DNA of 64,000 nucleotides from Arachnia rubra (GTDB taxonomy: Bacteria > Actinomycetota > Actinomycetes > Propionibacteriales > Propionibacteriaceae), in the NCBI RefSeq assembly GCF_019973735.1, contig NZ_AP024463.1, forward strand, positions 2,480,001 through 2,544,000, read 5' to 3'. Positions within the stretch are counted from its first letter, which is position 1; every line of letters starts with the position of its first letter. The position numbers were made by a program, and so were the translations under genes. This document shows, in pieces, positions 1 through 64,000 of this stretch. The notes beneath the pieces were generated by a model, which saw only the letters and a program-made list of their open reading frames with translations, searched no databases and was not told the origin of the DNA.

Positions 1-2460
1 CCCCGGATCCTGCTGGCCGACGCCGTCGGGCTGGGCAAGACCCTGGAGATCGGCATGATCCTGGCCGAGCTGATCCGGCGCGGCCGGGGTGAGCGGATCC
101 TCGTGGTGACCCCGCGCCACGTGCTGGAGCAGATGCAGCACGAGCTGTGGACGCGGTTCGCGATCCCGTTCGTGCGTCTCGACTCGCAGGGTGTGGCGCG
201 GGTCAAGCAGAAGCTGCCGGCCAGCCGGAACCCGTTCACCTATTTCCGCCGGGTCATCATCTCCATCGACACCCTCAAACAGGAGCGGTTCATCCACGAC
301 CTGCGCCGTCACCGCTGGGACGCCGTCGTGATAGACGAGTCGCACAACGTGACGAACTCCGAGACGCAGAACAGCCGGCTCGCGAGCGTCCTCGCACCGC
401 AGACCGACGCGCTGCTGCTGGCGTCCGCCACCCCGCACAACGGGAAGGCCAGCTCGTTCGCGAACCTGATCCGGCTCCTGGACCCGACCGCGGTCAGCGG
501 TGACGGGGAGCTCGACCTCGACCAGGTCAGGCAGCTGACGATCCGGCGGCACCGCCACAGCCCCGAGGTCGCCGAGGAGGTGGGCGCCGACTGGGCCGAA
601 CGCCGCGAACCCGACAACCGGCTCGTGCCCGCCTCCGCCGCCGAGAATGCCCTCACCGACGAGCTGGTCGCCACGTGGCTGTATCCGGCTTCTGGTGTCA
701 GCCCCTACTCCGGCAGCGGCAGGACGCTGTTCCCCTGGACCCTGGCCAAGGCCTTCCTCTCGTCGCCGGCCGCGCTGCACGAGACCATCACCAGCCGACT
801 CTCCCGCCTCGGCAACACGGCAGCTGCCTACACCGAAGCCACCGCCCTGCGACGCCTGGACGAGCTCAACAAAGCCTGCGACGCCTCGTCGGCGAAATAT
901 GACGAGCTGCTGCGCTACCTGAGGGGCATCGGTGTCAGCGCTGCCTCGCCGGTCAGGGCGGTGGTGTTCAGCGAGCGCGTCGCGACCCTCGGCTGGCTCG
1001 CTGACCGCCTCACCCGCGACCTGCGGCTCAAGCCGGACCAGGTCGAGGTCCTGCACGGCGGCCTGGCCGACGATGCCCAGCAGGAGATCGTGGAGAGTTT
1101 CAAGCAGGAGCACTCCCCCATCCGGCTCCTGATCACGGGGGACGTGGCCAGTGAGGGCGTCAACCTGCACCGGCAGTGTCACCACCTGATCCACTTCGAC
1201 ATCCCCTGGTCGCTGATCCGCATCGAGCAGCGCAACGGCCGCATCGACCGGTACGGGCAGCGGCGGCGTCCGGAGATCACGACCCTGCTGCTCGACCTCG
1301 CCAGCCCGCGGTTCGCGGGCGATGTGCGGGTGCTGGCCAGTCTCGTCCGCCGCGAGCATGAGGCGCACCTGGCGCTGGGTGACGCGGCGAGTCTGATGGG
1401 CCGCTACAGCGTCGCCGACGAGGAGGAGGCGATCCGGCAGGTCCTGGCGGGGGCCAGGGAGTTCGACGAGGTGGTGGCGGATCCCGCCTCCGCCGGTGAC
1501 GATGCTGAGGACTGGCTCCAGCAGCTCCTCGACTCGCCGCCCGCGCAGGAGGCCGCTGTCCGGCAGGCGGAGGAGCAGCGGCTGTACGAGCGTCCCGTCG
1601 ACTTCCTGCGCGACGCGCTGCGCGAGTACTACCCCAACCCGGAGGAGGCGCCGTCGGGACGCGACCAGGGCGGTGTCGCGTGGCGCGAGCATCCGGCCCA
1701 GCACCTGGTGGAGTTCACCCCGCCCGCGGACCTGCGGCAGCGGCTGGAGGTGCTGCCCAAGGGCTATCTGACGGAGCGGACGGTGCTGGAGCGGCTTCGC
1801 CTGGTGACCGACCGGGGCATCGCGAGGACTCTCCTGGAGGCTGCGCTCAGCGACCCTACCGGCTCCTCCTGGCCGGAGGCCCACTTCCTGGGGCCGCTGC
1901 ATCCCGTCCTGGACTGGGCCGCGGACCGTGCCCTGGCGCGGCTGTCGCGCAACGAGATCTTCGCCGTCCGCGGTGACGTCGATGCCCCGCGGGTGCTGCT
2001 GAACGGCACCCTGCTCAACCGCCGCGGCCAGGTGGTGGCGTCGTCTTGGCTGGCTGCCCGCTTCGAGCTCACCCAGCCGATGGTGACCCCGTATGCCTCG
2101 GCTGGCCAGATGCTCGCGGACGCCGGGCTGGTGACCGAGCGCATGAATCCCGGGCCGGTGGAGCTGCCCGGCCGCGACCTCATCGGCCCCGCCGTCGAGG
2201 CCGCGGAGGGGCATCTGGACAGGACTATGGTCGCGGCCCGGGAGGACGTCGAACGCCGCGTCGCCGCCTGGGTGCGGCGCGCGGAGACCTGGCAGGCCGA
2301 GGCCGACGCCCTCATCCAGCGCGGCGCGGTGCGGCAGCGCCGCAGCCTGGTGGAGCAGCAGGAACGCTTGAGCCGCGATATGAGTCCCGACCGGCAGCTG
2401 GTGCGGCCGCTGCTGGTGGTGCTGCCCGACGACACCCTGGAGGCGACCGATGGCCGATAG
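1..2460 (+). CDS. SNF2-type DEAD/DEAH helicase, DrmD-like (5' partial)
   Basis: The reading frame is open from base 1, so the start lies outside the window. The first codons already encode the Walker A motif (LADAVGLGKT). Further motifs are DESH (about nt 331-345), ASATPHNGK (about nt 424-450) and the C-terminal helicase motif QRNGRIDRYGQ (about nt 1227-1260). A long C-terminal part follows the helicase core. This is a superfamily 2, SNF2-like ATPase expected to translocate on double-stranded DNA. Layout and the adjoining giant adenine methyltransferase resemble DrmD of class 1 DISARM. The next gene starts inside this one (11-base overlap), so the two are translationally coupled. The helicase call is firm; DrmD membership is inference from architecture and context. 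Confidence 0.8.
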   Translation, partial: PRILLADAVGLGKTLEIGMILAELIRRGRGERILVVTPRHVLEQMQHELWTRFAIPFVRLDSQGVARVKQKLPASRNPFTYFRRVIISIDTLKQERFIHDLRRHRWDAVVIDESHNVTNSETQNSRLASVLAPQTDALLLASATPHNGKASSFANLIRLLDPTAVSGDGELDLDQVRQLTIRRHRHSPEVAEEVGADWAERREPDNRLVPASAAENALTDELVATWLYPASGVSPYSGSGRTLFPWTLAKAFLSSPAALHETITSRLSRLGNTAAAYTEATALRRLDELNKACDASSAKYDELLRYLRGIGVSAASPVRAVVFSERVATLGWLADRLTRDLRLKPDQVEVLHGGLADDAQQEIVESFKQEHSPIRLLITGDVASEGVNLHRQCHHLIHFDIPWSLIRIEQRNGRIDRYGQRRRPEITTLLLDLASPRFAGDVRVLASLVRREHEAHLALGDAASLMGRYSVADEEEAIRQVLAGAREFDEVVADPASAGDDAEDWLQQLLDSPPAQEAAVRQAEEQRLYERPVDFLRDALREYYPNPEEAPSGRDQGGVAWREHPAQHLVEFTPPADLRQRLEVLPKGYLTERTVLERLRLVTDRGIARTLLEAALSDPTGSSWPEAHFLGPLHPVLDWAADRALARLSRNEIFAVRGDVDAPRVLLNGTLLNRRGQVVASSWLAARFELTQPMVTPYASAGQMLADAGLVTERMNPGPVELPGRDLIGPAVEAAEGHLDRTMVAAREDVERRVAAWVRRAETWQAEADALIQRGAVRQRRSLVEQQERLSRDMSPDRQLVRPLLVVLPDDTLEATDGR

Positions 2461-5400
2461 CGACGCACTCCTGATCGTCGAGGACTGGATCAGCGAGCAC
2501 TACTTCACCACCGACGCCGACCGCGAGTCGTTCCGCGCCCAGGTGCTGGCGCGTGCCAAGCAGTGGAAGTCCGCCAGCGGCCAGACCACCGAGTCCCGGT
2601 TCACCGCCACCCGCTCCAGCCTGGCTGCCGGCCTGGCGGCCCTCTACAGCGACGATGATCCCAGCGCCGCCGCGGCCGACGCCATCCACGCCGAGCTGCT
2701 GCGGATCCTCGGCTACGTTCCCGGCCCCTACGAGACCGAGGTCAGCGGGCCGGTGCGGTGGCTTCGCTCCCCCAGTCTGCCCACCACACTCGCTGTCGTG
2801 GCGGCCCGGCCCGCGGCAGCCCTGGAGGACCTGTTCGCCAAGGACGCCCCGACCCTCGCCGAGCCTTTCGTCACCGACTCCCTGGACGAGATCGTCTCGG
2901 CGTCGCGGCTGGTCAGTCACCTGTTCCTGGCCGACGACCAGGTGCGGTTCGCGCTGATCCTGGCGGGACGGTGGCTGGTGGTGGCGGAGGCGTCGCGCTG
3001 GCCGGAGGGCCGCTACCTGGCCGTCGACATCCAGACAGTGGCCGAGCGCGGCGACGCCCGCCGCGGCGGCGAGATCCAGCGCGCGCTGACGGCCCTCGAT
3101 GCCGAGTCGCTGGCGCCTGACGCCGAGGGTGACATCTGGTGGGACGGGGTGCTGGAGGAGTCGGTGCGGCACACCGTCGGGGTGTCGGCGGATCTGCGGG
3201 AGGGGGTGAGGACCTCCATCGAGATCATCGCGAACGAGGTGGTGGACCGGCGGCGCGCCCGCGGCCTGGCGCCCCTCCCGGCGGCGGACGCACAACCGCT
3301 GGCGCTGCAGTCGCTGCGGTTCCTCTACCGCATCTTGTTCCTCCTCTACGCGGAGGCTTCGCCGCAGCTGCGGATCCTGCCGGTCGGTGACCCCGACTAC
3401 GCCCGCGGCTACTCCCTGGACCGGCTGCGGGAGCTGATCCAGGTGGAGCTGACCTCGGCGTCTCTGCAGGGGACGCATCTGTACGAGTCGCTGGGGGTGC
3501 TGTTCCGGCTCGTCAACCACGGCCACAGCCCGCGGGGCGATGGCGGCATCCAGCGTGGCCTGGAGTTCCAGGGGTTGCGCGCCGACCTGTTCCAGCCCGG
3601 GGCGACGGCCCTCATCGACGAGGTGGGCCTGGGCAATGGTGCTCTGCAGGAAGTGCTGCGGCGGCTGCTGCTCAGCAGGGAGCGGGCCGGGCGGGAGCGC
3701 GGTTTCATCTCCTATGTGGAGCTGGGCATCAACCAGCTGGGCGCCGTCTATGAGGGGTTGATGAGCTACAGCGGCTCGTTCGCCACCGAGGATCTGTACG
3801 AGGTCGCGCCCGACGGCAACCCGGAGAAGGGGTCGTGGGTGGTGCCGGTGCGACGCTGCGAACACCTCCGCGAGGGCGACTTCGTCACCGACACCGACCC
3901 GGTCACCGGGCAGCGAACCCGCCGCCGCTACGGTCGCGGCCAGTTCGTGTTCCGGCTGTCCGGGCGGGAGCGGCAGCGTTCCGCGTCGTACTACACCCCC
4001 GAGGTGCTGACCCGCTTCACGGTCTCCCAGGCCCTCGCGGAGCTTCTCGGCGACGACCTGCCCGCCGAGCGCATCCTCTCACTGACGGTGTGCGAGCCGG
4101 CGCTCGGGTCGGGGGCGTTCGCCATCGAGGCGACCCGCCAGCTGGCTGAGGAGTATCTGCGCCGCCGGCAGGAGGAGCTGGGCGTGCGGATCGACCCCGA
4201 CGACTACGCCGCCGAGTTGCAGCGCGTCAAGGCGTACATCGCGCTGCACAACGTCTATGGGGTGGATCTGAATGCCACCGCGGTGGAGTTCGCGGAGATC
4301 ACGCTGTGGCTGGACACCATGGCCCCTGGCCTGGCTGCGCCGTGGTTCGGGCTCAGGCTACAGCGCGGCAACTCCCTCGCCGGGGCCTCCCGCGCCTGCT
4401 ACACGCGGGCGCAGGTGAATGACAGAACCTGGCTGACTACCCCGCCGGCGGCGGTGCCGCTGACTGACATCGCTGAGCGGGTCGCGCAGAACCGGCAGGA
4501 GCTGAGCGGTGTCGATGGACGCATCCACCACTGGTTGCTGCCCGCCGCGGGGTGGGGTGCGACGGCGGAGTCCAAGGAGGCCAAGGCACTCGTCCCGGAG
4601 CGGGTCAAGCGGCTCAAGGCGTGGCGGCGAGGCCTCAAGACCAAACCGTCGAAACAGCAGCTGAACAAGCTGGTGGCGATCGCCCACCAAGCCGACGAGC
4701 TGTGGGCTCTGGCCTACCGCCGGCTGCACGTCGCCGAGCAGGAGTCTGCCCGCGACATCCCATTGTTCGGGCGGGAGCCATCGGGGCACGGGTCACGGGT
4801 CACGCGGGAGCAGATTGAACAGAGCCTCGCCGACGAGAACGGGGCCTACCGCCGGCTGCGGCGCATGATGGACGCGTGGTGTGCGCTGTGGTTCTGGCCG
4901 CTCACCGGCCGGGAGGTGGAGCCACCGACCCTGGGCCAGTGGATCACCGCGGCGGAAGGCATCCTGGGAGCCGAGCGCCCAGCAAGGGAGAAACACGCCC
5001 TGCCCGGCCAGGAGCAGCTGACCCCCACCGACGCCTGGACCGCGCTGGCCGACCAGGAAGACTTCGTCCTCATCAGCGGCAGCGCCCGGCCTGTCGAGGA
5101 GGTCCTTGAGGAGCATCCCTGGCTCAAAGTCTGCGAACAGGTCGCAGCCCGGCAGGGCTTCTTCCACTGGCAGCTGGACTTCGCCACCGTCTTCGGCCGC
5201 GGCGGCTTCGACCTCCAAGTCGGCAACCCACCCTGGGTGAGGCCCGACGTGGACATCGAGGCTCTGCTTGCCGAGGGGGATCCCTGGTGGCAGCTGGCGC
5301 TCAAGCCCTCCGAGGCCGCCAAACGCGAGAAACGAGCCGAGTCCCTGGCCCTTCCTGGAGTCGCCGATTCTGTGCTCGACGGCGAAAACGAGATCATCGC

Positions 5401-7066
5401 CCTCCGCGAATTCGTCTCCGACATCACCACCTACCCCATCCTCAGCGGACTCCGCCCAGACCTCTATCGCTGCTTCATGGCACGCACCTGGAAGCACATC
5501 TCAAAACAAGGTGTCATAGCCTTGCTGCATCCGGAAACCCACTTCACTGATGAGAACGCAGGTCTTCTCCGCAAAGAAGTTTATGAACGATTGCGACGAC
5601 ACTGGCAATTCGGCAACGACTTGAAGCTTTTCGCAGAAATAGATAACCACAACTCCTACGGCGTACACATTTATGGGGCCAGTAACTCCAACATCAATTT
5701 TATTCAGGCAGCTAACCTATATCATCCTGAAACAGCAGAGCGCTCCTTCCACCACGATGGATCCGGGGAAGAGCCTGGAGCCAAACATGAAGGGCACTGG
5801 GACCAGCGTCCACATGCCGCCCGCCTTCAGCATGTAACGATTGAGACTCTTGAGATGTGGCGGGACCTCCTCGAACCACCAAACAGCCCCGCATCTCGGA
5901 CACGAATGCTGTACACCGTCAATCGCACTGCGGCCAGGGTGCTGGCGAAGCTTGGGACAGCGCCCCGAGTGGGTTCTCTTGGGCTTGAATTCTCGGCTGG
6001 CTGGAACGAGAAGACCGACCGTGTAAAGGGGCGTTTTATCCAGGAATGGGGACGAGTTGACTCCTGGGATGAGGCGATCCTGCAGGGACCACATATTTTC
6101 GTAGGCAACCCGGCTTCCAAATCACCCAATTCCACGCTCAAGTCAAACAAGGACTGGTCCCCTATAAACCTGGAAATCCTCGCCCCTGATGCCCTGCCCG
6201 TCACCGCCTACAAACCCGCTGGCAGCCGCGAGGAGTACGACACCAGGTACGGAGACTGGAAGACCGGACCAGTCCGAGACCACTACCGGGTCGCCTGGCG
6301 CGCCATGGCGGCTAATCGCGGTGAACGCACCCTCATACCAGCCATCATTCCCCCAGGAGCTACGCACGTACACACTGTCAGTTCCCTAGGAACTGGAAAT
6401 ATGCCACGAGATCTAGTCATAGTTGCTGGTTCCTTGTCAACGTTGCTCAATGATTTCGCGGTGCGATCTTCACCAAAAAGCGCAATCACCATGGATGTCA
6501 TTCGTCGACAAGCAATCCCACCCCTGGACCATCCGCTGCTGCCTCGGCTTCTTCTGCGGACTCTGAGGCTGAATTGCCTCACGGATGCCTATGCCGATGT
6601 GTGGGAGGAGGTCTGGGATCCGGTGTTCGCGGAAGATGAGTGGCTGCTGCCTCCGGGGTATGAGGGTGCTCCGCGTATGGGTGATGTCGGCTCGCGGTGG
6701 ACTCCGGCGACGCCGCTGCGCCGGGACATCGACCGCCGCAATGCCCTGGTCGAGATTGACGCGCTGATGGCCACGATGCTCGGCGTCACGGCCGATGAGT
6801 TGTGCACCATCTACCGCACCCAGTTCGCGGTCCTCCACGGCTACGACCAGACCAGCTACATCTTCGACGCCAACGGCCGCATCGTCCCGAACCCGGTCCT
6901 GGTCGCCTGGCGCAAGAAGGGCGGCCGCATCACCCAAGAGGAACGCACCCACCCCCACCCAGGCGGCAAGACCTACACCTACGACCTCCCCTTCGCCCCA
7001 AGAAACCGCGAAACCGACTTCCGAACAGCCATAACCGCCCTCCGGTCCAAGCAGAAAGGTCACTAG
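2450..7066 (+). CDS. Large N6-adenine DNA methyltransferase, DrmMI/PglX-like
   Basis: This is a 1538-residue protein. The SAM-binding motif I region (CEPALGSGAF) is near residue 550 and the amino-methyltransferase motif IV NPPW near residue 925. That order is typical of Eco57I/PglX-type adenine methylases. About 540 residues precede the catalytic core, and residues about 1000-1370 probably hold target recognition. It would methylate host DNA so that partner helicases attack only unmodified DNA. The ATG at 2450 overlaps the end of the helicase gene. The DNA from about 5490 to 6560, covering the putative recognition region, is visibly more AT-rich than the rest of the gene, suggesting a swapped domain. 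Other possible assignments are BREX PglX or a stand-alone type IIG-like enzyme. No nuclease motif was recognised. Confidence 0.82.
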   Translation: MADSDALLIVEDWISEHYFTTDADRESFRAQVLARAKQWKSASGQTTESRFTATRSSLAAGLAALYSDDDPSAAAADAIHAELLRILGYVPGPYETEVSGPVRWLRSPSLPTTLAVVAARPAAALEDLFAKDAPTLAEPFVTDSLDEIVSASRLVSHLFLADDQVRFALILAGRWLVVAEASRWPEGRYLAVDIQTVAERGDARRGGEIQRALTALDAESLAPDAEGDIWWDGVLEESVRHTVGVSADLREGVRTSIEIIANEVVDRRRARGLAPLPAADAQPLALQSLRFLYRILFLLYAEASPQLRILPVGDPDYARGYSLDRLRELIQVELTSASLQGTHLYESLGVLFRLVNHGHSPRGDGGIQRGLEFQGLRADLFQPGATALIDEVGLGNGALQEVLRRLLLSRERAGRERGFISYVELGINQLGAVYEGLMSYSGSFATEDLYEVAPDGNPEKGSWVVPVRRCEHLREGDFVTDTDPVTGQRTRRRYGRGQFVFRLSGRERQRSASYYTPEVLTRFTVSQALAELLGDDLPAERILSLTVCEPALGSGAFAIEATRQLAEEYLRRRQEELGVRIDPDDYAAELQRVKAYIALHNVYGVDLNATAVEFAEITLWLDTMAPGLAAPWFGLRLQRGNSLAGASRACYTRAQVNDRTWLTTPPAAVPLTDIAERVAQNRQELSGVDGRIHHWLLPAAGWGATAESKEAKALVPERVKRLKAWRRGLKTKPSKQQLNKLVAIAHQADELWALAYRRLHVAEQESARDIPLFGREPSGHGSRVTREQIEQSLADENGAYRRLRRMMDAWCALWFWPLTGREVEPPTLGQWITAAEGILGAERPAREKHALPGQEQLTPTDAWTALADQEDFVLISGSARPVEEVLEEHPWLKVCEQVAARQGFFHWQLDFATVFGRGGFDLQVGNPPWVRPDVDIEALLAEGDPWWQLALKPSEAAKREKRAESLALPGVADSVLDGENEIIALREFVSDITTYPILSGLRPDLYRCFMARTWKHISKQGVIALLHPETHFTDENAGLLRKEVYERLRRHWQFGNDLKLFAEIDNHNSYGVHIYGASNSNINFIQAANLYHPETAERSFHHDGSGEEPGAKHEGHWDQRPHAARLQHVTIETLEMWRDLLEPPNSPASRTRMLYTVNRTAARVLAKLGTAPRVGSLGLEFSAGWNEKTDRVKGRFIQEWGRVDSWDEAILQGPHIFVGNPASKSPNSTLKSNKDWSPINLEILAPDALPVTAYKPAGSREEYDTRYGDWKTGPVRDHYRVAWRAMAANRGERTLIPAIIPPGATHVHTVSSLGTGNMPRDLVIVAGSLSTLLNDFAVRSSPKSAITMDVIRRQAIPPLDHPLLPRLLLRTLRLNCLTDAYADVWEEVWDPVFAEDEWLLPPGYEGAPRMGDVGSRWTPATPLRRDIDRRNALVEIDALMATMLGVTADELCTIYRTQFAVLHGYDQTSYIFDANGRIVPNPVLVAWRKKGGRITQEERTHPHPGGKTYTYDLPFAPRNRETDFRTAITALRSKQKGH

Positions 7067-7067
7067 T

Positions 7068-8249
7068 ATGCGTTTCGTTGAGGGGGTCGATATCCCTGAG
7101 GAAGTCCTTGAAGCCCACCGCGAGGGAAAACTTGTGTTGTTCGTGGGGGCTGGAGCATCAAAAGCCTCGCCATCCAACTTGCCTCTCTTCGACGAACTTG
7201 CGAAAAAGCTCGGGAAGCTGGCAAGGAAGGAGTTTAACGACGAAGACAAGGCCAGGATAGATACCTATATAGGCTCTCTGCCCGATGATTTCGACACTCA
7301 CCGACACGCCGCCAAGCTACTTCGCCCAGAGGGCTCTACCCCCAACGACCTGCACCGCGCCCTGGTGCGGCTCGCCACCTGCGGCAAAGCAGTGCGGATT
7401 GTGACAACAAATTTTGACAATCACCTGTCAGATGCAGCAAAGGAACTCGGTCTCGACCTCGGCGACCAATGGATTGGCCCCGCCCTCCCCCTTGGACGTG
7501 ACTTCCAGGGCATTGTGCATCTACACGGATCACTCACACGACATCACAAAGAACTAATTCTGGATGACCGAGACTTTGGCCGCGCATACTTCGGAGATGG
7601 CTGGGCTCCAAGGTTCCTCCAACCCATGTTCGCAGAGTACGTGGTGCTCTTCGTTGGCTACAGCCTCAGCGACACCGTAATGCGTTACCTGACGCTGGGC
7701 CTACCCTCCAAAACCTCAAGGTACACACTAGTACCCAAAGCAGCCGAGGGAGATTTCAGCGAGACCGACCTAACCCGACTGCAGGTCACCCAGATTACCT
7801 ACCCCAATAGCGACGGTAAGCACACATCCTTACCCCAGGCTCTTGAAAACTGGGCTCAATGGATAGTGATGAAACCAGAGCAGCACCAGAAACGCACTAA
7901 TGACTTGATTAATAAGAAAGAAACGGGCGAACCGCTCTCTCCTGTCGAGGAGGACTACCTACATTCTAGAATCTCAACAATAGAGGGCGCCTCAACCTTT
8001 ACAAAAACAGCCCGCTCGCCTGAATGGCTGAACTGGCTAAAAAGACTGCCCGACTTCGAGGCAATTTTCGCACACAGCGGCGAACTATCAAGCCCTGCAT
8101 TAGCACTAGCGGAATGGTTCACGAAACACTTCGTCGCTGCGCCGACGGCAAGTAGAGCTGCCATGGATTCACTTTGTCAACATCAGCAGACCGGCGGTGT
8201 CAAGTGGTGGAAGCAACGAGTAGTTTCTGGAAAGCTTCTCGTGGGGTGA
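7068..8249 (+). pseudogene. SIR2-type NADase, N-terminal half, split by IS30
   Basis: Residues 1-375 belong to the host gene; the last 18 codons before the stop are read from the IS30 element. SIR2 motifs are clear: FVGAGAS (NAD loop), TTNFDNH (catalytic Asn), IVHLHGS (catalytic His) and LFVGYSLSD. The ATG follows AGAAAGG by 8 bases and lies 1 base after the methyltransferase stop, so it belongs to that operon. Proteins of this kind deplete NAD during phage infection. The other half is at 9267-11696. Joining base 8192 to base 9270 gives one continuous frame of 1183 codons. In its present form the protein loses its C-terminal sensor or effector region and is probably inactive, although the SIR2 domain itself is complete. 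Confidence 0.85.
8193..8217 (+). repeat. IS30 left terminal inverted repeat
   Basis: This begins GGCGGTGTCA and ends AGCAAC, matching the reverse complement of 9242-9266 at 19 of 25 positions. The transposase stop codon lies inside it. Confidence 0.85.
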
Positions 8250-9240
8250 GGTAGCCGAGGGTGGCTCGGGGGCGTTCGTTCAGTTCTTCGGCGATGGCTG
8301 TGAGATAGGGCTGGTGTTGGGGGATGGGAGTGCCTTTGGGTAGGTAGTCACGGATGAGTCGGTTGGTGTTCTCATTGCTGCCGCGTTCCCAGGGAGAGTG
8401 GGGATGGGCGAAGTACACCGGCATCTGGGTGGCCATGGTGAACGCGGCGTGCCGGGCCATCTCAGAGCCCTGATCCCAGGTCAGGGTGCCCTTCATCAAT
8501 TCGGGCAGCCCAGTGATGTGGTCGATCAGGGCGTCACACACCCCGTCTGCGTTCTTGCCCTTCGGCAGGGCGAGGATCGTGACGAACCGGGTGGTTCGTT
8601 CGACGAGGGTGATCGCGGCTGTTCTGCCGTAGGCGCCGATGATCAAGTCTCCTTCCCAATGACCGGGAACCTTCCGTCCTGTAACCTCCTGAGGCCGCTG
8701 ATCGATACTGACCATTCCCACAATCGGGGATTTCCGCTCACCCAAACGACGCCGGGACTGACGGCTAGTGCGTTTCGACCCGAGCATGACACCGTGCTCC
8801 CGCAGCGTCTTCTTCGGCATCGCATAAATCCAGGTGTAGATCGCTTCATGAGACACGCTCGCTCCTTGGGCCGTGGGGGAACCCTGACACGGTTCAAGCC
8901 TGTCACCCCCAGCCTCAGCACGTAATCTTCCCGCGATCTGACGTGGTGTACGAGACCTCCGAAGATCAGCAATCACCCGCTGCTTCAACACCAGATCAGC
9001 ATCAATCTTGCGGGGCTTGGGCCGGGCACGCCGCCGCTGCGCAGCTACATCAGCAGCCACACACTTGTACCCCGTCTCACCCTGATTCCGGGCCACTTCC
9101 CGCGAAACCACCGACACATCCCTACCAATCCGCCGAGCAATCTCACGCAACCCACACCCCTCCGCCAAACCCCTCGCGATCCCAGCCCGATCCGTCACCG
9201 TCAACAACCGCCGCACCAACAACCCCTCCCTAACAAACAC
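8200..9240 (-). CDS. IS30-family transposase
   Basis: This is a 346-residue protein. The N-terminal HTH (LREIARRIGRDVSVVSREV) is followed by a DDE catalytic core: Asp in GHWEGDLIIG, Asp in LTWDQGSEMA and Glu in ERGSNENTNR, with the usual IS30 spacing. It is full length for the family and shows no frameshift, so it should be active. The longest frame uses GTG at 9240, one base inside the right inverted repeat. GTG at 9216 has a better ribosome site (AGGGAGGGG, 6 bases upstream) and may be the true start. It lies opposite to the gene it interrupts. Confidence 0.93.
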   Translation of the reverse strand: MFVREGLLVRRLLTVTDRAGIARGLAEGCGLREIARRIGRDVSVVSREVARNQGETGYKCVAADVAAQRRRARPKPRKIDADLVLKQRVIADLRRSRTPRQIAGRLRAEAGGDRLEPCQGSPTAQGASVSHEAIYTWIYAMPKKTLREHGVMLGSKRTSRQSRRRLGERKSPIVGMVSIDQRPQEVTGRKVPGHWEGDLIIGAYGRTAAITLVERTTRFVTILALPKGKNADGVCDALIDHITGLPELMKGTLTWDQGSEMARHAAFTMATQMPVYFAHPHSPWERGSNENTNRLIRDYLPKGTPIPQHQPYLTAIAEELNERPRATLGYLTPREAFQKLLVASTT

Positions 9241-9241
9241 T

Positions 9242-9266
9242 GTTGCTACGACCCTATGACACCACC
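9242..9266 (-). repeat. IS30 right terminal inverted repeat
   Basis: This is the right end of the element, beginning GTTGCT and ending TGACACCACC on the plus strand. It is immediately followed by ACC, the second copy of the target duplication. Confidence 0.85.
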
Positions 9267-11696
9267 ACCCTACACCCCTATCTATTCAGACTGATCACAT
9301 CTAGCATCCATCAACTTGAACAGCACAATAATTTACCGATGAAAAAGAAATGGAAAGTAATTCTAGCCACATCGATTCGCAACAGTACTGCACCGCCACC
9401 ATTCGATCCATTACTACTGCACAAAAACGAAGGCATGAGCTGGGGCATAATCCGCAAAGCGTTGACGCCTTTCTTAAAACTCCATAGGAGCTTAGAAAAA
9501 GACGGATGGCCTCAGGTGGAGCTGCATTGGCCGGTTGAGACATATTATTTAGAGAATTATCTCCTCCCTTGGCTAGATGCCCAGTCAACCTCACTGAGAG
9601 GAGTGGCTGCACTGGAAGCTGCGCTTCTAAGCGCTTACGAGTTGTTGGATGCTTATGATAGCCGCTTCAGCAATACTATCGGATTCACTCGTTCAGCAAT
9701 CGAAGACCACTCTCAGAACATCCGACAGCAGCCACTCGATATTATCATCGATGGCCTCCGCAATCTTGGAGTCCACCTCCAGGAATCTATACCGCTTCAC
9801 GAACGCTGGTGGGAATACGGTTTCAACCTGTTTCGCCGTCTAGCACTTCATCTAGTGGCCACCTCATCGGATCTTTCCTCAGATGAGAAGATTGAATGGA
9901 TACTCAACCGCAAAATACTGTATGATCCAGCAACCAGGCACGAAACATTCCATGTGCTGCATAAATCGATACCCGAAGCCACGCCTAAAAAACGTAAGCA
10001 GCTACTGAAAGCAGTGATCGCCGGTAACATAGGACAAAGCGATTCCGAAAGATGGGAACGCACACAAACCTACAATATTTATAATCTTTTGGTGTGGCTA
10101 ACTCGCGCCGATCCTGACTGGAGTCAGGCAGCTGAGCATCTGGCACGCCTTCAGGAAGAAAATCCAAATTTCTCGGAGAGAGAAAATCCTGATTTCACCA
10201 TATGGTTTGGGCCCGCAAAATGGACGACCGACTCTGTCGAGTCCACCGAAAAATTCTACGCACAGGTTCAAGCAGATCCCGCATTAGCCATAACCTCGAT
10301 CATGGATATAAGAGCTCAACGACCCTGGGCAAATGATTTTGACGATGAGGAAGAACTCATACGCGGATTAGCAAGCGAACATCCCACAGACGGAATTGCG
10401 TTCTGGGACGCGGCAGATTCAAGCAGCCTAACGGAAGAGCATCACTCATCTTTGCGCTCAGCTCTAGTAAGCGGCTGGGCCAAGGCCAATCTAGATGAAA
10501 AAACCGCCTTGAGGATTCTCACTCTAGTAAAATCGATAGTCACACAAGAAGATAACCTATATGCTGTAACTGATTTTCTCCTTGAGCAGGGCCGCAAGCG
10601 CATCAAAGAGCCTGATACCGATTTCCTAAAAAATGCACGCGATCTAGCCCAAAACATATGGAATAAATATCAGCAGTCATTCAAACTACCTGAAAATGTA
10701 GAAGCGCCTTCATCGCTGGCTTTAAATACCTGGCCAGGCAACCTCGCCTTCTTCTGGTTTAGTCAGATTGAACGCCGGTGGCACACAACCGAGAATAATT
10801 GGTCAGGTTTTACCGAAGAAGAAAACGCAACCCTTGAAGAACTTCTCAAAGGACCCCAGACCACCTTACACGCAATCTGGCCAGCCTTTGGAATGGCATT
10901 ATATTCTCTCGATTCAATGGATGCTAATTTCACAGAAAAGCATGTTCTACCACTCTTTAGTCGCAATGACAGCTTGCGACATGTATGGGAGCCATTTCTT
11001 TATAGACCATTAGTGAGTTTGCACCTGTTGCAGGCTGGCCTACTCAATGCCATTGCCGCTCTCTTCGAACAGCTCAGCACACTCAATCTACCGGAAGCCC
11101 GTTTTGAAGAGTTAGCAGCCGATGTTGTAACTCCTGCATACAGCACTGAGGAACCAGTGGGCTGGATTTCCATCGAAGATTCCGAGCGTCAACAAATTCT
11201 CGATGCGGCAGTTCTCAGCGAAGGAGGGCGTTATGCTGCAGATTTCGCCAGAGCGGTAATTAAGGTACTTCGCAGCAACACTTTACGCACCCAGAAGGCA
11301 TGGCAGACGTGGCTGCACCAGCATATCAAAAAGCGGCTTAATGGAATCCCTCGTGATGCGAAACCTGATGAGCTGGAGAGCTGGGCGGACATAACACCAT
11401 TACTAGGAGATCACCTGCTTGAAGCTGTGACCCTATTTCGCGATAGCAAAATCAAAATTGGACTCGGTAAGCTATACTTTGCTCCAGAATTTACAAAAGA
11501 GACTCTTGCTCGCTGCTCAACAGAGTTGGTATCTTTCTACGCTGAACGTATCCAGAACTCAGATACTGCTGATTTTTCACTGGGTGTTCGGGTGAGGCAA
11601 CTAGTTGACGACGCTCGTGCTACCCTTGGCGATGAAACGGCTAAGCCTCTGATCGATGCCGCCCGGAACAAGGGCTTCTTGGAGGATTCTATTTAA
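9267..11696 (+). pseudogene. C-terminal half of the interrupted SIR2 protein (DUF4020-like)
   Basis: About 808 codons are in frame with the SIR2 part at 7068-8192 once the IS30 and one ACC copy are removed. The open frame reaches back into the IS end (to 9243), but its first nine codons are element-derived. The protein is large, helical and rich in Trp and charged residues, with no catalytic motif that I recognise. SIR2 proteins with long C-termini of this type are usually labelled DUF4020; I infer that label from size and context only. The DNA is AT-rich compared with the helicase genes. The residue could still be translated as an orphan fragment. Confidence 0.75.
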
Positions 11697-11923
11697 AGTG
11701 CGCAGAGACGAAGCTTCACGCAGAGTCCTGGCATCAACTAATCATAGGGGATGCTTAGCTGCAAACTTTTCGCCTTCGCGGTTTCCGCATTGCGAACTTA
11801 TCGGCAGATGAGAAAATTTGCACTGCGAGGTGTCTGGATATAGTTTCAAGAGCTGAAAGGCACCAAAGAACAGTGGCGGCATCCTCTCACCACCGAGATG
11901 CCAGTTCCATCACACAGTCTGAG

Positions 11924-11929
11924 TACACT
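11924..11929 (+). promoter_or_regulatory. -10 box TACACT, leaderless start
   Basis: TACACT lies 7 bases before the ATG at 11937, the spacing expected for a leaderless transcript. No convincing -35 element was seen. Confidence 0.4.
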
Positions 11930-11936
11930 CGTCTTC

Positions 11937-12113
11937 ATGTCCTCCACGCCTGCTGAGCCGTACCCCTATCATGCATGGCCTGACTTCCAAGAGAGCCTGA
12001 TAGAGGTGACGCCCGAGGTTTTTGATGCTTTGCTCGAAGCATTGGAGACACCCACTCCGGCTGTCTCTGCAATGACGCAAGCGCATCTGCGGGCGGCTGA
12101 ACTCGGCCTGTGA
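11937..12113 (+). CDS. Small hypothetical protein, possible antitoxin fragment
   Basis: This is a 58-residue ORF beginning MSSTPAEPYP behind a leaderless-type promoter. The stretch around VTPEVFDALLEALE faintly recalls the C-terminal part of DUF1778/TacA-type antitoxins, but no acetyltransferase toxin follows it. The region around it is full of decayed genes, so it may be a remnant. Function unknown. Confidence 0.35.
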   Translation: MSSTPAEPYPYHAWPDFQESLIEVTPEVFDALLEALETPTPAVSAMTQAHLRAAELGL

Positions 12114-12435
12114 CTCTCACCGGCCCTCAACGCTTCACCACTCATCACGGCTTAGTCAGCGCTGGGGCGCGGCAGCTGTATTCAACCAGGCTGCCCTTTC
12201 CCAGTACATCCCCAACACCCCCATTGAACTTCATCCGCCTGCCGCTCAGCTCGATGGCAGACCTCTGGTCACGCGCCGACGTGTCACCAAGCGTGACCGT
12301 AAACGTGTGGCTGAGCTCTACCTGTCGGGGCGTTCTATCGGATACGTCGCAAGCGAAGTGGGGATCGGTCGGGCCACAGTACTAGATATCCTCAAGCGGT
12401 TCGGGATCGAACGTAGACCTGTTGGGTTACATTGA
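12076..12435 (+). pseudogene. HTH protein remnant (recombinase/transposase-like)
   Basis: This frame is open for 119 codons but has no start codon before its middle, so the 5' end is lost. Its C-terminal part encodes a helix-turn-helix (ELYLSGRSIGYVASEVGIGR and the following ATVLDILKRF) of the kind found in small actinobacterial recombinase-associated or transposase OrfA-like proteins. Parent family not identified. Confidence 0.4.
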
Positions 12436-12567
12436 CGATCAGCAACAGCTCCACCAAAGTTCTCTGGGGACTTCACAAGGACCACTCCAACGTCACGTCA
12501 CCCACACAAGCCATCTGTCGCACCCTCACGCTCATCGACGCCCTCGGCACCGGCCACCGTCCGCTGC

Positions 12568-12696
12568 ATGCTTGCTGACTGCGCGACTGGCATGTCCCAG
12601 TCAGCTGTGGCACGCAAGTACGGTTTGGCAGGGAGCTTGGTATGGAAGTGCGTTAGCGCGAACTGTAAGATCCAACTGCGAATAGCAGCCAGTTAA
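12568..12696 (+). pseudogene. Small HTH ORF or remnant, 42 residues
   Basis: This short frame from ATG 12568 contains a helix-turn-helix-like stretch (SQSAVARKYGLAGSLVWKC). No ribosome site is evident. It is the second of three similar HTH fragments between 12.0 and 14.1 kb and is probably a relic. Confidence 0.3.
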
Positions 12697-13574
12697 GCCT
12701 CGGTATGGTCCGTTCCCTCCGCCGGCTGCACAACCCCCGTTGTGAACCACTGCACCAAGGTGGCTGCGAGCATCACGGCTGCCCGCGCCTCCTCGTTTGA
12801 GGCGTCGGTGTAATCTGGCCTGCCATGCCTACTTTCATGGCCCCGCCACAGTGTGCGCAGCATCGTTGCCAAACTCTTAGCGCCAGGAACCTTAGGGCTG
12901 TCACGAAGGATTAACTTCCATTTGGGCCTCTCTGCCTCCAAGATTGAGAAGAGGCTGGACAAGGTAGGCACGGTTCCATTCTTTGGCTCCAGCTTAATGC
13001 ACGACAAGGCAGCAATCTCAACAGCCACCACAGCGTTGCTATATGCCTCCGAAGGGCGTGGATTGACCCCGTAAGCATCTGCCCAAGCTTTCCGTAACTG
13101 GCGAGATGCCTTGTCAGAGGCAGTCAGCACCTTATTCACGGTCTCACGAACACCTTCAGGGACTCGTTGCACCACCCGGTAACGATCGTCATGAAGCTGG
13201 ACTGACCAGACAGAACCGCCCTCACTCAGAACTTGTTCTACAGGATGAATCTCGATATAAGCATAACCCTTCTCATGTTGAACAAGATAATCCAAGAAAT
13301 TCACATAGAGATCATCATCTATTCCGCGCAGCCAGCCTAGCGCCTCGTGATCCCAGGATAGCCATTTATCACTTGTAAAATTAAAGCTGTTGCGCATCGC
13401 ATTTTGAAAATCTATAAACACCGCTGGACTTATTACATCATAGCAAGAATCATCTACGGCCTGTCTGATCCACTTAAATGTCGCTTCACGGAGATACTCC
13501 GGGAATCCCTCTACTCTCACATCTTCCCGCCCCGTTGGCACCAGCGGCCGCCACACTGAATTGTTCATAGCCAT
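12693..13574 (-). CDS. Hypothetical protein with HEPN/Abi-C-like C-terminus
   Basis: This is a 293-residue soluble protein. The last 100 residues are helical and contain LRTLWRGHESRHGRPD followed by a long hydrophobic helix. This pattern resembles the abortive-infection C-terminal (Abi-C/HEPN) domain, where an Arg and a His four to six residues apart form a ribonuclease site. The N-terminal 180 residues match nothing I recognise and may sense the trigger. Two in-frame ATGs (13574 and 13568) are possible; a TACGCT box just upstream suggests a leaderless transcript. The DNA is more AT-rich than the chromosome. It stands alone in a region of gene remnants. The defence role is inference. Confidence 0.6.
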   Translation of the reverse strand: MAMNNSVWRPLVPTGREDVRVEGFPEYLREATFKWIRQAVDDSCYDVISPAVFIDFQNAMRNSFNFTSDKWLSWDHEALGWLRGIDDDLYVNFLDYLVQHEKGYAYIEIHPVEQVLSEGGSVWSVQLHDDRYRVVQRVPEGVRETVNKVLTASDKASRQLRKAWADAYGVNPRPSEAYSNAVVAVEIAALSCIKLEPKNGTVPTLSSLFSILEAERPKWKLILRDSPKVPGAKSLATMLRTLWRGHESRHGRPDYTDASNEEARAAVMLAATLVQWFTTGVVQPAEGTDHTEA

Positions 13575-13679
13575 AGACTAGCGTAGTAGTACTATCGGCG
13601 AGAGACTTGATGACCTCACCAAATCCTCACTCCGACCTCTAGCGCCGCGGCTAGGACGAAAAGTGTTCGCAGACGCGGG

Positions 13680-14064
13680 TTGGGGTGGTGTGCCGGGTCG
13701 GAGGCTCTAAGAACCTACTCCAGCTTCGTCTACACACTCCCGGTGTTGCAGCGTCTCAAGAAAGAAGTCCGCACGACACCCACGCGGACAAGGCGACAGC
13801 GTCCGAGGCTCAAGTCCCGGTTGACAACCAACCCCAGTGCTAAGAGGCTCGAACAGATACTCACGGACTACCGTGACAGCTTCACCTATATGGCGATCGC
13901 CCTGAAGTATGGCGTATCTCAGTTCTCAGTATCGAGGTATGCGTACGCAGCTCAGCAGAGCAGGGCAAGGCTGTTCGGGGCGTCGGATCGCGGCTGAGTT
14001 CAGCGTGGCGAAGTCGATGGTGTTCGCAGTGCTGAAGCGGTTGAACGTGGAGAACTGGCCATAG
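13680..14064 (+). pseudogene. Frameshifted HTH protein (recombinase-associated type)
   Basis: The first frame (to 13997) encodes a basic linker and a helix-turn-helix (MAIALKYGVSQFSVSRYA). From about 13965 another frame continues with a second HTH (RIAAEFSVAKSMVFAVLKRL) and stops at 14064. A DNA-binding protein with two consecutive HTH units split by one frameshift is the simplest reading. Such proteins often accompany actinobacterial recombinases. None is present here, so this is probably a relic. Confidence 0.45.
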
Positions 14065-14113
14065 CTTGTAACGTGCTGGCCGTCAGAGACCCTACCTCGT
14101 GTAGGAAATTTCG

Positions 14114-14974
14114 GTGGGCTGCGCCAATATATTCCAGGCACTAAAACAGGAGATGGAGATCATGGGCCAACCGCCAGCCAGCCGAGACATCGCTGCCGCG
14201 TTCGGGAAATATTTCCATAATGGCGACGGTCCTAGTCACAGAAGATTCACCGAAGTGTTCTCAGCAGCAGGGCTAAGCGATGTGGCGCCAGGCACAGCGC
14301 AGCAGCAAGAAGGATCAACCAAAGCAGAACGAGTACGGCGCACCGTTGAGGCGGCCTGCCGCAAGCCAGAAAGAGCCCGTGAACTGGTAGATGCCCTCCT
14401 ATCCTGTCTTCGCACAGATGGCTGCCTCTATCAGAACTTGGAAGCAACCGAAGGCTTAAAACGAGCTCTTGGACGCCAGGGGTGGAGTCTTGACTCAGAG
14501 GGCTATCTCACGCCTGTTGGTGAGATTGATCTTGAAACTGGCGGCCGCTCGGCTCTTGATGATCAGATCCGGCGCATGCGGATGAATACTGACGATCCGG
14601 CACTGCTGCTCGGCACTGCCAAAGAACTACTTGAATCGACCGCGAAATATGTTTTAAGGGAGCTTTCTGTAGAGACCAGCAGCAAGACGCCTGATTTCAA
14701 TGACCTCTGGCATCTCACGCGCAAACGGTTGAACATCCTCCCGGAGAACATTGCTGGAGATGGTGATGGCAACAAGTGTATCAAGGTGATTTTGCAATCA
14801 TCTTGGAGAATTATTGAGCAGGTTAATACTCTGCGCAATCTTCAGTGGACAGGCCATGGACGTACCCTGCCTTCTGGCGTGACTCGCGAGCAAGCGCTTC
14901 TTGTCGCCCGAGAAGCATGCAGTATGGCGGAGTTCACACTCATGACCCTTGACCAGCAAGTGGGAAGGCGCTGA
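14114..14974 (+). CDS. Abortive infection (Abi-C) family protein
   Basis: This is a 286-residue protein. The C-terminal region carries NTLRNLQWTGHGRTLP followed by a helix rich in Ala and Leu, the signature of the Abi-C/HEPN domain found in abortive-infection proteins. The N-terminal 80 residues look like a small helical domain (ASRDIAAAFGKYF). The GTG at 14114 has TAGGAAA upstream; ATGs at 14153 and 14162 are alternatives. It is probably monocistronic. Presumed role: growth arrest or RNA cleavage on phage infection (inference from the family). It shares the C-terminal signature with the protein at 12693-13574, but the two are not close paralogues. Confidence 0.68.
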   Translation: MGCANIFQALKQEMEIMGQPPASRDIAAAFGKYFHNGDGPSHRRFTEVFSAAGLSDVAPGTAQQQEGSTKAERVRRTVEAACRKPERARELVDALLSCLRTDGCLYQNLEATEGLKRALGRQGWSLDSEGYLTPVGEIDLETGGRSALDDQIRRMRMNTDDPALLLGTAKELLESTAKYVLRELSVETSSKTPDFNDLWHLTRKRLNILPENIAGDGDGNKCIKVILQSSWRIIEQVNTLRNLQWTGHGRTLPSGVTREQALLVAREACSMAEFTLMTLDQQVGRR

Positions 14975-15010
14975 GCCTGCCGAACAATTACGCCACTATG
15001 GCGACGCCTT

Positions 15011-15727
15011 TCAGCGACTAAGTTCTCCTAGCCATCCAGCGATAACTTGTCCTACGCGATATAGTTTTCCTACATCTCTGTTTTCGAATGTATAATCGGG
15101 GCCAACGCTCGGAACGGGTACATAGCCGACACGTTTAAAAAGGAGCGAAAATGTTTCGCTATAGCGATCTCCACTCGAACCTTCGTAGCCAATCTTCAGC
15201 TCTCCTTCAGGCATTCCAGATGGTTTACTATCGCCCGTATAATCTGCGGTGAGATGCCAGAGTACTCGCAATGAAGAGTCTGGCGGGAGCATTTTTGAGG
15301 TTTCCGTGAGATCTTTAATTGATTTGCAGATATTATCCGGATCCTCTGGCCAATCAGAAAAATCTATAGCTAAATTCCGCGCCATCGATTTACCCGTGTT
15401 TGTAATACGCAGATCCCATGAGCCGACCCCGTATAATCCAGGTACAATTCGAGCGAAGACGTATGGACGCGTCTGTTCGATACTATCGAGCTCTGCTTGT
15501 TTGTTAGCCAATTCGACTTGTCGATTAGCCAGCGCCGCATGTTCATTAGCTCGTGCAGCTTGCTCATTAGCACGCTCTGCTTGCTTGTTGGCGTCTTGAG
15601 CTGAGATGAGCGTTGCTTTCGCAGTTTTCCATGCATACCATGCCAATATGGCCATGATTACTGTGGCGATAGCCGAAAATATAGCACAGATAGCCGATAC
15701 TATTGAGGAAATTACAACCCAATCCAC
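15011..15727 (-). CDS. Membrane-anchored coiled-coil protein of unknown function
   Basis: This is a 238-residue protein. Residues about 5-33 form one hydrophobic membrane helix. Residues about 40-80 are a regular coiled coil built from four or five copies of a seven-residue unit (ERANEQA, ARANEHA, ALANRQV, ELANKQA). A probably beta-rich globular domain of about 150 residues follows. The repeat is also visible in the DNA as 21-base units. The DNA is AT-rich. Small anchored proteins of this shape occur as orphan genes in defence islands, but no role can be assigned from sequence. Confidence 0.6.
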   Translation of the reverse strand: MDWVVISSIVSAICAIFSAIATVIMAILAWYAWKTAKATLISAQDANKQAERANEQAARANEHAALANRQVELANKQAELDSIEQTRPYVFARIVPGLYGVGSWDLRITNTGKSMARNLAIDFSDWPEDPDNICKSIKDLTETSKMLPPDSSLRVLWHLTADYTGDSKPSGMPEGELKIGYEGSSGDRYSETFSLLFKRVGYVPVPSVGPDYTFENRDVGKLYRVGQVIAGWLGELSR

Positions 15728-15957
15728 AACATAATTATAGCCATGCCTAACGTGATTAGCTACCGCCGAAAGCGTGCTGCTGCCGCTCCCTCCTACGCCC
15801 TCAGGGGGTCGGCATTGTCAGGTTCATGTTGGGGTGGCTAAGAGTTTTATTGCTTGGTCGGGGTGTCTGAGGGTGGTGGCGGGGCCATGGTGTATCGGAT
15901 GAGTCCGAATCGGCCTGGGGTTGTCGGGGGACATGGTCTAACACGGAGGATAGTTTC

Positions 15958-16440
15958 ATGCCAGCATCACGGAAGTATGACGATGAGACCCGGGCCTGCG
16001 TCATCCGGATGTGTCAGGATCGTCTTGCCGAGGGTGATGAGATCTCGTAGGTGGTGGCCCGCCGCGAGTTCGGTTAACCGTCTGGGGTGAACCCGGACGT
16101 GTTCGGGGGTGGCTTCGCCGGGAGTTCGGTGAGGGCATTATCCCGTTAGCGGGGCTAGTAGCAGAGCCGGTGAATGAAGAACTCACCTGGTTGCGGCGTG
16201 AGGTCGCCCAGCTTAAGCGCGCGAACGAGATCTTGAAGACTGCGTCGGCTTTTTCGTGGTAGCGGAGCTCGACCGCGAATTCGGATAGTGATCGACTACG
16301 TCCGCACCCATGCGGACCGGTTTGGGGTCGAGCTATTCCTGACCGTGCTGAACGAGCACGGTATCGGGGTCGCCCCGTCCACCTACTGCGTTCACGCTGC
16401 CAGAAGGCTTCGCCCTGAGCAGACGGGATCTTGACGAGGT
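15958..16440 (+). mobile_element. Decayed IS3-family element
   Basis: Fragments of a two-ORF IS3-type transposase lie in several frames. OrfA starts at ATG 15958 after GGAGGA (SRKYDDETRACVIRM) but stops early. LTWLRREVAQLKRANEILKT is the typical OrfA C-terminus. An OrfB beginning follows (YVRTHADRFGVELFL and GIGVAPSTYC). Multiple stops and frameshifts make it inactive, and the DDE core is missing. The exact ends could not be placed. Confidence 0.65.
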
Positions 16441-16961
16441 GTACGCGGCAAATGAACTCTTCGATTTCTGGAAGCAGAACCGTCGCTTGTGTGGGCGTCG
16501 ATAGCCTTGGAAAGCCGCGCTCCGTGCCGACCTTCAGGTCGGCTGGGATCGGGTAGAGCGACTCATGCGATTCGCTGGGATTAGCAGGTTGATCGGGTCC
16601 GTGAGTGGCGTCCTGGATCTGGCCGGTTTCTTGAGCTACGCGATAGTTGCCATAGTCAGTTGAGAGGATCCACAGGGCATCTGAGTTGTTCTCCCACACC
16701 AACGCCACCCCGGAGTGCTTCGTGTGCAACAAACTGTCAGTGAAGACCACCTCACCGGATCCGTTTGTGATGCGTGGCTTCAGCACCCCGGACTTGTCTG
16801 ACTCCTCCTCGGCAACCTCAGCGGTGAAAGCGCCCGAGGGCGCCCTTTGCGGTAGACCCTGGCGTGGCGATCAGATCGCCTGGAGCGGCTGGCATCGCGC
16901 ACCCGGCCACCACACAGCTCAGCACAGTGCATACAGCCAGCCACCTCGTCATGCCATGCAT
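16440..16961 (-). pseudogene. Frameshifted lipoprotein gene
   Basis: On the minus strand, ATG at 16961 or 16952 opens a lipoprotein signal peptide (MTRWLAVCTVLSCVVAGCA, lipobox VAGC). After about 35 codons this frame stops. The continuing protein (SGAFTAEVAEEESDKSGVLK and beyond, ending in an Asn/Trp-rich region) is in another frame, so one base was gained or lost near 16830-16850. The 3' end runs into the IS3 relic and is lost. Family unknown. Confidence 0.5.
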
Positions 16962-17225
16962 GCCCGCGCCTTCCGGAGCATCACAGCTACTGCTGGATCT
17001 TGAGTGTTCCAGATCGCCGGTGCAGCTGCAGACATCGAAGGCTTGGCCGGCGGCTTTCAGCAGTCATCGACGCATAGAGTATTATGAAATTTAAATTGTT
17101 TAACTTTGTCGAAGAAACTCAACCGGTAAAGCTCCCTCGGACCGCCGTCGCACTGCCTGGCTGCTTTTTGGGATCCTCCGGGAGGCTTATTCATGGGTTG
17201 TAGGTGAATATGATTCCAAGCCCCC

Positions 17226-17318
17226 GGTTTGCTGACCTTACCGCTGTTTGCTGGCCCTATCTCTGGTTTGCTGGCCTTATCTCTGGTTTGCTGGCCTTAT
17301 TCGCGTCTGCTGGCCTCA
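17226..17318 (+). repeat. Tandem 20-bp repeats, five copies
   Basis: Copies of a GTTTGCTGGCCTTATCTCTG-like unit start at about 17227, 17246, 17266, 17286 and 17305. The middle copies are near-identical and the outer ones diverged. Two reverse-oriented copies follow at 17335-17352 and about 17357-17372. Confidence 0.65.
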
Positions 17319-17352
17319 CAACACAGGCAAACGTGAATAAGGCCAGCAAACC
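17285..17352. repeat. Perfect 18-bp hairpin
   Basis: GGTTTGCTGGCCTTATTC at 17285-17302 is exactly complementary to 17335-17352, with a 32-base loop. There is no T run on either side, so it does not look like a terminator. Confidence 0.7.
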
Positions 17353-17439
17353 GACAATAACGCCAGCAAAATCCCAGCACACGAGAATGGAGGCCGATAA
17401 CACATACACGAAAGCTTATACATAGCTCATGACAACCCG

Positions 17440-17575
17440 CTGCCGACAAGGGGTTCCGCAACCTCATCGACCGCCCATGAATAAGCCTGTGGGCCCCGCT
17501 GATGTGATCGACTTCGGGGGCCTGCACCTCGTTGCAGACCATGCAAAAGCCGTCATTATGCGCCATAGCTCGCAT
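17440..17575 (-). pseudogene. HNH endonuclease-like fragment
   Basis: A frame from ATG 17575 reads MRAMAHNDGFCMVCNEVQAP then EVDHI, resembling the CxxC...VDHI start of HNH endonucleases, with a later GCHEL recalling the second CxxCH motif. The remainder is lost in the inverted-repeat element. Weak evidence. Confidence 0.28.
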
Positions 17576-17751
17576 TTAACAAAACCTAAATGTTTCCCTG
17601 ATTTTTAGGCCCATACAGCGGGAGTTTGGTGTATTTAAGACGGCAGGTTTTGCCCTAAAGGGCTATGGCGTTCGAAAGATCGACAATCAGGCTAGTTCAC
17701 CACTGGTCAATTCAGAGGCTTCAGAGAGCGATAGACAGGTAGGACTATCAG

Positions 17752-18483
17752 CTATCGGACATCCTTGATCTCCCGCATCCTGCGGAGTTCTAGGCGCATT
17801 GCTCTTCGGACCGTGCTGTGCGACTGCGGGTTGCCAAGCATCTTCTGATATGTCGTCCCGTCGCGGTCAGCCCGCAGCCACTCAAGACATTTTTTAGTCG
17901 CCGCGTGGTAGTCATCAAGCTCACTCTCATCGCACCATTCCTCGACGAGGTCTGCCTCCTCGTAGAACGCCACGGTCTGCTCCTGGAAAAGGTGTGTTGG
18001 AACAATGACCCGGGAACTGTAGTGCACCCACCGTTGAAGTAGCAGATTGACGCCAGTAGGCGACAGCACTGCCAAGCGGTTAGATGATGAGAGCATCTTC
18101 GGCGGGACTGTGTGAAGTTTATCAAAATCCGCTGCCTGATTTCTGGCCTGGGTCTTGAGATCTGGCTGAAGGTCAGGGAGAGGCATCAGGTTGTAGTAAC
18201 CTCTTGCCCACCCATCCTCACCGATCTCCTTGTGTTTTGCCACCTCTGCGACAAGTATCCGCCATGCCAGATCGATGCCGTTGGTGCGCATTGAGCATGG
18301 GTGCTGAAGGACGATGATAGATCGCGCTTTTACTGTGCCTGTAGACCCAGGCAATTTCACACCGTTGAATATGTCGCCCGTGAAGACCGGTCTGGAGAAT
18401 GAGACCTCGGGCCCGCGCGCACGATAGAGGTCGTCCCAACGCGGAAGGCCACCTTGATACGGCGATTCGAGCTCTCCGGCCAT
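17752..18483 (-). CDS. Hypothetical protein, third gene of TIGR04255 operon
   Basis: This is a 243-residue soluble protein with no family I recognise. The N-terminal half contains a beta-rich stretch (VKARSIIVLQHPCSM) and the C-terminal third is strongly charged (Glu/Arg helices, LRLELRRMREIKDVR end). The ATG is 3 bases after the stop of the upstream HTH gene, so it is the last gene of a three-gene operon with 18487-19149 and 19142-19954. The conserved-looking Cys and His in QHPCSM may be functional, but that is a guess. Confidence 0.6.
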   Translation of the reverse strand: MAGELESPYQGGLPRWDDLYRARGPEVSFSRPVFTGDIFNGVKLPGSTGTVKARSIIVLQHPCSMRTNGIDLAWRILVAEVAKHKEIGEDGWARGYYNLMPLPDLQPDLKTQARNQAADFDKLHTVPPKMLSSSNRLAVLSPTGVNLLLQRWVHYSSRVIVPTHLFQEQTVAFYEEADLVEEWCDESELDDYHAATKKCLEWLRADRDGTTYQKMLGNPQSHSTVRRAMRLELRRMREIKDVR

Positions 18484-18486
18484 CTT

Positions 18487-19149
18487 TCAGTCTTTCATGC
18501 GGATGGATCGGTTATGGTCGCTCGCCTCGAAAATCTCAAAGTCGGAACGATACCGCTCGCGCCAGTCCGGATCGAACTCCGACAGTAGCTTCTCGGGGTC
18601 CACATGCCCACTCGCAAACTCAAAAACAAGATCTGCACGATCCGCCGCATAGAGGATGATCGGGGTCACGGGTATTGATGACATCAAAGGCATCTCGAAC
18701 CAAGAGGCAATCTCTTCGACCATGTAGTGCCTGACAATCAAGTCACACGCAGCCAGCAAGCTTGCCACCCGGATGCGGCTCTCACCCGATGCCTTCTCAC
18801 CCCTGCGCCACTTCTGCACGGCCGGAACACTCACATGAACCATTCGGGCTATATCGCGCCAAGCGAAACCAAGATCAGCGAGCTCTGCCAGCATGGACTC
18901 CATACTTGCCTTACCCCGCTCACCAGCAGCAGTACGCCATTCGGCATCATGAGTCATCTGATGCAAGTCACCAAGTTCATCACGCGATCCACTAACCACG
19001 CTTCGCAGTCCACCAACTTTGGAGGTGAGATGTGCTGCCGCGGTAAGCCGGGTCTCCGTCAGTTTCGCATCGTTAATATCGCCGCCTGCTGTAACCCCTG
19101 TAACCAGGGATGACTCGACCGCTGCGTTTTTAACCTGTGTTTCAACCAC
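18487..19149 (-). CDS. HTH-domain protein, middle gene of TIGR04255 operon
   Basis: This is a 220-residue protein with a central helix-turn-helix around residues 95-135 (WRDIARMVHVSVPAVQKWRR), followed by a region like the MbcA/Xre-type antitoxin C-terminus. The first 60 residues are low in structure and rich in Thr and Ala. Its GTG start overlaps the stop of the TIGR04255 gene by 8 bases, so translation is coupled. It may autoregulate the operon or act as an antitoxin-like partner. Both ideas rest on the HTH and gene order only. Confidence 0.6.
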   Translation of the reverse strand: MVETQVKNAAVESSLVTGVTAGGDINDAKLTETRLTAAAHLTSKVGGLRSVVSGSRDELGDLHQMTHDAEWRTAAGERGKASMESMLAELADLGFAWRDIARMVHVSVPAVQKWRRGEKASGESRIRVASLLAACDLIVRHYMVEEIASWFEMPLMSSIPVTPIILYAADRADLVFEFASGHVDPEKLLSEFDPDWRERYRSDFEIFEASDHNRSIRMKD

Positions 19150-19954
19150 GACGCAGTACTTCCTCTCTGAGTCGTTCCGTAATTAGACTCTCAAAAACGT
19201 CCCGCACCGGTTCATGCAGTGCATCAACCTGACGCAAGACAAAATCAGCATCGAACTCAGGAACCTCATCGCCTGCCTGCCAAAAGCTATCGAAGTCCAG
19301 CTTAAAGAGCGGCCCCGGCGGAAGCGTCCGCCGCAGCTCTGGAGTTGAAGGCACCACATGTTCGTTCTGTGCACCGTATCGAACCACTAGAGCGCGATTG
19401 TCGTTCCCAGCACACACCAGCAAGCCTTCACTACGGACAGGGACGAGCTCGGGAACAACAGCAAGATGCTCCGGCCCTAGGAGGGAGGGATCCACCCATT
19501 CACGCCATGCAGGAATATCTTCGCCTTCTTCAAGAGGCACCCTGACCTCATCGATGTAGCGCAACCCGACTCGCTCGACGCCCGCAGGGACACCGGCAGC
19601 GAGGCGTCCTTCCAGAGCGAGCTCAAGCAACCCTCGGACCCGTTCGTAGCTTCCGTATTCAGTTGTCTCAAGCACAAGGCTGTCGTGACGTACGGTCAGC
19701 GCCGTCCGCTTGTTACGGCTCGTCCACCTGGGCCACGTACTAGCAGTAGTCTGCGACGGCATTGGGAAACTGCTCGCCCCTGACTGGACGACAACCGAGA
19801 CTTCGTCGATCTCTCCCGGCAACGGCAGCAGCTTCTTGATTCGAGCTGACAACTCCGCCACCTGCTTGCGATCAAGGGGCTCACACACGGGATGGCGCAC
19901 CTCAACCGCCACCAGCACGATCGGCGCGTTCGGATAAACCTCTCGCTCCTTCAT
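19142..19954 (-). CDS. TIGR04255 family protein
   Basis: This is a 270-residue protein. The opening VYPNAPIVLVAVEVRHP and the later GVERVGLRYIDEV stretch match the pattern I know for TIGR04255 proteins, a family of unknown function often found next to small HTH or toxin-like genes. ATG 19954 is preferred over the longer TTG/GTG options because a TATCAT box lies 8 bases upstream, giving a leaderless transcript. It is first in a three-gene operon and is divergent from the DUF1998 helicase gene. Confidence 0.65.
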   Translation of the reverse strand: MKEREVYPNAPIVLVAVEVRHPVCEPLDRKQVAELSARIKKLLPLPGEIDEVSVVVQSGASSFPMPSQTTASTWPRWTSRNKRTALTVRHDSLVLETTEYGSYERVRGLLELALEGRLAAGVPAGVERVGLRYIDEVRVPLEEGEDIPAWREWVDPSLLGPEHLAVVPELVPVRSEGLLVCAGNDNRALVVRYGAQNEHVVPSTPELRRTLPPGPLFKLDFDSFWQAGDEVPEFDADFVLRQVDALHEPVRDVFESLITERLREEVLRRG

Positions 19955-20298
19955 ACCCCAGGATGATACCAGTAAAATAACCAAAACAGCAACCGTTAGA
20001 CTGAGCCCATCACGAGCGGGAGCAGAGCTGACTGCATCCGATCTTGCAGGGGCGCTCCGCTTTCTGGCGCCATATCCTCAGGAAGCGAGAACGTTGACGA
20101 TGCTCAACACAAAGACCCGTTCAAACCAGGTCTAACACCACGGTGAGCAGCGATTCCCACGGTAACCAGCGCTTTCGGAAACCCTTAATTCACCTTGAGC
20201 ACGGACAGACGGCTCACGCTTCTTCAGGCTCTGCAACTACCTCGCCGTCGTACTCCCTCGATATGCTCTTCCCCAGCCGATGTCAAAAGGAACCAACG
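19955..20298. other. Divergent intergenic region before the DUF1998 helicase
   Basis: This 344-base stretch has no credible gene. The TATCAT box for the minus-strand operon lies at its left end, and a TAGACT box (about 19997-20002) points toward the helicase, leaving a leader of nearly 290 bases. No riboswitch or strong palindrome was recognised. Confidence 0.4.
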
Positions 20299-23200
20299 AT
20301 GGGTGAGTTGCTGCCGGGCCCGCAGGCGCAGCGTCTGCGCGAGGGCATCCTGGACTATCTCACAACCACCTTCGCGCTCGCTGAGCCCGCTGCCCGCAGT
20401 GCTCTGCGGGCGTTCCTCGCTGACGAGGACTCGGGCATGTTCAAGGGCCCGTATCTCAAGACCGGCATGCCCTTCCGGGCTGATCCGCGGCGGGCAGCGC
20501 TCGGCTGGCTGCCGCCTGGCTTCAGGCCCTACGCCCACCAGGCCGAGGCCTTCACCCGTCTCAGCAGCCGCGACGGACGGCCGCAGCCCACCCTGGTGAC
20601 CACCGGCACCGGTTCCGGGAAAACCGAGGCCTTCCTCTACCCCATCATCGACCACTGCCTGCGGGCCCGCCGCTACGGCGTCCCCGGCGTCAAAGCCCTC
20701 ATCCTCTACCCGATGAACGCCCTCGCCAGCGACCAGGCCGCTCGTCTCGCCAAGCTGCTGTGTCCCGCTGACGCGCCAGACAGCCGCGCCCTCGGCGGCA
20801 TCACCGCCGCCATCTATACCGGAGAGCAGGAGGAGAGCCGGCCCCGGGTCACGCCGGAAGGGCTCATCACCGACCGCTCCGTCATCCGCGACGACCCACC
20901 GGACATTCTGCTGACCAACTACAAGATGCTTGACCAGCTGCTGCTGCGCGCCGAGGACCAGGCCCTGTGGCGGAACTCAGCCGACTCGCTCACCTACCTC
21001 GTCCTCGACGAGTTCCACACCTACGACGGGGCGCAGGGAACGGACGTCGCCATGCTGCTGCGGCGTCTCGGCCTGGCGCTCAAGTCACACTGGCCGGCCC
21101 GCGGCAGCTCCCGCGACAACCACAGCCCCGCGGAGTGGGAGCGACCCCTCGGGAAGATCACCCCGGTCGGCACCTCGGCCACACTCGGACCGAGCGGCGA
21201 CGCCGCCGACCCCACCGCCAGCATCATCGACTTCGCCACTCAGGTCTTCGGCGAGAGGTTCGATGCCGGCAGCGTCGTCAAAGAGCAGCGCATGAGCGCC
21301 GAGGACTGGCAGTCGCAGTCCGGCACCGGCGAGAAGACGCCCGCGAGAACTCCGCTGAAGATCACCCCGGACATGGCGGCCAAGCTCCTGCGCGACCTGG
21401 ACGGCACGCCCGAGCGGGAGCGCGCTGCCGTCCTGCTGCGGGGAATGTTCGAGTTCCCGGCCGGAGACGTCACCGGCGTATCCCGGGAGGACATGCAACA
21501 CCTGGTCCGGAGCCACCCCTTCATTCAGGATTTCCTGGAGGAGACGCGCCAGGCCACCCACCTCACCGAGCTGACCGAAACCCTCCTGCCCGGTGAACCG
21601 GCGACCCTGAAGGATCGCCGCGCCTTCCTCGTCGAGCTGCACGCGGCACTCGGGCAGCTGCGCGCCGCAGGTCCGGACGGCCGCCCGGACCGGGGCATGC
21701 CGACCACAGAGGTCCATCTCTGGATCCGCGAGGTGACACGGCTGGACCGCTATGCGGAGGTCGCCGCCCGGTTCCGCTGGTACGACGACGGGCCCGCCGC
21801 ACCGGCCGACGAGACCCAGGACTCGGGCATCGCGTTCCCAGCTATCTACTGCCGGATGTGCGGGCGCTCAGGCTGGGGCGTCTCACTGGCCCCTGTCGGG
21901 TCGTCCCTGGCGGCCAGCGACGAGGGCATCCGCCGCGACCACGCGGCCCGGGAAGGACGGTTCCGCGCGCTCCTGCACGCCCCCGCCGAGACTCAGGAGA
22001 TGCTGCCAGGGGTGGTCTGGTTCGATCCCGGAAACCGTGAGCTCACCTCCCGCGACCCCGACGACCAGGCCCTGCGCGAAGGCCGGGTGCTGCGGGTCCA
22101 GACCCATACCGGCCCCGACGCCGACCAGCTCTCCCGTAAGGACACCTGCCCCGGATGCCAGCAAAGCGATGCCATCCGCTTCATGGGCAGCGCCGTCGCC
22201 ACCCTGCTGTCGGTGTGCCTGTCATCCCTGTTCACCGAAGGGGCCATCTCCTCTAGGGAGAAGAAGGCCCTGGTCTTCACCGACTCCGTGCAGGACGCCG
22301 CCCACCGGGCCGGATTCGTCACGGCCCGCTCCCACACCCTGACGCTGCGCTGCGTACTGGCCGAGGCCACCGACCAGCCCCGCACCCTGCCGGAGCTCGT
22401 GGAGCGGGTCATCGAGATCGCAGGCACAGACCCGGTCCGCCGGTATCGCCTGCTGCCGCCGGATCTCGCGCATCGCGACGACCTGCGGTCCTTCTGGCAG
22501 CCGGACGCCACCCGCCGGACCCCGTCCCCAATCACGCGGCGTCTCCTGTTCGATGCCGCTCTCGAATTCGGCCTGGTCAGCGGCTATGGCCGCACGCTGG
22601 AGCGCACCGGCACCAGCAGCGCACACATCGAGGCAGGCACACCGGAGGAGCTCGCCGCCCTGGCGGGAGACGTGGTCAAGAACCTTGACCAGGCACTGTT
22701 CGAGGCAGACATCACCCCGGCGCAGCTCGTCGCGTGGGTCCGGGGTGTGCTAGAGCGGATGCGCACCCGGGGCGCCATCGCCCATCCCTGGCTCCGGCGC
22801 TATGTCAAACGCGACGGCAATCGCTGGGACATCTGGGGTGGGCGTCCCACAGGCATGCCAGCTTTCCCCAAGGGCCGCACCGCTCCGGCCTTCCCGCGGG
22901 CCGTCGGGTCGCGCATCGACCCGGACCGCACGCTCCTGGATCCCGTCGCCTCGCCCCAGTCGTGGTACGCCACCTGGACCAGGCGCTGCCTGGGCATCAC
23001 CACAGGCGCCCCGGTGCTGGCGCGGGCGCTGCTGGACGAGCTCACCGCACACGAGATCCTGCAGGCGAGCGCCACCGACTCCGGCGGCCGGGTCTATGCC
23101 CTGCCCGGCGAGCGTGTCGTCGTGACCCGCATCGACGACACAGACCTGGCCGAGGGGCGGCACAGCCTGCGCTGCACCGCCTGTCACAGCATGTTCCCGG

Positions 23201-26200
23201 TCAGCCGGGACACCGGCGACCAGCTGGCGGGCGCCCCGTGCCTGCACCAGTCCTGCACCGGGACCCTCACCCGCGAGCCAGGCGATCCGGGCAATTTCTA
23301 CCGGCATCTCTACCGCTCTGGCGACGCCCGCCAGATCGTCGCCCGTGAACACACGAGTCTTCTCGACGCGCAGCAGCGCCTGGACTATGAGAACGGATTC
23401 AAGCGCTCCGGCGACGACCCGTCCGCCCCGAATGTACTGGTGGCCACCCCCACCCTGGAGATGGGAATCGACATCGGCGACCTGTCAGCGGTTTTCCTGG
23501 CGTCGCTGCCCCGTCGTGTCGCCAACTACGTGCAGCGCGTTGGCCGCGCGGGACGCTTGACCGGCAATGCCCTGGACATCGCCTTCGCCCGCGGCCGCGG
23601 CGAGGTGCTGTCACAGCTGGGCGATCCCCTTTCGCTGATCAACGGTGCGGTCACTCCGCCGGCCACGTATCTCAGCGCCGAGGAGATCCTGCGCCGCCAG
23701 TACCTGGCCCACCTCGCCGACCGCCTAGCCCGCGACCCGAAGGCGATACATCCCCGCACCACCGCCAAGGCCCTGGAGCTGCCGGGGCCGGGGACCTTCC
23801 TGGGGCAGCTGATCGAGCTGGCGCGCACAGACGCGGAAGACACCCTCGCAGGTTTCCTGGCCAGCTTTGACGTCGGCGAAACCTCGGCGCTCCGGACTGA
23901 GACCATCGAGGCGATGCGCAGCTGGGCCATCCCCGGCGACGACGGCTTCGCCCTGGCGGAGACCATCATCAAGGCTGCCCGCGCCTGGCACGAGCAGCGC
24001 ACCGAGCTGATGGAGCTGCGCGATGCCATCCAGCAGCAGCTGCCCGACTTAAGGTCCAGGGAGGCCGACAGCAAGGAGGACGCCCAGGCGCTGCGCGAGG
24101 CCGAGGCGGAGCTGCGTCTCATCGGGCGCCAGCTCAGCGAAGCCAGGCACGAGTACTGGGTGGCGGCGCTGGAGAGGCAGGGGCTGCTGCCCAACTACAG
24201 CCTTATCGACGACTCCGTCCAGCTCGACGTCACCATGACCTGGAGCGACTCCGAGACCGAGGAACGCCACCTGGAGGAGGGCTCCTACACCCGGCCGAGT
24301 GCCCGCGCCCTCACCGATTTCGCGCCCGGCGCCACGTTCTACGTCGGCGGCCACCAGATCAGCATCGACGCCGTCGACATCGGACCCCAGGGCAACTCCA
24401 TCGGGACCCTGAGGCTGTGCCCGCACTGCGGCTATGCTCAGGAGCTGGCCCGCCACGCCACCGGAGCGCAGCAGCACATCCGCTGCCCTCGCTGCGAACA
24501 GCCTGGCATCGGGGATCGCGGGCAGTGTTTCCGGAGCGTCGAGCTGACGAAGGTGTCGGCCTATGTGCGACGCGAGGAGTCGCGCATCGACGACCGGGCG
24601 GACGAACGCCAGCTGGCCGGGTTCACGGTGCTTGGCATCGCCGACATCGACCCGGACCGGGTCCAGCGGAGGTGGTTCACCAGCACCGGCATCGAATTCG
24701 CCTATCTGCGGCAGCTGGACCTGCGATGGCTGAACCTGGGACCTCGCCGCCACACCGCCGCCGAGCTGATGATCGCGGGGGAACGGATCAAGGCGCCGCT
24801 GTTTCGGATCTGCTCCAGCTGCGGTCACCTGGACCGAGGTGGCCTGGTCAACTCCCGCGACGAGCACCGTCCCTGGTGCAAGCACCGCAACGACCCGGAC
24901 GAGCACATCGAGAATGTGCTGCTGCACCGTCGCCTCACCACGGAGGCGATCCTGCTGGGACTGCCCAAGGAGGTCGCCTACGGACACGATCCGTTCGCCC
25001 TGCCGAGCCTGATCGCCGCCATCCAGCTCGGCCTGCGGGAGTCCTACGGCGGAGCCCCGGACCACCTGGCCGCCTTGCAGGTCCGCGACCCGCGCACGCG
25101 ACGGGAGGCACTGCTGCTCCACGACCTGGTCCCGGGCGGCACCGGCTATCTCGCCGAGCTGGCGGATCCCGAGCAGCTGCGCACCGTGCTGCAGCGCGCC
25201 CACGACCGGCTCACCGGGTGCGGCTGTGCGGGCGAGGGCCGCCTGGCCTGTCACCGGTGCCTGCTGCCCTTCGCCGCCAGTAACCACCGGGACCTCACCT
25301 CCCGCTCCGTCGCCGCCCAGCACCTGGCCACGATGCTCGGATCCAGCTGGGAGATCAACGAGGAGCCCCGGCCGGCCGAGGACCCGGAGTCCTGGCTTGA
25401 GCAGCGGTTCCGGCGGGCTTTCGTGCGGCTCGCGGAGAAGCTGGGTGCCACCGTCACGCAACAGCCCGGGCTGTCCGGGAACACGATCTCCGTGTCACTG
25501 GGGAACCGTCGTTTCAAGCTGCAGCCGCAGGTCACTGTGCAGGACACCCGCCCGGACTTCCTGCTGTCCTCACCCGGCCTGCATGACGTCGCGATCTACA
25601 CCGACGGCCTGGCCTTCCATGCCTCACCTGAGATCGACCGGATCGCGGACGACGCCGCGAAGCGCTCGGGGCTGCGTGACCTCGGGATGGTTGTGCTGGC
25701 GGTCACCGCCGCTGACTTGGATGCCGACGACGACGGCATCCAGCCGGCAGCCCCAGCCTGGTACCGGCCGGAGCTGGCGCAGCGGCTCAATGCCAAACCC
25801 CAGCTCCAGCACAACGACATCGCCCGGAAGGCGTTGACCGGTGGTCCGATAGCTTTCCTGGAGGCCTGGCTGCAGGGCATCGACGTCGCAAACCTGTCCC
25901 GTTTCGGCCATACCGTCCCGGTGCAGCTGTTCGCCGCCGGCAGGCCGCCTTCGGATCCGCTCGGGCACCAGGCAGTCGCGGCGCTGCCTGGTGACGACGT
26001 TAGGGTGTGGCGGCACGGCACGCTCGCCGTCGCCGTCGCGAAAGGACCACCGGGTGAGATGCCGTTGCATGCGGTCCTCGACGACACCGCCGACCTGGGA
26101 ACACCCGAAGCGCAGGACTCGTGGCGGGAGTGGCTGCGCCTGGCCAATGCTGTCGTATTGCTGCCGGTGCATCAGGCGCTGCTGAGTGCCGCGACCATGG

Positions 26201-26529
26201 CGGCCAAGACGGCTGGACGGCCGGCGGAGAGGACGAGCGTCCCCGTCGATCTGGTCCCGGGCTGGGTGCCGGTGGCCGCCGAGTTCGGCGGAGAGGAGAT
26301 GGCGCAGGTGCTGATCGGCCAGCTCAGCGCAGCCGGGGTCGAGCCACCGGATGGCGGGGTCGGACAGGAGCTGGGCGACGGCATCCCCTTCGACCTGGTG
26401 TGGGAGCAGGACCGGATCGCAGTGCAGCTCGATCCCTCGGCCGAGACGGTGTCGCTGCCGGGCTGGCGCGTACTGGCGCCCAAGGCCGATCTGATAGTCG
26501 CCGCCTGGAAGGAGCAGCGGAATGGCTGA
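20299..26529 (+). CDS. Giant DEAD/DEAH helicase with DUF1998, DrmAB/DruE-like
   Basis: This is a 2076-residue protein from ATG 20299, chosen because AAAGGAA lies 7 bases upstream and the extra N-terminal frame (to 20143) looks non-coding. Walker A is TTGTGSGKTEAF (about residue 103), followed by DEFH (about 236), VGTSATLG, and motif VI QRVGRAGR (about 1080). Several Cys pairs suggest zinc ribbons: CRMCGRSG, CPGCQQS, CTACHSMF, CPHCGYA with CPRCEQ, and CSSCGHL. DUF1998 lies near 1605-1660 (VPGGTGYLAEL and CHRCLLPF). A C-terminal RPDFLL...YTDGLAFH pattern resembles a PD-(D/E)xK nuclease fold, apparently without the Glu. Fused helicase-DUF1998 proteins occur in DISARM (DrmA plus DrmB) and Druantia (DruE). 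Which lineage this belongs to is unresolved. Confidence 0.82.
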   Translation: MGELLPGPQAQRLREGILDYLTTTFALAEPAARSALRAFLADEDSGMFKGPYLKTGMPFRADPRRAALGWLPPGFRPYAHQAEAFTRLSSRDGRPQPTLVTTGTGSGKTEAFLYPIIDHCLRARRYGVPGVKALILYPMNALASDQAARLAKLLCPADAPDSRALGGITAAIYTGEQEESRPRVTPEGLITDRSVIRDDPPDILLTNYKMLDQLLLRAEDQALWRNSADSLTYLVLDEFHTYDGAQGTDVAMLLRRLGLALKSHWPARGSSRDNHSPAEWERPLGKITPVGTSATLGPSGDAADPTASIIDFATQVFGERFDAGSVVKEQRMSAEDWQSQSGTGEKTPARTPLKITPDMAAKLLRDLDGTPERERAAVLLRGMFEFPAGDVTGVSREDMQHLVRSHPFIQDFLEETRQATHLTELTETLLPGEPATLKDRRAFLVELHAALGQLRAAGPDGRPDRGMPTTEVHLWIREVTRLDRYAEVAARFRWYDDGPAAPADETQDSGIAFPAIYCRMCGRSGWGVSLAPVGSSLAASDEGIRRDHAAREGRFRALLHAPAETQEMLPGVVWFDPGNRELTSRDPDDQALREGRVLRVQTHTGPDADQLSRKDTCPGCQQSDAIRFMGSAVATLLSVCLSSLFTEGAISSREKKALVFTDSVQDAAHRAGFVTARSHTLTLRCVLAEATDQPRTLPELVERVIEIAGTDPVRRYRLLPPDLAHRDDLRSFWQPDATRRTPSPITRRLLFDAALEFGLVSGYGRTLERTGTSSAHIEAGTPEELAALAGDVVKNLDQALFEADITPAQLVAWVRGVLERMRTRGAIAHPWLRRYVKRDGNRWDIWGGRPTGMPAFPKGRTAPAFPRAVGSRIDPDRTLLDPVASPQSWYATWTRRCLGITTGAPVLARALLDELTAHEILQASATDSGGRVYALPGERVVVTRIDDTDLAEGRHSLRCTACHSMFPVSRDTGDQLAGAPCLHQSCTGTLTREPGDPGNFYRHLYRSGDARQIVAREHTSLLDAQQRLDYENGFKRSGDDPSAPNVLVATPTLEMGIDIGDLSAVFLASLPRRVANYVQRVGRAGRLTGNALDIAFARGRGEVLSQLGDPLSLINGAVTPPATYLSAEEILRRQYLAHLADRLARDPKAIHPRTTAKALELPGPGTFLGQLIELARTDAEDTLAGFLASFDVGETSALRTETIEAMRSWAIPGDDGFALAETIIKAARAWHEQRTELMELRDAIQQQLPDLRSREADSKEDAQALREAEAELRLIGRQLSEARHEYWVAALERQGLLPNYSLIDDSVQLDVTMTWSDSETEERHLEEGSYTRPSARALTDFAPGATFYVGGHQISIDAVDIGPQGNSIGTLRLCPHCGYAQELARHATGAQQHIRCPRCEQPGIGDRGQCFRSVELTKVSAYVRREESRIDDRADERQLAGFTVLGIADIDPDRVQRRWFTSTGIEFAYLRQLDLRWLNLGPRRHTAAELMIAGERIKAPLFRICSSCGHLDRGGLVNSRDEHRPWCKHRNDPDEHIENVLLHRRLTTEAILLGLPKEVAYGHDPFALPSLIAAIQLGLRESYGGAPDHLAALQVRDPRTRREALLLHDLVPGGTGYLAELADPEQLRTVLQRAHDRLTGCGCAGEGRLACHRCLLPFAASNHRDLTSRSVAAQHLATMLGSSWEINEEPRPAEDPESWLEQRFRRAFVRLAEKLGATVTQQPGLSGNTISVSLGNRRFKLQPQVTVQDTRPDFLLSSPGLHDVAIYTDGLAFHASPEIDRIADDAAKRSGLRDLGMVVLAVTAADLDADDDGIQPAAPAWYRPELAQRLNAKPQLQHNDIARKALTGGPIAFLEAWLQGIDVANLSRFGHTVPVQLFAAGRPPSDPLGHQAVAALPGDDVRVWRHGTLAVAVAKGPPGEMPLHAVLDDTADLGTPEAQDSWREWLRLANAVVLLPVHQALLSAATMAAKTAGRPAERTSVPVDLVPGWVPVAAEFGGEEMAQVLIGQLSAAGVEPPDGGVGQELGDGIPFDLVWEQDRIAVQLDPSAETVSLPGWRVLAPKADLIVAAWKEQRNG

Positions 26530-28780
26530 GAGCATGATCATCTTTCCGAGACAGAGCAGCAGGCTCGATGGGAGCCTCAATCAGAAGGTGATGGCCTTCC
26601 TGAACAAGCTGGCCACCGATGATGCGGCCGCGGGACTGCACATCGAGCGCATCCACAATGCCGCCGACCCGCGGGCCCGCACGGGCCGGGTGGACCTGAG
26701 CTACCGGGCCCTGCTGTTCAAGCTCACCGGGGAGAAGACCGCCTACGTCCTTCACGGGGTCTATCCCCACGACGAGGCCTACGAGGTGGCGGCGAAGACC
26801 CGCCTGAGCGTCAACCCGGTCAACGGGATCACGGACTTCGTCACCGCCGACCCCGCTCAGCCACCCCGCTACGAGGCTCCGGCGCAGGCCAGCGTGGCGG
26901 ACGGCCCCAGGCCGCTCATAGACTTCAGCGCGGAGGACCTGATCGTGTCGCTCGGCATCCCGCCCGAGGTCGCACGGACCGCCGTCAGGCTGACCACCCC
27001 GGAGACGGTCCGCGACTATGCCTGCACCTTGCCGGAATGGCAGGGCCTGGCGCTGGTGATGCTGGCCGGGGGCGAGTCCATCACCAGCGTCGGTGAGGAG
27101 CTCAAGATCTTCAAGGCCGACGAGGCCCCCGCGAACCTGGATCAGGCCGAGGCTGCGTTCAAGCAGTACGAGCAGTCCGATCTGGTCTCCGACCAGGTTC
27201 TTCTCGATGGCTTCGACAAGCCGGCTGCCCAGATGGGGTTCGCCAAGCTGGCCGGCGCCGAGGAGCTGCGTCGCGTCATCATGGAGGGCGACTTCTCCGC
27301 TTGGCGGGTGTTCCTGCACCCGCAGCAGCGCAACTGGGTGAATCGCGACTGGCGGGGCAGCTTCCGGCTGGGCGGCGGCGCTGGTACCGGCAAGACCGTC
27401 GTCGTGGTGCATCGCGGACGGCGGCTCGCCCGCCAGCACCCGGGTGCTCCCGTGCTGCTGACCACGTTCAACACCAATATCGCCGCGGAGCTGGACCGCA
27501 GCCTGCGCAGCCTGGACCCGGAGCTGGGACGGGCCAGCAGGCTGGGAGAGCCCGGGGCCTATGTCAAGGGCATCGACGCGCTGGCCAGCGAGGTCCTGCG
27601 GCAGGCCGGGCCGGGCATCATCGACGCATGCGCCGAGGTGCTCGGGGTGGGACGCAGCGACCTGCAGCGCCGCACCGCACGCAGCGCCTGGCGGGACGCC
27701 GTCGAGACGGCCGGCCAGGGGCTGCCCGAGCGGTTGCGCCGCGATGTTTTCCTGCAGTCGGAATACGAGATGGTGATCCTGCCGGCCCGCATCACCCGTG
27801 AGGAGGAATACCTGCGGCAGCCCCGTCCCGGCCGGGGGGTGCGGCTGAACCGGGCGGCTCGCCGGGCGGTGTGGGCGGTGGTGTCGGCCTACCGGGCCGC
27901 GGCCCTGCAGGATGACACCATCGATTTCGCGGAGGCGGCCATGATCGCCGCGACCCATCTGGAGCGCTCCGGCACAAGGCAGGCCCAGCATGTCCTCGTC
28001 GATGAGGGCCAGGACTTCAAACCCTGCCACTGGCACCTGGTGAGGGCCCTGGTCGCACCCCAGGACAACGACATTTTCATCGTCGAGGACTCGCACCAGC
28101 GGATCTACGGGAACAAGGTGGTGTTGTCGCATCACGGCATCCAGATCCGGGGCCGGGCCGCCAAGCTGCGGCTGAGCTACCGCACCACCGCCGAGAACCT
28201 GGAGTTCGCGGTGAGGATCCTCGAAGGGCACACGTTCACCGACTCGGATGGCCAGGAGGACTCCCTGGACGGTTACCTGTCCGCCCGCACCGGTCCGAGG
28301 CCGCAAGTCGAGAGCTGTCCCTCCCCCGCCGAGGAACTCGACTTCGCCGCCAGGACCCTCAGGAGCTGGCTCAGGGAGGACGGCGTCGCCCCGGAGACCC
28401 TGGCGATCCTGGTGCGGGACACCGCGGGCCGGGCCCGTGTGGTGGAGGGGCTCGCGCAGCATGGCATCGAGGTCCGGCCGCTGGACCGGGGCATCCCCCA
28501 CCCAGGGGCCCCAGTGGCGCTAACAATGCACCGCGCCAAGGGCACGGAATTCGCGAAGATCCTGCTGTTCGGCCTGTCCACCGGTTCCATCCCGATAAGG
28601 CTCGACGCCTACAAGTACGACACCGCCGAGTACGAGGATGCGATGCTGCGGGAGCGCTCCCTGCTCTACGTGGCTGCCTCCCGCGCCAGGGATGAGCTGG
28701 TGATCACCTATCACGGCAGCCCCAGCGAACTGCTCCCGCAGAGCCCGGCCGAGGTCCACAAACCCCAGCCTCTGCCCTAG
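26522..28780 (+). CDS. UvrD/Rep-like helicase with RelE-like N-terminal domain
   Basis: This is a 752-residue protein. Its ATG overlaps the DUF1998 helicase gene by 8 bases. Residues about 15-110 (HIERIHNAADPRARTGRVD, then YRALLFKLTG and HDEAYEVA) match the RelE/ParE toxin-fold pattern. A superfamily 1 ATPase follows: Walker A GGGAGTGKT (about 285), Walker B VLVDEGQDF (about 495), SYRTT, LTMHRAKGTEF and VAASRARDEL. RelE-like domains fused to UvrD helicases are known but their job is not. Translational coupling implies it works with the DUF1998 helicase. Confidence 0.82.
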   Translation: MAESMIIFPRQSSRLDGSLNQKVMAFLNKLATDDAAAGLHIERIHNAADPRARTGRVDLSYRALLFKLTGEKTAYVLHGVYPHDEAYEVAAKTRLSVNPVNGITDFVTADPAQPPRYEAPAQASVADGPRPLIDFSAEDLIVSLGIPPEVARTAVRLTTPETVRDYACTLPEWQGLALVMLAGGESITSVGEELKIFKADEAPANLDQAEAAFKQYEQSDLVSDQVLLDGFDKPAAQMGFAKLAGAEELRRVIMEGDFSAWRVFLHPQQRNWVNRDWRGSFRLGGGAGTGKTVVVVHRGRRLARQHPGAPVLLTTFNTNIAAELDRSLRSLDPELGRASRLGEPGAYVKGIDALASEVLRQAGPGIIDACAEVLGVGRSDLQRRTARSAWRDAVETAGQGLPERLRRDVFLQSEYEMVILPARITREEEYLRQPRPGRGVRLNRAARRAVWAVVSAYRAAALQDDTIDFAEAAMIAATHLERSGTRQAQHVLVDEGQDFKPCHWHLVRALVAPQDNDIFIVEDSHQRIYGNKVVLSHHGIQIRGRAAKLRLSYRTTAENLEFAVRILEGHTFTDSDGQEDSLDGYLSARTGPRPQVESCPSPAEELDFAARTLRSWLREDGVAPETLAILVRDTAGRARVVEGLAQHGIEVRPLDRGIPHPGAPVALTMHRAKGTEFAKILLFGLSTGSIPIRLDAYKYDTAEYEDAMLRERSLLYVAASRARDELVITYHGSPSELLPQSPAEVHKPQPLP

Positions 28781-28812
28781 CCAGGGTGGCTCAGCAGCTC
28801 CAGTGGATCCTC

Positions 28813-28818
28813 TACGAT
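28813..28818 (+). promoter_or_regulatory. -10 box TACGAT, leaderless start
   Basis: TACGAT lies 6 bases before the ATG at 28825. There is no ribosome site, consistent with a leaderless transcript of the nucleotidyltransferase. Confidence 0.45.
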
Positions 28819-28824
28819 GTCCGC

Positions 28825-29661
28825 ATGTTCTGCACCCTGACCGATGACTTCGATGCCGCCACCGTCGGAAGGATCCAGGCCCGGCTGGATGAGGTGGAGC
28901 TGGAGCATGGCGTCAGGGTGGTGTGGGCGGTCGAGTCGGGCAGCCGGGCCTGGGGTTTCCCCTCCCCCGACTCCGACTATGACTGCCGCTTCTTCTACAT
29001 ACGATCGTATGACGACTACGTCTCGCCGTGGCGGCCCCGCGATGTCATCGAGACCCCGCTCGATGACGTTCTCGACGTCAACGGCTGGGATCTCATCAAA
29101 GCCGTCCGGCTCGGAGCCAAAAGCAATGCGACCGTATTGGAGTGGTTGCGCTCGCCGCTGGTCTACCGCGGCCAGCCCGAGTTCGCGGAGGAGCTGCTTG
29201 AGCTGTGCAAAGGCCTGGTGAACTACGACGCGGTCCGAAACCACTATTTCCACACCGGCCGTTACGCCTGGGACCGGTCGGGCGTCACGAACGGCGAGGT
29301 CATCTCGCTGAAGAAGTTGTTCTATGCCATCCGTCCCGCGGCAGCCCTGCAGTGGATGCGCCTGCACGGCTCTGCCGTGCCACCGATGAACCTGGCGGCG
29401 CTGCTCGACGAGGCCCCACCCGCCCCTGACGTCTTGGAGGCGATCACGGCTCTAGTCGAAGCCAAGTCCGTCACCCGTGAACTCGGGAAGGGCATCGCAC
29501 CAGAGCCCATCCGCCGCTTCATCCAGCACGAATTCCAGCTGGCCGCCGAGACCAAGAGCGGACCACGCCACCCCGCCGCCGAAGCACGGGCCCAGGCATC
29601 CCAGGTCTTTATCGACCTAGTGAGGCGTTTCGCCCCCCACGCGAACGTCCCTGCCACATGA
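28825..29661 (+). CDS. Nucleotidyltransferase-fold protein, YcgL/RlaP-like
   Basis: This is a 278-residue protein. The motif ESGSRAWGFPSPDSDYDCRF contains the Gly-Ser and the Asp-x-Asp pair of the polymerase-beta nucleotidyltransferase fold, in the arrangement typical of the COG3541 (YcgL/RlaP) group. A helical C-terminal part follows. I chose ATG 28825 because of the promoter box just before it; a GTG at 28786 would add 13 residues. It follows the UvrD gene by 44 bases but has its own promoter. Members of this group are of uncertain function; a defence role here would be guilt by association. Confidence 0.7.
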   Translation: MFCTLTDDFDAATVGRIQARLDEVELEHGVRVVWAVESGSRAWGFPSPDSDYDCRFFYIRSYDDYVSPWRPRDVIETPLDDVLDVNGWDLIKAVRLGAKSNATVLEWLRSPLVYRGQPEFAEELLELCKGLVNYDAVRNHYFHTGRYAWDRSGVTNGEVISLKKLFYAIRPAAALQWMRLHGSAVPPMNLAALLDEAPPAPDVLEAITALVEAKSVTRELGKGIAPEPIRRFIQHEFQLAAETKSGPRHPAAEARAQASQVFIDLVRRFAPHANVPAT

Positions 29662-30301
29662 GCTCAGCCCACGGCTGGCGTAGGACTGGAGCGCCTCTCC
29701 CGGCTCTGACCAGACGTCATCGCGACGGCCAGGTCTCTTCAGCCAGTTGCCGATGCTCTCCTCGAAGACGCCATAGCCCTTTTCCATATCCGGACCTGCC
29801 GGCCACCACCGAATGAGAGTCTATCCCAGTGCCCCAAAGACAGGAGCAATGCGCCATCATCACCAGCCCGGACCCCAGCTCCCGGCCTGGTGGGCAATGC
29901 AGTAAAAACCCAAGTCAGCCGTGATGGGAAATCTATAATCCAACGTCCCGAAAGCAGCATTTCTACACCACAAGAAAGCTGTTATCACCGGCACCAAGAG
30001 CACTGAGATATAACCTGTAAAAATATCTGATTATGGAGACCAGAACATTCACTTGACCTTTAAAATTACCTGCCGACCAGAGGTCAGCTACCCCTGGAAA
30101 CCTGGCGCAAACAGCCCACAGACGTCGACCTCACGAGATTTATGAAACCCGCCTTACTAATTTGGCCAGCTCCGCTCGTCAGCTCTGGCTGATCCCACGA
30201 GCGTCCCGCACCCTGCCCCGGAAACTGCCTTTGAGACAAAATAAATACAAAGTTAACGAGTTTCTGTCTCAGAGTTGGGAAGTCGAGAGTAGAGTTATCC
30301 T
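29662..30301. other. Gene-free region at the island edge
   Basis: This is about 640 bases without a credible gene; a 73-codon minus-strand frame at 29739-29960 looks fortuitous. The right half is AT-rich. A TAGAGT box at about 30290 serves the following gene. It marks the boundary between the defence island and housekeeping DNA. No tRNA or attachment-site repeat was recognised. Confidence 0.5.
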
Positions 30302-31672
30302 GTGCCTAGATTCCTAGCCGCCAAGCCGGATGCAGCGCTGATCCGTCTGCCGTGGAACACGCCACTGGAGGCGTGGCCTACGCAGCACTTGGTCGCGCTC
30401 CCGAGAGGCATCTCCCGGCACGTGGTCCGATTCATCCAGGTGGGTGACGAGATCCTAGCGGCCAAGGAGATCCTAGAAGATGTGGCGGTGCACGAGTACC
30501 GGCAGCTGACGGAGCTGCGGCGGCTGGGGGTGCCGTCGGTCGAACCCGTCGGGGTGGTCCTCGGACGCCAGACCGGCAACCACGACCCGCTGGACCCGAT
30601 CCTGCTCACCCGGCATCTGCCGTTCTCTCTGCCCTACCGGGCCTTGTTCTACTCGGGCGTGAAGCTGGACACGGTGAACCGCCTGCTCGACGCCATGGTG
30701 GCGTTGTTCGCACGGCTGCACCTGACCGGTTTCTACTGGGGCGACGTGTCCCTGTCGAACATCCTGTTCCGGCGGGATGCCGGCGAGTTCGCCGCCTACC
30801 TCGTCGACGCCGAGACCGGCGAAGTGCACCCCTCCCTGACCGATGGCCAGCGCGCCCATGACCTGCAGATCGCCCGCACCAACCTGTTCGGCGAGTTCTG
30901 TGACCTGGAGGCCGGCGGGATGCTGGATTCGTCACTGGACCCGCAGTGGCTGGTAGACACCATCGAGGAGCGCTATCAGAGCCTCTGGGCGGAGCTGACG
31001 GGCGTGGAGGAGTTCAGCGACTCCGAGATGTACCGGCTTGAGGGCCGGGTGCGACGCCTGAACGCGCTGGGCTTCGACGTGGCGGAGATCGACGTGCAGA
31101 CCTCCCCAGATGGCCGCACCATCCGCATGCAGCCGAAGGTGGTCGAGGCCGGACACCACGCCCGTCGGCTGATGCGCCTGACGGGTCTCGACGCGGAGGA
31201 GCACCAGGCCCGGCGGCTCCTGAACGACATGGATACCTTCCGGGCGAAACTCCCTGGGAACATGACCGAGTCGGTGATGGCCCACAAGTGGCTGATGGAG
31301 GTCTTCGAGCCCGCGATCAACCGCATCCCGGCGCATCTGGAGGACAAACGCGACCCGGCACAGTTCTTCCATGAGCTCCTCGACTACCGCTGGTACCAGT
31401 CGCAGCGGGAGAACCGGGAGGTCTCCATCGACGAGGCGGCCGGCGGATACATCGCCGATGTGCTGACCACCCTGCCCGATGAGCATATGAGCAGCATCGA
31501 CCCCGTCGGGCAGGAACTGGCCAACAAATACGACCCGTCCCAGGGTTTCATCGACGAGGAATACGAGAAGCCCTACGACCCCTGGGAGGACGAGGCCAAC
31601 GCCCCAGAGGTGCCCATGAGTCTCGGCTTCGACATCGAGGCGCTGCGGGCAAAGGCAGTGCGGGATTCCTGA
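30302..31672 (+). CDS. DUF4032 protein, kinase-like fold
   Basis: This is a 456-residue protein. The N-terminal 250 residues resemble lipopolysaccharide-kinase-type protein folds: the stretch TGFYWGDVSLSNILFRR contains a catalytic-loop-like GDxSxxN, followed by YLVDAETGE as the metal-binding Asp position. The C-terminal half is the charged helical DUF4032 region common in Actinobacteria. The GTG start lies 6 bases after a TAGAGT box, so the message is probably leaderless. Substrate and role are unknown. It converges with the ATPase gene, with one base between stops. Confidence 0.75.
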   Translation: MPRFLAAKPDAALIRLPWNTPLEAWPTQHLVALPRGISRHVVRFIQVGDEILAAKEILEDVAVHEYRQLTELRRLGVPSVEPVGVVLGRQTGNHDPLDPILLTRHLPFSLPYRALFYSGVKLDTVNRLLDAMVALFARLHLTGFYWGDVSLSNILFRRDAGEFAAYLVDAETGEVHPSLTDGQRAHDLQIARTNLFGEFCDLEAGGMLDSSLDPQWLVDTIEERYQSLWAELTGVEEFSDSEMYRLEGRVRRLNALGFDVAEIDVQTSPDGRTIRMQPKVVEAGHHARRLMRLTGLDAEEHQARRLLNDMDTFRAKLPGNMTESVMAHKWLMEVFEPAINRIPAHLEDKRDPAQFFHELLDYRWYQSQRENREVSIDEAAGGYIADVLTTLPDEHMSSIDPVGQELANKYDPSQGFIDEEYEKPYDPWEDEANAPEVPMSLGFDIEALRAKAVRDS

Positions 31673-31673
31673 T

Positions 31674-32939
31674 TCAGGGCCCCAGAAGCCCCAGGGGAAC
31701 CACGGCCACCCCGTCCTGACGCCGGTAGGCCCGCTCGCCGGTCGTCAAGATGACCAGGTCAGCGATCCGGTCCGGGACCGTGTCACGCAGCCACCGCAAG
31801 TGACGAACATCATCGTCCTTGGGCGCAGCTGTGAGCTTGACCTCCATCGCCACGCACCGGCCGTCGTAGCCCTCAACAATCAGGTCAACCTCATGCTGTC
31901 CCCGAGCCGTACGCAGGTGGGAGACCGTTGCCTCCGCCGCCTGGGCGAGAACACGCACGGTCAACGTCGCGAGACTCTCAAACAGCGCCCCGAGAAGACC
32001 CCCGGCATGTGGAGCGGCGAGCTCTCCCCGTAGCAGGTCACTGGTCTTGACCCGGAGCAGTCGCGCTGCCAATGCCGGATCAGCCAGTTGATGTTTCTCA
32101 CCACGGCCGAGGTTGCTCATGCCAGTCCCCACAGGAAGCCAGGGAGCCACCGGGTCAAGCAACCACAGCGAGGTGAGCCAGTCCCGGTAGTTCATAGCGG
32201 TGACCTTGGTCGGGGGATCGCCATCGCCCGGAGTGGCGTCGCGCCTGATGTTCTCCCAAGTGCTCGTGGAGGATGAGGCCTGGGCATAAGCAGCAGCCCA
32301 GGCACGCAAAGTCGCCGGACGCCGCACCTGGATGCCTCTTTCCTCAGCCAGATCGCGGGAAAATGCCCTTGTCAGATAGGAGTCAAGTTGTATACGCCTG
32401 GCGCGGGCCCCGAGAGGACGGATACCAGGAAAGCCCGAGGCCTCTATCTCTTCCACGTAATCGGCAAGCTTCAAAGGACAGGTGCCCTCTATTGCCGGAT
32501 TTTCCCCCGCCAAGAGACCCTGCAAGCTGATACTGGGCCTCGCCACGCCGCGTTCAGGCAGCGACATCGGCCGCATCCGCAGAGACACGATCCGGCCTGC
32601 CCCCGAATGGATCTGGGCATCCGCGGGAGTGGCGCTACCCGCCAATAGAAATGTCCCCGGAGCAGCGCCATCATCCACTGCCCGCCGCACCGTGTCCCAC
32701 AGCCACGGCAGGCGCTGCCACTCATCGAGCAGGATAGGAGGTTGGCGCTCTGTCCAAGACTGCGGGTCGGCTTCAAGCAGAGCCGCCACCTCAGGGACGT
32801 CGGCACGCAGAACCGTGCTGGCGCGCTCCAGCCCTGTCGCCGTCTTGCCAACCCCCTTCGGACCATCCAGGGCAATTGCCACTAGCTCCGGTGTGAGCAG
32901 GTCCAGCTCGTCATCGATCAAACGCCGTATATAAGCCAT
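31674..32939 (-). CDS. AAA ATPase with DUF4143 domain
   Basis: This is a 421-residue protein. Walker A GPKGVGKT (about residue 28) and Walker [11 protein letters not shown] (about 70) are followed by an FLLAGSATP sensor stretch. The C-terminal half carries a nuclease-like DUF4143 fold with VDLIVEG and MEVKLT in the position of the Asp and Glu-x-Lys residues. Proteins of this class are widespread in bacteria, and their function is unknown despite frequent duplication. ATG 32939 is chosen because AAGGTGAG lies about 4 bases upstream; a TTG one codon earlier is the alternative. Confidence 0.85.
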
Positions 32940-33088
32940 CAACTCACCTTGCCGCCATGCTTTACTATACTTTTATGTAACTTCTTAGTATACCTTTGCG
33001 TCAATCTGTACTGGTCCTTTCGTCGGTGTTTGACGGCTTCGTCACGCCGCCTGGCAGCAGTCAGCTGCACGTGTGCAACGCACGGCAC

Positions 33089-33094
33089 TAGACT
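33089..33094 (+). promoter_or_regulatory. -10 box TAGACT before cysS
   Basis: TAGACT lies 7 bases before the GTG at 33102 and no ribosome site is present, so the cysS message is probably leaderless. Confidence 0.5.
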
Positions 33095-33101
33095 GCACAG
33101 G

Positions 33102-34529
33102 GTGAGTTTGCGCCTGTACAACACCGCCACCCGAGCTGTCGAGGACTTTGTCCCGCTGGTTCCCGGGAAGGTGTCGATCTATCACTGTGGGCTCACCGTC
33201 CAGGCCTCGCCTCATCTCGGGCACATCCGCAAAGAGGTGGTCTTCGACGTGCTGCGGCGCTGGCTGGCCTTCCAGGGCTACGAGGTCACCGTCGTGGCGA
33301 ATGTCACCGATATCGACGACAAGATCCTGGCGAAGTCGGCGGCGGCCGGCGTCGAGTGGTGGGCGCACGCTTACCGCTATGAGCGGGAGCTCCACGACGC
33401 CTACGCGGCACTCGGCTGCCTGCCACCGACCTACGAGCCGCGCGCCACCGGGCACATCCCCGAGATGATCAGCCTGATTGAGATTCTCCTGGAACGCGGG
33501 CACGCCTACGTCGCGGAGGACGGCTCCGGGGACGTCTACTTCGACGTGCGGTCCTGGCCGCGCTACGGGGAGCTTTCGGGGCAGAAGGTCGACGACATGG
33601 CCCCCGCCGAGGACGCCGACCCGCGTGGCAAACGCGACCCGCGGGACTTCGCCCTGTGGAAGGGCCACAAGGAGACCGAACCGGAGACAGCGTCCTGGCC
33701 GACCCCGTGGGGGCGGGGACGTCCTGGCTGGCACCTCGAATGCTCCGCCATGTCTGGAAAGTACCTCGGAGACACCTTCGACATCCACGGCGGCGGCATA
33801 GACCTGCGGTTCCCGCATCACGAGAACGAGCTGGCCCAGTCCGCCGGGGCAGGGCACGGGTTCGCCAAGGTCTGGATGCACAACGCTTGGGTGACGATGG
33901 CCGGCGAGAAGATGAGCAAATCGCTGGGGAACACAGCCCTGGTCTCAGAGGTCACGAAGGCCTTCGATCCACGCGCGGTGCGTTTCTTCCTGCTCGCGCC
34001 GCACTATCGCAGCCAGATCGAGTTCTCCCCCGCCGACGAGACCACCCGCGGTTCACTCGCGGAGGCGGAGAAGGGCATTGAACGTATCGACTCCTTCCTG
34101 AACAGCGCACGAGAGCTAGGCGTTGCCGCCGGCGAAGCGGGCGGCCCGCACTGGGAGGCCTTCGCCGCGGCGATGGATGACGACCTGGCCACTCCGGCAG
34201 CCGTCGCGGCCCTGTTCGACGCGGTCCGGGCCGGGAACCGGGCGATCACGGGGCACGGGGAGGTATCGGACCTGTACGCCACGGTCACGGCGATGACACG
34301 CATCCTCGGCATCAACCCCGACGAGGCTCCGTGGGCGCAGACGTCATCCGGAGATGACCTGGGCCCCGTCGTCGACCGGTTGGTGGCGACGCTGCTGGAA
34401 CAGCGCGCCGAGGCCCGGGCCGCCAAGGACTGGGGGCGGGCCGACGCCATCCGTGACACCCTGTCAGAGGCTGGGCTGAGCATCACCGACACCCCCGAGG
34501 GGGCTCGCTGGAGTCTGGAGAAGAAGTAG
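33102..34529 (+). CDS. cysS: Cysteine-tRNA ligase
   Basis: This is a 475-residue class I synthetase that charges tRNA-Cys in the cytoplasm. HIGH appears as [10 protein letters not shown] near residue 35 and KMSKS as [10 protein letters not shown] near 270. The zinc ligands are visible in [15 protein letters not shown] and FPHHENELA. The open frame runs upstream to 32949, but that extension is basic and Cys-rich and unlike the family. The GTG at 33102 fits both the family length and a leaderless promoter. rlmB follows with no gap, as in many Actinobacteria. Confidence 0.97.
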
Positions 34530-35477
34530 ATGGCAGGCAATTCGAGACGTCCGGGGGCCAGGCACCACGGAAAGGGCAACACCGCAGGCTCCGGGGGGCG
34601 GATCCGCCGCTCCCTGCGTGGCAAGGGGCCGACGCCGAAGGCGGAGGATCGCGTCTACCACAAGGCCTACAAAGCCAAGCAGGAGGCTCTGAAACGACAG
34701 GCGGGCAGGCCGAAGCCGAAGACCTCCCGGAGCGCCGTCGGCGCGGACTGGGTGGTCGGGCGCAACCCGGTCCTGGAGGCATTCCAGGCGGGCCTGCCGG
34801 TTAAACAGGCCTATGTCGCCGAGGGCGCAGAACGCGACGACCGGCTCCGCGACATCCTCAGGTTCGCGGCCGAGCACTCCGTGCCGCTGCTGCAGGTGAC
34901 CCGCGCCGAACTGGACCGGGTGACGGGCGGGCTGGCGCATCAGGGGGTGGCGTTGCAGCTCCCGGCCTTCGACTACGCGGACGCCGAGGACGTCTTCGAG
35001 GCCGCCTTCGACGTTCCATCACAGGGCTTGGTGGTGGCTTTGGACGGGGTCACGGATCCGCGGAATCTCGGGGCGATCGTCCGCTCGGCAGCGGCGTTCG
35101 GGGCGCAGGGTGTGGTGATCCCGGCCCGGCGGTCGGCGTCGATGACGGCGGCGGCCTGGAAGACCTCGGCTGGCGCTGCGGCCCGGATTCCCGTGGCCAA
35201 GGTGACCAACCTGAACCAGATGCTGCGCCGCGCCTCCGGCATGGGTTTCACCGTCGTCGGGCTGGCTGGTGAAAGTGGGACGCCGCTGTCGGGGCTGCCC
35301 GGCATGGATGGACCACTGCTGCTGGTGGTCGGCTCCGAGGGCGACGGCCTGGCGCGGCTGGTGCGTGAGCACTGCGACGCGCTGGTGTCGATCCCGATCA
35401 CAAGCCAGGTCGAGTCCTTGAATGCCTCGGTAGCGGCGTCAATCGCGCTGTACGAGGTCACGCAGCAACGCTCTTGA
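34530..35477 (+). CDS. rlmB: 23S rRNA (guanosine-2'-O-)-methyltransferase
   Basis: This is a 315-residue SPOUT-family (TrmH-type) methyltransferase that modifies 23S rRNA. About 75 basic residues at the N-terminus (MAGNSRRPGARHHGKGN) are typical of actinobacterial members. An L30-like substrate-binding domain (VVGRNPVLEAF) comes next. The SAM knot motifs are present: DGVTDPRNLGAIVRSA, VVGSEGDGL and QVESLNASVAASIALYE. The ATG directly follows the cysS stop, so the two genes form one operon. The exact target nucleotide (G2251 in E. coli) is inferred from the family. Confidence 0.93.
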   Translation: MAGNSRRPGARHHGKGNTAGSGGRIRRSLRGKGPTPKAEDRVYHKAYKAKQEALKRQAGRPKPKTSRSAVGADWVVGRNPVLEAFQAGLPVKQAYVAEGAERDDRLRDILRFAAEHSVPLLQVTRAELDRVTGGLAHQGVALQLPAFDYADAEDVFEAAFDVPSQGLVVALDGVTDPRNLGAIVRSAAAFGAQGVVIPARRSASMTAAAWKTSAGAAARIPVAKVTNLNQMLRRASGMGFTVVGLAGESGTPLSGLPGMDGPLLLVVGSEGDGLARLVREHCDALVSIPITSQVESLNASVAASIALYEVTQQRS

Positions 35478-35828
35478 CGAGGTGCCCTTCAAGGCCGGAC
35501 CGGACCAATTAAGTTGCACCGGAGGCCTGTGACCCGTCCGGCCGTACGGCTCCCGTCAGTTGCGTTCGATGCTCCTCCTCGACCCGGCCAGCATCTGTGG
35601 GGCCTCCTGCGGTGACGGCAGGTAGTACAAGGCAAGCGATGCCAGCGCCCATCGCACCTGCCATGTCCCTCATCGAAGACTTGCAACCCGCCACCTATAA
35701 AACTCCAAGCCCCAGCCATGGGAACCCGAGAGCCTGGAAACTGTCACTGAAAAGTCTACCGAGTGGCCAGCCCACCAGTAGAGTCTTCACGTGACCCTGG
35801 ATACCGCCACAACGTTGAGGAGAGTTCC
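35478..35828. other. glyA leader region without a gene
   Basis: This is about 350 bases. I see no gene, no convincing riboswitch and only an 8-bp spaced inverted repeat (35493-35500 with 35536-35543). GAGGAG just before 35829 is the glyA ribosome site. The region could carry the rlmB terminator and the glyA promoter. Confidence 0.4.
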
Positions 35829-37265
35829 ATGAACGACAACGCCGCCATCTCGTCGGCCTACCGCACCCTGCTGGGCATCGTCGGGGAGGTGGAGCCACGG
35901 ATCAGTCAGGCCATCCGCGACGAGCTCACCGACCAGCGCGCATCGCTGAAGCTGATCGCCTCCGAGAACTACGCCAGCCTGCCGGTGCTCGCGGCGATGG
36001 GCACCTGGCTGAGCGACAAATACGCGGAGGGCACCATAGGGCATCGCTTCTACGCGGGCTGCCAGAACGTGGACACCGTCGAGTCCGTTGCGGCCGAGCA
36101 CGCCCGGGAGCTGTTCGGCGCCGAATACGCCTACGCACAGCCACACTCCGGAATCGACGCCAACCTCACCGCCTACTGGGCGATCCTGGCCCACCACATC
36201 GAGACCCCGGCGCTGAAGGAGTTCAACGCCAAGAACGTCTCCGAGCTGACCGAGGCCGACTGGGAGACGCTGCGCAGCAGGTTCGGCAGCCAGCGGCTGC
36301 TGGGCATGAGCCTTGACGCGGGTGGGCACCTGACGCACGGCTTCCGGCCGAACGTGTCCGGCAAGATGTTCCACCAGCGCTCCTACGGGACAAATCCAGA
36401 GACTGGGTTGCTGGACTACGACGCCCTCGCCGCGCAGGCGGCCGAGTTCAAGCCGCTGGTGATCGTCGCCGGGTATTCCGCCTATCCACGTCGTATCGAT
36501 TTCGCGAAGATGCGGGAGATCGCCGACTCCGTCGGTGCGGTGCTGATGGTGGACATGGCCCATTTCGCCGGCCTGGTGGCGGGCAAGGTGTTCACGGGGA
36601 ACGAGAATCCAGTCCCGTTCGCCCATGTGGTGACCACCACCACCCACAAGTCGTTGCGCGGACCACGAGGCGGCCTGGTGCTGGCCACCAAGGATTACGC
36701 CCCCGACGTCGACCGCGGCTGCCCGATGGTGCTGGGCGGTCCTCTGTCGCACATCATGGCCGCCAAGGCCGTCGCCCTGGCCGAGGCCCGCACCGAGGCG
36801 TTCCAGGACTATGCGCACCGCGTCGCGGACAATGCCAAGGCTCTCGCGGAGGGGTTGCTGAAGCGTGGCGGCAAACTGGTGACCGGCGGCACTGACAATC
36901 ACATCGTGCTGCTCGACGTCACGTCCTTCGGGCTGACGGGCCGGCAGGCCGAGTCGGCGCTGCTGGACGCGGGCATCGTCACGAACCGCAACTCGGTGCC
37001 GAATGACCCGAACGGCGCCTGGTATACCTCCGGTGTGCGGCTCGGCACCCCGGCGCTGACATCGCGGGGCTTCACCACCGCCGACATGGATGAGGTGGCC
37101 GCCATGATCACCGACGTGCTGAAGAGCACCGAACCGACGCTCACCAAAGAAGGCAAGCCGGGCAAGGCGAAGTACGAGCTCTCATCAAAGGTCGCGGAGG
37201 ACTCCAAGGACCGCGCGGCCAAGCTCCTAGAGATGCGCCCGCTCTACCCAGGTCTTGAGATCTGA
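35829..37265 (+). CDS. glyA: Serine hydroxymethyltransferase (long form)
   Basis: This is a 478-residue PLP enzyme that converts serine and tetrahydrofolate to glycine and 5,10-methylene-tetrahydrofolate. PLP is bound by the Lys of [31 protein letters not shown] and HRFYAGC are also present. It is longer than the usual 420-430 residues because of an insertion (about residues 130-155, including [16 protein letters not shown]) and a C-terminal extension rich in Lys. ATG 35829 is preferred over the upstream frame because of GAGGAG 7-8 bases before it. A hairpin terminator follows. Confidence 0.95.
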
Positions 37266-37292
37266 GGGGCCCCGCCCACCAGCAGCATGAGA

Positions 37293-37318
37293 AGGCCGCC
37301 CCCATCTGGGGGCGGCCT
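37293..37318. terminator. GC-rich hairpin after glyA
   Basis: AGGCCGCCCCC pairs with GGGGGCGGCCT over 11 bp with a 4-base loop. There is no T run. It lies between convergent genes and could serve both directions. Confidence 0.7.
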
Positions 37319-37333
37319 CCGTCGGTACTGAGG

Positions 37334-37618
37334 TCATCGTCCGGTGAAAACCGGGATGATGCCGTCGAAGACCAGCTGGACTCCAAGTCCGTGCGCGATG
37401 ATCGTCGCAATCCCCGCGAGGACGGCCAGTAGCACCACCGTGAAACACACGCCGGCGGTTATCCAGCCAAGGAGGCTGGGTCTCTGGCCTGGGCCACCGG
37501 AACCCAGCGACAACGAACGCACACCCAGTGCGAACACCGCTGGCAGCCCGGCACCCAGGATCAGGCCTGCCAGCAGGACGTGCCAGGTGCCCTCGAATGC
37601 GAGCCAGAGGATCGTCAT
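37334..37618 (-). CDS. Small membrane protein paired with Pit transporter
   Basis: This is a 94-residue protein with two hydrophobic helices (about residues 8-33 and 50-77). Its ATG overlaps the pit stop codon by 4 bases, so it is co-translated. Small genes of this kind follow pit in several Actinobacteria; an auxiliary role in phosphate transport is inference. Confidence 0.65.
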   Translation of the reverse strand: MTILWLAFEGTWHVLLAGLILGAGLPAVFALGVRSLSLGSGGPGQRPSLLGWITAGVCFTVVLLAVLAGIATIIAHGLGVQLVFDGIIPVFTGR

Positions 37619-38877
37619 GCCTTGCTTTCCTCAGTCTGCTCGACATCGATTAGTTCCCCGATCTCAGGGACCAGAGGCCGTGGGGCGGTGGCGTTCTCCA
37701 CCCACTCGTCGTTGACGTTGCTGTGGTCGACAGAGGATTTCCTGGAGTGCAGGTACATCCACAGCGACGTGGCGACCAGGATCAGGAACACCGCCAGGGC
37801 ACCTGCCAGCCCACCGATGAGATGCCCCACACCCCACATGACGGCACCCACGAGTGCCGCGGCGGGAAGCGTGATGGCCCACGAGGCCAGCATCCTTCCC
37901 GCCACGCGCCAGTTCACCTTGGTCTTTGAACGCCCAAGCCCGCTTCCCAGGATCGACCCGGTGGCCACATGCGTGGTGGACAGAGCGAACCCCATATGGC
38001 TGGATGCCAGGATCACCGCCGCCGACGAGGCGTCCGCGGCCATGCCCTGCGGGGCGTTGATCTCGACGAGCCCCTTCCCCAGGGTCCGGATGATCCGCCA
38101 GCCTCCGAGATAGGTTCCCAGTGCGATCGCGACAGCGCAGGCCACTTTCACCCAGAACGGAACCGAGTGCAGTTCCGTCCAGCTGCCAGTGGCGATCAGT
38201 GCCAGGGTGATCACACCCATGGTCTTCTGGGCGTCATTGGTGCCGTGGGCCAGCGAGATCAGCGACGCCGACCCGACCTGCCCCCACTTGAATCTTTTCT
38301 CCCGGCGCCTCTCATCCATCGTGCGTGTGATGGCGAACACCAGCCAGGTGCCGACGCTCGCGACGATAATCGCGACCACCGGAGAGACCAGGGCGGGCAG
38401 GATCACCTTCCCGACCACGCCGTCGAGTTTGGATCCGTCACCAACCCAGTTGACTCCGCCAAACCCCAGGCCGGCGATCGTCGCCCCCACGAGGCCGCCG
38501 AAAAGAGCGTGCGAGGAGCTCGACGGCAGGCTCCACAACCAGGTCAGGAGGTTCCAGATGATGGCGCCCGCCAGTCCTGACAGGATGATCAGCAGAAGCC
38601 CCTCGCCGCCGTCGCCGAGCAGCTCGGGACGCGGTGCCCCGGCGTCATCCTGCAGGTTGACCACCGCATTGGTGACGGTAAGAGCCACTTCAACCGATAG
38701 GAACGCCCCGATGAGGTTCAGCAGTGCGGAGAGCATCACAGCGGTCTTGGGTTTCAGCGCCCCCGTGGCGATGGACGGAGCCATGGCATTGCCGGTGTCG
38801 TGAAATCCATTGGTGAAATCGAAGGCCAAAGCTGTCACGATCACCAAAGACAGCACGACTAACAGTTCTAGCGGCAC
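37615..38877 (-). CDS. pit: Inorganic phosphate transporter, Pit family
   Basis: This is about 420 residues with ten or so membrane helices. The Pit signature occurs twice in inverted form: ALAFDFTNGFHDTGNAMA near the N-terminus and SLAHGTNDAQKTMGV near the middle. It moves metal-phosphate with protons. The GTG at 38877 starts the protein just before LELLVVLSL as in relatives; TTG at 38892 is possible. The cytoplasmic C-terminal tail is acidic. phoU and the SenX3/RegX3-type regulators lie 7-9 kb away, but no PHO box was identified here. Confidence 0.93.
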   Translation of the reverse strand: MPLELLVVLSLVIVTALAFDFTNGFHDTGNAMAPSIATGALKPKTAVMLSALLNLIGAFLSVEVALTVTNAVVNLQDDAGAPRPELLGDGGEGLLLIILSGLAGAIIWNLLTWLWSLPSSSSHALFGGLVGATIAGLGFGGVNWVGDGSKLDGVVGKVILPALVSPVVAIIVASVGTWLVFAITRTMDERRREKRFKWGQVGSASLISLAHGTNDAQKTMGVITLALIATGSWTELHSVPFWVKVACAVAIALGTYLGGWRIIRTLGKGLVEINAPQGMAADASSAAVILASSHMGFALSTTHVATGSILGSGLGRSKTKVNWRVAGRMLASWAITLPAAALVGAVMWGVGHLIGGLAGALAVFLILVATSLWMYLHSRKSSVDHSNVNDEWVENATAPRPLVPEIGELIDVEQTEESKA

Positions 38878-39016
38878 AGCACTAGTTTGCAACTTCCAGC
38901 GGTGAAACCCGCAATCTGAGTCTCAAACCGCGGATATGTCGCATCATCTCAGGGATCAACTCGCAATACACCGGAAAACTCCTCTGGTTGCGGCCGCACC
39001 CAGCCAGCGCTCTCAG

Positions 39017-40678
39017 TCAGCGGCTGAAGAGCTGGCCTTGGACGGTGTTGATGAACTGGTTCAGGGACGGCGGCAGGTCACGCAGATGCCAGGTCTTAGG
39101 CGCGTGATACCAGGCGACATCCGTCGGATCCGGGGTGTCGTCGTCATCAGCTGCGGCCATCGCCTCAAGCCAGCGCTGCCGAGCGCCCAGCACGACGGTG
39201 TAGGGCAGCAGACGGGAGATCTCCGCCAGCTCCCGGCCCTTCGGCATCTGGTCGGTCGGGTGCGTAGCCAGGAGTGCCGAGAGCGCCCCCAGAGCCGCCA
39301 CGAGACGCGTACCCTCTGGGGTGCGGCGGGGCATACGTGGCGCTATCCACAGCAACGCGATCGCCAGGGCCAGCAGCACCAGAGCCACCAGCCCAAACGT
39401 GGTGAAGGCCACCAGCGCCGCTCCCGCTGCCACCGCGACGCCAAGCCCCACCCAGCCGCGGACAGCCCATGAGCTGCGGGTGGAGTCCGGGCGGGACTCA
39501 AACCAGCCCCGCTCCACGACCTCGTTGTAGAGGGCGTCCTGCACCCCGCCGAGGGCGGGGGCCAGCACCTGGGGAAGCTGTGAGGCAAGGGAGTGACTGC
39601 CATCAGGCACCACCGCGTCCAGGAGAAGCGCCTCATAGGGGGCCAGCTCGTCACCTGGATTCTCCAAGCGGCTGAACTGCCAGTCCACCAGGCCGTACTG
39701 GGTGTGCTGCAGCTCGGTGATGCGCAGGTGCCCACGGACCGCCAAGTCGATCAGGGTTGCGGTCACGTCGATCGGGTCGACGCGTTCGTCAGCGACGGTG
39801 CCCACCAGCCCGGGACGCATGCCCTCGGCAGGCTCGAAGACCGACTCGCCGTCCCCGACCGGACGGAAGGATCCGACAGCTGCCACGTCGCCGGAGAAAG
39901 ACAGATCCGCCCCGGTGCGGCGATGCAGCCACCACAGCAGCAGCGCACCCACCACGAGGGTGGCCAGCGCCGCACCCGCTGTGGCCAGGTCGATCCTGAA
40001 GGCGCGGTCAAGGTTCCACTGCTCATGGACCTCCTCAGTCGGCGCTACCTGCTCCGAGGCGAAACCGACCGTGAAGGTCACCTGCTCCCCGGCGCCCCGG
40101 GCGCTGGTCTCGAACATCGGCGTGAGCGAATTGTGGGTGCCTGCGGTGTAGACCTGGCATTTGTCGAGAGCCCCGGGCGGCCCCGCCGTGCAGTCCACCA
40201 GCTGGGGAGTTGCTCCCACCTGGAGAGTGCCGGAGGCCTTCTCCGTCGCCACAGACAATCCCTGCAGAGCTCGCCAGGTGAACACGCTCGTCTGCCCGTT
40301 GGAGCCGGGCTCACGCCGGGTGGTGCCCGTCACCTGGTAGCTAATCTTCACCGTGGTGGAGGGCTTCATCGAGACCACCGTGTAGTCCCCCTCCACCTTG
40401 GTGTCGACGTTCTCGGCGCCAGTCACCTCCATACCGGAGATGTCATAGGTGTAGGAGCGTTCCCGGTCGATGGGTGCCTGATTCGCTATCCGCTGGGTCA
40501 GCTCCGCGGGCGGGGTGTCGAATTGGATGGTCTCGGTGACCTTGAGAACGCCGGACTGGTCGAGCTGTCCCTCAAATACATATGACTTGGCTATGGGGTC
40601 CTCGGCGTGGGCCTGTGGTGTGCCGGCATAACACAACAGCAGCGTGAACGGGACCAGAAGCAGACGGAACAATCGCAC
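39017..40678 (-). CDS. DUF2207 membrane protein
   Basis: This is a 553-residue protein. It has a signal peptide (VRLFRLLLVPFTLLLCYAG, cleaved after AHA), an extracellular domain rich in Thr and Ser, a membrane helix near residue 245, a cytoplasmic region, two more helices around residues 410-455 and a C-terminal tail. This is the DUF2207 arrangement, function unknown. The upstream frame extends to 40924, but GTG 40678 has AGGAG 7 bases before it and starts a proper signal peptide. It is divergent from the first metallopeptidase. Confidence 0.85.
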   Translation of the reverse strand: MRLFRLLLVPFTLLLCYAGTPQAHAEDPIAKSYVFEGQLDQSGVLKVTETIQFDTPPAELTQRIANQAPIDRERSYTYDISGMEVTGAENVDTKVEGDYTVVSMKPSTTVKISYQVTGTTRREPGSNGQTSVFTWRALQGLSVATEKASGTLQVGATPQLVDCTAGPPGALDKCQVYTAGTHNSLTPMFETSARGAGEQVTFTVGFASEQVAPTEEVHEQWNLDRAFRIDLATAGAALATLVVGALLLWWLHRRTGADLSFSGDVAAVGSFRPVGDGESVFEPAEGMRPGLVGTVADERVDPIDVTATLIDLAVRGHLRITELQHTQYGLVDWQFSRLENPGDELAPYEALLLDAVVPDGSHSLASQLPQVLAPALGGVQDALYNEVVERGWFESRPDSTRSSWAVRGWVGLGVAVAAGAALVAFTTFGLVALVLLALAIALLWIAPRMPRRTPEGTRLVAALGALSALLATHPTDQMPKGRELAEISRLLPYTVVLGARQRWLEAMAAADDDDTPDPTDVAWYHAPKTWHLRDLPPSLNQFINTVQGQLFSR

Positions 40679-40771
40679 CTTCGGGCTCCTCAAGTTGTCT
40701 TTGTCTGCCCTGACGGTATCGCATCGAGCACGCAAGGTCTGGCCGCCGGAGGCCTGTTGCCCCCTCAAGAA

Positions 40772-40777
40772 GATACT
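40772..40777 (+). promoter_or_regulatory. -10 box GATACT before metallopeptidase gene
   Basis: GATACT lies 9 bases upstream of ATG 40787, consistent with leaderless transcription. Confidence 0.35.
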
Positions 40778-40786
40778 CTGACCAAC

Positions 40787-42304
40787 ATGTCGAACCCGAT
40801 GCAGCCGCAGCCTCCGGCTAACCCGAGCCGCCAAGGCCCTGGCGGCAGCCCTGCTCCGCAGCGAGGTTCGCAGCAACCGGCATCGTGGCAGTGGCCCACA
40901 GAGCCTCCCGCCCCACGCCGGCAACAGCCCGCCCCATGGCAGGGGGCACCGGAGGGGGTGGGCGCCAATCCACTCCGGCCAGAGCAGCCCTCTCCAGGGC
41001 AGGGAACGCCATCCCAGGCGCAGCAGCCAATCCCCTGGAGACCACCCCAGGCCCTAAAGCCCAGCGCACCGCAGCATCAACCTATCCCTCCGGGGCTTCC
41101 CCCGGGGGCGCCACGAAGAGCCGCGGCGCCGCAGCAGCCGTTGCCTGCCCAGCCCTTCCCGCAACCGCAACAACCTGTCTATCCCGGGCAGCCCACAATG
41201 AAAGCCCCAGGTCACCTGCCTCAGGCACCTGGGCGGCCTCCTACTGCCTTCACCCCGGCCGGCGCTCCGCCGGCCGGCTTCGCCATGCCCGGGGCACAGC
41301 ATCCGGGATTCCCGCCAGGTGGATTCGCCCCCTACCCAGGACCCTATGCCGCTCCCGCCCGCAAACGCCCTGTCGGGTTGATGGTCGCGCTGGCGGCAGC
41401 CGTCGTGCTGCTGTCCGGGGTGCTCGTGCTTGCGCTGTCCCAGGTAATAGGCCAACACCCCGAGACCACCAGCGCCGGATACCAGAACGAGGACTGGAGT
41501 GTGCCACCTGTCAGCTCGGAGCCACCGCAGCTACCGACCCCAGAGGACGAGGCAGAAGCCAAGAAGCTCACCCGCCAGAACCGGATCTACGACGTATCGC
41601 TGGCATCACCGGTTCGCTGCGATCTGCAACTTCCCCCAGGCGGCGAGATCGACGACGACAAGCTGCAAGAGCACATGGAGGCCTACATAGGCTGCCTGAC
41701 CCGCGTGTGGGGACCGGCCATCGAGGCGGCAGGCAGCACCGCCTACCAGCCGAAGATCACCGTGTACCCGGCCGGCGAAAAAGTGACGACGGGCTGCGGC
41801 AGCACTGACTCCGGGAACGCCTTCTACTGTCCCAGCGACCAACAGCTCTACATCGCCCAGGATGTGTTGAAGGCCCTGTCCGATGACGCCTCCCAGGCGC
41901 GCATCGTCTTCGACCTGATCATCGCTCACGAGTTCGGGCACGCCGTGCAGGGACGTACCGGGATTCTGGGCGGTGAACGCTGGCTGGCCGAATCCGCGTC
42001 TTCGAAGCAGGAGAAGGCGGAGTTGAGCCGCCGAAGCGAGGTGCAGGCCGACTGCTTCGCCGGCGCAGCCCTGAATTCACTCTCCAGTAGCCTCCAACTC
42101 ACCGAGACCGACCGAAGCGACATCATGCGCGTCATGTTCGAGATCGGCGACGACCAGTTGGCGGAAAGACACAACGTCAACCCAGACCGGGTCGATGCCC
42201 ACGGATCGGGCCAGAACCGCAGGATGTGGGCGGAGCGGGGTCTAAAAGCCAAGTCCGTCGAGGACTGCAACACCTTCACGGCCCCGAGCAGCGAGGTGGA
42301 ATAA
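40787..42304 (+). CDS. Membrane-anchored neutral zinc metallopeptidase
   Basis: This is a 505-residue protein. About 195 residues of Pro/Gln/Ala-rich low complexity are followed by one membrane helix (VGLMVALAAAVVLLSGVLVL) and an extracellular catalytic domain. The zinc site HEFGH (about residue 384) and the downstream AERHNV match the YpfJ-type neutral zinc metallopeptidase family. Conserved Cys residues may form disulfides. Substrate unknown. The next gene is a paralogue with about 60 percent of catalytic-domain residues visibly shared by eye. Confidence 0.88.
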   Translation: MSNPMQPQPPANPSRQGPGGSPAPQRGSQQPASWQWPTEPPAPRRQQPAPWQGAPEGVGANPLRPEQPSPGQGTPSQAQQPIPWRPPQALKPSAPQHQPIPPGLPPGAPRRAAAPQQPLPAQPFPQPQQPVYPGQPTMKAPGHLPQAPGRPPTAFTPAGAPPAGFAMPGAQHPGFPPGGFAPYPGPYAAPARKRPVGLMVALAAAVVLLSGVLVLALSQVIGQHPETTSAGYQNEDWSVPPVSSEPPQLPTPEDEAEAKKLTRQNRIYDVSLASPVRCDLQLPPGGEIDDDKLQEHMEAYIGCLTRVWGPAIEAAGSTAYQPKITVYPAGEKVTTGCGSTDSGNAFYCPSDQQLYIAQDVLKALSDDASQARIVFDLIIAHEFGHAVQGRTGILGGERWLAESASSKQEKAELSRRSEVQADCFAGAALNSLSSSLQLTETDRSDIMRVMFEIGDDQLAERHNVNPDRVDAHGSGQNRRMWAERGLKAKSVEDCNTFTAPSSEVE

Positions 42305-42389
42305 CCAGTGCTGAACGCTGTGATGACACATCAATACCCCTTCCACACCGTGGTTCGGGGAGCTGCTAGGCCTCTGGGAGGCTACCCTG

Positions 42390-43649
42390 ATGGACGTGGT
42401 AGACCCGACGCAGCCATTACCCCCAGGACAGCCGCATCCCCAGCGCCAGGGTTCCGGCCAGCCGGTGAGTCCCTGGGGGGCGCCCAGCAGTCCACGGCGT
42501 GCGATGCCCTCACCTGACCCGCAGGTCCCGCCTGGTGTTTTCCAGCCCGCCGGATCCCCGTTGCGTCCCACCTTCTCCCCGGGACCTGCTGGTTTCCAGC
42601 CCATGCCACAGGGCTTTCCCGCCCTGCCCCAGCACCCCGGATTCGCCCCTGGCGGATTCTCCCAGTATCCGCCGCCCGGCGGCGCCCCGTCCTGGACGCC
42701 CCCGCCCAAACGCCCGGTGGGACTGCTGGTCGCACTCGCTGGAGCCACCACACTCCTGGTGGGGATGCTCATCATGGTCGTTTTCCAGACGCTGAACGGG
42801 AACGATCAGCCTCAGACCGTCAGTGTCGAATACCAGAACGAGGACTGGGAGCTGCCCCCTGTCACCTCGAATCCTCCGCCGCTTCCCTTCCCGGAAGATG
42901 AGCAAGAAGCCAAGAAGGTGACAGACGCCAACGATCTGTACGACGTCTCACTGGCCTCGCCGGTACGTTGTGACCTGCCGCTCCTGCAAGGCGGGAAGGT
43001 CGCGGACGAGGAGCTCAGCAAACACCTCCAGAACTACATCGGCTGCCTGACCCGGGTCTGGGGTCCCGCCCTGCAGCAGGCGGGTTACAAGGCCTACCAG
43101 CCCAAGATCACGGTTTTCCCGGAGGGGGAGACGGTCACCACCGGATGTGGTACGAGCAAGTCCCAGAATGCCTTCTACTGCGGGGCTGACCAGCAGCTCT
43201 ACATCGCCCAGGACATACTGGACGTCCTATCCACCGACGTCGACCAAGCCCGTAGCGTCTTCGACCTGATCATCGCCCACGAGTACGGACACGCCATACA
43301 GGGACGCTCCGGGATCCTGGGTGGCAAGCACGTGCTGGAGAGTGATCTCAGCAAGTCCCAGGCGTTGGAGCTCAACCGCCGCAACGAGACCCAGGCCGAC
43401 TGTTTCGCCGGCGCCGCCATGAGTTCACTGTGGAAGGGGCTCAATCTCACCGACCAGGACCGCGAGGACATCATCAAGACGACTTTCGAGATCGGCGACG
43501 ACCAGCTTGCCGAACGCCACAATCTGCCAAACACGACCGGGGATCACGGCACCGGCGCGAACCGCAGGCTCTGGCTGGAGCGAGGCCTGGGAGCCCAAAC
43601 GCTCGGCTCCTGCAACACCTACACAGCCCCCAGCGGCGAAGTCGAATAG
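42390..43649 (+). CDS. Membrane-anchored zinc metallopeptidase, paralogue
   Basis: This is a 419-residue protein with the same design as its upstream neighbour: Pro-rich N-terminus (about 105 residues), a membrane helix, then the catalytic domain with HEYGH and AERHNL. The shorter linker is the main difference. YQNEDW, YDVSLASPVRCDL and GCLTRVWGPA are shared almost exactly. GGGAGG 8 bases upstream supports ATG 42390. The two genes arose by tandem duplication. Confidence 0.88.
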   Translation: MDVVDPTQPLPPGQPHPQRQGSGQPVSPWGAPSSPRRAMPSPDPQVPPGVFQPAGSPLRPTFSPGPAGFQPMPQGFPALPQHPGFAPGGFSQYPPPGGAPSWTPPPKRPVGLLVALAGATTLLVGMLIMVVFQTLNGNDQPQTVSVEYQNEDWELPPVTSNPPPLPFPEDEQEAKKVTDANDLYDVSLASPVRCDLPLLQGGKVADEELSKHLQNYIGCLTRVWGPALQQAGYKAYQPKITVFPEGETVTTGCGTSKSQNAFYCGADQQLYIAQDILDVLSTDVDQARSVFDLIIAHEYGHAIQGRSGILGGKHVLESDLSKSQALELNRRNETQADCFAGAAMSSLWKGLNLTDQDREDIIKTTFEIGDDQLAERHNLPNTTGDHGTGANRRLWLERGLGAQTLGSCNTYTAPSGEVE

Positions 43650-43667
43650 ATCCCGATCCTGGCCCGG

Positions 43668-44129
43668 CTAGTCCACCATGGCGATGGCGATGGCAGCGAC
43701 CCCCTCGCCGCGTCCCGTGAGGCCGAGGCCATCCGTGGTGGTCGCAGACACCGACACCGGCGCACCCAGCGCCTCCGAGAGCACCTGCTGCGCCTCGGCG
43801 CGGCGTGCTGCCAGCCGCGGCCTGTTGCCGATCACCTGGACGCTGACGTTGCATATCCTGAAACCGGCATCCCGGACCAGGCGGGCGGTCTCGGTGAGGA
43901 AGGCGACTCCAGAGGCTCCCCGCCATTCGGGACGGCTGATGCCAAAGTTCGATCCGATATCACCCAGCCCGGCTGCGGACAGCAGCGCATCAACCATGGC
44001 GTGGGCAGCCACATCGCCGTCGGAGTGGCCCGCCAGCCCAGCCGGCTCGTCAGGAAAGCGCAGCCCCGCCACCCGCATGGGCACCCCGGTTTCCAGACGG
44101 TGCACGTCGGTTCCGATACCAGCTCTCAC
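43668..44129 (-). CDS. ispF: 2-C-methyl-D-erythritol 2,4-cyclodiphosphate synthase
   Basis: This is a 153-residue enzyme of the non-mevalonate isoprenoid pathway. Metal and substrate motifs are GTDVHRLE (Asp, His), [19 protein letters not shown] and [17 protein letters not shown]. It begins with GTG overlapping the ispD stop by 4 bases (GTGA), so translation is coupled. Confidence 0.97.
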
Positions 44130-44830
44130 GACGTTTGCCTCCCCGACAGAACGCCCTGCGCCAACGCCAGGTCGAGGGGCTCGGTGATTTTCAAGGCGTC
44201 GTGGTGTCCCAGCACCAGCTCCACCTTGTTCCCCAGGACCTCCATCACGGCGGCGTCATCAGTCGCTGCGAGTCCCTGTGCCGCGGCCTCCTCGTGGGCA
44301 GCCAGCAGGGCCCCGAGCCGGAATCCCTGAGGGGTCTGGACAGCACGCAGCCGGTCGCGGTCGACGACCTGGGAATCGGTCTCCCCGACTTCCCGTATGG
44401 TGTCGTGCACGGGGACGACGGGAATCACGGCCACAGCTCCCTCCAGGACCGCACTAGCCACGCGGCGGACCACGCTCGGCGGCACCAGCGGACGGGCGGC
44501 ATCATGCACCAAGACCACGCTGCTGGCCGGGCATACCCTAGCCAAGGCCTCCAGGCCGAGGCGGACAGAGTCCTGCCGCTGCGGACCACCGACCACGCAG
44601 CTCACACCGGGTAGGCCTGAAAGAGCTGCGGCGAATTCTGCCTCGGTCCCGGACGGGATGGTCACGACAACCCTCGTGGCACCGCCTTCGATCATTGCGC
44701 TGACGCTGCGGCGCACCAGGCTGACACCGCCGAGCTCCACCAGGGCCTTCGGCAGCCCGGCGCCAAGACGGGAACCAGAACCGGCCGCCACCACCAAGGC
44801 AACGACCGGTTCTGCTGTACTACGATTCAA
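44126..44830 (-). CDS. ispD: 2-C-methyl-D-erythritol 4-phosphate cytidylyltransferase
   Basis: This is a 234-residue enzyme of the same pathway, making CDP-methylerythritol. The CTP-binding stretch [22 protein letters not shown] and [10 protein letters not shown] are present. The frame continues far upstream through carD, but TTG 44830 lies just after the carD stop and gives the usual short N-terminus. It is second in a carD-ispD-ispF operon. Confidence 0.94.
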
Positions 44831-44834
44831 CGCT

Positions 44835-45320
44835 TCACGAGGCGAGAACCTCGTCGAGCATAATCTCAGCGCGGTCCTCAGCGACGTCTTCCGCAAGGGC
44901 CAGCTCAGCCACCAGGATGGCGCGGGCCTTGGCAAGCATCCGCTTCTCCCCCGCGGACAGCCCCTTGTCGCGGTCGCGACGCCACAGGTCGCGCACCACC
45001 TCGGACACCTTGATGACGTTTCCCGAGTGCAGCTTCTCAAGATTTGCCTTGTAACGACGAGACCAGTTGGTGGGCTCCTCCGTGTGCTCAGCGCGCAGCA
45101 CCTGGAATACGCGCTCCAAGCCATCGGCGTCGACCACGTCGCGCACACCGACGAGATCCAGGTTGCAGGCAGGAACTCGCACTACGAGGTCATTCTGACC
45201 TATGATGCGCAACACAAGGTAGAGCTTGTCCTCTCCCTTGATCTGCCGGGTCTCTATGTCTTCGATGACAGCCGCCCCGTGATTCGGGTAGACCACCGTC
45301 TCTCCGACCGTAAAAGTCAT
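44835..45320 (-). CDS. carD: CarD-family RNA polymerase-binding regulator
   Basis: This is a 161-residue protein that binds the RNA polymerase beta subunit and stabilises open promoter complexes, essential in mycobacteria. The N-terminal Tudor-like domain starts [20 protein letters not shown]; the C-terminal helical DNA-binding domain includes the conserved Trp in [14 protein letters not shown] 45320 is chosen because AAGGGG precedes it; the frame extends to 45368 without similarity. It is first gene of the carD-ispD-ispF operon. Confidence 0.95.
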
Positions 45321-45413
45321 GTCTTGTAGGCCCCTTTCCGAAGGGAATTCTACCATGGCGCAGACCATCGCCCCCGGGAAAGCTTCTGAACCCTTCCGCC
45401 AGCGCGGCCCAGA

Positions 45414-46091
45414 TCAGCCCTGGAACTTGTACCCCAGGCCGCGCACGGTGATGACACGCGCGGGGTTGGAGGGGTCGCGTTCGATCTTGCTCCGCAGGCG
45501 CTTGATGTGGACATCGAGGGTCTTGGTGTCGCCCACATAGTCGCTGCCCCAGATGCGGTCGATGATCTGGCCTCGGGTTATGACGTGTCCCGCGTTGCGC
45601 AGCAGCAGCTCAAGCAGTTCGAACTCGCGCAGCGCCAGCCTCACCTCCTGCCCATCGACGTCCACCTGGTGGCGCTCCACATCGATACGCACCCCGTCCG
45701 CCTCGATGACGCCGACGGTGAGTGCCAGGTCTTGACCCCGCCTCAGGATGGCACGGATCCGTGCCACCAGCTCGCGATGGGAGAACGGCTTAGTCACATA
45801 ATCGTCGGCGCCGATCTCAAGCCCCACAACCTTGTCCGTCTCGGAATCACGCGCGGAGACCATGATGATCGCGACGTTGCCGCGAGTACGCAACTGACGG
45901 CACACCTCGATTCCCGGCATGCCGGGAAGCATCAGGTCCAGCAGCACCAAGTCGGCCCCGTTGCGCTCATACTCAGCGATGCCAGCCTCCCCGTCGGGTT
46001 CCGCGACTACGTCGAAACCCTCCTTGCGGAGCATAAAGGTGAGTGCCTCACGGTAGGACTCCTCGTCCTCGATGATCAGGATCCTGGTCAT
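45414..46091 (-). CDS. regX3: Response regulator, RegX3-like (OmpR family)
   Basis: This is a 225-residue protein with a receiver domain (phospho-acceptor Asp in LVLLDLMLPG, Lys in VTKPFS) and an OmpR-type winged helix (RGQIIDRIWGSDYVGDTKTL). Its ATG overlaps the end of the kinase gene by 4 bases. In related Actinobacteria this pair controls phosphate-starvation genes. The phoU gene next door supports that role here. Confidence 0.9.
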   Translation of the reverse strand: MTRILIIEDEESYREALTFMLRKEGFDVVAEPDGEAGIAEYERNGADLVLLDLMLPGMPGIEVCRQLRTRGNVAIIMVSARDSETDKVVGLEIGADDYVTKPFSHRELVARIRAILRRGQDLALTVGVIEADGVRIDVERHQVDVDGQEVRLALREFELLELLLRNAGHVITRGQIIDRIWGSDYVGDTKTLDVHIKRLRSKIERDPSNPARVITVRGLGYKFQG

Positions 46092-47245
46092 CCCTCATCC
46101 CTCCGGATCTCATCACCTATGGGCCCCTCCAAGTGAGCCGGAAGCCGCAACGTGAAGGTAGACCCCTGACGGGGCCGCGACCACACTCTAACGCTCCCCT
46201 GGTGGGCCAGGGCGATATGCCTAACGATCGACAGCCCCAGACCAGTGCCCCCACTCTCCCGGGAACGCCCGTAGTCAACCCGGTAGAAACGCTCGAAGAT
46301 GCGTTCCTGATCTTCCAGCGAGATGCCGATTCCATTGTCGGTGACCTTGATCTCCACCCAGTCGGCATCCTCGTCATGCACCTGGGCCACGGCCACCGCC
46401 ACCCGTGCATTCTCGTCGGAGTAGTTGATGGCGTTCTGCACGAGGTTGACGACCGCGTCCATCAGCTGCCAGCGATCCCCCAGCACCCAGGCGGGAGGCA
46501 TGGCCGTGCGGATGAGGCTCACCCCGCGGCCCTCGGCAGAAGCCCGGGTCCGGGCGACTGCCTCGTCGACGATCTCCTCCACATCCACCACCTCACGGCT
46601 GAGCATCGGGTCCGAGGACTGGAGCCGGGAGAGCTCGATGATCTGGCTGACGAGCTCCCCCAGCCGGGCTGACTCGCGTTGCAGCCGCCGGGTGAAATGA
46701 CTCACCTGCTCTGGGTCACCGGCAGCTGCCTCGATGGTCTCGGCAAGGATGCCGATGGCTCCGATTGGGGTCTTCAGCTCATGGGAGATGTTGGCGACGA
46801 AGTCACGCCGCACCGCATCCATGCGCCGGACAGCGGTCTCGTCCTCAGCCATGACGAGCACCAGACCTCCGTGAAGTGGCAGCACCCGGCTGGCAAGATG
46901 CGCCGTCTCGGCTCCGGGAAGCTGCTCCAGCACGACCGCCGTCCCTGACCGCCGCGCCTGGCGTACACGCTCCAGCAATCCGGGGAAACCCACCCGGGTG
47001 CCCCGGGTCAGGCCCATCGCAGCCCCAGCCCCATTGACTTTTAGCACCTCGTCATGGTCACCAACCAGCAGCCCGCCTATCGGGAGCGCCTCGACGACGT
47101 CCTCCAGATCGGCGCGGATGCCCTGGAAGACGGACTGCCCCGGATCCTGACGCCCGGCCTGAGCACCCCGCCCAAGAAACCCCATGACGTGCGCGATCAC
47201 GAGCGCCAGCACGGCACCCGCTGCTGCGGAGAGGACAAAGAACAT
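46088..47245 (-). CDS. senX3: Sensor histidine kinase, SenX3-like
   Basis: This is a 385-residue kinase. One membrane helix at the N-terminus (FVLSAAAGAVLALVIAHVMG) is followed by a PAS-like region, the H-box FVANISHELKTPIGA, the N-box LVQNAINYSD, and ATP motifs VTDNGIGI and GGTGLGLSIV. The mycobacterial protein has two membrane helices; only one is evident here. It forms an operon with regX3 and is divergent from phoU. Confidence 0.9.
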   Translation of the reverse strand: MFFVLSAAAGAVLALVIAHVMGFLGRGAQAGRQDPGQSVFQGIRADLEDVVEALPIGGLLVGDHDEVLKVNGAGAAMGLTRGTRVGFPGLLERVRQARRSGTAVVLEQLPGAETAHLASRVLPLHGGLVLVMAEDETAVRRMDAVRRDFVANISHELKTPIGAIGILAETIEAAAGDPEQVSHFTRRLQRESARLGELVSQIIELSRLQSSDPMLSREVVDVEEIVDEAVARTRASAEGRGVSLIRTAMPPAWVLGDRWQLMDAVVNLVQNAINYSDENARVAVAVAQVHDEDADWVEIKVTDNGIGISLEDQERIFERFYRVDYGRSRESGGTGLGLSIVRHIALAHQGSVRVWSRPRQGSTFTLRLPAHLEGPIGDEIRRDEG

Positions 47246-47480
47246 GTTCCACCCAATCTTAGAGATCCCCGACGACCAAGTTCGGGGGATCTAGGCCTCT
47301 TCCCCGGCCTGCGGATCATCGTCAAACCACGGCTGTGGTGCGCCCCACTTAGCCGAAAACCTTGCCATGGCAGCACCGGGATGCCGCGTGCTTCACACCA
47401 CCGGTCCACCGGCGCAATCGCATCACTCGGACGCAGCCTTTTAAGCTCGTCCCCTGTGGCCGGTAAACAATGCTGGCGAC

Positions 47481-47486
47481 TAGACT
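47481..47486 (+). promoter_or_regulatory. -10 box TAGACT before phoU
   Basis: TAGACT lies about 41 bases before the phoU ATG, giving a short leader with GAAGGGCGG as the ribosome site. Confidence 0.4.
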
Positions 47487-47526
47487 GCGGCTTCAAGGTT
47501 CTCATCCTGAAGGGCGGAATCACGGC

Positions 47527-48192
47527 ATGCGCGCCAGCTACCACGAGGAACTCAATGGCTTGCTCGACAGCCTCCAGCACATGGCTGTCCTGGTCGAGGC
47601 GGCTGTGAGCGAGGCGTCATCCTCCCTGCTCAATCCCGATCTGGCCCGCGCTGAGGCTGTCATATCGAACGACGCCCAGCTCGATGACATGCATGAGGAG
47701 CTGGAGTATCGCTGCCTGTCCCTGCTGGCCCTCCAGGCCCCCGTGGCGGGCGAGTTGCGCACGATAGTCTCCGCGATCCGGGTGGTCTTCGAGCTGGCGC
47801 GGATGGGTGACCTGGCCGCCCACGTTGCCAAGATCGCACGGCTGCGATTCCCCGATTCGGCGGTGCCGGAATCGCTGCGAGACAACTTCTCCCGTATGTC
47901 GGAGGTGTGCCTGGCCATGATCAGGCTGGCCAACCAGTCTTTGAAGGACCGCGACGCCGTCGCCGCCCTGCGCATGGCCGAGATCGACCACGAGATGGAC
48001 CACCTGCGACGCGACCACTTCGGGGTGCTGCTGGGTGAGAATTGGTCGGGCTCGGTGGAGCAGGCCATTGATGTGGCGTTGCTGGGACGGTATTTCGAAA
48101 GATTCGCTGATCACGCTGTCGCCGTGGCACGGCGTGTCATCTACATCATCACCGGTCAATTCCCGGAAGGTGAGGAGTGGCCCAACGCCTAA
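47527..48192 (+). CDS. phoU: Phosphate-signalling protein PhoU
   Basis: This is a 221-residue all-helical protein with two PhoU repeats. Metal-binding-type stretches are LARMGDLAAHVAKIA and GRYFERFADHAVAVARRV. PhoU restrains phosphate uptake and the partner kinase when phosphate is plentiful. The frame starts further upstream (47470), but ATG 47527 gives the family N-terminus (MRASYHEELNGLLD). It is divergent from senX3-regX3. The pstSCAB genes it usually accompanies are not in this window. Confidence 0.93.
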   Translation: MRASYHEELNGLLDSLQHMAVLVEAAVSEASSSLLNPDLARAEAVISNDAQLDDMHEELEYRCLSLLALQAPVAGELRTIVSAIRVVFELARMGDLAAHVAKIARLRFPDSAVPESLRDNFSRMSEVCLAMIRLANQSLKDRDAVAALRMAEIDHEMDHLRRDHFGVLLGENWSGSVEQAIDVALLGRYFERFADHAVAVARRVIYIITGQFPEGEEWPNA

Positions 48193-48233
48193 GGCATTCC
48201 AAGGGCCGTTCTATTCCACGGTGTCATCAGGTC

Positions 48234-48239
48234 TAGAAT
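48234..48239 (+). promoter_or_regulatory. -10 box TAGAAT before deacetylase gene
   Basis: TAGAAT in an AT-rich stretch lies about 50 bases before ATG 48289. Confidence 0.4.
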
Positions 48240-48288
48240 TTAATTGAAATTTACTCGAATCCGGGTTTTGTTGATGAAAGGGATGTCC

Positions 48289-49236
48289 ATGACGCTGTTC
48301 AGCCGTCGCAGCATACTGATGGGAACCTTGGCCGCCACGGCAGTCGGCCTGGGTGCCTGTGGCTCACCCAGGCAGACTGAGTCGTCACAGAGTCCCACCC
48401 CCAGCCCGTCAGGAAGTCCATCGCCAAGCGCTTCGCCCACGCCCGTGGAGAGCCCATCACCGAGCCCGTCGCCGTCACCATCCCAGTCCCCTTCCCCCTC
48501 ACCATCTCCGGACGGGACGTCGGACGCGTTAATGCCAGGCACCAGCCACGGCCAGGCCGCCGCCGAGTATGCCTACCCAGCCCAGAAGGTCCAGGCGTGG
48601 ATGAAAGACCCCAGCTCCGCCCCGGAGAAGATCGTCTTCCTCACCTTCGATGACGGACCCAATCACAGCAACTCGGTGAAGATCCTGGACGTGCTGAAGG
48701 AGCACGGAGCCCACGGCACCTTCTTCGTCATCGGAAAGAACGTCCATTCCGCTCCAGAGACACTGAAGCGCGAGATCCAGGAAGGCCACTCCGTGGCCAT
48801 GCACAGCTACACGCACGACTACAAGAAGCTCTATCCCGGCCGCTCGGGAAACGTCGATGTCATCAAGAAGGAGTACGACAAGACAAAAGAGGCACTCCAG
48901 GAGGTCCTCGGGTCCGACTTCAAGACCCATGCTTGGCGCTACCCGGGCGGGCATGCGAGCTGGCACAACCTGGGCCCGGCCGATGAGGCTCTGGAGTCAG
49001 ACGAGGTGTACTGGATCGACTGGAACACGCTCACCGGTGACGCCGAACCTGAGAAACGCCGCCCGAAGGACGCCGCCGGCATGGTGAAGATGGCGACGAG
49101 CGCGATCAAAGAGGGGGTGAAGGTCTCCGTGATGCTCGCCCACGATGCCGAGGGCAAGGACCTGACGGTCGAAGCGATGCCAGAGATCATCGCGGCCTAC
49201 AAGGATGCGGGATACAAGTTCGGGATCATTGCCTGA
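48289..49236 (+). CDS. Tat-type lipoprotein polysaccharide deacetylase
   Basis: This is a 315-residue protein. The N-terminus has a twin-arginine signal (SRRSILMG) ending in lipobox LGAC, so it should be exported folded and anchored as a lipoprotein. A Ser-Pro repeat linker of about 55 residues follows. The NodB deacetylase domain has LTFDDGPNH (Asp-Asp metal site), HSYTH and RYPGGH. It probably removes acetyl groups from peptidoglycan or a cell-wall polysaccharide. In-frame ATGs at 48274 and 48283 are alternatives; AAAGGG is best spaced for 48289. Confidence 0.9.
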   Translation: MTLFSRRSILMGTLAATAVGLGACGSPRQTESSQSPTPSPSGSPSPSASPTPVESPSPSPSPSPSQSPSPSPSPDGTSDALMPGTSHGQAAAEYAYPAQKVQAWMKDPSSAPEKIVFLTFDDGPNHSNSVKILDVLKEHGAHGTFFVIGKNVHSAPETLKREIQEGHSVAMHSYTHDYKKLYPGRSGNVDVIKKEYDKTKEALQEVLGSDFKTHAWRYPGGHASWHNLGPADEALESDEVYWIDWNTLTGDAEPEKRRPKDAAGMVKMATSAIKEGVKVSVMLAHDAEGKDLTVEAMPEIIAAYKDAGYKFGIIA

Positions 49237-49277
49237 AACCTGTGCGCAGGGCCATGGGCATCGGCTCTGCCGCCTTG

Positions 49278-49283
49278 TAGGCT
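49278..49283 (+). promoter_or_regulatory. -10 box TAGGCT before gpmA
   Basis: TAGGCT lies 6 bases before the ATG at 49290, with no ribosome site; leaderless transcript expected. Confidence 0.45.
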
Positions 49284-49289
49284 GACGCC

Positions 49290-50039
49290 ATGACCGGAAA
49301 GCTCATCCTGCTCCGCCACGGCGAGAGCGAATGGAACGCAAAGAACCTGTTCACCGGCTGGGTGGACGTCGACATCAACGAGAAGGGCCAGGCCGAGGCC
49401 CGCAAGGCCGCGGAACTGCTGAAATCGGAGGATCTGCTGCCGACGGTGCTGCACACCTCGCTGCTGCGCCGCGCCATCCACACCGCCTACCTGGCCCTTG
49501 ACGGCTGCGATCGCCACTGGATCCCGGTGCGCCGCAGCTGGCGCCTGAACGAGCGTCACTACGGCGCCCTCCAGGGCCTGGACAAGACCGCCACCCGCGA
49601 CAAGTACGGCGACGAGCAGTTCATGCTGTGGCGCCGCAGCTACGACACTCCGCCGCCGGTCCAGGACACCGACGCGGAGTACTCGCAGTTCAACGATCCC
49701 CGCTACGCCGACATCCCCGCCAACGAGCGTCCCCGCACCGAGTGCCTCAAGGACGTCGTGGCGCGCATGCTGCCGTACTGGGAGGAGTCCATCATCCCGG
49801 ACCTGGACGCTGGCCACACCGTCCTGGTCACCGCGCACGGCAACTCCCTGCGTGCGCTGGTCAAGCACCTGGACGGCATCTCTGATGAGGACATCGCGGG
49901 GCTGAACATCCCGACGGGGATCCCGCTGTTCTACGAACTCGACGAGAACCACAAACCCCTCGTCAAGGGAGGCCGCTACCTCGACCCAGATGCCGCCGCC
50001 GCTTCTATCGAAGCTGTGAAGAACCAGGGCAAAAAGTAG
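49290..50039 (+). CDS. gpmA: 2,3-bisphosphoglycerate-dependent phosphoglycerate mutase
   Basis: This is a 249-residue glycolytic enzyme. The phospho-histidine motif [10 protein letters not shown], the second His in [10 protein letters not shown], and [10 protein letters not shown] are all present. It is full length. A strong hairpin follows. In mycobacteria gpm1 adjoins senX3-regX3; here it is 2 kb from the pair, on the opposite strand. Confidence 0.97.
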
Positions 50040-50053
50040 TCCTGAGACCTGAG

Positions 50054-50086
50054 CTGGCCCCGTCTCCTCCCATGGGACGGGGCCAG
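50054..50086. terminator. Hairpin between gpmA and CLC gene
   Basis: CTGGCCCCGTC (50054-50064) pairs perfectly with GACGGGGCCAG (50076-50086), loop of 11 bases. No T run. Convergent genes, so it may stop transcription from both sides. Confidence 0.72.
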
Positions 50087-50092
50087 CCTGCG

Positions 50093-51391
50093 TCAATGTG
50101 TGGGACGGTTCCGCCACCAGATGGCAGCAGCGGTGGCTCCCGCGATCGCCAGGACGGTGGGAACCAGAACCGTCGCCCCGGAATGCGTGAGCTCCAGGAC
50201 CAGGGCGAAACCGGTCAGCGGAGCGCTGATAGAGGCCCCCAGGAAAGCCGCAGCTCCGATAAACACGCACGCGACGACTGGGAAACCCGGCCATATGAGC
50301 GACCACACGAGCCCAGTCAGCGCCCCCACGCAGGCGCCCAACGCGATTCCCGGATTCAAAGTCCCACCCCAGGCACCCGCCCGAATGGTGAGCAGTGTTG
50401 CCCCGGCCTTGGCCAACAGCATCAAGGCAATTAGCCCCAGGGCCGCAGGCCCCACCTGGGTCACCTGGTCGATGGTCGTCTGAGTGGTCGGGTGCCCATT
50501 GCCCAACACCCACGGCACCCAGACGGAGACCGTCCCCACCAGCGTGAGCCCCAGAGGAAGGGACCAGAGCAGGCTGGCCGAGGTCGGGCGGCTCCTCTCG
50601 ATGCGTTTGACGGCGGCACCGAAGACGGCCCCGGCGAGTCCGATCAGAGGGCCGCACACCAGCGCCCACACAACCAAGGCCAGCGAAGGTTCCAGCTCCG
50701 GCAACTTGTAGAAGGCCTCCTGAGGCCGGGACCACCCGTAGGAGACGAAGACCGCGATACCGGAGACGGCAAGCGCCGACGCCAGAGAACGCGCCGAGAA
50801 GGTCGCCAGCAGAGCCTCGAGAGCGAACATGATCCCTGACAACGGGATGCCGTACACGGCGGCCAGGCCAGCACCTGCTCCACAGGCGACCAGGATTCGA
50901 CGGTCCTCCGCATCGAGGCCTAGTCTGTCGCTGATCCAGCCGGACACCGCGGCACCGACCTCCCGCGGCGCTACCTCGCGACCCAACGAAGCTCCCATCG
51001 CGATGACGATGATCTGCGTGACGGCATGCCAGATGGTGCGCAGCACCGGCATGCGCTCCCCCGCAGCGGCCTGCCTCATAGGCACGGGGCCCGGACCGGT
51101 ACGGTGCAGCAGCCACCACGAGACACCGCCAACCAGGCCAGCCGCACCGAGCGTGAGAATACGACGCCACCAGGGAATCGTGTACAGCGCTGTCAGCAGA
51201 TGTCCCTCAGAGAAACTCCAGACGAGGTGTTCCATGACGTGCAACAGGTGGGCGCAGGCCCACCCGGTGATCCCCGCAGCTACCCCCGCAAGTACGACGG
51301 CGGCAATAAAACGCCGGAGCGCTGAGGCCCCAGCAATGGTTGGTGATAGGGAGGTTTCAAGATTCACGTCCCTTAACTCTAGAGCCGTCAT
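50093..51391 (-). CDS. CLC-family chloride channel/antiporter
   Basis: This is a 432-residue protein with ten or more membrane helices. Selectivity-filter motifs are GASLGREVAP (retaining the gating Glu), YGIPLSG and GGTLNPGIALG. No cytoplasmic CBS domains. The motif GREVAP instead of GREGP is a divergent version. Transport of chloride or another anion with protons is expected. Confidence 0.87.
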   Translation of the reverse strand: MTALELRDVNLETSLSPTIAGASALRRFIAAVVLAGVAAGITGWACAHLLHVMEHLVWSFSEGHLLTALYTIPWWRRILTLGAAGLVGGVSWWLLHRTGPGPVPMRQAAAGERMPVLRTIWHAVTQIIVIAMGASLGREVAPREVGAAVSGWISDRLGLDAEDRRILVACGAGAGLAAVYGIPLSGIMFALEALLATFSARSLASALAVSGIAVFVSYGWSRPQEAFYKLPELEPSLALVVWALVCGPLIGLAGAVFGAAVKRIERSRPTSASLLWSLPLGLTLVGTVSVWVPWVLGNGHPTTQTTIDQVTQVGPAALGLIALMLLAKAGATLLTIRAGAWGGTLNPGIALGACVGALTGLVWSLIWPGFPVVACVFIGAAAFLGASISAPLTGFALVLELTHSGATVLVPTVLAIAGATAAAIWWRNRPTH

Positions 51392-51510
51392 AGCCGGTCA
51401 GTGCACCGACCCCACCCGTAGTCAGAACGGTATTGACCCAGGTGATCTCCGCAGGCCATCCCCGTTGGAAGACAAGGGCGGGGGCACAACGCCGCCAAGC
51501 TGTGCAGAAC

Positions 51511-53739
51511 TCAGTACAACTCCGCATGGATGCGGCTGACGCCCCGGGATTCCAGGACCATCCTGGCATCAGCGACCATGGCCGACGAGCCACAGAGGTA
51601 GAACCCCGTGCCGGCGTCGACGTCCATTCTCCGGAGCATCTGCGTCACACGCCCCTGGACCGCGTCTGCCACCGGCTCACGGGTGATGCAGCGGATCACC
51701 TCTGAGGGGAGCGGGGCGTCGAGCAGGGCGGTGAGGTCCTCGTCGCGGGTGCGGCAGCCGAAGAGAAGCACGTCCTCGCCGCTCGTGTGCTCGAACATGG
51801 GCAGGAACGGCGCCAGCCCGGTGCCGGTGGCGACGAACACCCGCCGTCTCTCGCCCGCCGCCAGGGTGAACTGGCCCAACGGCAGCTCGACCTGGGTTCG
51901 CGCGCCGACCGGGGCTTCCTCGACAAACCGCGAGCCCTGCCCGCCGGTCCGGGTGCTGATCAGGAACCGCACTTGATCACCGTCGATCCCAGCGATGGAA
52001 TAGTCGCGCCAGGCGTGATTGCCGACGTGCAGGCGGGCAAACTGGCCGGGGGCCCACTTCCCCACCTCTCCCTCAACGCGGAAGACGGCTTCCCAGACGC
52101 TTGGTGTGAGGCGGCGTTTGACGATCAGGGTGGCGTGGTGTTTGCCCGGTGGCAGCGGCCAGTTCGCCAGCACAGGTGATGGCCCCTGCTTCAGTGCCGA
52201 CTGAATGGTGAGGAACCCCTTAGGCCCCAGCACCTGGGAGGCTGCCAGGACACCGCCCATCATCGCGCCGCCGACACCCAGGCTGAAGACATCCTGCCCT
52301 GACAGGTAGAGCCCCCGGACCGGGGTGCGTGACCCTGTTGGCTTGGATCGGTAGTACTCGGGGGTGGCTGGGATGCCGTAGAAGGCGCCGCCGGGATGCG
52401 AGGTGTAGTGCTCGACGGTCAGTGGCGTCGAGACCTCCATGTATCCGACCAGGTCGCTCAGACCTGGGATGGCGGTCTCGGCCAGGCGGAGCATCTCATG
52501 GCCGAGGTGCTTCTTGAGCTTCGAGTAGCCGGCTCCGCGGTTGCCCAGCTGGGTGCCCTGCCACGCGCCGAACTCCGACGCGGACAGGAACGAGATGAGC
52601 TCCGCGGTGTGCACCCTCTCCCCCGACTTGACCGATGGGAACGACACGAAGACACCCTGCGGGAACCTCTCGTCCTTGATCGCGACGGAGCGGTCGTGGT
52701 CGAAGTCACGGTAGATCCACGAGTTCCCACCGTCGACGCCGATGGTGCGCGGATCCTCACGCAGCCGCAGGTACACGGTCACGGCCGATGGGCCGGTGCC
52801 GTATCCTTCAATCAGCGACCGTACCGGCGCGGTCGCCTGCCCGACGGCGCCCTCGGTGGGCAGCAGCCGGCCGAATGTGATGGCTGCGCCGGCATTCGAG
52901 ATCACGACCGGGGCGCGGTGGACCACCTCGGGCGAGGAGGGGTCCCGGTGGTCGCGGACCCGCACCCCCGTCGCCGCGCCGTCCTCGACGAGGATCTCGA
53001 CGACCTCCTGGGAGACGCGGACCGCACCGCCCGCCTGCTCGATGCCCTTCTCGAAGGTGCGGGCGATCCGGGAGCTGCCGCCCTCCGGGAACCAGGCGCC
53101 GTCCAGATAGTGCCTGACGATCCCAGCATGGACGACGAAGGGGCTGCGTGACGGCGGCAGCCCGTAGTCACCCCACTGGCTGGCGACCAGCGCCCGCAGC
53201 CTCGGGGAACGGAAGCGCCGCTTCAGATAGTCCTGCGTGGTGCGGGTTGCCATGCGCCCGGTGATCCGCTGGAGGCCACGGGCCACCGAGGCGACGGGAT
53301 GCGGCGCCATGACTTGGATGAGGCGGAGCATCGCCCACCGGGCGGCACGGCGGATGTCCCGGAAATAGCGCCGGATGGCGCGGGCCTCGCTGGGAAAGGC
53401 CTCGGTGAGGCGCTGCTGGTAGGCGTCCTGGCCGGAGGGGACCGGGAAGTCGAGGCCCGGATAGACGAACCGGTCGTAATGGTCGGGCATCCGGACCCAT
53501 TCCAGCTCCCCGCCGGACAGGTAGTCGAAGTAGGAGCGAATGAGACCACCGGGTTCGAGTTGCCCGATGTAGTGCACGCCGACGTCCCAGGACGCGCCGT
53601 CCCTCCGGAAGGTGTGGGTGAGCCCACCGGGTTCGCTGTGCTTCTCCAGCACGAGCACCCGCTTGCCGGCGACACGCGCCAGCAGCCCTGCTGCGGACAG
53701 CCCGCCAATTCCCGATCCGATCACGATGACGTCGTACAC
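51511..53739 (-). CDS. Fusion: CrtI/retinol-saturase-like and ferredoxin-reductase-like
   Basis: This is a 742-residue two-domain flavoprotein. Residues 1-510 are a phytoene-desaturase/retinol-saturase-type amine oxidase fold: FAD motif VIGSGIGGLSAAGLLA and the C-terminal GLYLSGQDVFSLGVGGAMMGG. Residues about 530-742 are a ferredoxin-NADP reductase-like module: FAD motif RDYSIAG, NAD-binding VATGTGLAPF, and C-terminal FYLCGSSAMV. The second domain could deliver NAD(P)H electrons to the first. GTG 53739 follows ACGGAG by 5 bases. It is divergent from a TetR regulator. Substrate unknown. Confidence 0.87.
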   Translation of the reverse strand: MYDVIVIGSGIGGLSAAGLLARVAGKRVLVLEKHSEPGGLTHTFRRDGASWDVGVHYIGQLEPGGLIRSYFDYLSGGELEWVRMPDHYDRFVYPGLDFPVPSGQDAYQQRLTEAFPSEARAIRRYFRDIRRAARWAMLRLIQVMAPHPVASVARGLQRITGRMATRTTQDYLKRRFRSPRLRALVASQWGDYGLPPSRSPFVVHAGIVRHYLDGAWFPEGGSSRIARTFEKGIEQAGGAVRVSQEVVEILVEDGAATGVRVRDHRDPSSPEVVHRAPVVISNAGAAITFGRLLPTEGAVGQATAPVRSLIEGYGTGPSAVTVYLRLREDPRTIGVDGGNSWIYRDFDHDRSVAIKDERFPQGVFVSFPSVKSGERVHTAELISFLSASEFGAWQGTQLGNRGAGYSKLKKHLGHEMLRLAETAIPGLSDLVGYMEVSTPLTVEHYTSHPGGAFYGIPATPEYYRSKPTGSRTPVRGLYLSGQDVFSLGVGGAMMGGVLAASQVLGPKGFLTIQSALKQGPSPVLANWPLPPGKHHATLIVKRRLTPSVWEAVFRVEGEVGKWAPGQFARLHVGNHAWRDYSIAGIDGDQVRFLISTRTGGQGSRFVEEAPVGARTQVELPLGQFTLAAGERRRVFVATGTGLAPFLPMFEHTSGEDVLLFGCRTRDEDLTALLDAPLPSEVIRCITREPVADAVQGRVTQMLRRMDVDAGTGFYLCGSSAMVADARMVLESRGVSRIHAELY

Positions 53740-53756
53740 AGTGGCTCCGTTCCATC

Positions 53757-53767
53757 CAAATTATTTG
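53757..53767. promoter_or_regulatory. Operator candidate CAAATTATTTG
   Basis: A perfect 5-bp dyad around a central T lies just upstream of the fusion oxidoreductase, where its -10 region should be. It would suit a TetR-type repressor encoded divergently at 53849. Inference from position. Confidence 0.4.
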
Positions 53768-53835
53768 ACAGCGTCTAGCAAACGGTAGCATGCCGCGCAA
53801 CAGCCGATGCCGCCCGGATGGTGACGAGAACGTCG

Positions 53836-53841
53836 TAGACT
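53836..53841 (+). promoter_or_regulatory. -10 box TAGACT before tetR
   Basis: TAGACT lies 7 bases before ATG 53849, consistent with a leaderless regulator message. Confidence 0.5.
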
Positions 53842-53848
53842 CACCGCC

Positions 53849-54487
53849 ATGAAAACGAGGGGACCTGGGCGTCCGAAGGCAGGCGAGGCACGCGACCTCA
53901 AGGCCGAGCTGCTGAGGACAAGCCGCACGATGCTGAACGAGGGCGGGCCGAGCGCGCTGAGCATGCGCGAGGTGGCCCGGCGTACGGGCTGCACCCACCA
54001 AGCCCCGTATCACCACTTCGAGAACCGCGAGGCGATCCTGGCCGCGCTGGTCACCGAGGGTTTCAGGGAGCTGACAGAGCGGCTCCGTGCCGCCCATGAC
54101 CAAGCCGAGGATAAGGGCCCCAGAGCCACCTTCGAGGCCGCTGGCAAGGCCTACATCGGTTTCGCGCTGGACAACCCAGGGGTGTTCCGGATCATGTTCC
54201 GCCCCGACATGTACAATTCCAAAAATTCCCCCAGTCTGCTTGAGGCCAGTGGGCAGGCCCACGCAGAGCTGGAACGACTGACCCGCACCGTATACGGCCA
54301 GCGGTCAACAACGGAACATGAGGTGGTCATCTGGTCGCACGTGCACGGCCTGGCTGGCCTGCTCCTGGACAGCGATGCCGCTCTCGCCTTCCCCACCACG
54401 CAGGAACGAAGCGACTTCGCGCAGAAGATCAACCAGCTGGCGGCCTCACTGCTGACCGGCGAGCCAGGCACCTCGTCTGGTCAGTAG
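53849..54487 (+). CDS. TetR/AcrR-family regulator
   Basis: This is a 212-residue protein. The N-terminal HTH has the TetR pattern SMREVARRTGCTHQAPYHHF. The C-terminal ligand-binding half (VFRIMFRPDMYN) resembles the WHG-type TetR domain. It is divergent from the flavoprotein fusion gene, with the palindrome 53757-53767 between, so it probably represses that gene and itself. Ligand unknown. Confidence 0.87.
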   Translation: MKTRGPGRPKAGEARDLKAELLRTSRTMLNEGGPSALSMREVARRTGCTHQAPYHHFENREAILAALVTEGFRELTERLRAAHDQAEDKGPRATFEAAGKAYIGFALDNPGVFRIMFRPDMYNSKNSPSLLEASGQAHAELERLTRTVYGQRSTTEHEVVIWSHVHGLAGLLLDSDAALAFPTTQERSDFAQKINQLAASLLTGEPGTSSGQ

Positions 54488-54676
54488 AACCAGCCTGACT
54501 AGTAGATTCGAGCGTTCCAGCAGAGCCGGTAGCCCGGTCAGGTGACAAGAGACAGGAAATCCTGCCGGCAGCTCCCCGTGCCCCCGCGTCCCATACGTAA
54601 GTATTGCCGATAGGGGTTGACGCCTAGGTCTCATCTGACAACAATGCGGGAGGAACCTCAAATTCTCTGCCGGGAA

Positions 54677-54694
54677 GCATACCCCCCGAGGTAT
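54677..54694. promoter_or_regulatory. Inverted repeat CATACC-N6-GGTATG
   Basis: A perfect 6-bp dyad with a C-rich spacer lies 58 bases before the SRPBCC gene. The form (ATACCCCC...GGTAT) resembles operators of CsoR-type metal or persulfide repressors. No CsoR gene is in the window. A TTGACG hexamer lies about 55 bases upstream. Confidence 0.4.
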
Positions 54695-54752
54695 GGACAG
54701 GTATCACGCGGCGTAGCAGTCTATGGGCAGTTCCAATCAACGGGAGTGAGCA

Positions 54753-55235
54753 ATGGTCGCCAATGTCATGCTGATCGTCGAGCGAGAGTTCGACTATCCC
54801 CAGAAACGTGTCTTCAGGGCATGGACCGCCCCGGAGGAGATGATGCTCTGGCGAGGTAGTCCCGGCTGGCACGTCGAGCAGGAGACGGTCTCCTCGGAGT
54901 TGAGGCTCGGCGGCAAGCACCACCACGTCAAGATCCGCGACAATGACCCGAGCGTCAGGGTCACCACCGACGCCGTCTTCACCGAGTACTTCGACCCAGA
55001 CGTCTTCGTCGCCAAACAGCGGATCACCGGCGATCCTGGCATCGACCCGGACGTCCCCATGGAACTTCGCGTCGAATTCACCAAATACGGTCGCGACAGC
55101 GGCAGGACCCTGGTGCGCATCGTGCAGGGACCCTACGAGCCCTCCCGCGCCGAATACCACGCCACCGGCTGGGAGCGGGAGTTGAACCGCCTTGAGGAAT
55201 TCCTGGCCACCAACCCTGAGGGGGATGCTCGATGA
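54753..55235 (+). CDS. SRPBCC (AHSA1-like) domain protein
   Basis: This is a 160-residue protein with the START-like hydrophobic-pocket fold: IVEREFDYPQKRVFRAW, the family pattern of an early Trp, then a charged C-terminal helix ending in GWERELNRLEEFL. Ligand unknown. GGGAGTGA precedes the ATG. Its stop overlaps the next start by 4 bases (ATGA), so it is coupled to the MFS transporter. Confidence 0.85.
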   Translation: MVANVMLIVEREFDYPQKRVFRAWTAPEEMMLWRGSPGWHVEQETVSSELRLGGKHHHVKIRDNDPSVRVTTDAVFTEYFDPDVFVAKQRITGDPGIDPDVPMELRVEFTKYGRDSGRTLVRIVQGPYEPSRAEYHATGWERELNRLEEFLATNPEGDAR

Positions 55236-56605
55236 GCGCGACGACGGTGCGGCAGAAGCCGCTCATGACGATGCCGCAGATCCTGCTGATGAACCTGGGA
55301 TTCTTCGGTATCCAGTACTCCTTCGGCATGCAGCAGACGGCCATCAACCCCATCTACCAGTTCCTCGGCGCAGACCCCGAGGAAATGCCGCTGCTGAACC
55401 TGGCCGGGCCGATCACCGGCCTGCTGATCCAGCCCATGATCGGCGCCATCTCGGACAAGACATGGGTTCCGAAGTGGGGCCGCAGGCGTCCATTCCTGCT
55501 GGCCGGCGCCATCGGCTGCTCCGTGTGCCTGTTCCTGTTCCCCTTCGCCTCAGCAGTGTGGATGGCCGTGCTGCTGCTGTGGCTGCTCGACGTGTCCAAC
55601 AACACCGCCATGGAGCCCTACCGGGCGTTCATCTCCGACAGACTGCCGCCGTCGCAGCTGGCCAAGGGCTTCCTGGCCCAGTCCTTCTTCGCCGGCCTCG
55701 GCATCACCCTGGCCAACGTGTCGCTGTTCGTGTTCCAGCAGGTCATCCCCGGCATCTTCGGCAGCCTTCCCTCTTGGGTGATGGCCTCATTCATGCTGGG
55801 TACCGTCGCCTCCATCGCCACCGTGCTGGTCTCGATCCTCAGCACCAAGGAACTCGAACCCACGCCCGAGGAACTCGCCGAGCTGCGCGCCCACAAGACC
55901 AGTTTCGTCGGCACCGTCAAGGAGATCTGGGAAGCCATCGTCGAGATGCCCGTCCAGCTGCGCAAGCTGGCGCTGGTCTACCTGTTCCAGTGGTACGCCA
56001 TGAACTGCTACTGGCAGTACGTGACGCTGTCGGTGGGCGAGTCCGTCTTCGGGGCCACCCAGGACCTAAAGACCTCCGATCCGACGCAGTATGCGAGCCT
56101 GTACGAGCAAGCCACGGCGTGGACCGGCCTGGTGAACGGCGCATACAACGTCGTGACCTTCTGCGTCGCATTCGCACTCGTCGCCCTGGCCAAGCGGCAC
56201 GGCGCGAAACTCGTCCACACCACCTGCCTGCTCCTGGCGGCTGTTGGCCTGGCTTTCTTCCCGCACATCGCCGACAGGTACCTGCTGTTCGTCCCGATCA
56301 TCGGCCTCGGCATCGCCTGGGCATCCATCATGGGCGTCCCCTACATCATGGCGGTCCGCATGATCCCGTCCACCAGGTATGGCGTCTACATGGGCATCAT
56401 CAACATGATGATCGTCATCCCGATGCTCATCCAGACCCTGACCTTCGGTGTCATCTACCACTGGATCGGCAGCCATCCCGGCAATGCCATCACCTTCGCT
56501 GCCGTCTTCCTGGCCCTGGCGGCCATCGCGATGCTCTGGATCAAGGAGCCGCCGACCGTCAAGGACGTCGACGACCTCTCCGTCCCCGTGCCCGCTGAAA
56601 ACTGA
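55232..56605 (+). CDS. MFS transporter, SLC45/sugar-permease-like
   Basis: This is a 457-residue protein with 12 predicted membrane helices. The loop 2-3 motif appears as WGRRRPFLLAGA. The N-terminal ILLMNLGFFGIQYSFGMQQT stretch resembles bacterial disaccharide permeases of the SLC45/GPH type. Substrate not determinable. Operon with the SRPBCC gene upstream and the stress protein downstream (21-base gap). Confidence 0.82.
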   Translation: MSATTVRQKPLMTMPQILLMNLGFFGIQYSFGMQQTAINPIYQFLGADPEEMPLLNLAGPITGLLIQPMIGAISDKTWVPKWGRRRPFLLAGAIGCSVCLFLFPFASAVWMAVLLLWLLDVSNNTAMEPYRAFISDRLPPSQLAKGFLAQSFFAGLGITLANVSLFVFQQVIPGIFGSLPSWVMASFMLGTVASIATVLVSILSTKELEPTPEELAELRAHKTSFVGTVKEIWEAIVEMPVQLRKLALVYLFQWYAMNCYWQYVTLSVGESVFGATQDLKTSDPTQYASLYEQATAWTGLVNGAYNVVTFCVAFALVALAKRHGAKLVHTTCLLLAAVGLAFFPHIADRYLLFVPIIGLGIAWASIMGVPYIMAVRMIPSTRYGVYMGIINMMIVIPMLIQTLTFGVIYHWIGSHPGNAITFAAVFLALAAIAMLWIKEPPTVKDVDDLSVPVPAEN

Positions 56606-56626
56606 TCTCCCGCGATTGGAGGAGAA

Positions 56627-57127
56627 ATGCTCAAGGACTACGCAACGGTGGTCGTCGGGACCGACGGCTCCGACCTCGCCGGACCGACCGTCACCCGAGC
56701 CGCGTGGATCGCGGTCAAGGAAGACGCCGATCTTGTCATCGTGTGCGCCTACGGCGGCGGCTCCCGGCGGGCTGATGCGAAGGTGTCGCTGACCGAGACC
56801 GCACCTACCCGCATCGGGCAGGTTCCCGGCAGGGAGGCCGCGGCGCTGGCTGTTTCCCATGCCAAGGACATCGCGATTGCCGCGGGCGCGCGCGTGAAGG
56901 CCGCGCTACTCGTCGAGGCGGAACCAGCCCAGGCGCTGCTCAGCTCCTCGAAGGCGCATCTCGGAAGCCTGATCGTGATCGGCGCCATCCGTGACCGCTC
57001 GATCGCGGGCCGCCTACTGGGGGACGTCGCCAGCGCCGTCGTCCGGCGTGCCCATTGCGATGTGCTGGTCATCCGCCCGGCAAACACGGATGAGGGTGAT
57101 CAGGTCCGCCCGGAGAGCAGCAGCTAG
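56627..57127 (+). CDS. Universal stress protein family
   Basis: This is a 166-residue UspA-fold protein. It starts VVVGTDGSDLAG as in ATP-binding members; the later GAIRDRSIAGRLLG only partly fits the usual nucleotide-binding Gly pattern. GGAGGAG lies just upstream of the ATG. Probably co-transcribed with the MFS gene and ended by the hairpin at 57145. Confidence 0.87.
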   Translation: MLKDYATVVVGTDGSDLAGPTVTRAAWIAVKEDADLVIVCAYGGGSRRADAKVSLTETAPTRIGQVPGREAAALAVSHAKDIAIAAGARVKAALLVEAEPAQALLSSSKAHLGSLIVIGAIRDRSIAGRLLGDVASAVVRRAHCDVLVIRPANTDEGDQVRPESSS

Positions 57128-57144
57128 CCGGCAACGTCATGCCG

Positions 57145-57174
57145 GGAGGGGCCGTTTCAACGGCCCCTCCTTTT
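57145..57174 (+). terminator. Rho-independent terminator after Usp gene
   Basis: GGAGGGGCCGT pairs with ACGGCCCCTCC, 4-base loop, followed by TTTT. This is the clearest intrinsic terminator in the window. Confidence 0.88.
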
Positions 57175-57185
57175 CACGGGTGGGA

Positions 57186-57968
57186 TCAGGGTCTACGGCT
57201 CATGCCGAGCCAGAAGATCATGATGATGAACCCGACGAAAAGCGCCACCCATGTTCCCGACCAGTTGAACAGCCGCCACAGGGTGAATAGAACACTCGGC
57301 CATTGATTCAGCAGGCTCATCAGGAGATATCCAAGAAAACCCGGCCAGACGCTTCTCGTCTTGAGCGTGATCAGGGCTGGCGGGACGGCGAGCAGCATGC
57401 CCAGAATGCCTTCAGCCACTATGTGGCCTAGGGATTGGGGCGCGAATCCCACGTGCAGCAATCCGAATGACAAAGCCACGATCACCACCGCCCATGCTGT
57501 TCCCAGGCGGTCACGCAGCCGCGGCAGCGCATAGCCGAAGAACAGCAAACCGTCCACAAAGGCGATCCACGCTGGCTCTACCAGGGCTTTGATTACCAGA
57601 AGCCACAGTGGCGGATCAAGCCCGAGAAGACTTCTCCCATCCACTCTGAGCCAGCTTTCCGCGACGGCATAGGCCACGAGTGAGATAGCGACCATGCTGC
57701 CTCCGACCGCCAGCGACCAGCCGGAGTCCCTCGCCGTCATCGTCCCCAGGAAACGCCGGAACCTCGTCCTCTCCTGACGGAGCAACCACAGCAGCAACAT
57801 CAGATTGAGCACTCCGAGGATCGCCTTGCCCTCGTCGTACCAGTAGGGGTTGTGCCCCGAAAGAACCAGCCAGGAACCGAAGATCAGCAGCGGCAGGACA
57901 CGCAAGCCCAGGGCGAGCAGCGGATGCCAGAGAGCGGCTGGGGGTTCCTTGGTCTTCTTCCTCGTCAC
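57186..57968 (-). CDS. CPBP-like membrane protein with degenerate active site
   Basis: This is a 260-residue protein with seven or eight membrane helices. The C-terminal half resembles CPBP (CAAX protease/bacteriocin-processing) proteins: LSFGLLHVGF matches the second motif and GHIVAEGILGMLL the third. The first motif, normally EExxxR, reads FVDGLLFFGYALPRL, lacking the Glu pair. Protease activity is therefore doubtful. The frame extends to 58118, but GTG 57968 gives a natural start. Confidence 0.65.
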   Translation of the reverse strand: MTRKKTKEPPAALWHPLLALGLRVLPLLIFGSWLVLSGHNPYWYDEGKAILGVLNLMLLLWLLRQERTRFRRFLGTMTARDSGWSLAVGGSMVAISLVAYAVAESWLRVDGRSLLGLDPPLWLLVIKALVEPAWIAFVDGLLFFGYALPRLRDRLGTAWAVVIVALSFGLLHVGFAPQSLGHIVAEGILGMLLAVPPALITLKTRSVWPGFLGYLLMSLLNQWPSVLFTLWRLFNWSGTWVALFVGFIIMIFWLGMSRRP

Positions 57969-58169
57969 CTGACCAAGTGTGCCTTGTACCAGAGACAAAC
58001 CGCCAAGACGTAGAAGAGGCTCAGAGCAGAACCCGGTACTCCAGCTCAGGTATCCCAAGTTTCTGGGGGATCCATCGGCTGGCAAACAGAGAAAAGGCGG
58101 GCCAAGGATCAGGGCCATACGCTGGTATTCCAGCAGCGAACCTGTCAGATAAATAAGGTGAAGATGAAG

Positions 58170-58207
58170 AAGGTCTCCCCACCGGTTTTCACCGGTGGGG
58201 AGACCTT
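58170..58207. terminator. Terminator of the transcarboxylase operon
   Basis: A perfect 17-bp stem (58170-58186 with 58191-58207) with a TTTC loop follows the 1.3S gene. On the minus strand it is followed by a moderately T-rich stretch. Confidence 0.85.
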
Positions 58208-58222
58208 GGTGTGATCAGCGGA

Positions 58223-58585
58223 TCAGAGCTCGATCAGGCCCTGACCTCCCTGGACGGGCTCGCCCTGCTTGACCAGGATCGCGGAAACCGTGCCAGCTGC
58301 GGGAGCAGTGATCTCGGTCTCCATCTTCATGGCCTCCAGAACCAGGAGAACCTGGCCGGACTCCACCTCGTCGCCCTCCGCCACGAGGATGCGGGCCACT
58401 GAACCGGCCAGCGGAGCAACGACGGCATTCGCGCTGGCGGAATGGGTCGCGGAGGCAGCCGGGGCTGCGGGTGCGGCCCCACCGCTGCCGCCGATCACGA
58501 TCGGCCCGAGGCTCTGGCGTTCCTCCTCCTGCACCTCGACATCGATCTCGTACTCCGTCTGATTGACGGTCACCTTGAGCTTCAT
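58223..58585 (-). CDS. Methylmalonyl-CoA carboxyltransferase 1.3S biotin subunit
   Basis: This is a 120-residue biotin carboxyl carrier. The biotinylated Lys is in EAMKMETE; an Ala/Pro-rich hinge precedes the domain. It shuttles the carboxyl group between 12S and 5S in propionate fermentation. AAGGAG precedes the ATG. It is last gene of the operon. Confidence 0.97.
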
Positions 58586-58601
58586 GGATTTTCTCCTTCA
58601 A

Positions 58602-58859
58602 TCAGCGGTTGTGGGGGACGGTGCGGTCGTGGGCCTGGCTCCGCGAGGCCGCGGCCCAGCGGGGCTGGTTGGCGAAGCGCACCGCACGGATCTTGGCCTT
58701 GTGCCCGAGGAACGCCGCGACGGCGGCACCGATGGCGACAAGGTCGGACTCAGGGATCTGCTGACGCTCCTCAAGCCTCGCTATCCGCTCGTCGAGGACC
58801 TTCAGTTGCGCGGTGAGCTGCTTGACGGCAGCGAGCAGCTCTGCATTGGTGTCAGACAT
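58602..58859 (-). CDS. Small coiled-coil protein of the transcarboxylase operon
   Basis: This is an 85-residue protein. Residues about 5-40 form a coiled coil (LLAAVKQLTAQLKVLDERIA) and a basic tail follows (GHKAKIRAVRFANQ). GGAGAG lies just before the ATG, and the gene sits between 12S and 1.3S with 10-17 base gaps. It resembles the small accessory subunits of biotin-dependent decarboxylases in size and position. A scaffold or assembly role is inference. Confidence 0.75.
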   Translation of the reverse strand: MSDTNAELLAAVKQLTAQLKVLDERIARLEERQQIPESDLVAIGAAVAAFLGHKAKIRAVRFANQPRWAAASRSQAHDRTVPHNR

Positions 58860-58869
58860 CGCTCTCCGA

Positions 58870-60426
58870 TCAGACCGGGCCGAGGCCGTGCTTCTTCGCG
58901 GGACGCACCTGACGCTTGCCAGCCAGCAGCTCAAGCGACAGGGCGATCTCGCGACGGGTGTCGGCCGGATCGATGATGTCGTCCACCAGACCGCGGGAGG
59001 CGGCCATGTACGGGGTCGAGAAGGTCTCGCGGTATTCCTCCACCAGCTCCTCACGGCGCGCGGCCTGGTCCTCGGCCGCCTCGATCTCGCGGCGGAACAC
59101 CACGTTCGCGGCGCCCTCGGCACCCATCACCGCGATCTCGGCGGTGGGCCAGGCGAACACCTTGTCGGCTCCCAGGTCCTTCGAGCACATCGCCAGGTAG
59201 GCGCCACCGTAGGCCTTGCGCAGCACCACGGTGATCTTCGGGACGGTGGCAGCCGAGTAGGCGTACAGCATCTTCGCGCCGTGCCGGATGATGCCGCCGT
59301 GCTCCTGCGCCACACCCGGCAGGAAGCCAGGGACGTCGACGAGGTTAACCACGGGGATGTTGAAGGCATTACAGAAGCGGATGAACTTGCTGCCCTTATC
59401 CGAGGAGTCGATGTCCAGCACACCGGACATGACGCTCGGCTGGTTCGCGATGATGCCGATGCTGCGACCGTTGATGCGGGCGAAGCCCACCACGATGTTC
59501 TTGGCCCAGCCGGCCTGGACCTCGAGGAAGTCGCGGTGGTCCACGATCTCCAGGATCACGTCGCGGATGTCATAACCCTTGTTGCCGGCGGTCGGGATGA
59601 TGTCGCGCAGCTTCTCGTTGGGGTCGATCGAGTCGTCGGGGTCGACGATCGGGGGCTCCTCCGAGTTGTTCTGCGGGAAGAAGCTGAGCAGTTTCTTGGC
59701 GATCAGGATGGCCTGCTCGTCATCGTCGGCCACGAAGTCGATCACGCCGGAGCGGTTCATGTGGGCGTCAGCGCCGCCGAGGGCGTCCTGGGTGACCTCC
59801 TCGCCGGTGACCTGCTTGATCACACCAGGGCCCGTGATGAACATGTGGGCCTTGCGGGTCTGGATGATGAAGTCGGTCAGCGCCGGGGAATAGGCCGCGC
59901 CGCCGGCGCAGGGACCGGAGATGATCGAGATCTGCGGCACCGCACCCGACAGCAGGACGTTGGCGTAGAAGACCTTGCCGTAGCCGGACAGGGAGTCGAT
60001 GCCCTCCTGCACGCGGGCGCCACCTGAGTCGTTGATGAAGATGAAAGGGGTGCCGGTTTCCAGGGATGCCTCCAGCATCTCCGTCACCTTGATCGAGTGG
60101 GTCTCACCCGCCGATCCGCCCATCACGGTGAAGTCCTGGCTGGCCAGGTGCACGGGACGGCCCATCACCGTCGCGGACCCCGTCACGACGCCGTCGGCTG
60201 CCATGTAGGCCTTGTCCATGCCGAAGGTGGTGGTGCGGTTGCGGCGGAAGGCGCCGGTCTCCTGGAAGCTGCCCTCGTCGATCAGCTCCTCGATGCGGTC
60301 GCGGGCGGTCAGCTTGCCCTTGGCGCGCTGCTTCTCCAGCTTGTCGGCGCCGCCGCCGGCCTCGACCTTCGTCCGGGCCTCCTCAAGCTGCTGAAGGCGC
60401 TCGGCCATGGTGTGTTCCTTGCTCAT
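58870..60426 (-). CDS. Methylmalonyl-CoA carboxyltransferase 12S subunit
   Basis: This is a 518-residue crotonase-fold carboxyltransferase that moves carboxyl from methylmalonyl-CoA to biotin. CoA and carboxyl pocket motifs GGARVQEGIDSLSGYG and GPCAGGAAYSPALTDF are present, and the C-terminal half repeats the fold. GAGGAG overlapping the 5S stop provides the ribosome site. Core enzyme of the Wood-Werkman propionate pathway. Confidence 0.97.
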   Translation of the reverse strand: MSKEHTMAERLQQLEEARTKVEAGGGADKLEKQRAKGKLTARDRIEELIDEGSFQETGAFRRNRTTTFGMDKAYMAADGVVTGSATVMGRPVHLASQDFTVMGGSAGETHSIKVTEMLEASLETGTPFIFINDSGGARVQEGIDSLSGYGKVFYANVLLSGAVPQISIISGPCAGGAAYSPALTDFIIQTRKAHMFITGPGVIKQVTGEEVTQDALGGADAHMNRSGVIDFVADDDEQAILIAKKLLSFFPQNNSEEPPIVDPDDSIDPNEKLRDIIPTAGNKGYDIRDVILEIVDHRDFLEVQAGWAKNIVVGFARINGRSIGIIANQPSVMSGVLDIDSSDKGSKFIRFCNAFNIPVVNLVDVPGFLPGVAQEHGGIIRHGAKMLYAYSAATVPKITVVLRKAYGGAYLAMCSKDLGADKVFAWPTAEIAVMGAEGAANVVFRREIEAAEDQAARREELVEEYRETFSTPYMAASRGLVDDIIDPADTRREIALSLELLAGKRQVRPAKKHGLGPV

Positions 60427-60434
60427 TTCGCTCC

Positions 60435-61928
60435 TCAGGCGGGCTCGACGGAAACGCTGTGCGAACGGCCAGCGATGGTGACGTTGTATTTGACGGGACC
60501 GGAGATCCCCTGGGCCTTGCGCTTGGCGGCTTCTTCCTCGGCCGCCAGCTGCTCGGCGGTCTTACCGACGTTCTTCGGACCCTCGGCGCGGGTCTTGAAG
60601 AACCCGGGAGCCACTCCCGGGAACATGGCGTTGGTGAGGACGTCCTCCTCGGTGCCATCGGCACCCTCAAGTCCCTGGGCCTGGGAGACGAGCTCGTCCC
60701 ACTCCGGCTTGAGCAGATCCGCGGGACGCACCGTGATGGGATCCTTCTTCGCCTGCGCCTTGGCCAGCTCAATGACCTCGGGGTTGCGCTCGCCGAGGCA
60801 TTCGCCGTAGTAGCCAAGCATCAGATCGGCGAACTCGCCGGTGAGGACCTTGTAGCGGCCCATCAGGACGTTGAAGACGGCCTGGGTGCCGACGATCTGC
60901 GACGACGGGGTGACCAGCGGCGGATGACCGGCATCGGCCTTGACGCGCGGCACCTCCTCCATGACCTCGCGGATCCGGTCGCCCGCACCCTGGGCCTTCA
61001 GCTGCGACTCCATGTTGGAGAGCATGCCGCCCGGGATCTGGGAGGAGAAGATGCCGGTGTCCACCAGCGTCGCCGACTCAAACTCGGCGTACTTCGGGCG
61101 GATGTTCGCGAAGTGGTCTCGGATCTTGACGAGACGCTCCATGTCGAGGTCCGTGGTGTAGTCGGTGCCCTCAAGCATCGCGACGAGGGACTCCGTGGGG
61201 TTGTGGCCGGGGCCGAGGCTCATCGACGAGATGGCCGTGTCGACCACGTCCGCACCGGCCTCGATGGCCTTCATCAGGCTGACGAGGGTGACGCCTGTGG
61301 TGGAGTGGCAGTGGACGTTGATCTGGATGTCGCCGTAGGTGTCCTTGATGCCCTTGATGATGTCGTAGGCGGGCTGCGGCTGGAGGAGAGCGGCCATGTC
61401 CTTGAGGGCAATCGACTCGGCGCCCATGTCGATGAGCTGCCCGGCGAGCTTCACATAGCCTTCGACGGTGTGGACTGGGGAGATGGTGTAGCAGATGGTG
61501 CCCTGGGCGTGTTTGCCGGCCTTCTTGACGGCCTGCATCGCCCTGGCCATGTTGCGGGGATCGTTGAGGGCGTCGAAGACCCGGAAGACGTCCATGCCGT
61601 TCTCAGCCGACTTCTCGACGAACTTCTCCACCACCATGTCCTCGTAGTGGCGGTAGCCAAGCAGGTTCTGGCCGCGCAGCAGCATCTGGAGACGGGAATT
61701 GGGCATCAGCTCACGGAACGTTCGAAGCCTCACCCACGGATCCTCATTGAGGAAGCGGATACAGGCGTCGAAGGTGGCACCACCCCAACACTCCACGGAC
61801 CAGAAGCCCGCGGCGTCAATGTCGGCGCAGGCATCGACCATGTCTTCCATGGCCATTCGGGTTGCCATCAAACTCTGGTGTGCGTCCCGGAGGGCTACTT
61901 CGGTGACGCCGATCTTTCGAGGACTCAT
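60435..61928 (-). CDS. Methylmalonyl-CoA carboxyltransferase 5S subunit
   Basis: This is a 497-residue subunit transferring carboxyl from biotin to pyruvate, forming oxaloacetate. Metal ligands are in LRDAHQS and NVHCHSTTG; the carboxylated Lys is in ALKDMAAL. A C-terminal biotin-binding-like region ends SVSVEPA. ATG 61928 gives the conserved start MSPRKIGVTEVALRD. It is first gene of the operon 5S-12S-small-1.3S. Confidence 0.97.
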   Translation of the reverse strand: MSPRKIGVTEVALRDAHQSLMATRMAMEDMVDACADIDAAGFWSVECWGGATFDACIRFLNEDPWVRLRTFRELMPNSRLQMLLRGQNLLGYRHYEDMVVEKFVEKSAENGMDVFRVFDALNDPRNMARAMQAVKKAGKHAQGTICYTISPVHTVEGYVKLAGQLIDMGAESIALKDMAALLQPQPAYDIIKGIKDTYGDIQINVHCHSTTGVTLVSLMKAIEAGADVVDTAISSMSLGPGHNPTESLVAMLEGTDYTTDLDMERLVKIRDHFANIRPKYAEFESATLVDTGIFSSQIPGGMLSNMESQLKAQGAGDRIREVMEEVPRVKADAGHPPLVTPSSQIVGTQAVFNVLMGRYKVLTGEFADLMLGYYGECLGERNPEVIELAKAQAKKDPITVRPADLLKPEWDELVSQAQGLEGADGTEEDVLTNAMFPGVAPGFFKTRAEGPKNVGKTAEQLAAEEEAAKRKAQGISGPVKYNVTIAGRSHSVSVEPA

Positions 61929-62032
61929 GGTCCCTATCAAACCACGTTGTGAGAGTTCGCGGGAACGCGCCCCTGGCAATGTGGCGGCCCCACAACGCCG
62001 CTTTCATTTCCGCGGTGAGAGACCAAAACGCA

Positions 62033-62047
62033 TTGAACAATGTTCAA
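62033..62047. promoter_or_regulatory. Palindrome TTGAACAATGTTCAA, operator candidate
   Basis: A perfect 7-bp dyad around a central A lies 105 bases upstream of the 5S gene and 107 upstream of the divergent membrane protein gene. The form suits a MarR- or TetR-type dimer. The regulator is not in the window. Confidence 0.5.
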
Positions 62048-62141
62048 GCAATCGTGGCCGGTACGGCGCTGCCGATCACTGTTTTCCGGCTGCCTCAGCC
62101 GTGATCAATGCGGAAACTCCATGGTTGCCTGCTTTGTGGCT

Positions 62142-62147
62142 TAGGTT
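62142..62147 (+). promoter_or_regulatory. -10 box TAGGTT
   Basis: TAGGTT lies 6 bases before GTG 62154; leaderless transcript of the following gene is likely. Confidence 0.45.
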
Positions 62148-62153
62148 TGCTGG

Positions 62154-63347
62154 GTGTCAGTCAAAAAACAGAGCCCGGATTCCCTCCGGATAGAGCGCAC
62201 CTGGTGGCCTCAGCCCCGCAGCAGCCACGTCCCAAGCCCCCGCTTCCTGGGGCTCGACGCCGCCCGCGGCCTGGCCGTCCTCGGCATGCTGGTGGCCTAT
62301 TGCCTGGTCACTCCCCCGTGGGGGTCGGGAGCGGGTGCTCTGCTCGGCCTGGGCCACGGCCGCTCCGGGATACTGTTCGCCACCGTCGCGGGGGTGTCGC
62401 TGGCCCTGATGAGCGGAGGATCCGGAATACCAGAGGGTGAACAGCTGCTCCGGGCCCGCGCCGCGATCCTGGGCAGGGCCATCGTGCTGCTCTTCCTGGC
62501 CGGAGTGTTGTCGATGATCCCGACCACGGTCCAGGTGGTGCTGGCCTCCTACGCCTTCTGGTTTGTCCTCGCCCTACCGGCGCTGCGCTGGCGGCCCAGG
62601 ACTCTCCTGATCGCTGCCTGTCTCCTGGCGTTGACCGGCAAGTTCCTGGTGACGGGCCTGCCGCTCTGGATCCCGACCTGGGGATACGGCTCCCCCGAGG
62701 CCGGGGTCAACTTCGTTCCCACACTGCTGGTCAACACCATGTTCCCTGCGCTGGTGTGGATGGGGTTCGTCTTAGCAGGCATGGCCCTGGGGCGGTGTGG
62801 CCTGGACAATGCGAGGGCGCTGAAGGGTTTCCTCATCACGGGGCTGGCGCTGTTCGGAGCCTTCGCCGCGCCTTTCGTCATCGAGGCCGGCTCTGTGGCA
62901 CCGCTATTCGACGACATCCAGCGGACGGCCGAGCACACCACGGGGGTTGACCAGTCTCTAGACCCGGCCACGGGCATCGACTGGCACCAGGCGCTCTGGT
63001 CCTTCGAGCCGCATTCGAACACGGCCTTCGAGGCCTTCTCCTCCGGTGGCCTGGCCTTGGCGCTGATCGCGGGACTGGTGCTGCTGGCCCGGTTGCCGTG
63101 GGCGCGCTGGGTGCTGCTGCCCCTGACCGGGATCGGGTCGATGTCGCTCACGGTGTATGCGGTCAGCATCGCCATCCTTGCCGATTTCCAGCCGGAGGGA
63201 CCCGTCGCCGACTCCGGGCTGGTGGGCTGGCTGTGTCTCTGGGGCGTGGTGGTCTGCTGGGCCTGGACGCAGTTCTTCACCGCAGGCCCCTTGGAGCAGG
63301 TGATGGGCGCCGTCGCGGACCGGCTCTCTGGGAGATCCCGCCGCTAG
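62154..63347 (+). CDS. Membrane acyltransferase-like protein (HGSNAT/DUF418 type)
   Basis: This is a 397-residue protein with ten or so membrane helices. The opening motif GLDAARGLAVLGMLVAY is characteristic of the heparan-alpha-glucosaminide N-acetyltransferase-like/DUF418 family of bacterial membrane proteins. Such proteins may acylate cell-wall sugars; the substrate here is unknown. It is divergent from the transcarboxylase operon, sharing the palindrome at 62033. Confidence 0.8.
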   Translation: MSVKKQSPDSLRIERTWWPQPRSSHVPSPRFLGLDAARGLAVLGMLVAYCLVTPPWGSGAGALLGLGHGRSGILFATVAGVSLALMSGGSGIPEGEQLLRARAAILGRAIVLLFLAGVLSMIPTTVQVVLASYAFWFVLALPALRWRPRTLLIAACLLALTGKFLVTGLPLWIPTWGYGSPEAGVNFVPTLLVNTMFPALVWMGFVLAGMALGRCGLDNARALKGFLITGLALFGAFAAPFVIEAGSVAPLFDDIQRTAEHTTGVDQSLDPATGIDWHQALWSFEPHSNTAFEAFSSGGLALALIAGLVLLARLPWARWVLLPLTGIGSMSLTVYAVSIAILADFQPEGPVADSGLVGWLCLWGVVVCWAWTQFFTAGPLEQVMGAVADRLSGRSRR

Positions 63348-63411
63348 GACTCCCCCGCTGTGAGGGGTTTCGCAGGTAGGTGTGGACGTCACGGCCCAGG
63401 CCAGCGGCCGG

Positions 63412-64000
63412 TCAGTGCCTCTCTCCAATCGCTCGCATCCAGGTGGCTGCCAGATCCACCCAGGCAGCGACATTGACCGGCACGTCGTCCCGGTCGGCGC
63501 TGCACAGTTCATCGGCGGTTGACAGGCCGTGGCGGCCCCACTGGAAGTGGTGGTACTCGAAGGGCACCCCGGCATCAGCCAGCGCGGAGACGAACCGCAG
63601 CGACTGCGACGGCGGCACCACCTCGTCCTCACCGGTGGTCCACACGAAGGCCGGCGGTGTCCGCTCCGACACCGCCGCTATGCAGTCCACGACAGCGGCG
63701 GTGGCGAGGATGTCCTGGACCTGACCCGCCTGCCAGTCGGCGCTTATCTCCTGCACCCAGTCGAAGTTGAAGGCCCCATAACAGATCACCAGGGAATCGG
63801 GGCGTGAACCGTGCCTGAGCAGGTCCAGGCGTCCCGACGCCTCATACTCAGCCCGCTCCGCCGCCGCCAGGTCGTCACGATGCCAATGGGTGCCGAGCAG
63901 CGCGGCGACATGCCCGCCCGCCGAGAACCCCAGGAGACTCACCCGCTCCCGGTCGATGCACAGCTCGTCCGCGTTCGCACGCACCCAGCGCACGGCCTGG
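63412..64000 (-). CDS. Alpha/beta-hydrolase esterase (5' partial)
   Basis: The frame stays open to the window end, so the N-terminus is missing. The nucleophile elbow is LLGFSAGGH. An Asp in TTGEDEVVPP and His in FQWGRHGLS complete the catalytic triad in the order expected for BD-FAE/xylan-esterase-like acetyl esterases. Substrate unknown. Confidence 0.85.
   Translation of the reverse strand, partial: QAVRWVRANADELCIDRERVSLLGFSAGGHVAALLGTHWHRDDLAAAERAEYEASGRLDLLRHGSRPDSLVICYGAFNFDWVQEISADWQAGQVQDILATAAVVDCIAAVSERTPPAFVWTTGEDEVVPPSQSLRFVSALADAGVPFEYHHFQWGRHGLSTADELCSADRDDVPVNVAAWVDLAATWMRAIGERH

What the first reader, a model, noticed from the sequence alone, without database searches (positions are those of the whole stretch)
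1..29661. Composite helicase-methyltransferase-SIR2 defence island
A DrmD-like helicase and a DrmMI-like methylase are coupled, followed by a SIR2 NADase, while a 2076-residue DUF1998 helicase and a UvrD helicase with a RelE-like domain form a second coupled pair about 10 kb on. Class 1 DISARM has DrmD, DrmMI, DrmA, DrmB and DrmC; here DrmA and DrmB could be fused and DrmC replaced by a UvrD helicase and a SIR2 effector. That would be a variant not described to my knowledge.
Basis: partly seen in the sequence, partly recalled or inferred. Interest (0 to 1): 0.75.

Follow-up and report, generated by a model that had tools for sequence, protein, structure and literature searches.

The report
ARMADA defence operon split by cargo
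This is a four-gene bacterial anti-phage system of a recently described kind (ARMADA Type II) whose two halves have been pushed apart, at a joint that is also the usual insertion place in its relatives, by other genes, several of them defence genes.

Summary
The two helicase pairs are real and are one system, but not a new DISARM: they are armA-armB and armC-armD of ARMADA Type II (Bell et al. 2025 preprint, PMC12458937). Each protein matches the E. coli ATCC 8739 system over 86-97% of its length.

SIR2 is not a component. It is the front of a Dsr1-like gene broken by an IS30-type element. Dsr1-like relatives occur in 10 of 391 genomes and lie beside ARMADA only here.

What I did not find described is where cargo sits. 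Inserts over 500 bp lie at armB|armC in 15 of 71 loci, armA|armB in 1 of 80, armC|armD in 0 of 63 (p 2.6e-7). The insert state changed (gain or loss) at least five times on the ArmB tree. I judged 15 of 22 slots to hold a defence-type gene (GmrSD, OLD-like, reverse transcriptase, TIR, SIR2). The first cargo frame points along armB in 22 of 27. Function of the cargo is untested.

The parts
1..2460 (+). armA: BrxHII/RapA-like SNF2 helicase (last 819 of 943 aa; the gene begins 371 bases before the window)
   Evidence: PF00176 and PF00271, PADLOC DrmD/BrxHII-like; 36% over 840 columns to E. coli ATCC 8739 ArmA, 457 bits; DESH at residue 236, E. coli DEAH also at 236
2450..7066 (+). armB: PglX-like N6-adenine methyltransferase, 1538 aa, NPPW at 926, GSGAFA at 553
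   Evidence: best PADLOC model is a type IIG one, PDLC03611, 1439 bits over the whole length; 34% over 1398 columns to E. coli ArmB, 679 bits; full-length orthologs at 56-71% in the order
7068..8195 (+). front part of a Dsr1-like SIR2 gene (cargo), starting 1 base after the armB stop
   Evidence: PF13289 E 6.4e-18; NF041818 Dsr1 model positions 1-290 of 1263
8196..9263 (-). IS30-type insertion element (family name recalled; transposase frame 8200-9240 on the - strand) that breaks the Dsr1-like gene
   Evidence: HTH_38 and rve; imperfect terminal inverted repeats, 15 of 20; this copy, 7 more full-length and 2 part matches at 99-100%
9264..11696 (+). rest of the Dsr1-like gene (cargo), cut off from its SIR2 domain
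   Evidence: NF041818 positions 612-1066; the two pieces lie next to each other in 8 of 9 relatives' loci, and in one open frame of 1199 and 1211 aa in L085 and L087
12693..13574 (-). cargo gene, 293 aa, no family match
14114..14974 (+). cargo gene with Abi_C domain (abortive-infection C-terminus)
   Evidence: PF14355 E 3.2e-14; AbiJ E 1.4e-5
17752..19984 (-). cargo: run of three frames, the 19142-19984 one of family TIGR04255
   Evidence: TIGR04255 138 bits (cut-off 30)
20299..26529 (+). armC: YprA/DruE-like DEAD helicase with DUF1998/MZB and a C-terminal Vsr-like nuclease, 2076 aa
   Evidence: 30% over 1916 columns to E. coli ArmC, 653 bits, against 111 bits (best piece) to E. coli Druantia III DruE; E1701, D1753, D1769, G1770, H1774, D1785, K1788, R1789 invariant in 17 of 17 aligned ArmC
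26522..28780 (+). armD: GajB-like UvrD helicase with N-terminal RelE-like domain, 752 aa

Best explanation
The locus is an ARMADA Type II anti-phage system with all four genes open, whose armB|armC junction has been opened by about 13 kb of other genes. Most likely mechanism of the core (inferred from homology to the tested E. coli system): ArmB adds a self-marking methyl group to host DNA; ArmA translocates on or senses unmarked phage DNA; ArmC unwinds DNA and cuts it with its C-terminal Vsr-like nuclease; ArmD adds a second helicase and possibly an RNase-like RelE domain. The armB|armC junction is the usual landing place for extra genes in relatives, often stand-alone defence genes and usually added in line behind armA-armB so that they could be read with them, while armC-armD stay together. 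The Dsr1-like SIR2 gene was one such passenger and has since been broken by an insertion element. Shown here: gene content, open frames, active-site motifs, co-occurrence, position bias, repeated change of the insert state. Inferred: methylation as self-mark, order of action, co-transcription of cargo.
For: Four of four proteins align with E. coli ATCC 8739 ArmA-D over 86, 86, 87 and 97% of their length, and ArmC is far closer to ArmC than to Druantia III DruE (653 against 111 bits). Residues mutated in the E. coli work (PMC12458937) have counterparts here: GLGKT (seen) and DExH of ArmA, NPPW of ArmB, GSGKT and DExH of ArmC, GTGKT and DExQ of ArmD. RelE-type fold for ArmD 1-115. Vsr-like residues invariant in 17 of 17 ArmC. 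armB and armD: 41 and 46 of 391 genomes, 38 shared. Inserts over 500 bp: armB|armC 15 of 71, armA|armB 1 of 80, armC|armD 0 of 63. The insert state needs 7 changes (gains or losses) on the ArmB tree, at least 5 forced by starred branches. First cargo frame co-directional in 22 of 27, p 0.0015. Cargo families. Dsr1-like pieces colinear on one model and adjacent in relatives; near-identical IS copies.
Against: No activity was measured. Identity to the tested E. coli proteins is only 30-36%. PADLOC's best model for armB is a type IIG restriction-methyltransferase over the whole length (1439 bits), so the pair armA-armB alone would be filed differently by that library. In this window armC is about 13 kb from armB, and it is not shown that armC-armD are still expressed: an element conserved before armC in several relatives scores only 8 of 13 here, which 36% of random windows reach. 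The insert state is clustered on the tree (7 changes against 17 in shuffles), so much of the 15 is shared ancestry. Exceptions to the position rule: G251 has 2.4 kb at armB|armC, 4.8 kb at armC|armD and no armA match in the stretch fetched; L168 has the order C-D-A-B; L103 has a gap at armA|armB as well. In 5 of 22 slots no defence-type family was seen and 2 were unclear.
Confidence: 0.88

Rival explanations
1. Same system, but the cargo bay is neutral: armA-armB and armC-armD are two transcription units in cargo-bearing loci, so the junction between them is merely the place where insertion does no harm, and the cargo is ordinary defence-island traffic with no functional link.
For: A promoter-like element lies before armC in several same-genus loci with inserts (10 or more of 13 letters in 6 of 8 intact loci and 2 of 3 stubs; 36 of 5000 random windows; the element was derived from these same sequences); cargo mostly differs from locus to locus; armC 5-prime stubs in G203, G089 and G119 point to recombination debris.
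Against: First cargo frames are co-directional in 22 of 27 and several start within a few bases of the armB stop, e.g. 1, 1, 7, 9, -4, -4 and 11 bases by longest-frame starts, which resembles recruitment into the operon; in the 56 compact loci the gap between the matched parts of armB and armC is 95 bp or less but for one of 136 bp, i.e. apparently one operon.
Confidence: 0.5
2. The SIR2 gene and other cargo are dedicated auxiliary effectors of ARMADA: they fire when ARMADA is blocked or triggered, as proposed for the nucleases embedded in BREX loci.
For: In-line position behind armB; recurrence of particular types, GmrSD in 6 of 22 slots and AAA_15/AAA_21 (OLD-like, my label) ATPases in 4 of 22, kinds also reported inside BREX loci (PMC12839542 section 35, first part).
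Against: In this window the SIR2 gene is broken; of 10 genomes with Dsr1-like relatives, 8 have no armB ortholog and G039 has both about 700 kb apart; 56 of 71 loci have no cargo there; the E. coli system works with the four arm genes alone on a plasmid (PMC12458937).
Confidence: 0.25
3. One reading: a five-part DISARM variant in which SIR2 and UvrD replace DrmC.
For: DISARM-like helicase and methyltransferase matches.
Against: Curated DISARM cut-offs not reached; no SIR2 match above 60 bits in 20 same-order stretches, 80 named loci or 16 further stretches searched with both pieces, though some stretches hold only part of a slot; better match to ARMADA II.
Confidence: 0.02

Closest known systems
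ARMADA Type II (E. coli NCTC 12900 and ATCC 8739; Bell et al. 2025, PMC12458937)
   Same: Four genes in the same order with the same domain make-up; homology over 86-97% of every protein; NPPW, Walker and DExx motifs; Vsr-like end of ArmC; RelE-like start of ArmD
   Different: 30-36% identity; here 13 kb of other genes lies between armB and armC, whereas the 60 rows listed of 518 matching E. coli genomes run across that junction without an insert (458 rows not listed)
DISARM Class 1
   Same: DrmD-like helicase, DrmMI-like methyltransferase, a DrmA/DrmB-like helicase
   Different: DrmA and DrmB parts in one YprA/DruE-like protein; no DrmC phospholipase-D nuclease among the proteins scanned; curated DrmD and DrmA cut-offs not met
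Druantia Type III
   Same: ArmC is a relative of DruE
   Different: ArmC scores 111 bits to E. coli DruE against 653 to ArmC; no DruH match
Dsr1 (defence-associated sirtuin 1)
   Same: SIR2 piece and C-terminal piece match one Dsr1 model in order
   Different: Gene broken by an IS30-type element; neither piece reaches the model's cut-off
Auxiliary effectors embedded in BREX loci (Rakesh and Krishnan 2026, PMC12839542)
   Same: GmrSD, OLD-ATPase, Schlafen and PD-(D/E)XK genes placed among core genes of a methyltransferase-based system
   Different: There described for BREX and BREX-related systems; here ARMADA II, with one preferred junction

Membership tests
ARMADA Type II | gene order BrxHII-like helicase, PglX-like methyltransferase, YprA-like helicase, UvrD-type helicase, all co-directional | tested here: met
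   the order holds, with other genes inserted between the second and third
ARMADA Type II | homology over most of the length to E. coli ATCC 8739 ArmA-D | tested here: met
   457, 679, 653 and 305 bits; 86, 86, 87 and 97% of the length
ARMADA Type II | ArmC closer to ARMADA than to Druantia | tested here: met
   653 against 111 bits; no YprA-family tree was built
ARMADA Type II | Vsr-type nuclease residues at the C-terminus of ArmC | tested here: met
   residues invariant in 17 of 17 including E. coli; the Vsr name is from PMC12458937, and no profile or fold search was run on this part
ARMADA Type II | RelE-like domain at the N-terminus of ArmD | tested here: met
ARMADA Type II | non-abortive anti-phage activity needing all four genes | not testable with these tools
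   shown for E. coli only
DISARM Class 1 | DrmD above curated cut-off | tested here: not met
   309 bits, cut-off 610
DISARM Class 1 | separate DrmA and DrmB genes | tested here: not met
   DEAD and MZB in one protein; DrmA 19 bits, cut-off 999
DISARM Class 1 | DrmC phospholipase-D nuclease | tested here: not met
   none among the 15 proteins scanned
Druantia Type III | DruH partner | tested here: not met
   no DruH match among 15 proteins scanned with PADLOC (for proteins with long lists the best 25 rows were shown)
Dsr1 | one intact protein above the NF041818 cut-off (1400 bits) | tested here: not met
   pieces of 153 and 56 bits, colinear, split by an insertion element

The most novel reading that the evidence does not exclude
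ARMADA Type II has a built-in accessory bay: the armB|armC joint is an evolved docking place where stand-alone defence genes are captured in line with armA-armB and serve as exchangeable back-up effectors (type IV restriction, OLD-type, reverse-transcriptase, TIR, SIR2), swapped by recombination that leaves armC 5-prime stubs, in a way parallel to but separate from BREX.
Probability: 0.25. Interest if true: 0.65.

Novelty: new variant of a known kind. Interest (0 to 1): 0.48.

Why it matters
It shows ARMADA Type II, tested so far in E. coli, in a broad actinobacterial set with a clear anatomy, and that one joint of the operon repeatedly takes in other genes, many of them defence genes. If cargo works with the core, scanning this joint is a way to find new defence genes (several slots hold proteins without any family match) and makes the back-up-effector idea from BREX testable in a second system.

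Tried and rejected
DISARM, Druantia and BREX as homes for the whole set: rejected on curated cut-offs and on bit scores against E. coli ArmC and DruE. SIR2 as a core part: rejected; searches with both Dsr1 pieces gave no match above 60 bits in 20 same-order stretches, 80 named loci and 16 further stretches. A clean target-site duplication around the IS30-type element: not evident by eye. An armC promoter in this window: the element of the relatives is at chance level here. armC or armD remnants inside the window: none at E 1e-3. ArmD search in the class: 92 of 394 genomes at E 1e-60, many of them lower-scoring relatives; not used for counts. The full-length ArmD model has pTM 0.43 and was not used; the N-terminal part was modelled alone. 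Literature: seven searches and a term search in the ARMADA preprint gave no description of cargo at the armB|armC joint; its supplements could not be read, so this is not proof of absence. Read: PMC12458937, abstract, parts 1-4 of 8 and the figure legends; PMC12839542, abstract, passages and the first part of section 35; PMC11980606, passages only; other papers as search listings.

Counts and what was dropped. armC was seen after armB in 71; the 9 others were left out of the 71: L104, L120, L150, L152, L157, L178 end on a contig edge, L143 and L173 show no armC within 10 kb, L168 has another gene order. Gaps are between tblastn-matched parts, not gene ends. Order set: 391 genomes; of 38 with both armB and armD, 8 (G089, G278, G338, G164, G245, G286, G312, G389) have them on different contigs; of the other 30, one search counts 19 compact and 11 extended, but G264 should be dropped because its armB there is a fragment on the other strand, leaving 19 of 29 compact and 10 of 29 extended: 8 of 8 in the window's genus group and 2 of 21 elsewhere. 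In G255 the armB is itself broken. The ortholog thresholds (armB 50% identity and 140 bits; armD 44% and 200 bits) were set by eye and the lists typed by hand. Cargo families: 30 proteins from 21 slots were given to Pfam, plus the window's own, so 22 slots and not every frame of each; by my own judgement a defence-type family was seen in 15 of 22 (in L128 only AAA_21, in L143 a helicase-nuclease), unclear in 2 (L164, L157), none in 5 (G068, G119, L176, L179, L173). Slots L143, L157 and L173 have no armC in view. The 27 slots include 5 without armC in view, and G251 and G095. Gene starts in cargo are longest-frame guesses. The control windows were drawn from the same stretches that hold the element.
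Full report
The window lies at 2480001-2544000 of a one-contig 3.32-Mb genome.

Anatomy. Four genes of the finding are open and co-directional. armA (943 aa) begins 371 bases before the window and ends at 2460. armB 2450-7066 overlaps it by 11 bases. armC 20299-26529 (2076 aa from the start at which most relatives align) and armD 26522-28780 overlap by 8 bases. Between the pairs lie about 13.2 kb, AT-richer than the arm genes on average, with a Dsr1-like SIR2 gene, an IS30-type element, an Abi_C gene, a TIGR04255 gene and several frames without a clear family match. Downstream are RlaP and then ordinary chromosome genes (DUF4032, cysteinyl-tRNA synthetase, SpoU methylase, SHMT).

One system, not two. 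An armB search in 391 genomes of the order and an armD search in the same 391 give 41 and 46 genomes with orthologs, 38 shared (Fisher p 3e-41). On one contig and one strand are 29: 19 at 6.3-6.8 kb, the room for armC, and 10 further apart. Twenty-kilobase stretches of 20 genomes show armA, armB, armC and armD side by side in 12.

The SIR2 gene. The 393-aa frame matches positions 1-290 of the Dsr1 model and the 817-aa frame positions 612-1066. Between them sits a 1068-bp IS30-type element with eight full-length copies in the genome, this one included, and two part matches, all at 99-100%. Relatives of the C-terminal piece occur in 10 of 391 genomes. In 8 of the 9 other loci the SIR2 piece lies before it on the same strand; in G039 and G160 both lie in one open frame of 1199 and 1211 aa, with 6 to 12 bases between the matches. 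None of the nine lies beside ARMADA: eight genomes have no armB ortholog and G039 has it about 700 kb away. The gene is therefore a passenger, and here a broken one. It starts one base after the armB stop.

A preferred joint. A scan of named genomes with the ArmB alignment gave a capped list of 80 loci from many actinobacterial families. Where the neighbouring gene is in view, inserts over 500 bp lie at armB|armC in 15 of 71, at armA|armB in 1 of 80 and at armC|armD in 0 of 63 (Fisher, first against the other two, p 2.6e-7). In the window's genus group 8 of 8 usable genomes are extended, against 2 of 21 elsewhere in the order. On the ArmB tree (85 rows, 75 labelled, quick method) the insert state needs 7 changes, at least 5 forced by starred branches; changes are gains or losses. 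It is also clustered (17 in shuffles), so inheritance and repeated change are both at work. Exceptions: G251 with gaps at armB|armC and armC|armD and no armA match in the stretch fetched, L168 with order C-D-A-B, L103 with an extra gap at armA|armB. In E. coli, 518 genomes match a 4-kb stretch across the joint; the 60 rows listed run across it without an insert, 458 are not listed.

What the slots hold. Pfam on 30 cargo proteins from 21 slots and on the window's own, with PADLOC on ten, shows GmrSD type IV restriction enzymes (6 slots), AAA_15/AAA_21 ATPases that I call OLD-like (4), reverse transcriptases of three defence types (UG32, a retron-VII-like one with a DUF3800 neighbour, DRT4), AIPR, a ThsB-like TIR, Schlafen, Sa_NUDIX and PD-(D/E)XK genes. 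I judged a defence-type family to be present in 15 of 22, unclear in 2, absent in 5. Cargo is mostly unrelated between loci apart from transposase-like frames and distant GmrSD and ATPase kinship; the exception is a GmrSD plus nuclease pair shared by G089 and G203 at 97% (733 residues) and 89% (225 residues). The first cargo frame points the same way as armB in 22 of 27 (p 0.0015), in several within a few bases of its stop. Stubs of the armC start occur in the inserts of G203 and G119 and, across a contig break, upstream of armC in G089, a sign of recombination at that place. A promoter-like element is found before armC in 6 of 8 intact same-genus loci (51-56 bases before in five, 27 by my coordinate in G119) and in 2 of 3 stubs, but not clearly here or in G170.

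Reading. The core most likely works as in E. coli: ArmB marks self DNA, and ArmA, ArmC and ArmD act on unmarked phage DNA, with no need for cell death (non-abortive action shown for E. coli, PMC12458937; the rest inferred). The joint between armB and armC is where other genes, often defence genes, are taken up. Whether they are recruited effectors, as proposed for nucleases embedded in BREX loci (PMC12839542, first part of section 35), or tolerated passengers, cannot be told from sequence. I put more weight on tolerated passengers.

Noticed in passing
window 8196-9263 and other places in G000: An IS30-type element of 1068 bp: eight full-length copies at 99-100%, two of them close together near 780-783 kb, and two part matches near 1.067-1.069 Mb that look like one copy split in two.
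   Followed up: partly
window 28786-29661: RlaP nucleotidyltransferase (PF10127, 225 bits) starts 5 bases after armD; no RlaP match above 60 bits in the 80 named loci, which often reach only 1-2 kb past armD.
   Followed up: partly
G000:C1:3063672-3064130: A second adenine methyltransferase in the same genome, open frame 1419 aa, 41% to ArmB over residues 498-648; possibly another BREX- or DISARM-like system.
   Followed up: no
L168: Micrococcales bacterium 31B has the pairs in the order armC-armD-armA-armB, against the strict order stated in the preprint.
   Followed up: no
L184, L188, L046, L183: Stubs of the armC 5-prime end in G203, G089 and G119, and an armD 3-prime fragment beyond armD in G203.
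   Followed up: partly
L036 and L183: G089 and G203 share a GmrSD (97%) and PD-(D/E)XK (89% over 225 residues) pair in the armB|armC region.
   Followed up: no
L163: A record titled Planococcus sp. carries an ArmB that falls among Microbacterium on starred branches; the record is probably misnamed or mixed.
   Followed up: no
L046:12272-13984, L179:14843-16087, L176:14603-15352: Slot proteins without any Pfam or PADLOC match at E 1e-3; candidates for undescribed defence genes.
   Followed up: no
window 17752-19984: Run of three frames on the minus strand: a TIGR04255 gene (138 bits), a frame with a weak HTH_23 match and one without a match.
   Followed up: no
L039: In G062 the armA reading frame is in two pieces (316 and 655 aa), so that ARMADA copy may be damaged.
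   Followed up: no
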